Source: Bacteroidaceae bacterium (GTDB lineage: Bacteria; Bacteroidota; Bacteroidia; Bacteroidales; Bacteroidaceae). Taken from it: a stretch of 54,290 nucleotides of DNA. Both the position numbers and the translations under genes were made by a program. The stretch is from assembly GCA_017470425.1 (NCBI GenBank), contig JAFUYT010000026.1, forward strand, positions 1 through 54,290, given 5' to 3'. Position 1 is the stretch's first letter. Every line of letters begins with the position of its first letter. Shown here in pieces: positions 1-54,290 of this stretch. The notes beneath the pieces were generated by a model, which saw only the letters and a list, made by a program, of their open reading frames with translations, searched no databases and was not told the origin of the DNA.

Positions 1-420
1 ATAGCTGTCAGCCGGATACTCGCCATGCGGGAACTCAAAGTTGAGGATGCCTACCGTATAGACATTCTCCAGATGATAGTTCCATGCACCCTTGGGGGCC
101 TGCTGACGGATGGGTGTGGTCGCATAATAGACGCTTCTGTCCTTGAAGTATGCCTGCTCAGCCTTCTGCATCTCTACGATGAAGCGGCTGCCGTCCTTGG
201 CCATGCAATAGACATCGAACACGGATCTGCGGTCACCATAGCCGTCGCCGAGGTTCTCCCCGTTCAGGTACTGAACATCTTCAATCTCCTTGGCGCTGCC
301 GCTGAGAAGGGCATTGAGGAAACTGATGAGTAAGTCTTTGTTCATCTCTGTGCCGAAGAGCTTCTTGAAGCCGAAGTCGGTATAGGGGTTGATGTATCTT
401 TCGCGTTCGTCGCCTGCCAT
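1..420 (-). CDS. Rpn-family PD-(D/E)XK nuclease/transposase-like protein (partial)
   Basis: The ATG is at 418-420 on the minus strand and the reading frame runs off the left edge, so only about 140 N-terminal residues are visible. The protein opens MAGDERERYINPYTDFGFKK, followed by LFGTE and later FIVEMQKAEQ. The start 'NPYTDFGFKKLFGTE' and the ExQ-type motif are hallmarks of the PD-(D/E)XK nuclease family transposase / Rpn group, which is abundant and multicopy in Bacteroidales. Family members are recombination-promoting nucleases or transposase derivatives; the true role here is unknown. It has its own promoter (462-492) and is transcribed away from the DUF6078-VapE cassette. The family call is firm; activity cannot be judged from the fragment. 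Confidence 0.85.
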   Translation of the reverse strand, partial: MAGDERERYINPYTDFGFKKLFGTEMNKDLLISFLNALLSGSAKEIEDVQYLNGENLGDGYGDRRSVFDVYCMAKDGSRFIVEMQKAEQAYFKDRSVYYATTPIRQQAPKGAWNYHLENVYTVGILNFEFPHGEYPADSY

Positions 421-461
421 AATCATTATAATATTAACGGTGTGAGGGAGGTATCACGCCG

Positions 462-492
462 CAAAGATAGGGAAGTTTGGGGAGTTGGCAAA
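462..492 (-). promoter_or_regulatory. Promoter of the Rpn-like gene
   Basis: Read on the minus strand, TTTG (489-492) lies exactly 19 nt upstream of TATCTTTG (462-469). This fits the Bacteroidota sigma-ABfr pattern TTTG-N19-21-TAnnTTTG. The start codon follows about 41 nt later. Confidence 0.75.
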
Positions 493-626
493 GGGAAAGG
501 GGATTTATTTTGATGTGGGGCAGAAAAACATGGTGCAGCGGAGAAAAAGGGGTACGCCTCTCTTTGGGCGGAACGCGGGACATATTTAAGTGGTTCTTGA
601 TTTTCTTTTAATGTTTTGCTGAATAT

Positions 627-722
627 AACCGTCAATCCATCACCTTTCGTTGTATCTGTTTGATTGCATGTAATTTGATGGGTGAGGGTTTGGGTGATGG
701 TAGGTGAGGATGGTGACGGTTT
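627..722. repeat. Left arm of a 96-bp imperfect inverted repeat flanking the DUF6078-VapE cassette
   Basis: Aligned without gaps to the reverse complement of 3613-3708, this arm matches at 69 of 96 positions by hand count (39 of 48 in the inner half, 675-722). The outer part holds AACCGTCAA and TCACCTTT. The inner part is a G-rich series GGGTGAGGGTTTGGGTGA. The rest of the 421-833 intergenic stretch holds only the Rpn promoter and the DUF6078 promoter. Confidence 0.75.
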
Positions 723-756
723 TTGTGCGTTTTATGCCTAAATTATGTCGGAAAAA

Positions 757-788
757 CTTGCATTTCCGGATTTTTTGTTGTACCTTTG
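757..788 (+). promoter_or_regulatory. Promoter of the DUF6078 gene
   Basis: CTTG (757-760, three of four consensus bases) lies 20 nt before TACCTTTG (781-788). The predicted leader before the ATG at 834 is about 40 nt. Confidence 0.65.
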
Positions 789-833
789 TAGGCGAGTTAG
801 AAAACCTGTTGTATCACTATCAAATCTTTGCTC

Positions 834-1280
834 ATGAACACACCAACACTTCAATTCTCCGACGTTCCCCGCGACTGGGCCATCTGCTTCCAGCATGACT
901 GTCCGCTCGCCGCCACCTGTCTGCGCCACCACGCTGCCACCCTGGCTCCCGCCGACCTGCGCAAGCACAACTGCGTGCTGCCCGGTGCCCGCACCGTCGA
1001 TGGCCGCTGCGCCCTCTTCGTGGAGGACAAACCGGTGCGCATGGCGCGCGGCATGGAGACGATGCTGAGGGGCTGGAATCAGTGGGATGCCATGCCTGTC
1101 CGCCACGCCCTCGAGGGTGTCTTCGGCTCCCGTGCACAGTACTACCGCTACCGCTCCGGACGCTGGCCCGTCACGCCGCGCCAGCAACAGCGCGTGGCTG
1201 CCGTCTTCCGGCGCTTGGGCATTCGCATCGAACCGCACTACGACCGCATCACGGAGGAGTACTTCTTCCCGAAAGAGTGA
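834..1280 (+). CDS. DUF6078 family protein
   Basis: 148 residues. A TTG two codons upstream is in frame, but ATG at 834 gives the family-like start MNTPTLQFSDVPRDWAICF. The N-terminal third is rich in Cys and His (CFQHDCPLAATCLRHHA, then HNC and C), which suggests a metal site. The C-terminal half (RGMETMLRGW ... YYRYRSGRWPVTPRQQQRV) matches my memory of DUF6078, a Bacteroidales-restricted family of unknown function. It is the first gene of a two-gene cassette with the VapE protein, separated from it by a palindrome array that begins at the base after its TGA stop. Association with a primase-helicase-like gene suggests a role in a mobile or defence-type module, but this is inference only. Confidence 0.8.
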   Translation: MNTPTLQFSDVPRDWAICFQHDCPLAATCLRHHAATLAPADLRKHNCVLPGARTVDGRCALFVEDKPVRMARGMETMLRGWNQWDAMPVRHALEGVFGSRAQYYRYRSGRWPVTPRQQQRVAAVFRRLGIRIEPHYDRITEEYFFPKE

Positions 1281-1365
1281 GTGTCTCACGCGTGAGACAC
1301 GGCTGTCTCACCCGTGAGACAAACTCGTCTCACCTGTGAGACACGATTGTCTCACCCGTGAGACA
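1281..1365. repeat. 22-bp-periodic palindrome array 1 (GTCTCAC/GTGAGAC)
   Basis: Four palindromes are centred at 1290.5, 1312.5, 1334.5 and 1356.5, so the period is exactly 22 bp. The first (1281-1300) is the perfect 20-mer GTGTCTCACGCGTGAGACAC. The others are 1304-1321, 1327-1342 and 1348-1365, with half-sites GTCTCAC and GTGAGAC around a variable centre of CC or CT. The array starts directly after the DUF6078 stop and ends about 108 nt before the VapE start. Identical spacing with different centres and linkers fits tandem protein-binding sites better than a coding repeat. Confidence 0.9.
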
Positions 1366-1473
1366 CCCTCCCGCAACGGCATCATAGCCTGTACTCAACA
1401 GCATGGCCTCGAGCGCTCAACAGCATCCATCGAATGGACCCTCATTACTCATTTCAAATACCGACTTATCAAA

Positions 1474-3603
1474 ATGACAGATACAATGAAATTCACAAGC
1501 TTCAAGACAACCCGGAAGAAGGGGTTGCAAGTGGGCGTGCACGACGCCGAATGGTTCATGCAGCGCATCACTCACGAGACGAACGACTTTTTCACGACGG
1601 GCTTCCGCGAGTACCTGAAAGGCTCCATGAAATGGGGCAGCTACAGGTTCATCCATGAGATCCCGCGCCTGTGCGTGGCGGGAGAGTTCAAGCGCACGCC
1701 GACGGGCGACGTGATGCTGGCGGCGTACAGCGGTCTCGTCGTGCTGGAGGTGCGCGAGCTGGCTGATGCCGACGCCTGCGAAGTGCTGAAGCAGCGTGCG
1801 ATGCAGTTGCCCTCGACGTGGGCGGCGTTCATCGGCGCCAGCGGCCGCACGGTGAAGATTCTCGTGCGGGTGGCTCCCCAGCAGGGGGCGCTGCCGCAGG
1901 CCGAGGTGGAGGCCGAGGACTTCTACATCGCCGCCTACCGCCAGCTGCTGGCCGTCTATGACGGCATCCTCGGCTGCCGCGTGACGCGCATCGTGCCGCG
2001 CCTGCGCTATGCCTTCCTGCTGCCGCTCGACAAGGCACCCCTCGTGAACCGCGAGGCCGTGCCCTTCCGCATCAACACCGCCGTGGCGTCGCCTGCCGAC
2101 GACGCCGAGCTGCATCTGCTGGCGCTGCCCGAGCCGCCGCGCGACCACCGCGAGGTGGATATGGACACCTACCAGCTCCATGCCCAACGCTACGCCCTGG
2201 CTGCCCGCGAGGTGGCCGGACGCCTCGACCCGAAGGCGCGCTACACGAACGGCTGGTGGAAGGAGTTCGTCTCCGGCGTCCTCACGACACTCTGTCTTGA
2301 AGGGGTAGGGGAGGAGGAAGCCGTCTGCGTCGTATGGAACAACCTGAAATTCAAGGATGAGCCAGGGCTGACGCAGGACTTCGTGCGGAGTGCTGCGGAG
2401 GCTGCCTACGCCGATGCCGCGCCGCGCCGCAGTGCTGCCGACGGCACAGCCGACAACCTGATGCGCACCCTCATCCGCCGTATTGAGACGCGCTACGTGC
2501 TGCGCTACAACACCGTCATGGGCTACCCCGAGTACCGCCCCAACCACACGTGGCCGACGCCCTGGCAGCCGGTGACGGACGAGGTCGTCAACACGTTCAC
2601 CACCGACCTGATGCTCAGCGGCTTGAACGTATGGGACCGCGACGTGCGCCGCTACGTCTTCTCCACGCGCATCCGGGCTTACAACCCCATCGAGGACTAT
2701 CTCTGGCGCTGCCACGGGAAGTGGGACGGCCGCGACCGCATCCGTGCCCTCGCTGCCACCGTGCCCACCGACACGCCGGAGCTGTGGGCAGAGTGGTTCC
2801 ACACGTGGTTCCTGGCGATGGTGGCGCAGTGGCAGGGGCGCAACCGCCGCTTCGGCAACGCCATCGTGCCGCTGCTCATCTCGGCACAGGGGATGCACAA
2901 GAGCACGTTCTGCCGCAACCTGCTGCCGCAGGAGCTCCGCACATGGGGCTACACCGACAACCTCTCGCTCGGCGAGGAGCGCCCCGTGCATCTGGCCATG
3001 TCGCAGATGCTGCTCATCAACCTCGACGAGTTCAACCGCATCTCCCCCGCGAAGCAGCAGGGTTTCCTGAAGAACATCCTACAGCTGCCGTCGGTGAAGG
3101 TGAAGCGCCTCTACGCCAAGCACATCGAGGAGGTGCCGCGTCTGGCGTCGTTCATCGCCACGACGAACATGGCCGACGTGCTGACGGATCCCTCCGGCTC
3201 GCGCCGCTTCTTGGGAGTGCGCGTCACGGGTAGCATCGACGTCAGCGCGAAGCCCAACCACGAGCAGCTCTTCGCGCAGGCACTCGCCGAGCTCGACGAC
3301 GGCGCCCGCTACTGGTTCGACGATGCCCAGACGACCGCCATCATGCAGCACAACCGCCAGTTCCAGCAGCTCTCCAGCGCCCTCCAGTTCTTCCTCGAAC
3401 ACTTCGAGCCGGGCGCCCCGACCCGTGGCCGCTGGCTCACCGCCGCCGCCCTGCTCGAGGATTTGAAGCATCGTGCCGGCTCTGCCTTCCAGCCACCCGC
3501 CCTCAACACCTTCGGACGCCAGCTCAACGGCTGCGAAGGGCTGTTGCACAAGCACACAAAAAACGGCGAAGCATACTGGGTGCAGGACATAATCAAGCCC
3601 TAA
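1474..3603 (+). CDS. VirE_N/VapE primase-helicase-like protein with DUF3874-type tail
   Basis: 709 residues from ATG 1474 (MTDTMKFTSFKTTRKKG); ATG 1486 is also possible. An in-frame extension to 1336 would translate part of the palindrome array and is rejected. Residues about 1-200 form the BT4734/VirE_N domain (YSGLVVLEVREL, then WAAFIGASGRTVKILVRV), thought to be related to archaeo-eukaryotic primases. About 380-600 form the VapE P-loop ATPase: SAQGMHKSTFCRNLLP as Walker A (His in place of the usual Gly before Lys) and MLLINLDEFNRI as Walker B, then FIATTNMADVLTDPSGSRRF. The tail (YWFDDAQTTAIM ... GEAYWV) resembles DUF3874. Such proteins are typical of Bacteroidales mobile islands and may act in replication or defence. 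A strong terminator follows at 3667-3713. Confidence 0.9.
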   Translation: MTDTMKFTSFKTTRKKGLQVGVHDAEWFMQRITHETNDFFTTGFREYLKGSMKWGSYRFIHEIPRLCVAGEFKRTPTGDVMLAAYSGLVVLEVRELADADACEVLKQRAMQLPSTWAAFIGASGRTVKILVRVAPQQGALPQAEVEAEDFYIAAYRQLLAVYDGILGCRVTRIVPRLRYAFLLPLDKAPLVNREAVPFRINTAVASPADDAELHLLALPEPPRDHREVDMDTYQLHAQRYALAAREVAGRLDPKARYTNGWWKEFVSGVLTTLCLEGVGEEEAVCVVWNNLKFKDEPGLTQDFVRSAAEAAYADAAPRRSAADGTADNLMRTLIRRIETRYVLRYNTVMGYPEYRPNHTWPTPWQPVTDEVVNTFTTDLMLSGLNVWDRDVRRYVFSTRIRAYNPIEDYLWRCHGKWDGRDRIRALAATVPTDTPELWAEWFHTWFLAMVAQWQGRNRRFGNAIVPLLISAQGMHKSTFCRNLLPQELRTWGYTDNLSLGEERPVHLAMSQMLLINLDEFNRISPAKQQGFLKNILQLPSVKVKRLYAKHIEEVPRLASFIATTNMADVLTDPSGSRRFLGVRVTGSIDVSAKPNHEQLFAQALAELDDGARYWFDDAQTTAIMQHNRQFQQLSSALQFFLEHFEPGAPTRGRWLTAAALLEDLKHRAGSAFQPPALNTFGRQLNGCEGLLHKHTKNGEAYWVQDIIKP

Positions 3604-3612
3604 AACGCCCCT

Positions 3613-3708
3613 AAACCCTCACCACCCTCACCTGCTCTCACCCGAACCCTCACCCGATAACCAGCAAATTGTCAAATCGTTACCTGCAAAGGTGACGGTT
3701 TGACGGTT
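3613..3708. repeat. Right arm of the inverted repeat flanking the DUF6078-VapE cassette
   Basis: Reverse complement of this segment aligns to 627-722 with no gap. The inner half is the C-rich series CCCTCACCACCCTCACC ... CCCGAACCCTCACCC. The outer half coincides with the terminator of the VapE gene. Beyond the arm, to 3913, the sequence is a degenerate G/A-rich run (for example ATTCGATGTG at 3801 and ATTCGATGCG at 3821) with no gene. Confidence 0.75.
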
Positions 3709-3713
3709 TTTTT
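3667..3713 (+). terminator. Rho-independent terminator of the VapE gene
   Basis: AATTGTCAAATCGTTACCT (3667-3685) pairs with AGGTGACGGTTTGACGGTT (3690-3708). Every departure from complementarity is a G-U pair, giving a 19-bp stem with a GCAA loop. Seven T residues run from 3707 to 3713. Confidence 0.85.
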
Positions 3714-3913
3714 GACGAATATTCATAAAAGACAGATGAGACGAGGAAGAGCATTGACAGGAATGGGGTGATAGCAGAGGATGCGGTGCGACGGTGGGGG
3801 ATTCGATGTGATGGGGGATGATTCGATGCGATAATGATGCGATAACGGTGGGATAACGAAGGGGTGGCGAAGAAATGTTTGGGAAAAGATATGGCTTATT
3901 CGAGAAAAAGATG

Positions 3914-3921
3914 TACCTTTG
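3914..3921 (+). promoter_or_regulatory. -7 box of der
   Basis: TACCTTTG, 21 nt before the der start codon. No TTTG is seen at the expected upstream distance. Confidence 0.55.
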
Positions 3922-3942
3922 CACCCATCAAAAATTACTTCT

Positions 3943-5250
3943 ATGTTAGTAGCCATCGTAGGACGCCCCAACGTGGGCAAGTCAACCCTCTTCAACCGCC
4001 TGACCAAGACCCGCCACGCCATCGTCTCCGACGAGGCCGGCACCACGCGCGACCGCCAGTACGGCAAGTGTGAGTGGGTGGGTCGTGAGTTCTCCGTCGT
4101 CGATACCGGCGGCTGGGTCGTCAACAGCGACGACATCTTCGAGGAGGAGATCCGCAAGCAGGTCACCATCGCCACCGAGGAGGCCGATGTCATCCTCTTC
4201 CTCGTGGATATCAACACGGGTGTCACCGACCTCGACGAGGCGGTGGCCGCCATCCTGCGCCGCACGAAGAAGCCTGTCATCCTCGTGGCCAACAAGACCG
4301 ACAACGGCGACCAGCAGTGGCTCGCGGCCGACTTCTACCGCCTCGGTCTGGGCGATCCCTTCTGCATCTCGTCGGCCACCGGCAGCGGCACGGGTGACCT
4401 CCTGGACCTGGTGCTGGAGAAGATGCCGAAGGAGGCCGACAGCATTGAGGAGCTCGACCTCCCGCGCATCGCCGTCGTGGGGCGCCCCAACGTGGGTAAG
4501 TCCAGCCTCACCAATGCCTTCATCGGCGAGGAGCGCCACATCGTCACCGACATCGCCGGCACGACGCGCGACAGCATCTACACACGCTATCAGAAGTTCG
4601 GCTTCGACTTCCTGCTCGTCGATACCGCCGGCATCCGCCGCAAGTCCAAGGTCAGTGAGGACCTGGAGTTCTACAGTGTCATGCGTAGCATCCGTGCCAT
4701 CGAGAACTCCGATGTCTGCATCCTCATGCTCGACGCCACCCGCGGCATCGAGGCGCAGGATCTGAACATCTTCTCCCTCATCCAGCGCAACCAGAAGGGG
4801 CTGGTCGTGGTCGTCAACAAATGGGATCTCGTGGAGGACAAGAGCACCACGGCCATCAAGTACTTCGAGGACACCATCCGCGAGCGCATGGCACCCTTCA
4901 CCGACTTCGACATCATCTTCGCCTCCGCCCTCACCAAGCAGCGCATCTTCAAGGTTCTGGAGACGGCTGCCGAGGTCGATAAGCACCGCCGCGCCCGCGT
5001 GGGCACCACGAAGCTCAACCAGGAGATGCTGCCCCTCATCGAGGCTTATCCGCCACCCTCCATGAAGGGCAAGTACATCAAGATCAAGTATTGTTCGCAG
5101 CTCCCCGCCACGCGCATCCCCTCCTTCGTGTTCTACGCCAACCTGCCGCAGTACATCAAGGAGCCCTACCGCCGCTTCCTCGAGAACAAGATCCGCGAGC
5201 GCTGGAACTTCTCCGGCACCCCCATCAACATCTTCATCCGCCAGAAGTAG
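3943..5250 (+). CDS. der: Ribosome biogenesis GTPase Der (EngA)
   Basis: 435 residues. ATG 3943 ([20 protein letters not shown]) is chosen; an in-frame TTG at 3919 lies inside the -7 box. Two tandem GTPase domains are plain: G1 GRPNVGKS at residues 7-14 and a second [16 protein letters not shown] near residue 180, each with DTAG/DTGG (G3) and NKxD (NKTD, NKWD; G4). The C-terminal quarter is the KH-like domain ending [13 protein letters not shown]. Der is an essential GTPase in 50S subunit maturation. Length and motifs are normal for the family. It is monocistronic here, convergent with the DUF4249 gene, 29 nt apart and without an obvious terminator hairpin. Confidence 0.98.
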
Positions 5251-5279
5251 CGGCGCAGCCCCGTCGCGCGTTCCCGCTT

Positions 5280-6155
5280 TTATTGCACCTTTATCCTTCG
5301 ACGGCTGACACCACAGCCGTACCATACGCCATGCCCGCCCTGAATGTTGCTGCTGATGGGCGTGGTGACATTGAACAGGTTGGAGTTGCCCAGCATCTTT
5401 GTGTCCGAGAAACCGTGCCAGAAGGCGTAGGCGGTGCTGTCCACATGCAGGAGCGACACTTCAGCGTATGCGCCCACGGAGTAATAAGGAGTATAGTCCT
5501 CAACCTCGCTGATGGGTCCGCTGCGCCGGATATGCTGTACGACCTCCGTCGTGGTCAGCGTCTCGTCGTCCAGTGCACCTAACATACAGAGCTGCGGATT
5601 ATAGGGTTCTCCCTCGGCACGTGAAAACCAGAGGTAATAGTTGTGTTGCGAGGGGTTGTCGTGGAAGCGGGCTATCACCTGTCTCAGCGTATCGTTGTCC
5701 TGACTCGGCTCACACCACACGTCGTCAATCGGCACGCTCTCCGGGATGGTGGTCACCGCCTCGGCATGTTGGTCGCGCCAGTCCACGATGAGGCGATAGC
5801 TCTTGCCCGCCTGCCCACGGAAGGCCGACGTAGTGAAGACGTAAGGGATGAAATAGTCGCGGTCGTACATGCCTGTGAGGTAGGTCGTCTGTCCATCCAC
5901 GCAGATGCCCACGCGCGCCCACTGTGCCACGTAGCGTGCAATGGAATCTGTTGAGACCTCATTGTACATGATGGGCAGTGTCGTGGTTACCATGACCACG
6001 GGAAACTCTCCATCGGCAATCCATCCTTCGATGACAAGTTCCTGTTCCTCGATGTGCACCTCGTCGCCGCATGAGGCACAGAGCATCAGCATGGGCACCA
6101 CCCACAGGAGCAGGCGACGTGCGAGTGTCGTATGTGTCATTCTTCTTATTTCCAT
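5280..6155 (-). CDS. DUF4249 lipoprotein, partner of a TonB-dependent receptor
   Basis: 291 residues. The first ATG (6153-6155) overlaps the end of the receptor gene by 10 nt; an alternative ATG at 6138-6140 removes the overlap. A lipoprotein signal peptide ends in the lipobox LCASC. The mature part begins with IEEQELVIEGWIADGEFPVVMVTTTLP, the beta-rich start typical of DUF4249, and the C-terminal YGCGVSRRRIKVQ closes the domain. DUF4249 proteins are predicted outer-membrane lipoproteins encoded beside TonB-dependent receptors in Bacteroidota and are thought to assist substrate capture; the substrate is unknown. It is the last gene of the minus-strand operon. Confidence 0.85.
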   Translation of the reverse strand: MEIRRMTHTTLARRLLLWVVPMLMLCASCGDEVHIEEQELVIEGWIADGEFPVVMVTTTLPIMYNEVSTDSIARYVAQWARVGICVDGQTTYLTGMYDRDYFIPYVFTTSAFRGQAGKSYRLIVDWRDQHAEAVTTIPESVPIDDVWCEPSQDNDTLRQVIARFHDNPSQHNYYLWFSRAEGEPYNPQLCMLGALDDETLTTTEVVQHIRRSGPISEVEDYTPYYSVGAYAEVSLLHVDSTAYAFWHGFSDTKMLGNSNLFNVTTPISSNIQGGHGVWYGCGVSRRRIKVQ

Positions 6156-8173
6156 CTCATATAGAAGTTGACCGAGGGCAGCAGGGGGAGCAGAAAGCCG
6201 CGTGGGCGGTAGGAGAAATGGCCGTTGTAGCTGCGCAGGTGATAGAAAAGTTCATTCTGCTGGCAGGTGGCATTGTACAGTGACAGGTTCACGCCACATT
6301 CCATCCGCTCCGTATGCCGTATGTCATAGCTCACAGACAGGTCGAGCCGCTGGTAGGGTTTCAGGCGGTAGCTGTTGAGGGCTCCCTGTTCCACCAGCAG
6401 GGTGTGGTTGATGAGATACAGATGGCGTAGCGGCGTGAAGGGCGTGCCGGAGCAGAATACATAGGTTGCTCCCAGGCTCCAGTGGGGATTGATGCGCCAG
6501 GTGAGGACCGCGTTCACCTCGTGCGGGCGTTCGTGGCTACTGGGGTGGCTGTCTGAGAAAGAGGGATGGGAGACGGTGCGGCGCGAGCGGGTGTAGGCAT
6601 AGCTGACCCATCCCGTGACGGGGCCTGTACGGCGCAGGAGCATGACGTTGACGCCATAGCTGTAGCCGTCGCCCCGCAGTAGCGAATGTTCCAGCGTGTA
6701 GCGCGTGTTGAGGAAGTCCAGCACCGTGCCCTGGTATTCCAGCTGATTCCGCAGCCGTTTGTAGTAAACGGCCGCGGAAAGCCCCCAGCGACCGCGGCCC
6801 ATCGTGACCTCGTGGGATAGCGAGATATGCTGTGCGCTCTGTGGCTGGCTGTAGCGGCCAGCGGCCAGCCAGAACTCCGTGGGCATCCCGGAGGTGGTCA
6901 TCCCGGTCTGAAACAGCGGCTGATGTTGCCAGGCATAGTGCAATGTGAAGGTGCCGGCCCGTGCAGTGCGCCATTCGGCAGACACCGAAGGCGATGGCAG
7001 CAGGTGAATCTGTTGGAGGTCATCGACATAGAGCGTTCCGCGTAGCGTGGGGCGGAGTGTCAGTCCCTGTGCCAGTACCCAGGGCCGCTCGACATACAGT
7101 GTATATTGCTGTACGCGCTGGCGGGGTTCACCCTCGTAGGTGTGGCGCCCGGTGAGGTGGAGGTCCGGGTTCTGCGGCTGCACCCACAGCACGGAGGCAT
7201 CTGCGCCAGCCCGCCATGAGTGCCACAGCAGACTGCCGTGATAGCTGAGGTCGGCGATGGAGGCTTCCATCGCCAGGTCCAGTTCCTCCTGCGAGAGGCT
7301 GAAGCGACTGCCATAGCGCGAGAAAGACGCCGACTGTGTCAGTTGCAGGCTGTCGCGAAACGTGTGGCGGTGGTCAGCGCTGACCATCTGGTTGCCCCAC
7401 CGCATGAGCCCCTCAGCCAGGTACAGTCCTGCTCCCAAGGTGGCACGGTCGTGACCCGCGTAGGCGTTCACGCGCAAGCGGTCGCGTTCCGAGAACTCAT
7501 GCAGGAGAGTGACATTATAGTCGCCAAAGCTGTAGCCCATCTGTTCCCCGTCCATTCGCATCCATCGGCTATAGAGAAGGTTCATGTACGCTTCACGCGC
7601 CGATACGACAACGGCCGTGCGGCCGCCGAGTGGCAGTCGCAGCGTAGCCTGCGACGATAGTGGCCCCACGGACAGCTCGCCAGTGGTGTGTGTCAGCGGG
7701 GCGTCGATGCTCTCCATCCTCAGCAGTCCACCCAGACGGTTGGATGATGATGCCAGCGAAGCTGCAGGCGCAAAAGTCATCGTCGGAAAATGCGATGCAT
7801 TGAAGATGGAGAAGAAGCCCAGCAGGTGTTGCACGCCATAGAGCGTAGCCCCGTCGATGGCGACCTCGTTGTGGGCGTTGTCGCAGCCCCAGATGTGCAG
7901 TCCGGCATCATATTCTCCTGTCGTCTGCACGCCAGGCAGCATCTCGGCGACATGCAGCGGGTCTGTGTTCCCGGCGATATGCGGCATGGCCTGCAGGCTG
8001 CTCATCTGCCACTGCCGCACGCCGTCTGCCCGTGACCGCAGCGGTGCGGTGTATCGCTGGACAGCCACCTCTACAGCGTGCAACTCGCGCGTTGTATCAA
8101 CCAAAGCCTCCTCCCCCTGCACCGTGGCTGGGAGGAGGAGGCATATCAGGAGATGGTAGGGCCTGCAGGTCAC
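6146..8173 (-). CDS. TonB-dependent outer-membrane receptor
   Basis: 675 residues from a GTG start at 8171-8173; an in-frame TAA lies three codons upstream. A hydrophobic leader (LLICLLLPATVQG) precedes a TonB plug domain (LHVAEMLPGVQTTGEYDAGL, then NEVAIDGATLYGVQHLLGF). A long series of alternating aromatic strands forms the 22-strand barrel, ending GHFSYRPRGFLLPLLPSVNF and YMRWK. No carboxypeptidase-like regulatory domain is present before the plug, so it is a short receptor rather than a SusC. Predicted to import an unidentified ligand with the DUF4249 lipoprotein downstream. The upstream gene ends 20 nt away, in the same operon. Confidence 0.88.
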   Translation of the reverse strand: MTCRPYHLLICLLLPATVQGEEALVDTTRELHAVEVAVQRYTAPLRSRADGVRQWQMSSLQAMPHIAGNTDPLHVAEMLPGVQTTGEYDAGLHIWGCDNAHNEVAIDGATLYGVQHLLGFFSIFNASHFPTMTFAPAASLASSSNRLGGLLRMESIDAPLTHTTGELSVGPLSSQATLRLPLGGRTAVVVSAREAYMNLLYSRWMRMDGEQMGYSFGDYNVTLLHEFSERDRLRVNAYAGHDRATLGAGLYLAEGLMRWGNQMVSADHRHTFRDSLQLTQSASFSRYGSRFSLSQEELDLAMEASIADLSYHGSLLWHSWRAGADASVLWVQPQNPDLHLTGRHTYEGEPRQRVQQYTLYVERPWVLAQGLTLRPTLRGTLYVDDLQQIHLLPSPSVSAEWRTARAGTFTLHYAWQHQPLFQTGMTTSGMPTEFWLAAGRYSQPQSAQHISLSHEVTMGRGRWGLSAAVYYKRLRNQLEYQGTVLDFLNTRYTLEHSLLRGDGYSYGVNVMLLRRTGPVTGWVSYAYTRSRRTVSHPSFSDSHPSSHERPHEVNAVLTWRINPHWSLGATYVFCSGTPFTPLRHLYLINHTLLVEQGALNSYRLKPYQRLDLSVSYDIRHTERMECGVNLSLYNATCQQNELFYHLRSYNGHFSYRPRGFLLPLLPSVNFYMRWK

Positions 8174-8193
8174 TACGATTTATAGGTTCTGCG

Positions 8194-9648
8194 TCATTTG
8201 TAATAATCCGGGGTGCTGTCGCCCCAATCCTCCATGCGCTCGCCCAGATCCTCGTAGTCCTCTTCGAGGCGGTTGAAGAGATCTACGAGGCTCTGGAAAT
8301 TACCCTCGTTGAAATAGGTCTCGTCAATCATGCTGTAGGAGGAACCGTCGGCAAAGACCAGCACAGGGTGTACGTCGAAGTGGTCGCGCTTAAAGAAAGC
8401 ATCCAGCCGGAAGGAGCCCTGCTGCACATCGCTCTTGTCATAGAAGAAGTTGGCTGTCACAAGATTGTTGGCCGTCTGCACGTAGGACTTTACCAGGGAC
8501 TCGTCGTAGCGCGCGTCGTCAGCATCCAGAATCGCATCCACGTAGCCGCGGACATCCTTGCAAATAGCCTTCACCTGTAGCTGTCCCAGCACATCGATGT
8601 TTGCCACCGTCACTTTGCCGGAGCGCACGAAATCCTCATCGATTTCCAGCTCGTCGGCCGTATCGTGGCTCCACGTGTCGTTCTGCACCTCTGCGGATCC
8701 TCTGACCGTCATGGTGAGCAGCGTCTTCCCGCCCTTCAGAATGGTGATGTCTGACTGGATGCCATCCTCCTGGCCAGGCTTGGCGGCGATGCGGTTGTTC
8801 CGGAATTCGTAGCCGGCAGCCTTGACCGTGTATTGCACGCCGAAGGCATCGCTCGAGAAATTGTAGTCGGTACCGCTCATGGAGCTGAGGTCCAGCGTCA
8901 CGTCCACCTCAGCGAGGGTGCTGCCATCGCGTGTCACCACGGCATGGATCTTCTCCGGGACCATCGCGTAGGCCACTGCCAGTTCCTTTGAAGAACCCGT
9001 ATAATATCCATAATTATCATAGATGTCTTCGCGACCTTCGTCAAAATCATAGATATATACCTCTTTCTCCTGTCCGCTCGTCGTGAGGGTGGCCACGACC
9101 GTGCGTCCGTTTTGATCCGGACATTCCAGACGAGTGTCGCGCGTGTTCTTCTCTGTAACAACCCACTGAGAACCATTCCAGCGGGCGTGTGCATGGAACT
9201 GACTTGCCCGGAACAGACGACGGGTATAGTTATATATCGTGTTGGATCCATGAGACACCGAACCCATCGATGTGCCCGTGATAGACTCATAGACGTCTTC
9301 CACATAGTCGGCAATGGGATCTACTTGGTCGTCATCGCTGCAATATTTATTTGCGATGTGCTCCGCTAAACTGGCCAGCTCCTCGAAGTCGCTCTCGGGG
9401 ATGCTGTTCATGAACGCTTCGCCGATCTCGATGAGGCGCTGTTTGTGTTGCTCGGGCGTCAGCGTATTTCCGCTTCCGCCTTGTCCGCCTTGGCCGCCTT
9501 GTCCGTCTTGTCCGCCATTGTCTTCGACGTTCTGAATCGTTTCCTCCACGGGATCATCCCCACAAGCTGTCATTGAAAGGCTGAGGCCTACGCCCGCCAT
9601 CATTGCTGCTGCCATCAGAGGCAGAGACATCCATTGTACGTTTTTCAT
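8194..9648 (-). CDS. Large secreted lipoprotein, function unknown
   Basis: 484 residues. A signal peptide with lipobox SMTACG indicates a lipid-anchored protein. It is followed by an acidic and Gly-Gln repeat linker (GGQDGQGGQGGQGGSG, residues about 45-60), coded by a short tandem DNA repeat. The rest is acidic and beta-rich, with no family I recognise. Paired motifs such as 'KVTVANIDVLGQLQVKAICK' resemble Prevotella-type putative surface lipoproteins. It starts 30 nt after era and ends 20 nt before the TonB receptor, so it probably belongs to the same transcript and may be an outer-surface partner of the receptor (inference). Confidence 0.8.
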   Translation of the reverse strand: MKNVQWMSLPLMAAAMMAGVGLSLSMTACGDDPVEETIQNVEDNGGQDGQGGQGGQGGSGNTLTPEQHKQRLIEIGEAFMNSIPESDFEELASLAEHIANKYCSDDDQVDPIADYVEDVYESITGTSMGSVSHGSNTIYNYTRRLFRASQFHAHARWNGSQWVVTEKNTRDTRLECPDQNGRTVVATLTTSGQEKEVYIYDFDEGREDIYDNYGYYTGSSKELAVAYAMVPEKIHAVVTRDGSTLAEVDVTLDLSSMSGTDYNFSSDAFGVQYTVKAAGYEFRNNRIAAKPGQEDGIQSDITILKGGKTLLTMTVRGSAEVQNDTWSHDTADELEIDEDFVRSGKVTVANIDVLGQLQVKAICKDVRGYVDAILDADDARYDESLVKSYVQTANNLVTANFFYDKSDVQQGSFRLDAFFKRDHFDVHPVLVFADGSSYSMIDETYFNEGNFQSLVDLFNRLEEDYEDLGERMEDWGDSTPDYYK

Positions 9649-9678
9649 TTGCTTGTTGTTTGTGTATGGTGAGTAATT

Positions 9679-10569
9679 TTATTCCAGGTCGTACCCGAAC
9701 TGCTTCATCGCACGTTCGCTGCTGCGCCAGTCCTTATCGACCTTGACGAAGCACTGGAGGAAGATGCGTTTGCCGAAGAAGCGTTCGAGCTCGCGGCGCG
9801 CCTCGGTGGAGACGCGCTTGAGGGCCACGCCCTGGTGGCCGATGATGATGCCCTTCTGCGACTCACGCTCGACGTAGATGACGGCTTCGATGCGGATGAG
9901 GTCTTTCTCTTCCTTGAAGCTCTCCACGACGGCCTCGACGGAGTAGGGGATTTCCTTGTCGTAGTAGAGGAGGATCTTCTCGCGGATGATTTCGGTGACG
10001 AAGAAGCGCGCGGGCTTGTCGGTCCACGCGTCCTTGTCGAAGTAGGCGGGCGACTCGGGCAGCAGTTCCTTGATGCGGGCGAGGACTTGATCGATGCCGA
10101 ACTTGTGCAGGGCGGAGATGGGGTAGATCTCCGCCGTGGGGAGCACTTCGTGCCACGCCTGTACCTTCTGACCGAGGACGACGTTGGCGTCGCCCTCGGT
10201 CAGGTCGATTTTGTTGATGAGCACGAGGATGGGCACCCGCAGCTGCTGCACCTTCTGGAGGAAGTCGGCATTCTTGTCGGGCGTCTCCACCATGTCGGTG
10301 ACGTAGAGCAGCACGTCGGCGTCCACCAGGGCGCTCTCCGAGAACTGGAGCATCTGCTCCTGCAGCTTGTAGCCCGGCTTGAGCACGCCGGGCGTGTCGG
10401 AGAAGCAGATCTGCATATCCGGCGTGTTGAGGATGCCCATGATGCGGTGGCGCGTGGTCTGTGCCTTGAAGGTGGCAATGCTGATGCGCTCGCCCACGAG
10501 GAGGTTCATGAGCGTGCTCTTGCCGACATTGGGGTTGCCGACGATGTTGACGAAGCCGGACTTATGCAT
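9679..10569 (-). CDS. era: GTPase Era
   Basis: 296 residues. ATG 10567-10569 overlaps the fabH stop by one base (TAATG), which suggests coupled translation; a longer in-frame extension overlaps fabH and is discarded. G1 is GNPNVGKS, G2 includes TFKAQTTRHRIMGI, G3 is DTPG and G4 is NKID. The C-terminal KH domain carries ERESQKGIIIGHQGVALKRV. Era binds 16S rRNA 3' ends and assists 30S maturation. Length is normal. The cluster yceD-rpmF-fabH-era is conserved in the phylum. Confidence 0.98.
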   Translation of the reverse strand: MHKSGFVNIVGNPNVGKSTLMNLLVGERISIATFKAQTTRHRIMGILNTPDMQICFSDTPGVLKPGYKLQEQMLQFSESALVDADVLLYVTDMVETPDKNADFLQKVQQLRVPILVLINKIDLTEGDANVVLGQKVQAWHEVLPTAEIYPISALHKFGIDQVLARIKELLPESPAYFDKDAWTDKPARFFVTEIIREKILLYYDKEIPYSVEAVVESFKEEKDLIRIEAVIYVERESQKGIIIGHQGVALKRVSTEARRELERFFGKRIFLQCFVKVDKDWRSSERAMKQFGYDLE

Positions 10570-11567
10570 TATTTTGGATCGTAGCCCCACTTCATGTAGG
10601 CGGCGCCCCACGTGAAGCCGGCACCGAAGGTGGTGAAGATGAGATTGTCGCCCTTGTGGAGCTGTTTCTCGTAGTCCCAGAGTGCCAGCGGCAGTGTGCC
10701 GGCGGAGGTGTTGCCGTACTTCTGGATGTTGACCATCACCTTGTCCATGGGGAGTTCCAGACGCTTGGCCACAGCCTCGATGATGCGGATGTTGGCCTGG
10801 TGGGGAATCACCCATGCGATGTTGTCCTTGTTGAGGCCGTTGCGCTCGGCGATGAGGGCGGTGGCATCGGACATGTTGGTGACGGCGAACTTAAAGACGG
10901 TGCGGCCCTCCTGGTGCACGTAGTGCATGCGATGCTCCATCGTGAAGTAGGAGGGAGGTGCTACGGAGCCGCCGGCCTGCTGCACGAGGAAGGGAAGGCC
11001 CTGTCCGTCGGTGCGGAGGTAGCTGTCCTGCCAGCCGAGGTCCTCGGTGGTCGGCTCCACGAGCACGGCGGCAGCGCCGTCGCCGAAGATGGGACAGGTC
11101 TGGCGGTCGGTGTAATCGATGATGCTCGACATCTTGTCGGCGCCGATGACGACGACCTTCTTGTAGCGTCCGCTCTCAATCATGCAGACGGCCTGTTCCA
11201 TGGCGTAGAGCCATCCGGAGCAGGCGGCAGACATCTCGAAGGCGTGGGCATTCGTCATGCCGCACTTGCCGAGCACGATGCTGGCGGTGGAGGGGAAATG
11301 GTAGTCGGCGGTGGAGGTGGCGCAGATGACGGCATCGACGGTGAGCGGGTCGGTGTCCGTCTTGTCGAGCAGCTGCCGCACGGCCTTGCGTGCCATGTAG
11401 CTGGTGCCCAGGCCCTCCTCGTTGAGGATGCGGCGTTCCTTGACGCCGATGCGCGTCATGATCCACTCGTCGGTGGTATCGACCATCCGGCTGAGTTCTT
11501 CGTTGGTCAGGATGTAGTCGGGCACGTAGCCGCCAACACCCGTGATGATAGCATGAAGTTTTTCCAT
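10569..11567 (-). CDS. fabH: 3-oxoacyl-ACP synthase III FabH
   Basis: 332 residues from ATG 11565-11567 ([20 protein letters not shown]). Six extra upstream codons are in frame but not family-like. FabH condenses acetyl-CoA with malonyl-ACP to start fatty acid synthesis. The catalytic triad is visible: Cys in SAACSGW (about residue 116), His in [10 protein letters not shown] and Asn in YGNTSAGT. Placement after rpmF and before era is the usual Bacteroidota arrangement. A 133-nt spacer with GTGAATT repeats separates it from rpmF. Confidence 0.97.
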
Positions 11568-11576
11568 AGTAAAAAA

Positions 11577-11684
11577 ACAATTCACAATTCACAATTCATC
11601 ATTCACAGTCCCGGAACAGTCATGCATGAGGATGATGCCCTAACAGCGATGTAATTGTGAATTGTGAATTGTGAATTGTGAATT
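11577..11684. repeat. Opposed 7-bp GTGAATT tandem tracts between rpmF and fabH
   Basis: 11577-11597 is ACAATTC repeated on a 7-nt period. 11653-11684 is the opposite strand of the same unit (AATTGTG) repeated about four times. The two tracts could fold back on each other around a 55-nt loop in the operon mRNA. Such simple repeats can slip and vary in number. Confidence 0.8.
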
Positions 11685-11700
11685 CTCAATGGTGGATTGG

Positions 11701-11883
11701 TTACGCTTCTTCCTTCTCGATAGCCACCTTGCCGCGATAGTATCCGCAGGCGGGGCAAACGGTGTGGTAGATGTGGAACTCGCCACAGTTGGGGCATACG
11801 GCCAGTGCGGGAGCTACGGCCTTGTCATGAGTGCGGCGCTTGAGCGTACGTGTCTTTGATTGTCTTCTTTTAGGATGTGCCAT
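11701..11883 (-). CDS. rpmF: 50S ribosomal protein L32
   Basis: 60 residues, MAHPKRRQSKTRTLKRRTHD, with a zinc-ribbon pair CPNCG and CPACG. This is the typical Cys-containing form of bL32. It lies 35 nt after yceD in the same direction and upstream of fabH, the classical yceD-rpmF-fabH order that links ribosome and lipid synthesis. Confidence 0.97.
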   Translation of the reverse strand: MAHPKRRQSKTRTLKRRTHDKAVAPALAVCPNCGEFHIYHTVCPACGYYRGKVAIEKEEA

Positions 11884-11918
11884 TTTGATTTACTATTTGA
11901 TTATTTACGATTTACTAT

Positions 11919-12458
11919 TTATTTGTCAAGCAGTGCCTTGAGCGCATCCCACCGGCTGTCGGTGGGTTCCTCCGTGCCGCTGCTGCCGCCTTCGCTGTCG
12001 TCGCGACTGGGTTCGTCGTCGCTGACGAGATACTGGCTGACATCTTCGGGGCACTCCCCGTCGGGATGTGCGTGGAAGGTGGGAATCGCCAGCGCGATGG
12101 TCTCATAGAGGTTCCAGCTGACGTCGAGGACGGGTTGGTCCTCGGGCAGTGTGATGCGCTCGCCATCGTCCTCGAAGGTGTCGCCTAAGCGAACCTCGAT
12201 GGTGTCGTCGGCCTCAATGGGTTGAGTCATGGGCTCGAGACAGCGGTCGCATGGAATCTCGATGGTTCCTGTGGCGTGGATGTCAAGCTGGTAACTGGCC
12301 GCCTTCTTTTTCACCCGAAGCGTGGCAGTGAGCTCCCCATGCTTGATGTCCTCTTCATCGAGGGCGCTGAAGAACGAATCGTCGAGTTGCCAGCAGCGGC
12401 TCATTTCATCGCCGTCGAGGTCTCTGATATCGAGCTGAAAACGTCCTGATGTGTCCAT
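11919..12458 (-). CDS. DUF177 (YceD) family protein
   Basis: 179 residues, MDTSGRFQLDIRDLDGDEMS. The core IEIPCDRCLEPMTQPIEADDTIEVRLGD contains the CxxC of the DUF177/YceD family, whose members are co-transcribed with rpmF in most bacteria and in some lineages affect 23S rRNA accumulation. The tail is acidic and low in complexity (SDDEPSRDDSEGGSSGTEEPT). It is the first gene of the operon; its promoter box ends only 8 nt before the ATG. Confidence 0.9.
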   Translation of the reverse strand: MDTSGRFQLDIRDLDGDEMSRCWQLDDSFFSALDEEDIKHGELTATLRVKKKAASYQLDIHATGTIEIPCDRCLEPMTQPIEADDTIEVRLGDTFEDDGERITLPEDQPVLDVSWNLYETIALAIPTFHAHPDGECPEDVSQYLVSDDEPSRDDSEGGSSGTEEPTDSRWDALKALLDK

Positions 12459-12466
12459 ACGGGCGG

Positions 12467-12497
12467 CAAAGGTAGGTCTTTTTTTTGTTGTGGCAAA
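12467..12497 (-). promoter_or_regulatory. Promoter of the yceD-rpmF-fabH-era operon
   Basis: TTTG (12494-12497) and TACCTTTG (12467-12474) are separated by exactly 19 nt. Transcription would begin within a few bases of the ATG at 12458, so the mRNA may be leaderless or nearly so. Confidence 0.8.
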
Positions 12498-12581
12498 GAA
12501 TTAACGCAAAAAGTTTAAAGTAGGGGCTTTAAAGTTTAAGGTTTTTTGCATTTGGAGCGCCAAATGGGGGCTGCAACGGCG

Positions 12582-13739
12582 TCAGTTCTTGCGCAATTCG
12601 ATGCGGAAAGTGGTGCCTTTCCCGATCTCCGACGACTTCACGAAGATGCGTCCGCGATGGTACTCCTCCACGATGCGCTTGGCGAGCGAGAGCCCGAGGC
12701 CCCAGCCGCGGGTCTTCGTCGTGAAGCCGGGTTGGAAGACGCTGGAGAACTGGCTCTTGGGGATGCCCTTGCCCGTGTCGGCGACCTCGATGACGTAGCG
12801 GTTGGCCTCTTCGAGGGCGGTGATGGTGATGTCGCCCTGCCCGTCCATCGCATCGACGGCGTTCTTGCAGAGGTTCTCCACGACCCACTCGAAGAGCGAT
12901 GCCGAGAGGTTGGCGTAGATGGGTTGCTGGGGCAGGCGCGTGGTGATGTGCACGCGGCTGTTGGTGCGGCGGCCGATGTAGTCGGCCACGTGGCTGATGA
13001 CCTCGTTGAGGTTCTCGGGTTGCGGCTCGGGTCGTGAGCCGATCTTGGAGAAGCGCTCGGCAATCATCTGCAGGCGCTTCACGTCCTTGTCCATCTCGGG
13101 CAGCAGCTCATCGTCGGGGTAGGTCTCGCGCAGCACCTGTGTCCATGCCATGAGCGAGGAGATGGGCGTCCCGAGCTGGTGGGCCGTCTCCTTGGAGAGC
13201 CCCACCCACACCTTGTTCTGCTCGGCGCGCTTGCTGCTGAGGAGGGCGAAGACGGCCACGATGACGAAGATCAGCGCGATGCCCAGCTGGATGTAGGGGT
13301 ACTGCGCCAGGCGGCGGAGCATGATGCTCTCGTCGTAGCACACCTCCATGAACTCGTTGCCGCTGAGGCTGATGCGGACGACGTTGCCCTGCTCGCGCAT
13401 GGCCATCGCCTTCTTCAGCACCTCGCCCTCGACGTCGTCGGCGGACTTGGCGTGCACTTCGAGGTTGCGGTAGGTCTGCACGTTGCCGTCGGTGTCGAGC
13501 ACGACGACGGGGATGGTGTGGTTACCGTTGATGACTTTCAGGACGAGGGCGAGGTCCGTCTGCTCGTCGGCTTGCTCGAGCGAGCGCATCGCCTCGGCCC
13601 ACACTTCCACCTTGCGCTGCTCCTCGAGGGCGAGGTCGCTCACGAGCACGTGTGACCAGATGAGCGAGAGCGCGCAAATGATCACCGCGGCACAAGAAAG
13701 AAGGATTTTCACCTGTCTCATTCTGTCAGTCCATTGCAT
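12582..13739 (-). CDS. Membrane sensor histidine kinase
   Basis: 385 residues from ATG 13737-13739 (MQWTDRMRQVK); a GTG three codons upstream lies inside the putative -7 box. Two transmembrane segments (ILLSCAAVIICALSLIW and LGIALIFVIVAVFALL) enclose a periplasmic sensor of about 115 residues. The H-box is LSKETAHQLGTPISSLMAW, followed by N-box ENLCKNAVDAMDG, G1 DTGKGI and G2 GWGLGLSLAKR. 'KETAHQLGTP' is the Bacteroidota form of the phosphoacceptor region. No response regulator lies beside it, so it is an orphan kinase with unknown signal. It is transcribed divergently from the clostripain lipoprotein gene. Confidence 0.93.
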   Translation of the reverse strand: MQWTDRMRQVKILLSCAAVIICALSLIWSHVLVSDLALEEQRKVEVWAEAMRSLEQADEQTDLALVLKVINGNHTIPVVVLDTDGNVQTYRNLEVHAKSADDVEGEVLKKAMAMREQGNVVRISLSGNEFMEVCYDESIMLRRLAQYPYIQLGIALIFVIVAVFALLSSKRAEQNKVWVGLSKETAHQLGTPISSLMAWTQVLRETYPDDELLPEMDKDVKRLQMIAERFSKIGSRPEPQPENLNEVISHVADYIGRRTNSRVHITTRLPQQPIYANLSASLFEWVVENLCKNAVDAMDGQGDITITALEEANRYVIEVADTGKGIPKSQFSSVFQPGFTTKTRGWGLGLSLAKRIVEEYHRGRIFVKSSEIGKGTTFRIELRKN

Positions 13740-13747
13740 ATCGGGCA

Positions 13748-13755
13748 CAAAGTTA
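13748..13755 (-). promoter_or_regulatory. -7 box of the histidine kinase gene
   Basis: TAACTTTG on the minus strand, 8 nt before the ATG. The upstream -33 element is not clear. Confidence 0.5.
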
Positions 13756-13819
13756 AGGAGATTTTCTTAAAGAAACGAAATAGACGGGCATTTAGTGTGC
13801 TGTTTTGCGGAATTTAATG

Positions 13820-13827
13820 TAATTTTG
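13820..13827 (+). promoter_or_regulatory. -7 box of the clostripain gene
   Basis: TAATTTTG ends 6 nt before the ATG at 13834, so a transcript from it would be leaderless. Its -33 element is not clear. Confidence 0.5.
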
Positions 13828-13833
13828 CGGCCG

Positions 13834-15084
13834 ATGAGACGATTTTGGACCTACCTTATTTATATATGCGTGCCCGTGATGTGCTTGCTGGCCGTCGCGT
13901 CGTGCCACGATGAGGAGGTCGAGGAACCCCAGCCCGTGGAGCCCGGTCAGCCCAGCACCACGCTGCCCCGCACGCTCATCATCTACATGATCGGCGAGAA
14001 CAGCCTGATGAACCTCGTCGCCGCCGACTCGCTGGAGATTGCGCGCGGGCTGAGCACCATCGGCGTGAACCACCGCGTCGTCGTGTATATCGACGACGGC
14101 AAGTCCAGCCGCCTCTGCGTGGGGATGCGCGAGCAGCCGCTGCAGACGGTGAAGACCTACGACGGGAACGTCTGCAGCACCGACAGCGCCTCGATGGAAC
14201 AGGTCTTCCGCGACATCGTCGGCGCCTACCCGGCGGAGCACTACGGTCTCGTCTTCTGGAGCCACGGCTCCGGCTGGCAGCCCGCCGCCAGGACCTCTAC
14301 GGCCCAGGCGCCGCGCCGCAGCTTCGGCATCGACAACGGCCAGCGCAGTCGCAGCAACACCGGCATCGGGATGGACATCACGACGCTGGCCCACGTCCTC
14401 AGCCACCAGCCCCACGCGGACTTCATCTTCTTCGACGCCTGCTTCATGCAGTGCGTGGAGGTTGCCTACGAGCTGCGCCACGTGACCGACTACGTCATCG
14501 CCTCGCCCGCCGAGATCCCCGGCGACGGCGCCCCCTACGAGAACATCCTGCAGCCGATGAGCCAGGTGCCCTCCCACATCGAAGGCATCCTCGCGAACTA
14601 TGCCGACTACTACACCAACGGCATCGGGCGCAGCACCTATTCCGGCGTGGAGCTCAGCGCCGTCCGCACCAGCGGCCTGGAGCGGCTGGCGGAGGCTACG
14701 GCGCCCCACCTGCAGCGCCTCTTCGGAGGGCGCACGACCCCGTACTGCCAGGATGTGCAGCGCTACTTCCTCAGCACCACGCAGACCCAATACACGGAGT
14801 TCTACGACCTCGAGAACCTGCTCTTCCGTCATCTCCCGGAGGAGGAATACGAGGCCTGGCACCAGGCCTACGCGGCGGCCGTGCCCCACATCCTGCTGAC
14901 GCCGACCTGGTACTCGATGTTCGGGCCTACGGCCGACGGCTTCTGCGAGATCACCGACCTGGAGCACACGGGCGGCGTCTCCGTCTTCGTGCCCACAGAA
15001 CACCACGCCCAGAAGGGCTGGATAGACAAATACCACGCACTGGAATGGTACCACGCCACTGGCCTCGACGCCACCGGCTGGTGA
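13834..15084 (+). CDS. Clostripain-family (C11) cysteine peptidase lipoprotein
   Basis: 416 residues from ATG 13834; upstream in-frame codons would read through the promoter box. The signal peptide MRRFWTYLIYICVPVMCLLA ends in lipobox AVASC, so the protein is probably anchored in the envelope. The C11 fold is recognised by LIIYMIGENSLMN, then the catalytic His in YGLVFWSHGSGW and the catalytic Cys in FIFFDACFMQCVEVAYEL. The family cleaves after basic residues, usually Arg or Lys, and often activates itself. It heads a run of four plus-strand genes, three of them for protein or peptide breakdown. Confidence 0.93.
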   Translation: MRRFWTYLIYICVPVMCLLAVASCHDEEVEEPQPVEPGQPSTTLPRTLIIYMIGENSLMNLVAADSLEIARGLSTIGVNHRVVVYIDDGKSSRLCVGMREQPLQTVKTYDGNVCSTDSASMEQVFRDIVGAYPAEHYGLVFWSHGSGWQPAARTSTAQAPRRSFGIDNGQRSRSNTGIGMDITTLAHVLSHQPHADFIFFDACFMQCVEVAYELRHVTDYVIASPAEIPGDGAPYENILQPMSQVPSHIEGILANYADYYTNGIGRSTYSGVELSAVRTSGLERLAEATAPHLQRLFGGRTTPYCQDVQRYFLSTTQTQYTEFYDLENLLFRHLPEEEYEAWHQAYAAAVPHILLTPTWYSMFGPTADGFCEITDLEHTGGVSVFVPTEHHAQKGWIDKYHALEWYHATGLDATGW

Positions 15085-15117
15085 CCCCCTTCCCCGCACC
15101 AACGAACGAACCGCATC

Positions 15118-15393
15118 ATGGCAGCAAGAAATCCCTTTTTCAAACCGAGCTACACCCCGGAGGAGACCGAGGAGTGTTTTGCGTGGTTCCGTAAGAACAT
15201 GGACCGCCTGCCCGCCACACTGGAGATTGACGAGGCGCTGACGACGAGAGATCTCCGGCGCACCGTCGGGCAGATGCTCACGAACCTGGCGCAGCGCGCG
15301 GCGAACTCCGCCGTCTATAGCGGACAGTTCGCTGTCCTGCTGCAGATCCGGAAGTGCGTGCGCGAGCTCCCGGACTTCCAGGAGAGCGAGTGA
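15118..15393 (+). CDS. Small conserved protein, DUF6965-like
   Basis: 91 residues, MAARNPFFKPSYTPEETEEC. No signal peptide or membrane segment. The pattern EE..ECFAWF ... LPATLEIDEAL ... GQFAVLLQIRKCV resembles the small DUF6965 proteins of Bacteroidales; I am only moderately sure of that. It starts 33 nt after the clostripain gene and ends 41 nt before the aminopeptidase gene, so co-transcription is likely. Function unknown. Confidence 0.65.
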   Translation: MAARNPFFKPSYTPEETEECFAWFRKNMDRLPATLEIDEALTTRDLRRTVGQMLTNLAQRAANSAVYSGQFAVLLQIRKCVRELPDFQESE

Positions 15394-15434
15394 CGACCCC
15401 AAGAACATGTATCACCTTTCAACACATACAGACT

Positions 15435-16835
15435 ATGTTATTTACCAAGGAAACCTATAGCCAGCGCCGCGCCGTGTTGCGCGAGCGCATAGGGAGCGGA
15501 CTGATCCTGCTCCCGGGCAACAACGATGCCCCGATGAACTATCCGGCAAACGCCTACAAGTTCCGTCAGGACTCCACCTTCCTCTACTACTTCGGACAGC
15601 ACCGCGAGGGCCTCTGCGGCGTCATCGATGCCGATGCGGGTGAGGAGTGGCTGCTGGGCGACGACATCTCGCTCGATGATATCGTGTGGTTCGGCGCCGT
15701 CGATAGCGTGGCCGATATGGCAGCGCAGAGTGGGGTGGCGAAGAGCGCGCCCATGAGCCAGTTGGCCGTCCTCGTGGAGGCCGCCGCCAAGCAGGGCCGC
15801 GAGATCCACTTCCTGCCGCCCTACCGCCACGACTGGATGATCCAGCTGATGGACCTCACGGGCGTCCATCCCCGCGACCAGCGCGCCCGCGCCAGCCTCG
15901 CGCTCATCAAGGCCGTCGTGGATCAGCGTGCCGTGAAGAGTGCCGGGGAGGTGGCCGAGATCGAGCGCGCCTGCGCCATCGGCTACGAGATGCACACGAC
16001 GGCGATGCGCCTCTGCCGCCCCGGCGTGACCGAGCAGGAGATCGCCGGCACGCTCGCCGGCATCGCGCAGTCGAAGGGCTGCATCACCAGCTTCCAGACC
16101 ATCCTCTCCATGCACGGCGAGATCCAGCACGGCTACCCGTCGCCCCGTCCCTTGGAGGCCGGGCGCCTGATGTTGTGCGACTGCGGTGCCGAGACCAACG
16201 AGAACTACTGTTCCGACAACACCCGCGTCACGCCCATCGGCGGACGCTTCACCCCGAAGCAGCGCGACATCTACCAGGCGGTGGCCGATGCCCATGACCG
16301 CGTGCGCGAGATTGCGCGCCCCGGACTGAAGTGGTGGGATGCCCACTTCGAGGCGGCCCGCGTCATCACCGAGCGCCTGAAGGACATCGGACTGATGCGG
16401 GGCAACACCGAGGATGCGCTGGCTGCCGGTGCCCACGCGATGTTCTTCGTGCATGGACTCGGCCACATGATGGGCATGGACGTACACGATATGGAGGGGC
16501 TCGGACAGATCTACGTCGGCTTCGACGATGAGGTACGCCCCAACCTGGAGCAGTTCGGCACCAACTGCCTGCGCTGCGGCCGTCGTCTGCAGGAGGGGTT
16601 CGTGATGACCGACGAGCCCGGTATCTACTTCATTCCCGCCCTCATCGACGACTGGAAGGCCAGCGGTCACAACAAGGAATTCATCAACTTCGACAAGGTC
16701 GAGGAGTACCGCGACTTCGGCGGCATCCGCCTCGAAGACGACCTGCTCATCACCGCCGACGGCTGTCGCTATCTCGGCGAGCAGATGATCCCCTACCACG
16801 TTGAGGAGCTGGAAGCGTTCATAGAGAACCGCTAA
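15435..16835 (+). CDS. pepP: Xaa-Pro aminopeptidase (M24B)
   Basis: 466 residues from ATG 15435 (MLFTKETYSQRRAVL); an upstream in-frame GTG would overlap the preceding gene. The N-terminal AMP_N domain (LLPGNNDAPMNYPANAYKFR) is followed by the pita-bread catalytic domain. The five metal ligands are visible in LCDCGAETNENYCSDNTRV (two Asp), FFVHGLGHMMGMDVHD (His), VMTDEPGIYF (Glu) and GGIRLEDDLLI (Glu). It removes N-terminal residues preceding proline and should be cytoplasmic, as there is no signal peptide. Length is normal. Confidence 0.96.
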   Translation: MLFTKETYSQRRAVLRERIGSGLILLPGNNDAPMNYPANAYKFRQDSTFLYYFGQHREGLCGVIDADAGEEWLLGDDISLDDIVWFGAVDSVADMAAQSGVAKSAPMSQLAVLVEAAAKQGREIHFLPPYRHDWMIQLMDLTGVHPRDQRARASLALIKAVVDQRAVKSAGEVAEIERACAIGYEMHTTAMRLCRPGVTEQEIAGTLAGIAQSKGCITSFQTILSMHGEIQHGYPSPRPLEAGRLMLCDCGAETNENYCSDNTRVTPIGGRFTPKQRDIYQAVADAHDRVREIARPGLKWWDAHFEAARVITERLKDIGLMRGNTEDALAAGAHAMFFVHGLGHMMGMDVHDMEGLGQIYVGFDDEVRPNLEQFGTNCLRCGRRLQEGFVMTDEPGIYFIPALIDDWKASGHNKEFINFDKVEEYRDFGGIRLEDDLLITADGCRYLGEQMIPYHVEELEAFIENR

Positions 16836-16904
16836 GTACCCATTGGCTCTATGAGCCCTATCAATTCCATTGTCATTTTCAACCCATCAAATAACTCAAT
16901 AACA

Positions 16905-18107
16905 ATGAAAAAACTCCTTTCCCTGGCCCTGCTGGCAGCGTGCTGCCTCAGCGCCGCGATGGCTCAAGACGCAGAGAAGCCGTCGAACAAGCCCGTCTTC
17001 ACCGTCGTGAAGCAGAACCCCATCACCAGCGTCAAGAACCAGAACCGCAGCGGCACCTGCTGGGCCTACAGCACCCTCAGCTTCTTCGAGTCTGAGATCC
17101 TGAAGGCCACCGGCAAGACCTACGACCTGGCCGAGATGTTCATCGCCAACAAGGACTATCTGGAGCGCGCCGAGGTCACCGTGCGTATGCACGGCGACAG
17201 CCAGTTCTCGCAGGGCGGTAGCGCCGGTGACGTGCTCCTCATCATCAAGAACCACGGCATCATCCCCGAGACAGCGATGGCGCTGCCCGGCACGATGATC
17301 GGCGACACGCTGGCCAACTTCAACGAGTTCTTCAGTGTCATGGAACCCTACGTGGAGGCCGTTGCCAAGAGTAAGAGCAAGACCATCTCCAACCAGTGGA
17401 AGAAGGGTCTGCAGGGTATCATCGACTCCTACATCGGCGCCACGCCCGAGAAGTTCACCTACGAAGGCAAGGAATACACCCCGAAGACGTTCGCCGCCAG
17501 CCTCGGCATCGACTGGAACGACTACGTGAGCATCACCAGCTACACCCACCATCCCTTCTACACCAGCTTCGCCGTGGAGGTGCAGGACAACTGGCGCTGG
17601 GACCACAGCTACAACGTGCCGATGGACGAGATGATGGCCATCATCGACAATGCCCTTGACAAAGGCTACACCATCGCCTGGGGCGGCGACGTCAGCGACG
17701 ACGGCTTCACCCGCAACGGCCTCGGTGTCCTCTACGACATGAAGGCCAGCGGCGAGAGCCTCACCGGCAGCGACCAGGCCAAGTGGCTCGGCCTGAAGCC
17801 CGGCGAGCGCAAGAACTTCCTCGAGGAGCTCGGCGTCAACGCCCCCGAGGCCACGCCCTCGCAGGAGCAGCGCCAGCAGGACTACGACAACTGGACGCTC
17901 ACCGACGACCACGGGATGCACATCTACGGCCTCGCCAAGGACCAGAACGGTCGCGAGTACTACATGGTGAAGAACTCGTGGGGCGATACCGGCGACTACA
18001 AGGGCTCCTGGTATATGACCAAGAACTACGTCGCCGCCCGCACGATGGATTTCCTCGTGAATAAGAACGCCATCCCCAAGGACATTCGCAAGAAGCTGGG
18101 CATCTGA
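16905..18107 (+). CDS. Secreted C1B (PepC/bleomycin hydrolase-like) peptidase
   Basis: 400 residues from ATG 16905, which begins a clear signal peptide (MKKLLSLALLAACCLSAAMA, cleavage before QDAEK). The papain-like triad is complete: Cys in NRSGTCWAYSTLSFFES, His in DDHGMHIYGLAKD and Asn in MVKNSWGDTG. The order and the long insertion between Cys and His match aminopeptidase C / bleomycin hydrolase. In Bacteroidales these are exported, unlike the cytosolic PepC of other bacteria. It ends at a TGA followed at once by the second 22-bp palindrome array. Confidence 0.94.
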   Translation: MKKLLSLALLAACCLSAAMAQDAEKPSNKPVFTVVKQNPITSVKNQNRSGTCWAYSTLSFFESEILKATGKTYDLAEMFIANKDYLERAEVTVRMHGDSQFSQGGSAGDVLLIIKNHGIIPETAMALPGTMIGDTLANFNEFFSVMEPYVEAVAKSKSKTISNQWKKGLQGIIDSYIGATPEKFTYEGKEYTPKTFAASLGIDWNDYVSITSYTHHPFYTSFAVEVQDNWRWDHSYNVPMDEMMAIIDNALDKGYTIAWGGDVSDDGFTRNGLGVLYDMKASGESLTGSDQAKWLGLKPGERKNFLEELGVNAPEATPSQEQRQQDYDNWTLTDDHGMHIYGLAKDQNGREYYMVKNSWGDTGDYKGSWYMTKNYVAARTMDFLVNKNAIPKDIRKKLGI

Positions 18108-18110
18108 TTG

Positions 18111-18238
18111 GGAGTCTCACGCATGGAACTCCCCTGAAGCACGCGAGCTTATGACCGTAAGCTCGCGTACTTATGGATGGAAGCTCGCGAGCTTAAGCCG
18201 ATAAGCTCGCGAGCTTCCATCCATAAGCTTTTGGGGCG
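18111..18238. repeat. 22-bp-periodic palindrome array 2 (AAGCTCG/CGAGCTT)
   Basis: Five units are centred at 18121.5, 18143.5, 18165.5, 18187.5 and 18209.5, exactly 22 bp apart, with a decayed sixth half-unit at 18225. Units 2-5 are AAGCACGCGAGCTT, AAGCTCGCGTACTT and two perfect AAGCTCGCGAGCTT palindromes. The first unit (18111-18132) is a hybrid: its left half carries GTCTCACG, as in array 1, and its right half carries CATGGAACTC, as in array 3. The array begins 4 nt after the C1 peptidase stop. Beyond it, to 18347, there is only the recJ promoter. Confidence 0.9.
18170..18227 (+). terminator. 26-bp perfect hairpin after the C1 peptidase gene
   Basis: 18170-18195 and 18202-18227 are perfect reverse complements (26 bp) with the six-base loop AGCCGA. 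The arms contain the last two array units plus ATGGATGG / CCATCCAT. A run of T is short (CTTTT), so termination is plausible but the hairpin may instead protect the 3' end. Confidence 0.6.
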
Positions 18239-18288
18239 TTTTAGCGTTTATTAGCATGAAATCGTGTACAGCTTACGGAATTTATTCG

Positions 18289-18296
18289 TACCTTTG
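18289..18296 (+). promoter_or_regulatory. -7 box of recJ-recQ
   Basis: TACCTTTG, about 51 nt before the recJ start codon; the -33 element is not evident. Confidence 0.5.
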
Positions 18297-18347
18297 GCCG
18301 CTTAATATGGCATTCGCTAAAGAAATAAGACAAAATGACATACATAC

Positions 18348-20069
18348 ATGAGCTACAAATGGAATTATGTACCTCCGACACCCGAGCGGCAGGAAGCGGC
18401 TAAGACTTTGGCTCGCGAAGTGGGGATTCACCCCGCTTTGGGGCTCTTGCTCCTGGACCGTGGCATCACGACGGCATCGGAGGCGAGACATTTCTTCCGC
18501 CCCGCCATCAGTGAGCTGCTCGATCCCTTCCTCTTCCGCGATATGCGGGTGGCCGTGGATCGGTTGAACATGGCGCTGGGGCGCAAGGAGCGCATCCTGG
18601 TCTATGGAGACTACGACGTCGATGGCTGCACGGCCGTCGCCCTCGTCTATCGTTTCCTGCAACGCTTCACGACCAACCTGGATTTCTACATCCCCGACCG
18701 CTACGAGGAGGGCTACGGCGTCAGCTACAAGGGCGTCGATTATGCCCACGAGACAGGCGTGGGACTCATCATCGTGCTCGATTGTGGCATCAAGGCGAAC
18801 GCCGAGATTGCCTATGCCAAGGAGCGCGGCATCGACTTCATCATCTGCGACCACCACGTCCCCGACGATGAACTGCCGCCCGCCGTGGCTATCCTCAATG
18901 CCAAGCGCACCGATGCCACCTACCCCTACGAGCACCTCTCGGGCTGCGGCGTAGGCTTCAAGCTGATGCAGGCTTTTGCCATCGACAACGGCATCCCCTT
19001 CAGCCAGCTGATGCCGCTGCTGGACCTGTGTGCCGTCAGCATCGCGTCGGACATCGTGCCCATCCTGGGCGAGAACCGCGTGTTGGCCTACCACGGACTG
19101 CGACAGATCAATGCCAACGCCAGCGTGGGCCTGAAGGCCATCATCGAGATCTGCGGTCTCAACGACCGCGAGGTGACGATGAGCGACATCATCTTCAAGA
19201 TCGGGCCCCGCATCAATGCCTCCGGACGTATGCAGAACGGCGGCGAGGCGGTGGCGCTGCTCGTGGAGAAAGATCCCGACCGCGCCCATCACATGGCGCT
19301 CCAGATCAATGCCTACAACGACCAGCGCAAGGACCTCGACAAGGAGATGACCCACGAGGCCAACAACATCGTCGAGCGTCTGGATCCCGGCCACGAGCAC
19401 AAGTCGCTGGTGGTCTATAACGAAGAGTGGCACAAGGGCGTCATCGGTATCGTGGCGTCGCGCCTGACGGAGGTCTTCTGCCGCCCGGCCGTGGTGCTCA
19501 CGCGCTCCGACGACATGGCCACGGGCTCGGCGCGCTCGGTGGCGGGCTTCGACATCTACAAGGCCATCGACAGCTGCCGCGACCTGCTGGAGAACTTCGG
19601 CGGCCACACCTACGCCGCCGGCCTCTCCATGAAGGTGGAGAACGTGCCGGAGTTCAAGCGCCGCTTCGAAGCCTATGTGGAGGAGCACATCCTGCCCACG
19701 CAGATTGAGCCTGAGCTGAACATCGATGGTAAGCTGGAGTTCCGCGACGTGACCATCCGCTTCTACAACGCCCTGCGCCGCTTCGCGCCCTTCGGTCCCG
19801 ATAACCCGCGGCCGCTGTTCTGCACGGAGCGCGTCTATGACTTCGGCACGAGCAAGGTCGTGGGCCACCACCAGGAGCACATCAAGCTGGAGCTCGTGGA
19901 TAACAAGAGCCATAACGTTGTCAGCGGCATCGCCTTCGGGCAGAGTTCCCAGGCCCGCTTCATCAAGAGCCGCCGGGCCTTTGACATCTGCTACGCCATT
20001 GAGGAGAACACCCACAAGCGCGGGGAGGTGCAGCTGCAGATCGAGGACATCAAGCCCAGCGAGGAGTGA
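18348..20069 (+). CDS. recJ: Single-stranded-DNA exonuclease RecJ
   Basis: 573 residues, MSYKWNYVPPTPERQEAAKT. The DHH phosphoesterase motifs are in order: YGDYDVDGCTAVAL, then LDCGIKANAEI, then ICDHHVPDDELPPA, then the SGCGVGFKLMQA region. The DHHA1 domain has GVIGIVASRLTEVFCRPAVV and a GGHTYAAGLS-type motif, and a C-terminal OB region follows. RecJ digests 5' single strands in RecF-type recombination and repair. It overlaps recQ by 4 nt, consistent with joint function of the 5' exonuclease and the helicase. Confidence 0.97.
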   Translation: MSYKWNYVPPTPERQEAAKTLAREVGIHPALGLLLLDRGITTASEARHFFRPAISELLDPFLFRDMRVAVDRLNMALGRKERILVYGDYDVDGCTAVALVYRFLQRFTTNLDFYIPDRYEEGYGVSYKGVDYAHETGVGLIIVLDCGIKANAEIAYAKERGIDFIICDHHVPDDELPPAVAILNAKRTDATYPYEHLSGCGVGFKLMQAFAIDNGIPFSQLMPLLDLCAVSIASDIVPILGENRVLAYHGLRQINANASVGLKAIIEICGLNDREVTMSDIIFKIGPRINASGRMQNGGEAVALLVEKDPDRAHHMALQINAYNDQRKDLDKEMTHEANNIVERLDPGHEHKSLVVYNEEWHKGVIGIVASRLTEVFCRPAVVLTRSDDMATGSARSVAGFDIYKAIDSCRDLLENFGGHTYAAGLSMKVENVPEFKRRFEAYVEEHILPTQIEPELNIDGKLEFRDVTIRFYNALRRFAPFGPDNPRPLFCTERVYDFGTSKVVGHHQEHIKLELVDNKSHNVVSGIAFGQSSQARFIKSRRAFDICYAIEENTHKRGEVQLQIEDIKPSEE

Positions 20070-21949
20070 CCTATCGCGAGATTCTTCGGAACTACTGGGG
20101 CTTCGATGACTTCCGTGGCATTCAGCAGGAGATCATCGAGAGCATCGGCGCGGGGCACGACACCCTCGGCCTGATGCCTACGGGCGGCGGCAAGAGCATC
20201 ACCTTCCAGGTGCCGGCCTTGGCGCAGGAGGGCATCTGTGTCGTCATCAGCCCCCTCATCGCCCTGATGAAGGATCAGGTACAGCACCTCCGCCAGCGCG
20301 GTATCAAGGCAACGGCCATCTACACGGGCATGACCCACGACGAGGTCATCGTGGCGCTGGAGAACTGCATCTTCGGGAACTTCAAGTTCCTGTATGTCTC
20401 GCCCGAACGCCTCGGCTCCGAGCTCTTTCAGGCGAAGCTCCGCCACATGCGGGTGAGCTTCATCACCGTCGATGAGGCGCACTGTATCTCGCAGTGGGGC
20501 TATGACTTCCGCCCCTCCTACACGCAGATTGCGCAGATCCGCAAGCTGTTGCCCGATGCACCTGTGCTGGCGTTGACGGCGACGGCCACGCCCGCCGTCG
20601 TCGAGGACATCCAGCGGCAGCTGGGGTTCAAGGAGCGCAACGTGAAGCGCATGAGTTTCGTGCGCCACAACCTCGCCTACAGCGTGCGGCGCGTCGCCAG
20701 CACCCGCGAGCAGGAGGTGCAGGAGCTCCTCCAAGAGTACGCCGGTTCCTCCATCGTCTATACGCGTAGCCGCATCGGCACCTACGAGCTGGCATCGTGG
20801 CTGACGGCGCAGGGCATCTCGGCCACCCATTTCCATGCCGGCCTCACCCACCGCGAGAAGAGCGAGCGCGCAGCCGCCTGGCAGCGCGGCGACATCCGCG
20901 TGATGGTGGCCACGAACGCCTTCGGGATGGGCATCGACAAGCCCGATGTGCGCAGCGTCATCCACTACGACGTCCCCGACTCCCCCGAGGCTTACTTCCA
21001 GGAGGCGGGGCGCGCAGGGCGCGACGGTGAGCCCGCTCACGCCGTCCTTCTCTATGACGGCCGCTCCGTGGGCACGCTCCTGCGCCGCATCGAGGACACT
21101 TTCCCGCCCGAGGACTACGTGGCGCAGGTCTATGAGGATGTCTGCTTCTTCCTCCAGCTGGCGATGGGCGATGGCGCGGGCGTCACGCGTGAGTTCGCAT
21201 TGGATCGTTTCTGCACCGCCTTCCACCACTTCCCCGTGCGGGCCTACAACGCCCTGCAGCTCCTCTCCCGCGCCGGCTACATCGAGTGGGCCGATGCCGA
21301 GGAGAACCACAGCCGCGTGATGATGGTCTGCGACCGCCAGGAGCTCTACACCTTCCGTCTCGCACCAGCGCCTGAACGCATCATCCATTACCTTCTGCGC
21401 TCGTGCACGGGTATCTTCAGCGAGTACGCCTATGTCGAGGAGAAGGAGATGGCCCATACCCTCGGCATGACCGAGCAGCAGGTGACCGAGCTGCTCCTCG
21501 AGCTCGGCCAGCGCCATATCCTGAAGTACATACCCCGTAAGTTCATCCCCTACATCACCTTCGTGCAGCGCCGCGTGGAGCGCGAGGAAATCGTGCTGCC
21601 CAAGGCCGTCTATGCCGACCGCAAGCGGGAACTTGCCGCGCGGGTGCAGACGATGGTGGCCTATCTCCAGACCACGGAGTGCCGCAGCCGCTATCTGGTC
21701 TCCTATTTCGGCGAGCAGGAGGCGGCGCCGTGCGGCGTTTGCGACAACTGTCTGGCGGCCGACGGACAGCGGCCGCCCAGCGAGGCGGAGCGTGAGGCAG
21801 CCCTGCGGAAGCGCATCCTGGACTTCATCGAGCGTGAGGGCGTCACCTCGCTCCTGCAGATTCATTTCCCCGACGTGCCCGACAGTAGGGTAGGGGAGCT
21901 CCTGCACCGGATGATGAAGGAGGAGCAGCTGCCTCCATTCTTGACATAA
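20066..21949 (+). CDS. recQ: ATP-dependent DNA helicase RecQ
   Basis: 627 residues from GTG 20066, which overlaps the recJ TGA (GTGA). Walker A is MPTGGGKSITFQ, Walker B is VDEAHCISQWGYDFRP, and the superfamily-2 motifs AFGMGIDKPDVR and QEAGRAGRDG follow. The RQC zinc site is visible as CRSRYLVSYFGE ... CGVCDNC. No complete HRDC domain is obvious in the short tail (LLQIHFPDVPDSRVGELLHRM). RecQ unwinds duplexes to feed RecJ at stalled or broken forks. Coupled translation with recJ is likely. Confidence 0.97.
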   Translation: MTYREILRNYWGFDDFRGIQQEIIESIGAGHDTLGLMPTGGGKSITFQVPALAQEGICVVISPLIALMKDQVQHLRQRGIKATAIYTGMTHDEVIVALENCIFGNFKFLYVSPERLGSELFQAKLRHMRVSFITVDEAHCISQWGYDFRPSYTQIAQIRKLLPDAPVLALTATATPAVVEDIQRQLGFKERNVKRMSFVRHNLAYSVRRVASTREQEVQELLQEYAGSSIVYTRSRIGTYELASWLTAQGISATHFHAGLTHREKSERAAAWQRGDIRVMVATNAFGMGIDKPDVRSVIHYDVPDSPEAYFQEAGRAGRDGEPAHAVLLYDGRSVGTLLRRIEDTFPPEDYVAQVYEDVCFFLQLAMGDGAGVTREFALDRFCTAFHHFPVRAYNALQLLSRAGYIEWADAEENHSRVMMVCDRQELYTFRLAPAPERIIHYLLRSCTGIFSEYAYVEEKEMAHTLGMTEQQVTELLLELGQRHILKYIPRKFIPYITFVQRRVEREEIVLPKAVYADRKRELAARVQTMVAYLQTTECRSRYLVSYFGEQEAAPCGVCDNCLAADGQRPPSEAEREAALRKRILDFIEREGVTSLLQIHFPDVPDSRVGELLHRMMKEEQLPPFLT

Positions 21950-22014
21950 ATTGTATTTTGGGCTCCCACGAGGATTTTGTAGCTGTTTCAGTCGTGTTTT
22001 TGGTGACAATTTAT

Positions 22015-22022
22015 TACTTTTG
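22015..22022 (+). promoter_or_regulatory. -7 box of the threonine operon
   Basis: TACTTTTG, 24 nt before the thrA start codon. The -33 element is poor. No leader peptide rich in Thr or Ile codons and no attenuator are visible. Confidence 0.5.
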
Positions 22023-22046
22023 CGCCCAAAATAAGTTCGCATTGAC

Positions 22047-24476
22047 ATGAAAGTCCTTAAGTTTGGCGGCACCAGTGTCGGTTCCGCAGAAAGTATCTTG
22101 AACGTGAAGCGCATCGTGGAGGCGCAGACGGAGCCCGTCATCGTGGTCGTCTCCGCCCTCGGAGGCATCACCGACCAGCTCATCCGCACCTCGCAGCAGG
22201 CGGTGGCGGGCGATGTCGCCTACCTCACCTCCTTCGCCGAGATGGCGCAGCGTCACCATGACATCATCGACGCCGTCATCCCCGAGGGGGCTGCGCGCGA
22301 GACGCTCCTCCACATTGTCGATGGACTGCTTGAGGAGCTCCGCTCCATCTATCAGGGTGTCTATCTCATCCGCGACCTCTCGCCCAAGACGCAGGCGGCC
22401 ATCGTCAGCTACGGTGAGCGCCTCAGCAGCCGCATCACCGCCACCCTCATCCAGAATGCCGTGTGGTATGACAGCCGCGAGTTCGTCAAGACCGAGGTCA
22501 AGGGCGGCCGCTCGCTGCTGGCCAGCGAACTCACCAACCGCCTCGTGCGTGAGACGTGGCAGACGCTGCCGCAGGTGTCCCTCGTGCCGGGCTTCATCTC
22601 CACCGATGCCGAGAGCGGCGAGGTCACCAACCTCGGGCGTGGAGGCTCGGACTACACCGCCAGCATCATCGCTGCGGCGCTGGATGCCAGCGTGCTGGAG
22701 ATCTGGACGGACGTCGATGGCTTCATGACCGCCGACCCGCGTGTCATCTCCAATGCCTACGTCATCCCCGAACTCTCCTATATCGAGGCGATGGAGCTCT
22801 GCAACTTCGGTGCCAAGGTGGTCTATCCCCCTACCATCTACCCCGTCTGCGTCAAGAACATCCCCATCCTCATCAAGAACACCTTTAACCCCGAGGCGCC
22901 CGGCACCATCATCAAGAAGGAGGTCGCGGGTGACTCGCGCAGCATCCGTGGTATCAGCAGCATCAAGGGCACCACGCTCATCACCGTCAGCGGTCTCTCG
23001 ATGGTCGGCGTGATCGGCGTGAACCGTCGCATCTTCTCGGTGCTGGCTGAGAACGGCATCTCGGTGTTCATGGTGTCGCAGGCTTCGTCGGAGAACAGCA
23101 CCAGCATCGGTGTGCGCGACGAGGACAGCGCCGAGGCCTGTCGCGTCCTCAACGAGGAGTTTGCCAAGGAAATCGAGACGGGTGCCATGTTCCGGATGCA
23201 GGCCGAGGGCGGCCTCGCCACCGTCGCCGTCGTGGGCGAGAACATGAAGCACACACCGGGCATTGCCGGTAAGCTCTTCGGCACGCTCGGCCGCTCGGGT
23301 ATCAGCGTCATCGCCTGTGCCCAGGGCGCTTCCGAGACGAATATCTCCTTCGTCGTCGATTCCCGTTACCTGCGTAAGACCCTGAACGTCATCCACGACG
23401 CCTTCTTCCTCTCAGAGTACCAGGTGCTGAACCTCTTCCTTTGCGGCGTCGGCACCGTCGGCCGCTCGCTCATCGAGCAGCTCGCCTCGCAGCAGGAGAA
23501 GCTGATGAAGGAACATGGCCTGAAGCTCAATGTCGTGGGACTGGCCAGCAGCAAGAAAGCACTCTTCACCCGCGATGGCATCGATCTCTCGCGGTGGCGT
23601 GAGCTCCTCGACGTGGCACCTGCCAGCAATGTGCAGCGACTGCGTGATGAGGTCATCGGAATGAACATCTTTAACTCAGTCTTCGTGGATTGCACTGCCT
23701 CGCCCGAGGTGGCGTGCCTCTACAAGGACTTTCTGGAGCATAACATCAATGTCGTGGCAGCCAACAAGATTGCAGCCAGCAGCGACTACGAGAACTACCA
23801 CCAGCTGAAGGCCATCGCACAGCGTCGCGGCGTGAAATATCTCTTCGAGACCAACGTGGGAGCTGGCCTGCCCATCATTCGCACCATCAACGACCTCATC
23901 CACTCGGGCGACAAGATCCTGCGTATCGAGGCCGTGCTGAGCGGAACCCTCAACTTCATCTTCAATAAGATTAGTGCCGATGTGCCCTTCTCCGAGACCG
24001 TGCGCATGGCCAAGGAAGAAGGCTATGCCGAGCCCGATCCCCGCATTGATCTCAGCGGCAAGGACGTCATCCGCAAGCTGGTGATCCTCACGCGTGAGGC
24101 GGGCTACCAGATTGAACAGTCCGATGTTGAGGCCGACCTCTTCATTCCGCAGTCGTTCTTCTGCGGCGATGTCGAGCAGTTCTGGCACAACCTGCCTTCC
24201 CTTGATGCCGATTTCGAGGAGCGCCGGCAGCGCGTGGAGGCGGACGGGAAGCGCTGGCGCTTCGTGGCCAAGTACGAGGACGGTCACGCCCGCGTAGCCC
24301 TCGCTGAGATACCCTCCAACCATCCCTTCTATGGCCTCGAAGGCAGTAACAACATCGTCATGCTCACCACCGAGCGCTACCGCGAATACCCGATGCTCAT
24401 CCAGGGCTACGGCGCTGGCGCCAGCGTCACCGCTGCCGGCGTGTTCGCGGATATAATGAGTATTGCTAATATTTAA
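22047..24476 (+). CDS. thrA: Bifunctional aspartokinase / homoserine dehydrogenase
   Basis: 809 residues. The N-terminal kinase starts MKVLKFGGTSVGSAESILNV and carries the FGGTS and GRGGSDYTASI nucleotide and aspartate motifs. Two ACT regulatory segments lie around residues 310-460 (VSGLSMVGVIGVNRRIF; TVAVVGENMKHTPGIAGKLF). The dehydrogenase begins at LFLCGVGTVGRSL and includes ETNVGAGLPIIRTINDLI and GTLNFIFNKI. It catalyses the first and third steps from aspartate to threonine and methionine, normally inhibited by threonine through the ACT domains. First gene of thrA-apgM-thrC. Confidence 0.98.
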   Translation: MKVLKFGGTSVGSAESILNVKRIVEAQTEPVIVVVSALGGITDQLIRTSQQAVAGDVAYLTSFAEMAQRHHDIIDAVIPEGAARETLLHIVDGLLEELRSIYQGVYLIRDLSPKTQAAIVSYGERLSSRITATLIQNAVWYDSREFVKTEVKGGRSLLASELTNRLVRETWQTLPQVSLVPGFISTDAESGEVTNLGRGGSDYTASIIAAALDASVLEIWTDVDGFMTADPRVISNAYVIPELSYIEAMELCNFGAKVVYPPTIYPVCVKNIPILIKNTFNPEAPGTIIKKEVAGDSRSIRGISSIKGTTLITVSGLSMVGVIGVNRRIFSVLAENGISVFMVSQASSENSTSIGVRDEDSAEACRVLNEEFAKEIETGAMFRMQAEGGLATVAVVGENMKHTPGIAGKLFGTLGRSGISVIACAQGASETNISFVVDSRYLRKTLNVIHDAFFLSEYQVLNLFLCGVGTVGRSLIEQLASQQEKLMKEHGLKLNVVGLASSKKALFTRDGIDLSRWRELLDVAPASNVQRLRDEVIGMNIFNSVFVDCTASPEVACLYKDFLEHNINVVAANKIAASSDYENYHQLKAIAQRRGVKYLFETNVGAGLPIIRTINDLIHSGDKILRIEAVLSGTLNFIFNKISADVPFSETVRMAKEEGYAEPDPRIDLSGKDVIRKLVILTREAGYQIEQSDVEADLFIPQSFFCGDVEQFWHNLPSLDADFEERRQRVEADGKRWRFVAKYEDGHARVALAEIPSNHPFYGLEGSNNIVMLTTERYREYPMLIQGYGAGASVTAAGVFADIMSIANI

Positions 24477-24479
24477 GAA

Positions 24480-24513
24480 GACTCTCCCCCCGACCTCCCT
24501 ATCAGGGAGGGAG
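24480..24513 (+). repeat. GC-rich palindromic element, copy a (thrA-apgM junction, upstream member)
   Basis: It begins 4 nt after the thrA stop. The tail GACTCTCCCCCC points outward and the palindrome CTCCCTATCAGGGAG points to the start codon of apgM. It is an inverted copy of 24583-24616, matching about 32 of 34 positions. Confidence 0.9.
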
Positions 24514-24550
24514 TATATACCTACTAGGGGGAATGTCTTGAAGAAGAACA

Positions 24551-25894
24551 ATGGAGAAGAATACAAATAGCAACAGTAACAGCTCCCTCCCTTATAGGGA
24601 GGGCGGGGGGAGAGTCCGCCACTTAATCATCCTTGGCGACGGTATGGCCGATTGGCATGTGCCGGCTCTCGGCGGTAAGACCCTCCTGCAGTATGCTGAC
24701 ACGCCCGCGATGGACTGGTTGGCAGCACATGGCCGCAACGGCCTCCTGAAGACCGTCCCCGACGGCTTCCACCCAGGTTCCGAGGTCGCCAACAGCAGTA
24801 TCCTGGGCTACGACCAGCATGTCGTCTATGAGGGTCGCGGCCCGCTCGAAGCAGCCAGTATCGGCGTAGAGCTCGCCCCCGACGACCTCGCCCTGCGCTG
24901 CAACCTCGTCTGCATCGAGGGTGACATCCTCAAGAACCACTCCTGTGGGCGCCTCGAGACCGAGGAGGGCGACCAGCTCATCCGCTACCTCAACGAGCAC
25001 CTCGCCAGCGACCCGCGCTACGGTGGTCGCGTGCGCTTCTACACCGGCGTCCAGTACCGCCACCTCCTCGTCATCAAGGGCGGCGACAAGCGCATCCTCT
25101 GCACCCCGCCCCACGACATCCCCCTCCAGCCGTGGCGCGACTATCAGATCCAGGCGGAAAGTGTGCCCGACGGTTTACCCGTCGGGAATAACCGCCTCTC
25201 TCCCCAGGAGACCGCCGCCCTCCTGCGCGACCTCGTGCTCCGCTCCCAGGAGCTCCTTCCCGCGCATATATTAAATAAGGAACGCGCGCGCGAGGGTAAG
25301 GACATGGCTTCCAGCATCTGGCCCTGGGGCGGCGGCTACCGGCCGCAGATGACACCGCTCACCGAGCGCTTCCCCGACCAGATCCGCCACGGTGCCGTCA
25401 TCACCGCCGTTGATCTCATCCGCGGCATCGGGCACTATGCCGGTTTGCGCGTTATCAACGTCCCCGGTGCCACCGGCCTCTTCGACACTAACTTCGAAGG
25501 CAAGGCGCAGGCCGCCATCGATGCTCTCCTCGGTACCGACCCCGTTGGCCCTGCTGGCGGCGAGGACTTCGTCTATCTCCATGTCGAGGCCAGCGATGAA
25601 GCCGGTCACGACGGCTCTGTGCCCCTCAAGCTACAGACCATCGAAGACCTCGACCACCGCCTCATCCAGCCCATCCTCAAAGCCCTCTGCGGTGAGCCTA
25701 TCTCCATCGCCCTCCTCCCCGATCACCCCACCCCCTGCGAGCACCGCACCCACACCGCCGAGCCCATCCCCTTCTGCATCTACGCCCCCGGCATCGAGCC
25801 CGACAGCGTGCAGACCTTCGACGAGGATGCCGCCCGCGATGGTTCCTACGGCCTCCTCAAAGGTGATGAATTTATCAAAGAGTTTATGAAATGA
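24551..25894 (+). CDS. ApgM-like protein, proposed homoserine kinase of the threonine operon
   Basis: 447 residues. The fold is the cofactor-independent phosphoglycerate mutase / alkaline phosphatase type: HLIILGDGMADW (metal Asp), GSEVANSSILGYD (Ser nucleophile region), ASDEAGHDG and LPDHPTPCEHRTHT. It lies between thrA and thrC and no GHMP-type thrB is present. TIGR02535-type proteins in this position are proposed to be homoserine kinases; that assignment rests on context, so both names remain open. The usual start 'M-HIIILGDG' has no Met here. Translation instead begins at ATG 24551 and passes through residues 11-22, which are encoded by palindromic element copy b. thrC overlaps the stop by 4 nt. 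Confidence 0.88.
   Translation: MEKNTNSNSNSSLPYREGGGRVRHLIILGDGMADWHVPALGGKTLLQYADTPAMDWLAAHGRNGLLKTVPDGFHPGSEVANSSILGYDQHVVYEGRGPLEAASIGVELAPDDLALRCNLVCIEGDILKNHSCGRLETEEGDQLIRYLNEHLASDPRYGGRVRFYTGVQYRHLLVIKGGDKRILCTPPHDIPLQPWRDYQIQAESVPDGLPVGNNRLSPQETAALLRDLVLRSQELLPAHILNKERAREGKDMASSIWPWGGGYRPQMTPLTERFPDQIRHGAVITAVDLIRGIGHYAGLRVINVPGATGLFDTNFEGKAQAAIDALLGTDPVGPAGGEDFVYLHVEASDEAGHDGSVPLKLQTIEDLDHRLIQPILKALCGEPISIALLPDHPTPCEHRTHTAEPIPFCIYAPGIEPDSVQTFDEDAARDGSYGLLKGDEFIKEFMK
24583..24616 (-). repeat. GC-rich palindromic element, copy b (inside apgM N-terminus)
   Basis: CTCCCTCCCTTATAGGGAGG is followed by the tail GCGGGGGGAGAGTC. It is translated in frame as SLPYREGGGRV. With copy a it forms an inverted doublet, 69 nt apart, that encloses the apgM start codon. 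Confidence 0.9.
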
Positions 25895-27291
25895 TGTACT
25901 ATTCTACCAACCATACCGCCGCTCGTGCCACCCTGCGCGACGCCGTCGTCCGTGGCCTCGCTGAGGACCGCGGCCTCTACATGCCTGAGGTCATCAAACA
26001 GCTTCCCGCCTCCTTTTGGCAGGAAATCGGCGACCTCACCTTCCAGGAAGTTGCCTATCGCGTGGCCGATGCCTTCTTCGGCGAGGATGTGCCCGCCGCC
26101 GACCTCCGCCGCATCGTCTATGACACCCTCGCCTTTGACTGCCCCGTCGTGAAGGTCGAAGATCACATCTATGCCCTCGAGCTCTTCCACGGCCCCACGC
26201 TCGCCTTCAAGGATGTCGGTGCCCGCTTCATGGCTCGCCTCCTTCAGTACTTCATCGGTGCCTCCACAGCGGCGAGTGCGCCCGCAGGTTTGCCCGACGG
26301 AACCTCTCCCGTCAACGTCCTCGTCGCCACCTCCGGCGACACAGGCTCCGCCGTCGCCAACGGCTTCCTCGGCGTTGAGGGCATCCATGTCTATGTCCTC
26401 TACCCGAAAGGGAAGGTGTCACCCATCCAGGAGTGCCAGTTCACGACCCTTGGCAAGAACATCACCGCCATTGAGGTAGATGGTGTCTTCGATGACTGTC
26501 AGGCCCTCGTGAAGTCCGCTTTTATGGACAAGGAGCTGAACACCCACATGCGCCTCACCTCCGCCAACAGCATCAATGTCGCCCGTTTCCTCCCCCAAGC
26601 CTTCTATTACTTCTGGGCATACGCACAGTTGGTGAGGTTAAACGGCGGAACGGCGTTGAATCTCACCGTATGCGTTCCCTCTGGCAACTTCGGTAACATC
26701 TGTTCTGCCCTCTTCGGCCACGTCATGGGACTTCCCGTGAAGCGCTTTATCGCCGCCAACAACGCCAACAGCGTCTTCTATGAGTACCTCCAGACGGGAG
26801 AATACCGTCCGCGGCCCTCCGTGCAGACCATCGCCAATGCGATGGATGTCGGCGACCCCAGCAACTTCGCCCGCATCCTCGACCTCTACAGCCGTCCCGA
26901 TGTGAAGGACATCCTTGCGAAGCGCGACATCGCGCAGCCTCTCCCCTCCCTGACGGGAGGGGTGGGGGGTGGGTCTTTCCTCTCTGGCGCCACCTACACC
27001 GACGCCCAGATTGCTGAGACCATGCGTGACTGCTACGCCCGCACCGGCTACGTCCTCGACCCCCACGGTGCCTGCGGCTACCGCGCCCTGAAGGAGCAGT
27101 TACAGCCCGGCGAGGTCGGCATCTTCCTGGAGACCGCTCACCCCGCCAAGTTCAAGGACACCGTCGATCGCATCCTGGGCATCGACCTGCCCATCCCCGA
27201 GAAGCTCCAGGCCTTCATGCGCGGACAGAAGCAGTCCGTAGCGATGTCGAAGGACTTCTCCGACTTCAAGGCCTACCTCTTGCAGCAATAA
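25891..27291 (+). CDS. thrC: Threonine synthase
   Basis: 466 residues from ATG 25891, overlapping the previous stop (ATGA). This is the longer threonine synthase class: YYSTNHTAARATLRDAVVRG, the PLP lysine in HGPTLAFKDVGARFM, then VATSGDTGSAVANGF and CVPSGNFGNICS. It converts phosphohomoserine to threonine and closes the operon. Residues about 351-362 (LPSLTGGVGGGS) are coded by a palindromic element inserted between KRDIAQ and GATYTDAQI, a surface loop in relatives. The stop codon lies inside a 58-bp perfect palindrome shared with the recA 3' end. Confidence 0.97.
   Translation: MMYYSTNHTAARATLRDAVVRGLAEDRGLYMPEVIKQLPASFWQEIGDLTFQEVAYRVADAFFGEDVPAADLRRIVYDTLAFDCPVVKVEDHIYALELFHGPTLAFKDVGARFMARLLQYFIGASTAASAPAGLPDGTSPVNVLVATSGDTGSAVANGFLGVEGIHVYVLYPKGKVSPIQECQFTTLGKNITAIEVDGVFDDCQALVKSAFMDKELNTHMRLTSANSINVARFLPQAFYYFWAYAQLVRLNGGTALNLTVCVPSGNFGNICSALFGHVMGLPVKRFIAANNANSVFYEYLQTGEYRPRPSVQTIANAMDVGDPSNFARILDLYSRPDVKDILAKRDIAQPLPSLTGGVGGGSFLSGATYTDAQIAETMRDCYARTGYVLDPHGACGYRALKEQLQPGEVGIFLETAHPAKFKDTVDRILGIDLPIPEKLQAFMRGQKQSVAMSKDFSDFKAYLLQQ
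26941..26975 (-). repeat. GC-rich palindromic element inside thrC (single copy)
   Basis: CTCCCCTCCCTGACGGGAGG is followed by the tail GGTGGGGGGTGGGTC. The orientation matches copy b. It is read in frame as LPSLTGGVGGGS; no inverted partner lies nearby. Confidence 0.88.
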
Positions 27292-27340
27292 TCACAAGGA
27301 AGGGCACCCCGCGGGGTGCCCTTCCTTGTGATTATTGCTG
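27283..27340. terminator. 58-bp perfect palindrome, bidirectional terminator of thrC and recA
   Basis: Two 29-base arms are perfectly complementary about the centre 27311.5 (core GGGCACCCCGCGGGGTGCCC). The thrC stop TAA (27289-27291) lies within the left arm and the recA stop is 5 nt beyond the right arm. AATAATC / GATTATT ends supply U-rich 3' flanks in both directions. Confidence 0.85.
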
Positions 27341-27345
27341 TCGGA

Positions 27346-28389
27346 TTATTTCTTCTCCTTCTTGACAGGTCCCTTTTCCAGGGCCTCCATGATCTTAGCC
27401 TCGATTTCATCGCAGAGTTCGGGGTTGTCCTGCAGGATCTTCTTGACGGCGTCACGCCCTTGTCCAATCTTGGAGTCGTTGTAGCTGAACCAGGAGCCAG
27501 ACTTCTTGATGATCTCGTACTCCACGCCCAAGTCCACAATCTCGCCGGCGCGGGAGATGCCTTCGCCGAAGCTGATCTCGAACTCAGCCTTGCGGAAGGG
27601 AGGAGCCACCTTGTTCTTGACCACCTTCACGCGCACCTGGTTGCCGATGGCTTCGTCGCCGTCCTTCAGGGTGGTGACCTTGCGGATGTCGAGGCGCACG
27701 GAGCTGTAGAACTTCAGGGCGTTGCCGCCGGTCGTGGTCTCTGGGTTGCCGAACATCACGCCAATCTTCTCGCGCAGCTGGTTGATGAAGATGCAGCACG
27801 TCTTCGTCTTGGAGATGGTGGCAGTGAGTTTGCGCAGCGCCTGACTCATGAGGCGTGCCTGCAGACCTACCTTGTTGTCGCCCATGTCGCCGTCGATTTC
27901 AGCCTTGGGCGTCAGGGCGGCCACGGAGTCGATGACCACGAGATCGACCGCCGACGAGCTGATGAGCTGGTCGGCGATGGCGAGGGCTTGTTCGCCGTTG
28001 TCGGGCTGTGAGATCCAGAGCTCTTCGAGGTTCACGCCTAACTTCTGTGCATAGGTGGGGTCGAAGGCGTGCTCGGCGTCGATGAAGGCTGCGATGCCGC
28101 CGGCCTTCTGCGTCTCGGCGATAGCGTGGATGGTGAGCGTGGTCTTACCGGATGACTCGGGACCGTAGATCTCTATGATACGGCCGCGGGGGTAGCCGCC
28201 CACGCCGAGGGCGTGGTTGAGGCCGATGCTGCCGGTGGGGATGACCTCTACCTTCACGGCAGCCTCACCGCCCATGCGCATGATGCTGCCCTTGCCGAAG
28301 TCCTTTTCGACCTTGTTGATGGCCATCTGGAGCGCTTGCAGCCGTGCAGCCTTCTCGTCAAGAGGCTTTTCTTCTGTTTGTTTTGCCAT
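27346..28389 (-). CDS. recA: Recombinase RecA
   Basis: 347 residues, [20 protein letters not shown]. Walker A is [10 protein letters not shown], Walker B lies in [12 protein letters not shown], followed by the L1/L2 loop region [20 protein letters not shown]. The Lys-rich tail ([13 protein letters not shown]) is short. RecA forms the nucleoprotein filament for strand exchange and the SOS response. No TAnnTTTG box is obvious just upstream, so it may be read from carboxynorspermidine dehydrogenase (64 nt upstream) or use an A/T-rich promoter. No SOS box can be defined by eye. Confidence 0.99.
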
Positions 28390-28453
28390 ATTATATTATA
28401 GTTTAAAGTTGATTTTTTTGGTCATTTCGATATTTCGACATATCTACATCTCT

Positions 28454-29692
<1,239 letters not shown>

Positions 29693-29724
29693 AGTATGAT
29701 TCGTTTTTAATGTGTAATGCGGTG

Positions 29725-29732
29725 CAAAGATA
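29725..29732 (-). promoter_or_regulatory. -7 box of the carboxynorspermidine dehydrogenase gene
   Basis: TATCTTTG on the minus strand, about 32 nt before the start codon. The -33 element is unclear. Confidence 0.55.
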
Positions 29733-29775
29733 GCGGAAAAGTTTGAAAAAGTGGTAGCATCTGCCCAAAAATGAT

Positions 29776-29783
29776 TACCTTTG
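29776..29783 (+). promoter_or_regulatory. -7 box of cyuA
   Basis: TACCTTTG, 23 nt before the cyuA start. It lies 44 nt from the divergent -7 box, so the two promoters may share control. Confidence 0.55.
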
Positions 29784-29806
29784 CAGAAACTTAACATAAA
29801 ACAGAG

Positions 29807-31150
29807 ATGTTAACTCCCGAAGAACAACAAGAGATCCTGGCCCTGTTGCACCGCGAGGTGGTGCCGGCAATAGGATGTACGGAGCCGATGGCGGTGGCGC
29901 TTTGCGTGGCGCGTGCCACGGAGCTGCTCAGTGCGCAGTGCGGCGCAGCCCGCGTGCTGCCGGAGCGCATCGACCTCCGCCTGAGTGCGAACATACTGAA
30001 AAATGCGATGGGCGTAGGCATCCCGGGCACGGGAGGCATGGTGGGCCTGCCTATCGCCATTGCCCTCGGCACCGTTGGTGGCAAGTCCTGCCTCGGCCTG
30101 GAGGTGCTGCGCGACTGCTCGCCCGCCGACCTCGAAGCTGCCAAGCGCTACGTCGCTGAGGAACGCATCCACATCGCCCTCGAGGAACACGACCCCGACA
30201 AGCTCTATATCCATGTGCAAGTCAAGGCCGCTGGCAAGGAAGCCGAAGCTACCATCAAAGGCACACACACGAATTTCATAGAAAAAACCACCCCTTTTAC
30301 CTCCCGTGAAGGGATGGGAGAAACAGGAGCACAGCCGCACGAGCGAAGCGAGGCTCTCCCCCTCACAGGGGAGCGAGGAGAGGGGTCTCCTTCTCTCACC
30401 CTCCGCCAAGTCTATGACTTCGCCACCACGCAACCCCTTGCCGACATCGCTTTCCTCTTGGAAGCCAAGAAGCTGAACCAGGCGGCTGCCGAGGAAGGCT
30501 TGCGCGAGAACTACGGCCACCAGCTCGGCAAGACGATGTGCTCGCCACTGGGGCGCGGCATCATGGGCGACAGTATCTTCTCCAAGATTCTCTCCGTGAC
30601 CTCCTGTGCCTGCGATGCCCGCATGGCGGGGGCCATGATCCCCGTGATGAGCAACAGCGGCAGCGGCAACCAGGGCATCTGCGCCACGATGCCCGTAGTG
30701 GTCTTTGCGCGCGAGAACCATAATACAGAAGAGGAACTCATCCGCGCCCTCACCCTCTCTCACCTCACCGCCATCTACATCAAGCAGTCCCTGGGCTGCC
30801 TCTCCGCGCTTTGCGGCTGCGTGGTCGCCAGCACGGGCAGCAGCACTGGCATCACCTATCTGATGGGCGGCACCTACGAGCAGATTGCCTACTCGGTCAA
30901 GAACATGATTGCCAACCTCACGGGCATGATCTGCGACGGTGCCAAACCCTCGTGCGCTCTGAAGCTCACCACGGGCGTCGGCACTGCCGTCATGAGTGCG
31001 ATGCTCGCCATCCAGAACAAGCACGTCACCAGCGCCGAAGGCATCATCGAAGAGGATGTCGATCGCAGCATCCACAACCTCACCAGCATCGGTTCCCGCG
31101 GCATGGATGAGACCGACCGCTTCGTCCTCAACATCATGACCCACAAATGA
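29807..31150 (+). CDS. cyuA: L-cysteine desulfidase (CyuA/YhaM, UPF0597 family)
   Basis: 447 residues. MLTPEEQQEILALLHREVVPAIGCTEPMAVALC is followed by NILKNAMGVGIPGTGGMVGLP, the SdaA-like core, and conserved Cys in SVTSCACDARMAGAM, KQSLGCLSALCGC and GMICDGAKPSC. The family holds a 4Fe-4S cluster and breaks cysteine into pyruvate, ammonia and sulfide. Residues about 162-195, between HTNFIEK and LTLRQVYDFAT, are a repeat-derived insertion (PFTSREG ... PLTGERGEG) coded by a palindromic doublet. This is a variable linker in relatives, so activity is probably retained. Confidence 0.9.
   Translation: MLTPEEQQEILALLHREVVPAIGCTEPMAVALCVARATELLSAQCGAARVLPERIDLRLSANILKNAMGVGIPGTGGMVGLPIAIALGTVGGKSCLGLEVLRDCSPADLEAAKRYVAEERIHIALEEHDPDKLYIHVQVKAAGKEAEATIKGTHTNFIEKTTPFTSREGMGETGAQPHERSEALPLTGERGEGSPSLTLRQVYDFATTQPLADIAFLLEAKKLNQAAAEEGLRENYGHQLGKTMCSPLGRGIMGDSIFSKILSVTSCACDARMAGAMIPVMSNSGSGNQGICATMPVVVFARENHNTEEELIRALTLSHLTAIYIKQSLGCLSALCGCVVASTGSSTGITYLMGGTYEQIAYSVKNMIANLTGMICDGAKPSCALKLTTGVGTAVMSAMLAIQNKHVTSAEGIIEEDVDRSIHNLTSIGSRGMDETDRFVLNIMTHK
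30289..30390. repeat. GC-rich palindromic doublet inside cyuA
   Basis: The left member (30289-30320) has tail CCACCCCTTTTA then CCTCCCGTGAAGGGATGGGAG. The right member (30352-30390) has CTCCCCCTCACAGGGGAG then tail CGAGGAGAGGGGTC. Both are read in frame. The middle encodes about ten residues (TGAQPHERSE). Members are more diverged than in clpB or feoAB. Confidence 0.75.
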
Positions 31151-31241
31151 TGCCTTCTTCGGCATCATGAGGCACAAGTAATGCCCCGTGTCCGGCGGTT
31201 CGTCCGCCGGAACCCCCTCCCGCCGGCCCCTCCCCTCAATC

Positions 31242-31274
31242 GGTCAAAAAGTCTGATTCACTGACTTTTTGGCC
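31242..31274 (+). terminator. Hairpin after cyuA
   Basis: GGTCAAAAAGTC (31242-31253) and GACTTTTTGGCC (31263-31274) pair over 12 bp with one G-U. Two smaller hairpins precede it (GATGCCTTCTTCGGCATC near 31150 and TCCGGCGG/CCGCCGGA near 31190). The rest of the 31151-31384 gap holds CATCTCGAAATGTCG direct repeats and no gene. Confidence 0.55.
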
Positions 31275-31384
31275 GCTTCCTCTTTCTTCGCACGCCATTT
31301 GCCGCAAAGAAAATAGAAACCTCGCCATCTCGAAATGTCGTCATCTCGAAATGTCGAAATATGGAAACTTTAAACTCTACAAAT

Positions 31385-34081
<2,697 letters not shown>

Positions 34082-34106
34082 GGATCAAATCTCAACTAAT
34101 GCACAA

Positions 34107-34150
34107 AAGCCGTCAAGCCCTCACCTCATAAGGTGGCGGTTTGACGGCTT
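34107..34150. terminator. Hairpin between clpB and the AbiE pair
   Basis: AAGCCGTCAAGCCCTCACCT (34107-34126) pairs with AGGTGGCGGTTTGACGGCTT (34131-34150) at 17 of 20 positions, plus G-U pairs. It can serve both convergent genes. Its right arm resembles the VapE terminator arm at 3690-3708. Confidence 0.7.
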
Positions 34151-34166
34151 GTTCCTGCCAATCTGT

Positions 34167-34994
34167 TCATAAGAACACGATGCGATCTGCCAACTGCAGG
34201 AAGTAATCATTCGACCAGATGTCCAGTTCGTGAGGATCATTCCTTAGGAAAGGTCGGACATCGTTTTTTACGTCCTCTATGTTTGTGGTGGCAAGACGCT
34301 CTTTCAGGACTGCCATGAAATCATCTACGGACAGGTTCTGCCCATTGAATTCACGGATGCGTTCTTGCAAATGCTTGAAATCAAGAGGCACCTGCCATCG
34401 AACATACCACTCGAAGTCATACCAGTCGCGCCCTTTTACACGTGTTTTCCAATTACGGAACGCCAAGGCATGCATCTTTCCTGCATAGAGGTCGGGGAGC
34501 TGGAAACAACGCACCATAAAGGTATAAGGTAGCGTCTGTACCTTTTGTTCTGTTTGGAACATCAGAGGCGGTTGAGTATCGACTTCAATCTTTACTTTCA
34601 CTGTTTTCTCGGTCTGGAACGCTACATTATAAACATCGGTATTGTCCTTCAGGAAAGCGGAATCGACCCTGCCGAAGACTTTCTTATCTTTCTTCTTGAT
34701 TTCAACGTGACGCCCCAAACTGTCAAACTCGTCAATAATCGGTTGGAAATAGTTTTCGAACACAAAGCCTTCATTGGGCGTTAGCAGCGAGAAATCCATA
34801 TCTTCAGAGAAGCGGGGTAGTTGATGGAACAGGCGCAGGCAAGTACCTCCATAGAACGCGGCCTTGTCGAAGAATCCGCCCCGATGAAGGCCTGCCAACA
34901 CTACCTGTTGAGTAATCTCATAGATGGCATTTTGCTTGTCCTTGGCGCTATTAATCTGATAACGCTGTAGCGCCTTTTCAAAAAACTCGTTCAT
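34167..34994 (-). CDS. AbiEii/AbiGii-type nucleotidyltransferase toxin
   Basis: 275 residues, MNEFFEKALQRYQINSAKDK. The nucleotidyltransferase signature is clear: FYGGTCLRLFHQLPRFSEDMDFSL (GGTxLR followed by SxDxDF). The later part has ALAFRNWKTRVKGRDWYDFEWYV, with the conserved K..RDWYD motif. Type IV toxin-antitoxin toxins of this family transfer nucleotides, in relatives to tRNA, and cause growth arrest or phage abortive infection. It overlaps the antitoxin gene by 4 nt (ATGA), so the two are coupled. The AT-richer composition than clpB fits acquisition with the island. Confidence 0.92.
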   Translation of the reverse strand: MNEFFEKALQRYQINSAKDKQNAIYEITQQVVLAGLHRGGFFDKAAFYGGTCLRLFHQLPRFSEDMDFSLLTPNEGFVFENYFQPIIDEFDSLGRHVEIKKKDKKVFGRVDSAFLKDNTDVYNVAFQTEKTVKVKIEVDTQPPLMFQTEQKVQTLPYTFMVRCFQLPDLYAGKMHALAFRNWKTRVKGRDWYDFEWYVRWQVPLDFKHLQERIREFNGQNLSVDDFMAVLKERLATTNIEDVKNDVRPFLRNDPHELDIWSNDYFLQLADRIVFL

Positions 34995-35614
34995 CTTTCC
35001 AAAAGTTTTATAAGGTTGTGAATTGCTTGTTGTTTTTTACTTACAGCAGCACATTGCCGGAAGATGTCCACATTCATTTCTTTAAAGGCATCCATCTCCA
35101 GACGCAGGTCCTCTTCCAGAAACACATAAGTATCCTTTAGGAAACGTATCGGAAGACGGGGGGTAGTGATGATATAGTCGCATAAAGCCTTTTCAGGTGT
35201 TGCTATCAGATAGGAGACACCTTCTTCTTCGCGCTGAGTAATGCCAATGGGATAATAATCCTTGGCGCAATGATAATACTCAAACCGTCCAGCGTCATTC
35301 TGGAAGGAAACCGTCAGATGCGTGGTCATAGATTCTACTACCTCCACCCGCTCCGGAATCAGACCATAGTCACGCAGCGCCGTCAGCCGGGATATATACG
35401 ACGGGCCATAGAGAACATTACCTATCAGATTCTGGGACAGCAAAAGGCCACTTTCCTTTGGTGCTACGACATATAGTCCACGCTTCAGACGAATAATCCT
35501 CCCCGTTTTTTCCAGATGGGCCACCTTCCGGTTGGCTGACTTTATATCAGGGTACAGCGAGGCGACAGCTGCTGTATTAACAGGGATGTTCTTTAAGACG
35601 GCCAATTCGTTCAT
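34991..35614 (-). CDS. AbiEi-type antitoxin / autoregulator
   Basis: 207 residues. The N-terminal winged helix-turn-helix (VAHLEKTGRIIRLKRGLYVV) is followed by the AbiEi core (YGPSYISRLTALRDYGLIPERV ... IGITQREEEGVSYLIATPEKALCDYI). Known AbiEi proteins block the AbiEii toxin and repress their own promoter by cooperative binding to inverted repeats. A matching pair of inverted half-sites overlaps the promoter here (35644-35706). It lies directly upstream of the toxin gene. Confidence 0.9.
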   Translation of the reverse strand: MNELAVLKNIPVNTAAVASLYPDIKSANRKVAHLEKTGRIIRLKRGLYVVAPKESGLLLSQNLIGNVLYGPSYISRLTALRDYGLIPERVEVVESMTTHLTVSFQNDAGRFEYYHCAKDYYPIGITQREEEGVSYLIATPEKALCDYIITTPRLPIRFLKDTYVFLEEDLRLEMDAFKEMNVDIFRQCAAVSKKQQAIHNLIKLLER

Positions 35615-35639
35615 AACACATACTTTTTATTTTCGGTTG

Positions 35640-35647
35640 CAAAAGTA
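35640..35647 (-). promoter_or_regulatory. -7 box of the AbiE operon
   Basis: TACTTTTG on the minus strand, 25 nt before the antitoxin start. It overlaps the proximal operator half by four bases. Confidence 0.6.
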
Positions 35648-35706
35648 GTATCTTTTTTGATAGTAAACAACATTTTATGTAATTTTCTATCAAAAAAGCT
35701 ACTATT
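35644..35706. promoter_or_regulatory. Inverted-repeat operator of the AbiE operon
   Basis: 35644-35663 (AGTAGTATCTTTTTTGATAG) and the reverse complement of 35687-35706 (AATAGTAGCTTTTTTGATAG) match at 18 of 20 positions, separated by 23 nt. Centres are 43 nt apart, about four helical turns, which fits binding of two antitoxin molecules on one face. Confidence 0.75.
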
Positions 35707-35747
35707 TTAGCAGGTGAATCCTTCATGGCAGGCATCTGCCGCACGAA

Positions 35748-35871
35748 GATGTCCCGCGCTTCACAGCGCGGGACATCGCAATACTAACAATTATAACTAA
35801 TAATAACAGCCAGGGGCAAGCCCCTGGTGCGGGGTGAAGCCACCCGCCAGACATGCGCTGCCGGGTGGCTT
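35748..35871. repeat. Three successive intergenic hairpins
   Basis: GATGTCCCGCGC/GCGCGGGACATC (35748-35777, 12-bp stem), CCAGGGGC/GCCCCTGG (35810-35827) and AAGCCACCCG/CGGGTGGCTT (35837-35871). The last follows the stop of the 52-residue gene and may terminate its transcript. No gene is seen between 35615 and 35879. Confidence 0.7.
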
Positions 35872-35879
35872 GTGAGTGA

Positions 35880-36038
35880 TTACTCTTCGTCGGACCAGAT
35901 GTCCCAGTCGTTCTGTCCTTTCGAGAGGACTTCGCCATTTTTGTCCGCATTCCCCTCCATCGTGGACAGGGCGATGAGACCTTCTAACTGGATGGTCTGT
36001 ATGAGAAGGCTCGGTGCCTGATATATTTTCTTTTCCAT
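35880..36038 (-). CDS. Small 52-residue protein downstream of the large secreted protein
   Basis: ATG 36036-36038, stop TAA 35880-35882. The protein begins MEKKIYQAPSLLIQTIQLEG and ends with WDIWSDEE. Bacteroidales genomes carry many such short proteins with the pattern 'KKxYxxP ... ExxLxxxS ... W.I...EE'; I know of no function. It follows the 1314-residue gene by 27 nt on the same strand. No signal peptide or membrane segment. Base composition and clean codons support a real gene. Confidence 0.65.
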   Translation of the reverse strand: MEKKIYQAPSLLIQTIQLEGLIALSTMEGNADKNGEVLSKGQNDWDIWSDEE

Positions 36039-36065
36039 AATTGCTTATATGTTGAATTTGTGTTA

Positions 36066-39000
36066 TTATTTCACGATGACCTTCTTGCCGTTCACGATGT
36101 TCACGCCCTTCTGCAGCTTCTGCAGCTTGCGGCCTGCCAGGTCATAGACCTCACCGGCAGCAACGCCGTCGAAGACATTCTGAATAGCGGTAGCTGTGTC
36201 GTCGAAGAAGAAGGCCTTCACGCCACCCTGTGCGGGAGCTGTCAGGTAAGCGCGGTTTGCACCCACCGTGGGCTGCTCACCCTCGGCCACTTGATAGAAT
36301 CCCACCTTGCTGTCGTTGTTCTGGAGGACATAGGTGCCAGCGGGAGCTGGAGTAGCAGTATAGACACCGGTCAGGAGACCTTCGGTGGGTGTGCCTTCAA
36401 TAGCCTTTCCATAGAATGTGGTAGATGCAAGAGTAGATTCCTTGTAGAGCACAACAGGTGTGTTGGCAGGAATAGTCGTCGTGACCTCTGTCATGTTCAG
36501 GGTGCTTCCGTTCACACCATCAACGGTGAAGGCGGTGACCTCAGCAGGAATTGCCACGTCGAAGGGTGCGACGAAGGTGGCATACTGAGCATCTGAAATC
36601 TTCATAGTTGCTTCTGCTTGCTCGTAGCGAGTCAGCGTGAAGTTATTCATGATAATCCAGCAGTCCCAGATGTAGTTGGGCTTTCTCACTGTAATTGTCA
36701 AGTCTTCGGTGCCATCAAGATAGATATAAAGTTCGTTAACGGCCTCGCCATTGTTGAAAGCTGTTACAGCACCACCAGTGTTGGTCGGCTTGTCTTCAAC
36801 GTCATTCCAATCTGTGAATCGAACCTGTTCGCCATTGGCAGACATGAATGTTGAAACAACATTATAGCCTGCGTTGTAGAGTGCAGTTGCGGCATCATTA
36901 GCCTTGCGACGCTCATAGCCCTGAACAGTCAGCTTATAGATACCTTCCTTCAGGCCGCTAATAGTCTGAGTCCATGCACCTGTAGCATTCCAAGCCTCAA
37001 CGAAGTTGGTGCCATAAGCAGGCTGATCAACCTGAGTGCGCCAAGAACTGTTCCAAGTCCAATCGTCAGCAGCACCAGCGAAAGTAGCCGTACCGATAGA
37101 AGAGGTGCAATCTACAGCGTTGTAGTTGCTGCTCAGATAGGTCTCGAAAGCGTCTGCAGTAGTGGCAACGCCGGAAGCGTTGATGACATTATTGATATTG
37201 TCCGTAGGATAGGCTGCGATAATAGCATCACGCTCAGCCTTGGTCTTCAAGCTCCAAACAGTAGCAACAGCTTCTTCTGTGGTCGTATGGAGGTATTTGC
37301 CAAATGTTCCATCATCATGTGTGGCATATACAGTCTTTGCTGCATCACGGAGATAATACCCATCTGTTGTAGGAACAATAGCCCAACCTGTAGAAGCATT
37401 ATCGGTATAGATACTTGTGCCTGTGATGAAGAGATAGACACCTGTATTATCTACAAACTCCACTGAAGAAGTTCCGGTAGCATCTGTGACGAGGGTGAAG
37501 GGGATACCATATTTGTCAGCAACGGCTTCTGTGCCATAACCGCCGCCACGGCCGAGGAACAGTTTGTTGTTGGCGTCGTAGAAGCAATACTCACCATCGA
37601 AGATGGCAGGTGTGTGCAGTGTGACGTTGATGGCTTCGTTCATGCTCTGGCCACTATAACCATAAACATTAGCAGGGATAGCTACTACATAATCCGTAGA
37701 GGCGGCAAGTGTGCCGAGGTCAAGGCTGAAGCCATTCTCAACAGCGGTCAGAGCGACCTCTGTGCCATTGACCGTAGCTTTGCTGTCGGCCACGAGGGCT
37801 GCTGCACCATCAGGATCACTGGTTGCAGCGGCAGGGAAGGTAACGGAGTATGTGCTCGACTGAGTGTAACCACCATCAGCAACGCTCAGAGTAGCATCGC
37901 CTACATTGTAAGCGTATGCACCAGTGGCGACTGTCAGAGCTTGAGTCGAAGAGGACTTCACATAGTAGCGACCTGCGGTCAGCTCAGCATTCTCGGCCTG
38001 AGCGAAGGTGGAAGTAACACTGCTCTCGTTCTCAATGAGGACGGTGCCATCGGTTGTATAAACAATGTCGGAGAGAGTAGTGGTGGTCAGGTTGTACATA
38101 CCATCAACGGCGATGTCGAAGTAGTACCACTTGCCTGCGGTCATGGCTGTCTCGGGCAGTGCCTCTGCTTCGCCAGCGACGGTGGGGCCGAGATAGTAGA
38201 GTTCAAAGTTATCCCATACACACCAGTTACTAGCACTTGTGCTCTTCACACCAATAGTCAGGGTATTATCAGTTACATTAACCGTAATCCATTCCGTATA
38301 ATAGTTGCCTGCTGTAAACTGTGCAGAACAATTACTCATGCTATTCTCACCATTAGCCATTGCATTGAACGGCGTGGTTTCGTCATTGGCATATACAACA
38401 GCTACAGGTGAAGTCACATTTTCGCAAGCCTGAGCACGAAGTTTGTACATACCATTCTTTACGATGAGCTTCTGGCTCAATGTGAACGTTGAATGATAGG
38501 ATTCTGCACAGAAATTACCCTTGCCATTAGAATTACCGACTTCACCACCCTTTAAGTTATAATTAGAAGCATTTATTTCCCAGGGATAAGTTTCGCAAGC
38601 TGTTAGTGTTCGAGTTCCTTGATTATATGCAGCTGCAAGATAGTTTCGACTGAAGTTGGCATCACTAATATAGAATGTTGCATCTATAGGTTTAGCAGAT
38701 TTGGCATTTTCAAACGTACGTTCTATATCCTCTTTCGAAACAAAATACCACTGAGCTAATACACTATTAGAAGTAGAAGCTGTGTTTGCTACAACCTTGT
38801 CATTAATATTCGCTGATACGAATGCAGAACCATCTGCTGTAGCGATACTATATTTCCCATTGCCTAATGGGGTAATGTAAAGGTCTGTAGAATTACCATC
38901 AACATAGGTGCCATTAAAATAACATTTGTTGGTATTTACCTTCTCCTGAAAATGGGAATTGAGGGTATAAACGCCATCACCAATTGCTACCGTAAAGGGA

Positions 39001-40010
39001 GTGCCATGATCGACAAGTGAAGCCTGAGATCCCCAATATCCAGCCCCGCTAAGGAACTGGCCTGTTGCGGCATTGACAATGTAGAAATCGCCAGCAGCAA
39101 TCTCGCTATAGAAGGCGGGAGCGGCAGCGGGAGTCACATCGGTAACGGTGACAGCACATGTAGCGGAAACATTATTGGCTGTAGTAGCCGTAATGTTTGC
39201 TGTGCCTAGGCCAACGGCAGTTACTACGCCGCCAACTACGGTAGCCACATTGGCATCAGACGTTGTCCAAGTGATGTCGGTGTCGGTGTTGGCATCCGAG
39301 GGAATATAGGTCACGCTTAGTGTTGAATTACTGCCAATAGCTAGTCCCAAGGAGGTCTCGTTCAACGAAATGGCTGTGGGACGCGAGATGGCAGCAAAAC
39401 TCATTGCGAGATGACTCACATAGACATGAGGTGTATAGCCAGAGGCATAGTTACTTCCATTCTTCAATCCATAACCCAAGCTAATCATGAAATTGGCCGT
39501 CGTTTCCTCTTCAATAGTGAAACTGATGGTGTGAGTAGTCCAGCCACTGTTGCCGCTCATCCATTCTGTAGATGTGTCGGAATAGGTTGTTTCGCCTACC
39601 TTTGCATAAAAAAGATTATCGTAATTAGAATTACCAGCAGTCGTAGCTGTGTTGGTGTTTTCCACATCATAGGTGATGGTGTAGGCACCTGCGGGAAGGG
39701 TTGCATTCTCCTTTGTTTGTTGGAAAGCAACATAGTTTGTCTGCCAACGGCACTGAACACCGAAGCAATACTCAGTAGCGAGGTGAGTAGCGTCCGTCGT
39801 CGAAGTGTAATTGTTGGTGACCACATAGGTCCCAATCAGACCATTGCCTTCACTATGGTATTGATCTGAGACATAGGTAGTCCAGCCAGTGGTGGACGAA
39901 AAGTCTGCATTCGTGATGTACGTACTCGTCACATCCGTTTGTGCCCTCAGCTGTCCACTGAGCGCACCAATAGCGCATAGCGCCATTGCGAAAAGTAATT
40001 TTCGTTTCAT
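36066..40010 (-). CDS. Large secreted surface protein with Big2 and repeated beta-sandwich domains
   Basis: 1314 residues. Signal peptide MKRKLLFAMALCAIGALSGQ ending LRA-QTDV. Residues about 25-205 form a beta-sandwich (NADFSSTTGWTTYVSDQYHS); about 210-295 is a Big2 Ig-like domain (PTAISLNETSLGLAIGSNST ... SDANVATV). Two related modules follow (GDFYIVNAATGQFLSG and GEYCFYDANNKLFLGR), each with a D-x-GxPFT motif, as do two carbohydrate-binding-like sandwiches. The C-terminus EVYDLAGRKL ... GVNIVNGKKVIVK is the short conserved tail of many Prevotella surface proteins and resembles a secretion-sorting signal. Likely an adhesin or glycan-binding protein. It is richer in A+T, Thr and Asn than its neighbours, consistent with transfer. 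The mRNA has a leader of about 270 nt. Confidence 0.85.
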   Translation of the reverse strand: MKRKLLFAMALCAIGALSGQLRAQTDVTSTYITNADFSSTTGWTTYVSDQYHSEGNGLIGTYVVTNNYTSTTDATHLATEYCFGVQCRWQTNYVAFQQTKENATLPAGAYTITYDVENTNTATTAGNSNYDNLFYAKVGETTYSDTSTEWMSGNSGWTTHTISFTIEEETTANFMISLGYGLKNGSNYASGYTPHVYVSHLAMSFAAISRPTAISLNETSLGLAIGSNSTLSVTYIPSDANTDTDITWTTSDANVATVVGGVVTAVGLGTANITATTANNVSATCAVTVTDVTPAAAPAFYSEIAAGDFYIVNAATGQFLSGAGYWGSQASLVDHGTPFTVAIGDGVYTLNSHFQEKVNTNKCYFNGTYVDGNSTDLYITPLGNGKYSIATADGSAFVSANINDKVVANTASTSNSVLAQWYFVSKEDIERTFENAKSAKPIDATFYISDANFSRNYLAAAYNQGTRTLTACETYPWEINASNYNLKGGEVGNSNGKGNFCAESYHSTFTLSQKLIVKNGMYKLRAQACENVTSPVAVVYANDETTPFNAMANGENSMSNCSAQFTAGNYYTEWITVNVTDNTLTIGVKSTSASNWCVWDNFELYYLGPTVAGEAEALPETAMTAGKWYYFDIAVDGMYNLTTTTLSDIVYTTDGTVLIENESSVTSTFAQAENAELTAGRYYVKSSSTQALTVATGAYAYNVGDATLSVADGGYTQSSTYSVTFPAAATSDPDGAAALVADSKATVNGTEVALTAVENGFSLDLGTLAASTDYVVAIPANVYGYSGQSMNEAINVTLHTPAIFDGEYCFYDANNKLFLGRGGGYGTEAVADKYGIPFTLVTDATGTSSVEFVDNTGVYLFITGTSIYTDNASTGWAIVPTTDGYYLRDAAKTVYATHDDGTFGKYLHTTTEEAVATVWSLKTKAERDAIIAAYPTDNINNVINASGVATTADAFETYLSSNYNAVDCTSSIGTATFAGAADDWTWNSSWRTQVDQPAYGTNFVEAWNATGAWTQTISGLKEGIYKLTVQGYERRKANDAATALYNAGYNVVSTFMSANGEQVRFTDWNDVEDKPTNTGGAVTAFNNGEAVNELYIYLDGTEDLTITVRKPNYIWDCWIIMNNFTLTRYEQAEATMKISDAQYATFVAPFDVAIPAEVTAFTVDGVNGSTLNMTEVTTTIPANTPVVLYKESTLASTTFYGKAIEGTPTEGLLTGVYTATPAPAGTYVLQNNDSKVGFYQVAEGEQPTVGANRAYLTAPAQGGVKAFFFDDTATAIQNVFDGVAAGEVYDLAGRKLQKLQKGVNIVNGKKVIVK

Positions 40011-40025
40011 TTGTTGTTAGTTGTT

Positions 40026-40200
40026 TGTTAGTGTTATAGTTAAACTTAGTTCTATCAATCGGAACCTGTGCTAACTTAACGCCATAAGAAAAGCGCAGGT
40101 CTTCACCATACGCTCGTCTGGCTCACCACAAGCCAATCCTACAATACATGAAGCCTGCGCTAACGCGCATACTCCATCTGTAGGAACTATTCATTGCTCT
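40026..40200 (-). promoter_or_regulatory. Structured long 5' leader of the large secreted protein
   Basis: Between promoter (40285) and ATG (40010) lie about 270 nt without a gene. Minus-strand AGCGCAGGCTTCA and TGAAGACCTGCGCT can pair with one bulge to close a domain of about 60 nt containing the small hairpin TGGCT-TGTGGTG-AGCCA. CCTGCGCTAAC and CCTGTGCTAAC recur on the plus strand. I do not recognise a known riboswitch. Confidence 0.45.
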
Positions 40201-40284
40201 CAAGCTTTTTGCGAGGTGGTGATTCGACGAGCGATTGAGCAAATAAAACGATTGCAAGTCACCCATTACGGGCAAACTGCGGGG

Positions 40285-40315
40285 CAAAAGTATGGATTAT
40301 CTGTGAAAGCGCAAA
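40285..40315 (-). promoter_or_regulatory. Promoter of the large secreted protein gene
   Basis: TTTG (40312-40315), 19 nt, TACTTTTG (40285-40292) on the minus strand: a full consensus match. Confidence 0.8.
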
Positions 40316-40346
40316 AGAATTTCGGTACTTTTTCGCTTTCTGCCAT

Positions 40347-40377
40347 AAAAATGCCTCTCCGAGGGGGCGGAGAGGCA
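40347..40377 (-). terminator. Rho-independent terminator of the polyvalent-type kinase gene
   Basis: On the minus strand TGCCTCTCCG (from 40377) pairs with CGGAGAGGCA (to 40352) around CCCCCT, followed by five T residues (40351-40347). Confidence 0.85.
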
Positions 40378-40412
40378 GGGGATTAAGGATTGGCGATGGC
40401 TATCGTTCTCTG

Positions 40413-41189
40413 TTATTGCACAAACTTCACGATGCAGTCAATACAGATGGGTGCTCCAGTAACTCTATCAATGAAGACGTTAGCAGGATGCATATCTTCA
40501 AGTGTAATTCGGTCGGAGATGTAGTTCACGCCTTGCCCGTTCCAATTATCATGGAAGCCCTTGGCATTTGCCATCTTGTCTATCTCCGCCTTCGTAGCCA
40601 AGCGAAGGCAGTTGACATAGGGCTGAGTGAGAATGATTCGGAGAAGGCCGTCGCTATCGCGAGTAAAGCCTATCACCTTCATCGCTGTTTCAGGGAAAAG
40701 ATAATTGTGGAGCACAATGGCATCAAGAGCCTTTTGAGTTGTGGAATAAATAGAAGCACGCTCTTTAACCACTGATGTGTCGCCCGCGCGATAATAGACC
40801 TTTGCCTCAGCCCCTTGCGCAATCATCGGGCCCAAGGCCTCTGTCAAGATTTGTTCAGAATCTTCTACCCATAGGTTAGCGGCTCTTGCCCATTGTTCGA
40901 TGCATTGCTCCTGTTGTTCGTCTATCAGCCAACTTGCAGGGCTTGCTCCTTGGCTGCTTTGAGCATTGCCACTTGCTGCAAGGCTTGCTCGCGCGTAGCA
41001 TGCGACGATGGACGCCCCAATGAGAGGCGCACCTGCAGTGCAGAGTCCTGCATGCTCTGATAAATTGAATCTATCAAAATCTGCTTTCCCATTTTGTATG
41101 TCTTTAACATAGTGGTTAATCACTTGGATAGCACAATCGGTAAAGCCTTCTTTTGTGATGACTTCATATATATGCTGCAATCTATCCAT
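40413..41189 (-). CDS. Polyvalent-protein-type kinase domain protein
   Basis: 258 residues, MDRLQHIYEVITKEGFTDCA. The second half has the kinase-like order GAEAKVYYRAGDTSVVKERA (nucleotide loop and Lys), then ITLEDMHPANVFIDRVTGAPICIDCIVKF (degenerate HPAN catalytic loop and a metal Asp position). This resembles the Kinase-PolyVal domain common in Bacteroidales plasmid and conjugative-element proteins. An Ala-Ser-Gln-rich segment (residues about 60-95) is coded by short DNA repeats. It stands alone with its own promoter and terminator; target unknown. Typically part of large polyvalent proteins, so a single-domain gene may be a remnant. Confidence 0.7.
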   Translation of the reverse strand: MDRLQHIYEVITKEGFTDCAIQVINHYVKDIQNGKADFDRFNLSEHAGLCTAGAPLIGASIVACYARASLAASGNAQSSQGASPASWLIDEQQEQCIEQWARAANLWVEDSEQILTEALGPMIAQGAEAKVYYRAGDTSVVKERASIYSTTQKALDAIVLHNYLFPETAMKVIGFTRDSDGLLRIILTQPYVNCLRLATKAEIDKMANAKGFHDNWNGQGVNYISDRITLEDMHPANVFIDRVTGAPICIDCIVKFVQ

Positions 41190-41211
41190 CTTTCACGTTG
41201 TGATTTCGCTG

Positions 41212-41243
41212 CAAAAATAGAGATTATTTCATAACCGGCCAAA
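41212..41243 (-). promoter_or_regulatory. Promoter of the polyvalent-type kinase gene
   Basis: TTTG (41240-41243), 20 nt, TATTTTTG (41212-41219) on the minus strand; the ATG follows after 22 nt. Confidence 0.8.
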
Positions 41244-41363
41244 AGAATCGCTGTTTTTTAGTTTTTTCGCCGAAATTTGCCTATTGACAGAGCGTGGAAG
41301 TATGATAGTACTGGTTATGGTGAGAGAACGCGTGAGAGAGTGAGAGTAAATGGGCGTTTCGGC

Positions 41364-41516
41364 ATCGCATCACGCGAGCTTCAATGCCGAAGCACGCGAG
41401 GTTATGCGCTGAAGCACGTGAGCTTGTGCGCTGAAGCACGCGAGGTTATGCGCTGAAACACGTGAGCTTATGCGTTGAAGCACGCGAGCTTCTGGAGAGT
41501 TCCATGCATGGAACTC
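41364..41516. repeat. 22-bp-periodic palindrome array 3 (AAGCACG/CGAGCTT and GAGTTCCATG)
   Basis: Seven units are centred at 41374.5, 41396.5, 41418.5, 41440.5, 41462.5, 41484.5 and 41506.5, exactly 22 bp apart. Six are forms of AAGCACGCGAGCTT with linkers such as ATGCGCTG. The last (41497-41516) is the perfect 20-bp palindrome GAGTTCCATGCATGGAACTC. It lies 24 nt beyond the stop of the FeoB-associated gene. The rest of 41244-41363 holds no gene. Confidence 0.92.
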
Positions 41517-41539
41517 CTCTACATGTATCGTCGTGTTGG

Positions 41540-41737
41540 TCAGTGGCAGCAGTGAGCTGTGTGAGGATGATGGCAGGTGGTGGCGGTATCCTCATGACGT
41601 TGGTTGCAGGTGTCTGCCAGGGGGCAGCCGGCGCAGCGCATGTCGTCCTCGCGCTTCGTCGTGAAGCGCTTCCAGAGGCGGCGGGCGGTGTAGGCGATGC
41701 AGGCCGCGAGGATGAGGAGGACGGTCAATTGTTGCAC
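41540..41737 (-). CDS. FeoB-associated Cys-rich membrane protein
   Basis: 65 residues, MQQLTVLLILAACIAYTARR. A single N-terminal membrane helix is followed by a basic stretch and the Cys/His-rich tail CAGCPLADTCN ... CHHPHTAHCCH. This is the pattern of the FeoB-associated family (PF12669), small proteins encoded just after feoB and thought to aid or stabilise ferrous iron transport. It starts 43 nt after feoAB, in the same direction. Confidence 0.9.
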   Translation of the reverse strand: MQQLTVLLILAACIAYTARRLWKRFTTKREDDMRCAGCPLADTCNQRHEDTATTCHHPHTAHCCH

Positions 41738-41780
41738 AATTGAAATTAATAAGTAAAAATGAAAAATTAAAAGTGAAAAA

Positions 41781-44291
41781 TTAAAATAGTCCTCCTATTT
41801 GCACGACGGCGGCGGAGACGAGCCAGGCGAGGGCGGTGGTGTAGCAGGCTGCGAAGAGGGCCCAGCGCCAGGAGGAGGTCTCGTTCTTGATGGCTACGAT
41901 GGTGGCCAGACAGGGGAAGTAGAGGAGGATGAAGAGGAGGTAGGCGTAGGCCGTGAGGGGCGTGAGGCCGTCGGCGGCCATCTGCTGGTGGAGACGTGTG
42001 TATTTGGAGGTGTCTTCGGAGAAGCTGTCATCGTCGCCGAAGCTGTCATCGCCGGAGTAGAGGACGCCCATGGTGGAGGCTACGATCTCCTTGGCGCCGA
42101 CGCCTGCGATGAGGCTGACGTCGAGCTTCCAGTTGAAGCCCTGCGGCGCGAAGAGGGGTTCGATGGCCTTGCCGGCGCGGCCGAGGTAGGAGGTTTCCAT
42201 GGAAGCCCCTCTCCCCGCTCCCCCCGTGGGGGGGAGGGTCTCCTCTCCCCGTGGGAGGGAGGGCGACACTTCTTGAGAGGACAGGGCTTTCTCCCCCCCA
42301 CGGGGGGAGTCAGAGAGGGGCCAGTAGCTGAGCGCCCAAACGATGATGGAGGCGACGAGGATGATGCCGCCCATCTTCTTGAGGTACTCCTTGCCTTTCT
42401 CCCAGGTGTGGCGCCCGATGGCTTTGGCGGTGGGCCAGCGGTAGGGCGGCAGCTCCATGACGAAGGGGGTGTCCTCGCCCTTGATGACGAAGCGCGAGAA
42501 GAAGCGGGAGACGAGGACAGCCACGAGGATGCCGACGGCGTAGAGCGAGATCATCACCCAGGAGCGCCACTGGGCCGCGAAGAAGGTGCCCACGATCATT
42601 ATATATATAGGTAGGCGCGCGGAGCATGACATGAAGGGGAGGACCATCATGGTGATGAGGCGTGAGCGGCGGCTCTCGATGGTGCGGGTGGCCATGACGG
42701 CGGGTACGTTGCAGCCGAAGCCCATGACGAGCGGGATGAACGACTTGCCGTGGAGTCCCATGCGGTGCATGAGTTTGTCCATGATGAAGGCTGCACGCGC
42801 CATATACCCAGAGTCTTCCATGAAGGATATGAAGAAGTAGAGGATGAGGATCTGTGGCAGGAAGACGATGACGGAGCCGACGCCTCCGATGACGCCATCG
42901 ACGAGCATGGAGCGGAGGGGACCTTCGCTCATGGTGGTGCCTATCCACTCCCCGAGCCACGCCACGCCGGCCTCGATCCAGTCCATCGGGTACTGCCCAA
43001 GGGCGAAGGTGGTCTGGAACATGACGAAGAGGATAAGGAAGAAGATGGGGAAGCCGAGGTACTTGTTCGAGAGGATGTTGTCGATGAGGTGGGTGGTGCG
43101 GTAGGTGTCGGTCTTGGTGCCGGTGCGGAATCCTGCTTCGGCGAGTGCTCCGCGGATGAAGCCGTACTTGGCGTCCATGATGGCCGTCTCGGAATCGACG
43201 CCGGTCTCCTCGAGGACGCGTGCGCTGGCGTGGTCGCGGGCAGCCATGAGCTGTCGGCGGTCCTCGCTGCGGTGCTCGCTCTCGACGTGGCTCTCGACGA
43301 AGCGCGTGACCTCGGCGTCGTGTTCGAGGAGCTTGATGGCGAGGTAGCGCGTGGAGTACTGCGTGGTGAGGTGTTCGTCGGCCTTGAGGAACTGCTGGAT
43401 ATGCGTGATGCCGTCCTCGATCTCGTGGCCGTAGTTGATGTGGATGTGTCGGGTGGTGGCGTTGGTGCCCTCATAGACCTCGATGATGGTGTGGAAGAGC
43501 TCCTGGACGCCGCGCCCGCTCTTGAAGGATGTCGGCACGAGGGGCACGCCGAAGAGGGTGGCGAGGGTGTCGAGGTCGAGCTGGTCGCCGCGGCGCTCGA
43601 ACTCGTCGTACATGTTCAGCGCGCAGACCATGCGCAGGTTCATATCTACGAGCTGCGTCGTCAGGTAGAGGTTGCGCTCGAGGTTGGAGGCGTCGAGGAC
43701 GTTGATGACCACGTCGGGGCGCTGCGTCGTCAGGTGCTGCCGGACGTAGAGCTCCTCGGGGGAGTAGCAGGAGAGGGAGTAGGTGCCGGGGAGGTCGGTG
43801 AGGTTGAAGGTGTAGCCCTCCATCTCGGCGGTGGCGAGGCTGGCATCGACGGTGACGCCGGAGTAGTTGCCGACGTGGCCGTGGGCGCCGCTGGCGTAGT
43901 TGAAGAGCGATGTCTTGCCGCAGTTGGGGTTGCCGATGAGGGCTACGTTGATGGTCTTGCGCTGCCGCTGTGCCATCGCCTGCAGCTGCTCCTCGGTGAG
44001 CTGGACGTGCTCGGTGATGGTCTCTCGCTCGGCGATGTTCTCGTGCCCAGCGTCGTGGTCGGCCTCTGCCTCGCTGACGATCTCGATGAGCTCAGCCTCG
44101 TCGTGGCGCAGGCTGACCTCGTAGCCCATGAGCTTGTATTTCACAGGGTCTTGGAGGGGCGCATTGAGGAGTGCCTCTACGGTCTGTCCCTTGATGAAGC
44201 CCATCTCGATGATGCGCTTGCGGAATCCTCCGTGGCCGCTGACTTTGACGATGACGGCGCGCTGGCCGGTCTGTAGTTCTGACAGTTTCAT
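41781..44291 (-). CDS. feoB: Ferrous iron transporter, FeoA-FeoB fusion
   Basis: 836 residues from ATG 44289-44291 (MKLSELQTGQRAVIVKVSGH). Residues about 1-75 are FeoA (SH3-like). The FeoB G domain follows: GNPNCGKTSLFN, TDLPGTYSLSCYSPEE, NVLDASNLERNLYL, NMYDE. A helical insertion domain and a polytopic Gate membrane region come next (LGFPIFFLILFVMFQ ... FIPLVMGFGCNVPAVMATRT). It imports Fe2+ across the inner membrane. Residues about 657-696, between ALSYWP and SYLGRAGKAIEP, are repeat-coded (LSDSPRGGEK ... LPPTGGAGRGAS). Relatives carry a variable loop there, so function is probably kept. Confidence 0.96.
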   Translation of the reverse strand: MKLSELQTGQRAVIVKVSGHGGFRKRIIEMGFIKGQTVEALLNAPLQDPVKYKLMGYEVSLRHDEAELIEIVSEAEADHDAGHENIAERETITEHVQLTEEQLQAMAQRQRKTINVALIGNPNCGKTSLFNYASGAHGHVGNYSGVTVDASLATAEMEGYTFNLTDLPGTYSLSCYSPEELYVRQHLTTQRPDVVINVLDASNLERNLYLTTQLVDMNLRMVCALNMYDEFERRGDQLDLDTLATLFGVPLVPTSFKSGRGVQELFHTIIEVYEGTNATTRHIHINYGHEIEDGITHIQQFLKADEHLTTQYSTRYLAIKLLEHDAEVTRFVESHVESEHRSEDRRQLMAARDHASARVLEETGVDSETAIMDAKYGFIRGALAEAGFRTGTKTDTYRTTHLIDNILSNKYLGFPIFFLILFVMFQTTFALGQYPMDWIEAGVAWLGEWIGTTMSEGPLRSMLVDGVIGGVGSVIVFLPQILILYFFISFMEDSGYMARAAFIMDKLMHRMGLHGKSFIPLVMGFGCNVPAVMATRTIESRRSRLITMMVLPFMSCSARLPIYIMIVGTFFAAQWRSWVMISLYAVGILVAVLVSRFFSRFVIKGEDTPFVMELPPYRWPTAKAIGRHTWEKGKEYLKKMGGIILVASIIVWALSYWPLSDSPRGGEKALSSQEVSPSLPRGEETLPPTGGAGRGASMETSYLGRAGKAIEPLFAPQGFNWKLDVSLIAGVGAKEIVASTMGVLYSGDDSFGDDDSFSEDTSKYTRLHQQMAADGLTPLTAYAYLLFILLYFPCLATIVAIKNETSSWRWALFAACYTTALAWLVSAAVVQIGGLF
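42204..42322. repeat. GC-rich palindromic doublet (type II) inside feoAB
   Basis: One member (42204-42240) has tail AGCCCCTCTCCCCG and palindrome CTCCCCCCGTGGGGGGGAG. The other (42287-42322) has CTCCCCCCCACGGGGGGAG and tail TCAGAGAGGGGCC. A smaller related palindrome (CTCTCCCCGTGGGAGGGAGG) lies between them. All are read in frame. Confidence 0.9.
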
Positions 44292-44336
44292 ATCCGTTCC
44301 TGTTGCGGACGCCTCGCGTCCTCGATTTTTGCTCTG

Positions 44337-44344
44337 CAAAAATA
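44337..44344 (-). promoter_or_regulatory. -7 box of feoAB
   Basis: TATTTTTG on the minus strand, 45 nt before the start codon. A small hairpin GAGCAA-CTTT-TTGCTC (44362-44377) lies upstream. A second possible -7 box, TACTTTTG, is at 44420-44427. Confidence 0.5.
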
Positions 44345-44394
44345 CGTTGTTTTCAGTTGCCGAGCAACTTTTTGCTCCTCTCTGTCATGAAAAA

Positions 44395-44431
44395 TACCTA
44401 CAAAAGCGCGCAAAATCATCAAAAGTAGGTA
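44395..44431. promoter_or_regulatory. Inverted repeat in the feoAB-resB divergent region
   Basis: TACCTAC (44395-44401) and GTAGGTA (44425-44431) are perfect inverted arms with 23 nt between, and CAAAAG follows or precedes each arm. It could be an operator between the two divergent promoters; no Fur box is evident. Confidence 0.35.
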
Positions 44432-44457
44432 ATGTGACGGCATCACGTGGCGAAAAA

Positions 44458-44489
44458 TTTGTGCCGGTGCGGCTTTCTTCGTATTTTTG
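44458..44489 (+). promoter_or_regulatory. Promoter of the resB-like gene
   Basis: TTTG (44458-44461), 20 nt, TATTTTTG (44482-44489); the start codon is 31 nt downstream. Confidence 0.8.
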
Positions 44490-44520
44490 CGGCGCATAGG
44501 AACCAACAATTATTGAAAAG

Positions 44521-46543
<2,023 letters not shown>

Positions 46544-46581
46544 TTATTATTTGTAATAGAGACTTATTTCTAATTGTAATC

Positions 46582-46617
46582 ACTCCCTCCCCTTTAGGGA
46601 GGGTGAGGGGAGAGTCC
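46582..46617 (-). repeat. GC-rich palindromic element at the mutL-trpS junction
   Basis: ACTCCCTCCCCTTTAGGGAG then tail GGTGAGGGGAGAGTCC. It ends one base from the mutL stop codon. Tail-out partner of 46472-46506. Confidence 0.9.
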
Positions 46618-46618
46618 C

Positions 46619-48457
46619 CTATTTGAAGAGTTGGGTGATGTGGTCTTGGGGGATGAGGGCTGTGATGGGATGGCCGTCGGGGGTGTAGTTGGGCGTCTGG
46701 GTGGCGTGGAGCTGCGCCACGAGGCTCTGCATCTCCTGCTGTGTGAGGATCTGCCCGGTGGGGATGGCGGCGGCACGGGCCATGGTGAGGGCGAACTTGC
46801 CGAAGAGCTGCTCGGCAGTGAGGGTGCCGCGGTCGGCGGCTGCGGCGAGGAGCTCGGTGAGGAGGCGCTGGATGTCGATGCCCTCGAAGCCGGAGGGGTA
46901 GCCGATGATGGAGATGGCTCCGCCGCCGAGGTCGTTGACATCGAAGCCGAAGCGCTGCAGCTGCGGGGCGATGGCGGCGAAGATGGCGGCGCTGGCGGGG
47001 CTGAGCTCCATGACCTCGGGGAAGAGGTAGCGCTGGGAGGGGAGGGGGGCGCTCTGGAGCTGCGTCATATAGCGGTCGTAGAGGACACGGATGTGGGCGC
47101 GGTGCTGGTCGATGAGCAGGAGGCCGTCCTCGGCGGGGGCGAGGAGGTAGGTGGCGCGGTACTGGAGGAGCGAGGGGGGCGCTTCGGGGGCTGCGTCGGG
47201 GGTGACTGCACCCGCGTAGAGGAGTTCCCAGTCACGGGGGACTTGCTGGGCGCGGGCGTGGCCGGGCACGGTCTCCAGAGGGGAGGAGACAGACCCTCCC
47301 TGACGGGAGGGGAACGACGGCTCTTGGGGGGCGGAGTTGAAGGGGTTATAGGTGGGATCGACGTGGACGGTGGGTGGCGCGGGAGTGCGGGGGAGGGTCG
47401 GATCGAGGGGGTTATAGACGGGGATGTCGTCGGGGCGGCCTTCGGTGTCGAAGTCCATGGAGGGGATGGCGTTGAAGCGGCCGAGCGCTTCGCGGATGGC
47501 GGCCAGGAGGATCTGCCAGATGGCCATCTCGTTCTCGAACTTGATCTCGGTCTTGGTGGGGTGGATGTTGACGTCAATCTCGGCGGGGGGCACGTCGAAG
47601 TAGAGGAAGTAGGGGACCTGCTCGTCGGCGGGGATGAGGCGGGCGAAGGCCTCCTGGACGGCGCGGTGGAAGTAGGGGTGCCGCATGTAGCGGTTGTTGA
47701 CGAAGAAGAACTGCTGGAGGCCGCGCTTGCGGGATGCCTCCGGCTTCCCTACGAAGCCGCAGATGCTGACCATCGGGGTCTCGACCTCCACGGGGAGGAG
47801 ATTGTCGGCCAGACGCGTGCCGAAGACGTTGGCGATGCGCTGCTTGAGGTTGGAGGGCGTGAGGCTGAATAGGATGGTGCCGTTGTGGGTGAAGGTGAAG
47901 GCGATGTCGGGGTGCACGAGCACGATGCGCTCGAGCTCGGTGGAGATGTTGGCAAGTTCTGTCTGGTTGCTCTTGAGGAACTTGCGGCGCGCGGGTACGT
48001 TGAAGAAGAGGTTCTTAATGAGGAAGTTGGCCCCTACGGCGCAGGCTGTGGGCTCCTGGGTGATGATGCGGGAGCCTTCGAGGACGAGGTGTGTGCCGAG
48101 GTCTTCGTCGGCCGTGCGGGTGGTGAGCTCGACCTGTGCCACGGAGGCGATGGAGGGTAGTGCCTCGCCGCGGAAGCCCATGGTGGTGAGGGTGAAGAGG
48201 TCTGCGGCCTGCTGTATCTTGCTGGTGGCGTGGCGCTCGAAGGCCATGCGGGCGTCGGTCTCGCTCATGCCCTTGCCGTCGTCGATGACCTGGAGGCTGG
48301 TGCGTCCGGCATCGAGGGCTACGATGTCGATGTGGTGGGCACCGGCATCGACAGCGTTCTCGACTAACTCCTTGACGACGGAGGCGGGACGCTGGATGAC
48401 CTCGCCAGCGGCAATCTGGTTGGCGACGGAATCGGGGAGGAGGTGGATAAGGTCCAT
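46619..48457 (-). CDS. mutL: DNA mismatch repair protein MutL
   Basis: 612 residues from ATG 48455-48457 (MDLIHLLPDSVANQIAAGEV). A longer in-frame start would overlap the preceding gene and add a Ser-rich run. GHKL ATPase motifs: ELVENAVDAGA, DDGKGM, TMGFRGEALPSIASV. The N-terminal domain ends about residue 330, then a variable linker and the C-terminal dimerisation domain follow (YLLAPAEDGLLLIDQHRAHIR). The linker holds PSFPSRQGGSVSSP, coded by a palindromic element (47287-47320). No DQHA(x)2E(x)4E metal motif is intact: the sequence reads DQHRAHIR, so endonuclease activity is uncertain. Confidence 0.97.
   Translation of the reverse strand: MDLIHLLPDSVANQIAAGEVIQRPASVVKELVENAVDAGAHHIDIVALDAGRTSLQVIDDGKGMSETDARMAFERHATSKIQQAADLFTLTTMGFRGEALPSIASVAQVELTTRTADEDLGTHLVLEGSRIITQEPTACAVGANFLIKNLFFNVPARRKFLKSNQTELANISTELERIVLVHPDIAFTFTHNGTILFSLTPSNLKQRIANVFGTRLADNLLPVEVETPMVSICGFVGKPEASRKRGLQQFFFVNNRYMRHPYFHRAVQEAFARLIPADEQVPYFLYFDVPPAEIDVNIHPTKTEIKFENEMAIWQILLAAIREALGRFNAIPSMDFDTEGRPDDIPVYNPLDPTLPRTPAPPTVHVDPTYNPFNSAPQEPSFPSRQGGSVSSPLETVPGHARAQQVPRDWELLYAGAVTPDAAPEAPPSLLQYRATYLLAPAEDGLLLIDQHRAHIRVLYDRYMTQLQSAPLPSQRYLFPEVMELSPASAAIFAAIAPQLQRFGFDVNDLGGGAISIIGYPSGFEGIDIQRLLTELLAAAADRGTLTAEQLFGKFALTMARAAAIPTGQILTQQEMQSLVAQLHATQTPNYTPDGHPITALIPQDHITQLFK
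47287..47320. repeat. GC-rich palindromic element inside mutL linker (single, diverged)
   Basis: GACAGACCCTCCCTGACGGG then AGGGGAACG: the CCCTCCC-TGAC-GGGAGGG core is kept and the tail is short. In frame in the variable linker, residues about 379-390. Confidence 0.75.
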
Positions 48458-48458
48458 A

Positions 48459-48755
48459 TCAGAAACGGAAGCTACCCGTGAGGAGGTAGTGCCAGAGGAT
48501 GAGGAGGACGACGATGATGGCGATAGCGATGCCGGGGTGGAGGCGGCGGCGCTCGGGGTCTGCACGCTTGAGGTTCTTGGAGAACTTGCCGCGGTAGGAG
48601 TCGAGGTCGAGCTTGTATTCGGGTGTCTCGCCGCGCTCGATCTGCTCCTCGCGCTTGGCTTCCTCGATCAGGCGGTTGAGCTTGTCCTTGCGCTCGGAGG
48701 TGTATATGTGGACGCCGCGGAAACGACGTGGTTCACGGGTGGAGAAGAGGGACAT
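48459..48755 (-). CDS. Small protein with C-terminal membrane helix, function unknown
   Basis: 98 residues, MSLFSTREPRRFRGVHIYTS. A charged, helical N-terminal part (LNRLIEEAKREEQIERGETP) and basic middle are followed by one C-terminal membrane helix (IAIAIIVVLLILWHYLLTG), so it is probably tail-anchored in the inner membrane. It ends one base before the mutL ATG. A gene of this type commonly lies between ostA and mutL in Bacteroidales; I know of no function. Confidence 0.85.
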   Translation of the reverse strand: MSLFSTREPRRFRGVHIYTSERKDKLNRLIEEAKREEQIERGETPEYKLDLDSYRGKFSKNLKRADPERRRLHPGIAIAIIVVLLILWHYLLTGSFRF

Positions 48756-48805
48756 TGAAAGATTGAAGGATTGAAAAATTGAAAGATTGAGAAATTGTAA
48801 AGGGG

Positions 48806-50581
48806 TTAGGTGGGGGATTGCTCCGTGGCAGACTGCTCCGTGGCGGGTGGCTCCGTGGCAGGCTGCGCTTGAGCGGGTGGTTCTGTGGCGGGTGGAGCAG
48901 CGGGCTTATTGCTCCGGCCGCGGTTCTTCTTGGGGCCGGCGTGCTTCACGGAGGGCTTGAGCTCGGTGCCTGGTTTCTTGGGGCGCCAGTTGAAGATGTC
49001 GTCTTTGTCGAGGGGTCGGACGTAGTCGAACCACTGGAAGTTGGGGAGATAACGGACGTTGGGGGGGATGAGGGCGAGGGGGTGGAGGCGGCCTTCGGCC
49101 TCGCCGTCGAACATGATTTTCTTGACCTGACGGTTTTCCATGTAGAGGTTCAGGAGGGAGCCCTCGGCGTGGAGGAGGCCGATCATGAGGCTGTCGGAGT
49201 CGAAGGGATAGTAGTTGGTGACGACGTTGCCTGCGGTGACGGTGGTGTGCATCTCGCCGTCGCGGAAGTAGGAGCGCATGATGGCGCCGGTGACTTGGTT
49301 GTAGTAGGCAGAGTCGATGCGCTCCACGGAGAGTGCCTGGCGGATGACGTGGGTGGAATCGATGGTGGAGTCGTTCATCCATGCCTTGATCTCTTCGCCG
49401 AGGATCTGCTGCCCGTCCTGCCAGAGGATGGGGTCGTAGTACATGGTGAGGCAGGAGTCGGTGGAGAGATAGACCATGGAGTCGCAGACGGCCTGCACGT
49501 CGCGGCGGTAGGCACGCACGTGGCGGTAACCTCGCATCTCGCGCCAGACGCTGTCGGTGTTGATGTTGTAGGTGAAGAGCTTGAAGGTGTCGGCGTGTAT
49601 GTAGAAGCTGTCGCGCTGGGAGAAGTCGATGAGCACGGCGCTGTCCGCGGCCTCGGCGTAACCGATGGAGTCAGCGTAGAGGGCGTAGTGGCCTGTCATC
49701 ATGTTCTTGTTGACGTTATCAATGCTGACGACGTTGCCGAAGGCTTTGGAGATGGCTCCCTCGCCGATGTAGTCGAGGCTGTCGCCAGTGATGGTGCGCC
49801 CTTTATTGCTGACGATGGAGCGGTCGAGGAGGTGGGCGTGGTCGGTGCGTGTGTCGTAGGTCCCGCGCTCGCTGTAGATGTGGTTGTCGCCATTGTCAAT
49901 GTTGGAGGGGCCTACGATGCGTGCAATCTCGGTGCCGGTGTTGTAGTGGAGGGTGTCGCTGAGGAGCGTGAACTTGGGGTTCTGCAGATCGACGTTGTAG
50001 TTGAAGATAGCTTCGCGCGTGGCGGGGCTGTACTGTCCCCATTCGCTGGTGAGCGTGTTGTCGCCATCGACGAGCTTGCCGCCCTGGAAGAAGTAACCGA
50101 GGTTGTAGAGGCGGTCGTAGTCGAGGCTGTCGCAGAAGAGGCGGCTGTCGTAGTGCTTCAGGACGACGTTGTAGCGTGCCATGGCGAGCTGGTCGAAGCC
50201 GTCGTAGTAGAGGACGTCGGAGTTGAGAATAAGGGTGTCGGCCTGGTTCATGACGACGTGGCCGAAGGCGTCGAAGGAGTTGCTGGCCTCGTAGTAGAGG
50301 GCGCTGTCGCAGGTGAGGATGATGTCGTCGTGGCGGAAGCGGACGTTGCCGACGAGGATCTGCGCCTCGCGGTTGACGCGCTGGTTGTGGTAGAGCTCGT
50401 CGGAGTGGAGGAGGATGATGCGGCTACCGCCTCCCCTGCCTTTCTTAGGAGACTTGGCTGCAGACCCAGATGCGGACCCACCCCCCTGCCCCTCCCTTGT
50501 AGGGAGGGGAGTAATTACACTTGCCAATGAACAGAATGCTGTCAGCAAGGCTATGAGGATAAAGGGAATTCTTCTTTTCAT
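48806..50581 (-). CDS. OstA-like protein (LptA/LptD N-terminal fold)
   Basis: 591 residues. Signal peptide MKRRIPFILIALLTAFCSLA. Repeating beta-strand pairs of the OstA type run through the middle: ILVGNVRFRHDDIILTCDSA, FGHVVMNQADTLILNSDVLY and ITGDSLDYIGEGAISKAFGN. Such proteins bind lipopolysaccharide in the periplasm during export. Residues about 24-37 (TPLPTREGQGGGSA), just after the signal peptide, are coded by a palindromic element. The C-terminus is a repeated Pro/Ala/Thr/Glu tail (ATEPPA, ATEQSATEQS) coded by tandem DNA repeats around 48825-48900. It sits in an envelope-assembly operon after two parvulins. Confidence 0.9.
   Translation of the reverse strand: MKRRIPFILIALLTAFCSLASVITPLPTREGQGGGSASGSAAKSPKKGRGGGSRIILLHSDELYHNQRVNREAQILVGNVRFRHDDIILTCDSALYYEASNSFDAFGHVVMNQADTLILNSDVLYYDGFDQLAMARYNVVLKHYDSRLFCDSLDYDRLYNLGYFFQGGKLVDGDNTLTSEWGQYSPATREAIFNYNVDLQNPKFTLLSDTLHYNTGTEIARIVGPSNIDNGDNHIYSERGTYDTRTDHAHLLDRSIVSNKGRTITGDSLDYIGEGAISKAFGNVVSIDNVNKNMMTGHYALYADSIGYAEAADSAVLIDFSQRDSFYIHADTFKLFTYNINTDSVWREMRGYRHVRAYRRDVQAVCDSMVYLSTDSCLTMYYDPILWQDGQQILGEEIKAWMNDSTIDSTHVIRQALSVERIDSAYYNQVTGAIMRSYFRDGEMHTTVTAGNVVTNYYPFDSDSLMIGLLHAEGSLLNLYMENRQVKKIMFDGEAEGRLHPLALIPPNVRYLPNFQWFDYVRPLDKDDIFNWRPKKPGTELKPSVKHAGPKKNRGRSNKPAAPPATEPPAQAQPATEPPATEQSATEQSPT
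50471..50512 (+). repeat. GC-rich palindromic element inside ostA, after the signal peptide
   Basis: Tail TGCGGACCCACCCCCCTG then CCCCTCCCTTGTAGGGAGGGG. Read on the minus strand as TPLPTREGQGGGSA. Inverted partner at 50591-50631; the segment between codes the signal peptide. Confidence 0.9.
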
Positions 50582-50590
50582 TAGTAACTG

Positions 50591-50631
50591 CTCCCCTCCC
50601 TACAAGGGAGGGGTAGGGGGGTGGGTCTGCA
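50591..50631 (-). repeat. GC-rich palindromic element at the surA-ostA junction
   Basis: CTCCCCTCCCTACAAGGGAG then tail GGGTAGGGGGGTGGGTCTGC. It lies 12 nt after the surA-like stop and 9 nt before the ostA ATG. Confidence 0.9.
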
Positions 50632-50643
50632 GTTTGTGGGGTC

Positions 50644-52023
50644 CTACTCTTTCACCCACCCCGGATACTGGAAGTCGCAGTTGACCCATTCGGGGTTGAT
50701 GCGTACGTAGGTGGTGCGTTGCTTCTGACGTATCCAGTCGAGGATGAACTCCTCGGAGCGTTTGTTGCGGACGATGGCGCTGAGGACCTGGAAGTCTTCG
50801 GTGATGGTGGCGGCGTGCTGCTTGATGCGGTTCTTGAGCTTGATGATGCAGCACTGCTCCTTGCCTTTCTTGTCGATCATGGTGAAGGGCTTGGAGACTT
50901 CGCCGACATCGAGACCCTCGACGACGCGCGCGATCTCTACGGGCAGCTCGCTCATCTTGAAGCGCGAGGTGCGTATGCGCTCGCCCGTGGCGGCATCCTC
51001 TGTGACGTTGAACATCAGTCCTCGGTTGGCGCGTGAATCGACGTCGTCGGAGAGGCGCGAGGCGGCAGCCTCGAAGGTGAACTCGCCGTTGCGGATGTCG
51101 GCGGCGATGGAGTCGAGGCGGGCGAGGCTGGCATCGATGTCGGCCTGCTCTACGCGGGGCTTCTTCAGGATGTGACGGAGCTTGAGCTTGTCGCCGCGCT
51201 TATCGACGAGCTGGATGATGTGGTAGCCGAACTGCGACTCTACGATCTTGGAGACCTTCTTGGGGTCGGTAAGGCTCCATGCGACGTTGGCGAAGGCGGG
51301 GTCGAGCTCCATCTTGCCCATGTAGTCCATCTCGCCTCCTTGGCGTGCGGAACCGGGGTCCTCGCTGTAGAGGATCGCAAGCGTGGAGAAGCTGGAGGAG
51401 CCGTTCTGTATGCGCTCAGTGTAGTCGCGGAGCTCTTCCTTCACGCGGTCGATCTCCTCCTGCTGGATGTGGGGATGTTCGGCGAGGAGCTCCACTTCGA
51501 CCTGCGTGGGGATGAGGGGCAGCGAGTCCTCGGGCACGTCCTTGAAGAAATGGCGCACCTCGGCGGGGCTGACCTTGATGTCCTTCGTCAGATGCTCGCG
51601 CACGAGTGTCATGGTCTGGTTGTCCTTGACGAGGTCGTAGGTCTCTTCGCGGATCTGCGCCATCGTCATGCCCCGGTACTCTTCGAGCTTCTCCTTGGAG
51701 CCTGCGGTCTGCACCCATTGGTTGATCTGCGCCTCGACGTAGCGGTTGACCTGGTCCGCTGGGGCGTCGATGCTGTCAATCTGTGCCTGGTGGAGGAAGA
51801 GCTTCTGGATGGCCAGGTTCTCGGGGATGACACAATAGGGGTTGCCGCTGACGCGTGTCATCTGGGTGCGCGCTTTCTCGACGTCGCTCAGCAGGATGGC
51901 CTCGTCGCCGACGACCCAGATCACCTCATCGACGGTGTTGGGCAGCCCTTGTGCGTGGATCGTCGCGTGTGCTCCTGCGACGAGGAACGCGACGGTCATG
52001 AGTCGCTTGATATGTTTACTCAT
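50644..52023 (-). CDS. SurA-like periplasmic peptidyl-prolyl isomerase
   Basis: 459 residues. Signal peptide MSKHIKRLMTVAFLVAGAHA (cleaved near HAQ). A SurA N-terminal chaperone region (DEVIWVVGDEAILLSDVEKA) precedes two parvulin domains: LYSEDPGSARQGGEMDYMGK with FGYHIIQLVDKRG, then the second at RLDSIAADIRNGEFTFEAAA. It assists folding of outer-membrane barrels. The ATG overlaps the stop of the preceding parvulin gene by one base (TGATG), so translation is probably coupled. Confidence 0.93.
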   Translation of the reverse strand: MSKHIKRLMTVAFLVAGAHATIHAQGLPNTVDEVIWVVGDEAILLSDVEKARTQMTRVSGNPYCVIPENLAIQKLFLHQAQIDSIDAPADQVNRYVEAQINQWVQTAGSKEKLEEYRGMTMAQIREETYDLVKDNQTMTLVREHLTKDIKVSPAEVRHFFKDVPEDSLPLIPTQVEVELLAEHPHIQQEEIDRVKEELRDYTERIQNGSSSFSTLAILYSEDPGSARQGGEMDYMGKMELDPAFANVAWSLTDPKKVSKIVESQFGYHIIQLVDKRGDKLKLRHILKKPRVEQADIDASLARLDSIAADIRNGEFTFEAAASRLSDDVDSRANRGLMFNVTEDAATGERIRTSRFKMSELPVEIARVVEGLDVGEVSKPFTMIDKKGKEQCCIIKLKNRIKQHAATITEDFQVLSAIVRNKRSEEFILDWIRQKQRTTYVRINPEWVNCDFQYPGWVKE

Positions 52024-53483
52024 CAGTGTTTGTTGACGGTTTTGATAGCTTCTTCATAGACCTCTACGGGGTAGCGGCGGCGGAGCTCCTCTACGAACTC
52101 GCGCTCCTTGACGGCCTGGTAGTCGGTGACGACCTGCGCGCTGACGTCCGTCCAGCGCTGTGGCCCTTTCTTGAGCTTGCGGCCGATGAGCCCCACGGCG
52201 GGGTACTTGGCGCTGATGCGGGTCTTACCGGCTTTGACGCCGAAGGCGAGGGAATCGACGAGTGCGCTCTCGCCCTGTGCGAAGATGCGGCGCTCAAAGC
52301 GCACCTGCACGCTGTCCTTGTTGAACTGCGTCTTGACGATGCCTGCCCACTGGTCCTCGTCCTTGCCCTTGAGCGTCCGCTGCACTTCCTTGAGGACATC
52401 GGGGTTGATGGCCTGCAGGAGTGCTCCGGCGTAGTGTGGCTTGTCGAAGGCGTAGGCTTTCTTGTTCTTCTTGAAGTACTGCTCCAGTGCGAGGGTGTCC
52501 TTGGCGGCGGGCTCCCAGACCTGTCGCTGGCAGATCTCGTAGAAGAGGAGGCCGTCGTGGTATTCCTGGATGAGGTATTTCAGGTCGCTGTCCTGGGCCG
52601 CGAGGCGCTCGGCCTCGGCATCCATGACCTCCTCGGCGGTCTTGCCGGTCTGCTTGGCGAGGCTGTCGATGGCGGTGTCGGCGATGCGGTCCTTGAGGCC
52701 GCGGGTCTCCAGGAACTGCAGAATGCGCGGGCGCAGGGTGTCGTAGGGCTCGAGTGGCTTCTTGTCGGTGAGCTTCAGAATGTGCCATCCGACGGTGGAG
52801 AGCAGAGGCTCGCGGACCTCTCCGACCTGCATGGCATAGAGGGCATCCTCGATCTCCTTGAGGAGCTGTTTGGGGCCGATCCAGCTGATGGTGCCTCCGC
52901 GCTGTGCGGTGCCTTTGTCGTCGGAGGTGTTCTTGGCGAGCTCTGCGAAGTCCTCGCCGGCCTGCAGGCGGGCGTAGATGGAGTCGATGCGTGCCTTGGC
53001 GGCAGCCTGCTGCTCGGGCGTGGCCTGCTGGGTTACGTGCACGAAGATGTGGGCAGGCAACAGCAGCTCCTTGCCTTCGAGCTGGTCGAGCATCTGGTTG
53101 TAGTAGTTGCGCACCTCCTGCTCCTCGGCTGCGGGACCTACGAGGAGGGGGCGGATCTGCTGGTCGCGGTAGGTGCGGAACTCCTGCTGGTAGCTGGAGA
53201 GCGTGTCGTAGTGGGCATCGAGGGCGGCCTCGACCTTCAGCTTGTAGTTGACGAACAGCTCGACGTATTCCTCGACGCTCTTCTTGTCGATGACGCCGTC
53301 GGTGTTGTTCTTGTTGTAGTTGTACTCAAACTCCGACCGCGTCACGTCCTTGCCGTTGATGCGCATGACAACAGGGTCCTCAGGACCCTCCCCCAGCCCT
53401 CCCTCAAGGGAGGGTGCAGTTACTTTTGCCATGAGGGTAGCTGCCATCAGAAACGTGGAAATTAATACAGGAAGTTTTTTCAT
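52023..53483 (-). CDS. Periplasmic PpiC-type peptidyl-prolyl isomerase
   Basis: 486 residues. Signal peptide MKKLPVLISTFLMAATLMAK. A SurA_N-like segment (VMRINGKDVTRSEFEYNYNK) and a parvulin domain (PAHIFVHVTQQATPEQQAAA ... AQRGGTISWIGPKQ ... VGWHILKLTDKKP) are visible. The C-terminal half is another chaperone-like region. Residues 23-34 (APSLEGGLGEGP), directly after the signal peptide, come from a palindromic element. It acts in envelope protein folding with the SurA-like gene that overlaps its stop. guaB lies 73 nt upstream on the same strand. Confidence 0.92.
   Translation of the reverse strand: MKKLPVLISTFLMAATLMAKVTAPSLEGGLGEGPEDPVVMRINGKDVTRSEFEYNYNKNNTDGVIDKKSVEEYVELFVNYKLKVEAALDAHYDTLSSYQQEFRTYRDQQIRPLLVGPAAEEQEVRNYYNQMLDQLEGKELLLPAHIFVHVTQQATPEQQAAAKARIDSIYARLQAGEDFAELAKNTSDDKGTAQRGGTISWIGPKQLLKEIEDALYAMQVGEVREPLLSTVGWHILKLTDKKPLEPYDTLRPRILQFLETRGLKDRIADTAIDSLAKQTGKTAEEVMDAEAERLAAQDSDLKYLIQEYHDGLLFYEICQRQVWEPAAKDTLALEQYFKKNKKAYAFDKPHYAGALLQAINPDVLKEVQRTLKGKDEDQWAGIVKTQFNKDSVQVRFERRIFAQGESALVDSLAFGVKAGKTRISAKYPAVGLIGRKLKKGPQRWTDVSAQVVTDYQAVKEREFVEELRRRYPVEVYEEAIKTVNKH
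53383..53416 (+). repeat. GC-rich palindromic element inside ppiC, after the signal peptide
   Basis: Tail GGACCCTCCCCCAG then CCCTCCCTCAAGGGAGGG. Read on the minus strand as APSLEGGLGEGP. Inverted partner at 53520-53555; the start codon and signal peptide lie between. Confidence 0.88.
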
Positions 53484-53519
53484 TGTTATTTCTAATGTGT
53501 TCTATACTTGAATGGTGAC

Positions 53520-53555
53520 CACTCCCTCCCTATAAGGAGGGCGGGGGGAGGGTTC
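53520..53555 (-). repeat. GC-rich palindromic element at the guaB-ppiC junction
   Basis: CACTCCCTCCCTATAAGGAGG then tail GCGGGGGGAGGGTTC, ending one base from the guaB stop codon (53557-53559). Confidence 0.88.
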
Positions 53556-53556
53556 T

Positions 53557-54290
<734 letters not shown>

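Follow-up and report, generated by a model that had tools for sequence, protein, structure and literature searches.

The window studied here, a stretch of 54,290 nucleotides from a Bacteroidaceae contig (JAFUYT010000026.1), raises the question of what kind of palindromic element can be translated within several unrelated proteins, and how such an element spreads. The first-pass annotation of this DNA described one element inserted in frame in nine named genes (gene names used below come from that annotation or from reading of the translations). Eight of the nine insertions hold, whereas the one in mutL is weak, as a 19-bp match is all that marks the possible arm remnant there (FPSRQGG; 47292-47313, minus strand). 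We put the probability at roughly 0.78 that the copies in the window belong, as non-autonomous members, to a family of in-frame mobile elements encoding DUF559, the short forms being REPIN-like derivatives.

Arms and empty sites in the window

Eight arms of the A-type (consensus AAAGGTAACnG-CTCCCTCCCT-nAT-AGGGAGGG-CGGGGGGAGAGTCT) were found in the window with scores of 40-71 bits; apgM, trpS, ostA and ppiC each have one inverted pair of them, four in all. At apgM the left arm (24478-24524, minus strand; 62.6 bits) adjoins the thrA stop codon (24476), and the spacer (24525-24571, plus) contains the ATG (24551) that, from the empty-site comparison and the reading of the frame, is the present apgM start. 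The right arm (24572-24618, plus; 70.6 bits) is translated as the ApgM N-terminus, SSLPYREGGGRV. At trpS the right arm (46471-46517, minus; 59.7 bits) encodes the TrpS N-terminus, the spacer (46518-46571, minus) carries the trpS ATG (46537) and has an end resembling the 3' end of the full element (7.6 bits), and the left arm (46572-46618, plus; 57.2 bits) adjoins the mutL stop codon (46619). The trpS and apgM arms are translated in different frames, which agrees with the earlier statement that at least two reading frames are used.

Element-free relatives have sharp empty sites at both junctions: thrA|apgM is empty in G010, G011, G018 and G019, and mutL|trpS in G018 and G019. In the window the native start codon of both genes is gone, and an ATG of the element stands in its place. 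Alignment of orthologues had been proposed as a check, and among ClpB orthologues the insert is likewise variably present (see below). Separate insertion of the two arms on either side of a native start is disfavoured at apgM and trpS: relatives with the empty site lack the spacer as well, and arm pairs almost always keep the -+ order. Separate insertion may nevertheless account for ostA and ppiC, where the spacers, inspected by eye, hold apparent native signal peptides that a one-step insertion of the whole unit leaves unexplained. In OstA a right arm of a longer subtype (TPLPTREGQGGGS; 50473-50522, minus; 40.7 bits) follows the apparent signal peptide, and the left arm lies on the upstream side of ostA (50580-50629, plus; 43.4 bits). 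The upstream PpiC-like protein has its right arm (TAPSLEGGLGEG; 53382-53427, minus; 52.5 bits) in the same position after an apparent signal peptide, and the left arm (53511-53556, plus; 47 bits) adjoins the guaB stop codon (53557).

Other arm subtypes occur in thrC, cyuA, clpB and feoB, and these match DNA flanking DUF559 genes. The thrC element (PLPSLTGGVGGGS; 26930-26977, plus; 22.3 bits) is 92% identical over 53 columns to the DNA adjoining L237, a DUF559 copy of the same genome, and the cyuA element (30310-30390, plus) matches at 89% over 35 columns the DNA flanking L242, an IspG-DUF559 fusion of G016. In clpB there are two B-type arms, one translated as SNSPRGGE (33601-33645, plus; I4) and a second (33674-33707, plus; I7) with a DUF559-flank match. 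Over 110 columns the clpB insert is 81% identical to the flank of L242 and 78% to that of L245, and the ClpB proteins of G001, G014 and G017 have no insert. Of the two B-type arms in feoAB, one (42205-42238, minus; I7) has an exact 33-bp stretch in common with L242, and the other, read as SDSPRGGE (42277-42321, minus; I4), likewise matches a DUF559 flank. The pairing and direction of the arms, the replaced start codons of apgM and trpS and the DUF559 coding partner were absent from the first-pass annotation.

Inverted pairs around start codons

In the 2.42-Mb genome there are 56 occurrences of the strict core, against none for the pattern read backwards. A covariance-model search, another of the checks proposed earlier, gave at least 143 rows at E<=0.1, with 150 of 1586 first-look candidates scored and some rows representing one core on both strands. 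Among arm neighbours within 400 bp, 43 of 46 are in -+ order. The first in-frame ATG lies inside the pair in 28 of the 42 unique own-genome pairs (9.7% with random placement); for 19 of the 42 an upstream stop codon forms the border (random 0.3%), and 7 of the 42 lie within a gene with their frame unbroken (random 75%). With gene-caller starts, 10/42 pairs enclose a start (random 7.4%). Codon score decides the choice of start in this caller, which tends to pass over N-termini encoded by the element; the first in-frame ATG was adopted as the measure after the gene-caller test, and random placements were treated alike. In five other genomes, 16 pairs from 15 stretches, chosen because both arms appeared among the listed matches, include 9 that enclose a start and 5 that run through a gene.

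The 28 enclosed starts and the 19 abutted stop codons could also be understood if the pairs were selected regulatory modules, each a long mRNA hairpin whose loop presents the start codon and which tunes translation within operons. As this explanation does not predict DUF559 between the arms, and is at odds with the seven intragenic pairs and with the differing site occupancy of close relatives, we consider it quite unlikely. The regulatory idea is in itself compatible with mobility.

A MITE derived from a DDE insertion sequence should be bordered by a target-site duplication; none was found, since outer k-mers shared by the two sides of the 42 pairs were not above those of shuffled partners, although the insertion ends may have drifted. 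Testing the two ends of each pair's spacer, clear likeness to the 3' end of the full element was seen at 11 of 66 ends. A phage collection searched with the apgM pair gave no match.

DUF559 genes between inverted arms

Inverted arms surround 45 of 53 DUF559 copies, compared with 2 of 212 controls. Among named DUF559 loci the numbers are 62/80 and 4/240 (two or more of the 80 are also in the set of 53), and in a phylum-wide sample 17/29 and 0/87. The arrangement is present in the genus, order and phylum samples. Similarity of the arms follows identity of the DUF559 proteins (0/999 permutations), and we regard both the association and this co-variation as established. In 7 of the 10 full elements looked at, an ATG overlaps the end of DUF559. 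The domain is also found in frame inside RecG, LeuS, MetH and other proteins.

The EDxHD family has a characteristic motif, which is also named in the literature. In DUF559 the residues E, D, E, D and H are conserved in 81-82 of 82 copies, giving the E, D, E-x-D, H pattern, and profile matches in the PDB are 3hrl and a member of the family, 3r3p, whose entry names it a mobile intron protein. By sequence, DUF559 is predicted to be an EDxHD/Vsr-like endonuclease. A stop codon was present in 29 of 161 aligned copies, in all 29 outside the last 12 residues, and the upstream extension of the longest query beyond the domain may be a partial source; because of these copies residue counts are given for the alignment, and openness was taken from locus frames only.

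Two elements occupying the same site in two species are closer to each other than is the flanking DNA: in the first the core is 99.4% identical versus 79-94% in most flank bins, in the second 100% versus 74-91%. A third same-site pair (L274/L278) displays an identity step on its left side only.

Within one genus the number of element matches per genome ranges from 0 to at least 76. In this genus, 28 of 35 genomes that bear the element have PF04480 (DUF559), compared with 2 of 14 that are free of it (p=3e-5). The earlier picture of a mobile palindrome in frame in many proteins stands, with a distribution very uneven within the genus; the view of it as chiefly a parallel to REP/RAYT or the Rickettsia elements is not supported.

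If the element were an ordinary REP/REPIN family with a RAYT (Y1) transposase as its mobiliser, on the pattern described for REPs and RAYTs in PMC3733652, DUF559 would be incidental. The inverted pairs of tailed hairpins do look like REPINs, yet in a search for the RAYT-like gene that the first-pass annotation had suggested looking for, PF01797 (Y1_Tnp) was not found in this 72%-complete genome, nor in the incomplete assemblies of the element-rich G015, G016, G018, G019 and G040. Counting weak partial matches, it occurs in 14/35 element-bearing and 3/14 element-free genomes (p=0.32) and does not track the element, and what sits between the arms is DUF559, not Y1_Tnp. RAYT was therefore dropped as mobiliser, and we hold this explanation very unlikely.

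Protein-coding palindromic elements occur in Rickettsia and Wolbachia. The window copies could be in-frame palindromes of that kind, spread by an unknown enzyme, with DUF559 genes as passengers that also use the arms. This would fit the excess of short units (115 arms but 5 DUF559 copies in this genome) and the 7 of 35 element-bearing genomes without detected DUF559, among them the element-rich G018 and G026 (assemblies 61-87% complete). DUF559 without an R1 match was seen in G024, G025 and 11 genomes of other genera. Against passengers stand the arms found around DUF559 at all three taxonomic levels and their co-variation with it, which make this alternative improbable, if still worth keeping in mind.

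Insertion into conserved proteins, a homing-type nuclease and an open frame would also suit an element that never reaches the working protein, being taken out in the manner of an intein or intron or skipped by translational bypass. This appears extremely unlikely: no splicing (Hint) domain of an intein is listed by Pfam at E<=1e-5 for 19 selected proteins, of which 17 are DUF559 fusions, a bypassed sequence need not be in frame, and a scan of the window gave no Rfam match.

A candidate homing element and its relatives

In the mechanism that we favour, a full-length member consists of a left palindromic arm, the DUF559 endonuclease gene and an inverted right arm. In most of the A-type full elements that were examined, DUF559 overlaps at its end with an ATG opening a short linker peptide, whose frame continues through the right arm into the downstream gene, so that start codon and N-terminus of the host gene would come from the element. 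At other sites the complete unit, whether or not it contains DUF559, runs in frame through a loop or linker of a protein. By analogy with REPINs arising from REPtrons, the short arm-spacer-arm units are probably internal-deletion derivatives. Spread would be driven by DUF559 cutting and break repair (homing), the arm hairpins being recognised by DUF559 or its repair intermediates; new sites would be reached through occasional ectopic events, and selection would retain insertions that are in frame or rescue a start.

REP/REPIN/REPtron systems share with this element short tailed palindromes, inverted pairs, many non-autonomous copies and a repeat-flanked nuclease gene, but their nuclease is Y1_Tnp (HUH) rather than DUF559 (EDxHD), and the units here are often in frame, can supply a start codon and are in part intragenic. 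Like the Rickettsia and Wolbachia elements, compared by description only, these palindromes are translated in frame in unrelated proteins; what sets the present family apart is the inverted-pair unit, the start replacement and the endonuclease-encoding full form seen here. EDxHD homing endonucleases, exemplified by I-Bth0305I (PMC3943268), are comparable in the 3r3p profile match and in the identity, limited to the element, of alleles from two species, which resembles homing; they differ in the palindromic arms and the many nuclease-free short derivatives present here, where neither an intron nor an intein was seen as the setting. ShiLan, according to the abstract of PMC11855218, sits in a phage methylase as a non-splicing insertion, brings a homing endonuclease with it and, as here, leaves the host frame open. 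Its nuclease is HNH and in an alternative frame, it is described mainly in phages and its abstract mentions no palindromic arms, whereas DUF559 shares the frame of the host gene or overlaps its start. The literature searched, seen in part and including PMC3733652, PMC5771137, PMC3943268, PMC9403480, PMC12907096 and PMC11855218, contained no description of DUF559 with palindromic arms.

We lean, with some reserve, towards a widespread class of bacterial selfish elements, in which a DUF559 endonuclease with its own palindromic arm pair would home in frame, colonise genes without splicing, survive by translation through it or by replacing the host start, and shed REPIN-like short derivatives that rewrote many N-termini and loops in rumen-type Bacteroidales and relatives. 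To our knowledge the mobility partner of Rickettsia-type elements is an open question, and DUF559 offers a testable candidate for a family of in-frame protein-coding palindromes. If true, this would give a biological role to DUF559, a common family whose Pfam label states that its function is unknown, and a selfish nuclease could inhabit conserved genes with neither an intron nor an intein to carry it. Replacement of start codons and N-termini by mobile DNA at many genes bears on protein evolution, and in annotation it should be considered for odd N-termini such as SAPSLIGRAGGES.

In-frame elements, paired arms and gene starts

The first-pass annotation had described a GC-rich palindrome read in frame within nine protein genes. 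Both the in-frame element and its reported sequence were borne out for apgM, thrC, cyuA, clpB, feoAB, trpS, ostA and ppiC, and support for the mutL copy is limited to a short core (gene names here come from the earlier finding or from reading translations, except where a Pfam result is given). The window (G000:C23:1-54290) contains eight A-type arms scoring 40-71 bits. In the whole assembly (2.42 Mb, 36 contigs, 72% complete) the strict core CTCCCTCCCTN{2,5}AGGGAGGG occurs 56 times, as against 0 for the backwards pattern.

When 54 stretches around matches and the window were searched with nhmmer, 115 distinct arms were obtained. Neighbouring arms less than 400 bp apart were in inverted (-+) order in 43 of 46 cases, yielding 43 pairs and 29 single arms; 42 unique pairs were counted because L187 is a repeat of L186. 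These two (G000:C23:143000-148000 for L186, G000:C24:66000-70500 for L187) are one ddl-like locus on two contigs; their element spacers are identical, and the locus is either duplicated or redundant in the assembly.

In 28/42 cases the pair encloses the downstream gene's first in-frame ATG; pairs placed at random in these stretches do so at a rate of 9.7%. Six pairs had an ATG immediately past the right arm (random 3.2%), seven were intragenic and open throughout (random 75%), and one had no called gene, a start being nevertheless visible in its spacer. The left arm started -3 to +2 nt from the upstream stop in 19/42 pairs (random 0.3%). Five other genomes contributed 16 pairs (15 stretches), chosen for both arms being among the matches listed; of these, nine enclose a start, five run through a gene and two do neither. 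Typical element-coded N-termini are MNPTSQIHSAPSLTGRAGGES... and MTMNSSTAKHTAPSLIGRAGGESAIDILTLGCSKN....

The ostA (50473-50629) and ppiC (53382-53556) pairs enclose an apparent signal peptide, whereas cytosolic genes have polar leaders; thus either the arms can arrive separately, or the unit once captured a signal peptide. When both ends of every pair were tested, only 11/66 spacer ends were clearly like the 3' end of the full element (arms enclosing a DUF559 gene), so many spacers have drifted or are of other origin. No target-site duplication was seen at the pairs examined.

Empty and occupied sites

At empty thrA|apgM junctions (G010, G011, G018, G019) apgM starts at, or a few bases from, the thrA stop; in the window about 140 bp separate this stop from codon 3, with loss of the native ATG. 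Empty mutL|trpS alleles (G018 and G019) encode the TrpS N-termini MNQKIILTG / MEPKQKIILTG, whereas the window encodes an element-bearing string of 27 letters. The presence/absence comparison proposed for ClpB orthologues (twelve loci, two of them not read) placed the insert in the own genome and G015 and a related one in G016; a short loop without insert was found in G001, G014 and G017, and longer loops without the insert motif in G002, G003, G006 and G010.

Elements occupy the same host genes in different species (L176/L343; L243/L248; window 24478-24618 with L147 and L149); from their sequences we take these to be an HSP15-like gene, an fmt-like gene and apgM. The fmt and apgM elements of different species belong to different subtypes. 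The repeated host genes hint at preferred insertion sites.

The DUF559 gene as coding partner

One pair of the own genome has a 389-nt spacer encoding DUF559 (PF04480, E=6e-33). Within the genus PF04480 was present in 28/35 element-bearing and 2/14 element-free genomes (p=3e-5); the RAYT-type transposase Y1_Tnp showed no association (14/35 vs 3/14, p=0.32). DUF559 was undetected in seven element-bearing genomes, all incomplete assemblies (61-87%). Outside the genus, element matches occurred in 1/32 genomes (G050), which has two DUF559 genes, and 11 further genomes had DUF559 without matches.

Inverted repeats were found in the 330-bp flanks (E<=1e-3) of 45/53 unique DUF559 copies and in 2/212 control windows of the same loci; all five copies of the own genome have inverted arms. 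Such arms flank 62/80 named loci of relatives (4/240 controls), these being the best 80 of 568 in a contig scan, at least two of them already counted among the 53, and 17/29 copies fetched phylum-wide (0/87 controls). Eight of the 18 loci among the best 80 at which no such arms were found lie in frames of 846-871 aa (seven Flavobacteriaceae and one Bacteroidia MAG); the four frames read have RecG motifs, one Pfam-confirmed. At four plasmid loci outside the phylum, the repeats were clear in Sphingomonas and Deinococcus, weak in Synechocystis and not found in Azospirillum.

The more alike two DUF559 copies are, the more alike their arms (Spearman 0.25; 0/999 permutations as high) across 4803 pairs with non-homologous flanks among 100 copies with arms (E<=1e-5), mean arm similarity being 0.34 for DUF559 identities of 35-45% and 0.82 for those above 75%. 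Arms and nuclease are one unit. In the window, the thrC element resembles DNA adjoining the DUF559 copy that the own genome has on contig C1. Those in clpB and feoB resemble flanks of an IspG-DUF559 fusion in G016 (L242, identified by Pfam) and of an apparently similar one in G015 (L245), and the cyuA element resembles L242 across 35 columns.

Residues E29, D57, E68 and H74 are kept in 82/82 copies and D70 in 81/82, named loci being omitted, since some of these positions were part of the pattern used to find them. In the PDB, the profile matched 3hrl and 3r3p. EDxHD homing endonucleases have been described (PMC3943268), a DUF559 gene has been assigned to that family (PMC9403480), and a DUF559 Vsr-like protein is named in Caulobacter (PMC12907096).

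Ten full elements of A type or A-like type were read at the sequence level. In six, the next protein begins at an ATG that overlaps the DUF559 stop TGA; in L243 the ATG lies within the last DUF559 codons, and L232, L258 and L220 have longer spacers. DUF559 is also in frame within, or fused to, matches to RecG, LeuS, GH31, guanylate kinase, GARS (PurD), Ham1, MazG, the aconitase family, GcpE (IspG), B12-dependent methionine synthase, HsdM, Type ISP enzyme, poly(A) polymerase and YgbB (IspF); Pfam scans of the host proteins listed no splicing domain. In several Flavobacteriaceae genera (L290, L297, L324, L328) it sits between the DEQH and TATPIPR motifs of RecG, with arms degraded or undetectable, apparently an old, retained insertion.

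Probable movement between species, and other repeats

At the apgM|thrC junction, G003, G016, G042 and G043 carry an element with DUF559; the own genome lacks it, as do G002, G010, G011, G018, G019 and G029. The G003/G042 element cores are 99.4% identical, with most 100-bp flank bins at 79-94%; the G002/G043 element is 100% identical, with alignable flanks at 74-91%. Measured from where the DUF559 core starts, the identity steps surround the element at about -116 to +510 and -91 to +424; a third same-site pair (L274/L278) has a step on the left side only. Such element-limited identity looks like the pattern expected of element-only transfer into the same site, in which the nuclease may have taken part; the route by which the element would reach new sites is one that we infer.

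The window contains further repeats. Two arrays 23 kb apart (18114-18238 and 41367-41513) share 22-nt units of AAGCTCGCGAGCTT / AAGCACGCGAGCTT palindromes, and tandem 22-nt palindromic units GTCTCACNCGTGAGAC (1282-1370) adjoin a 755-aa ORF. Inverted repeats of 70 nt (680-749 / 3586-3655, 81%) bound the region 680-3655, possibly another mobile element. A perfect, loopless 29-bp inverted repeat (27283-27340) lies between convergent thrC and recA-like genes.
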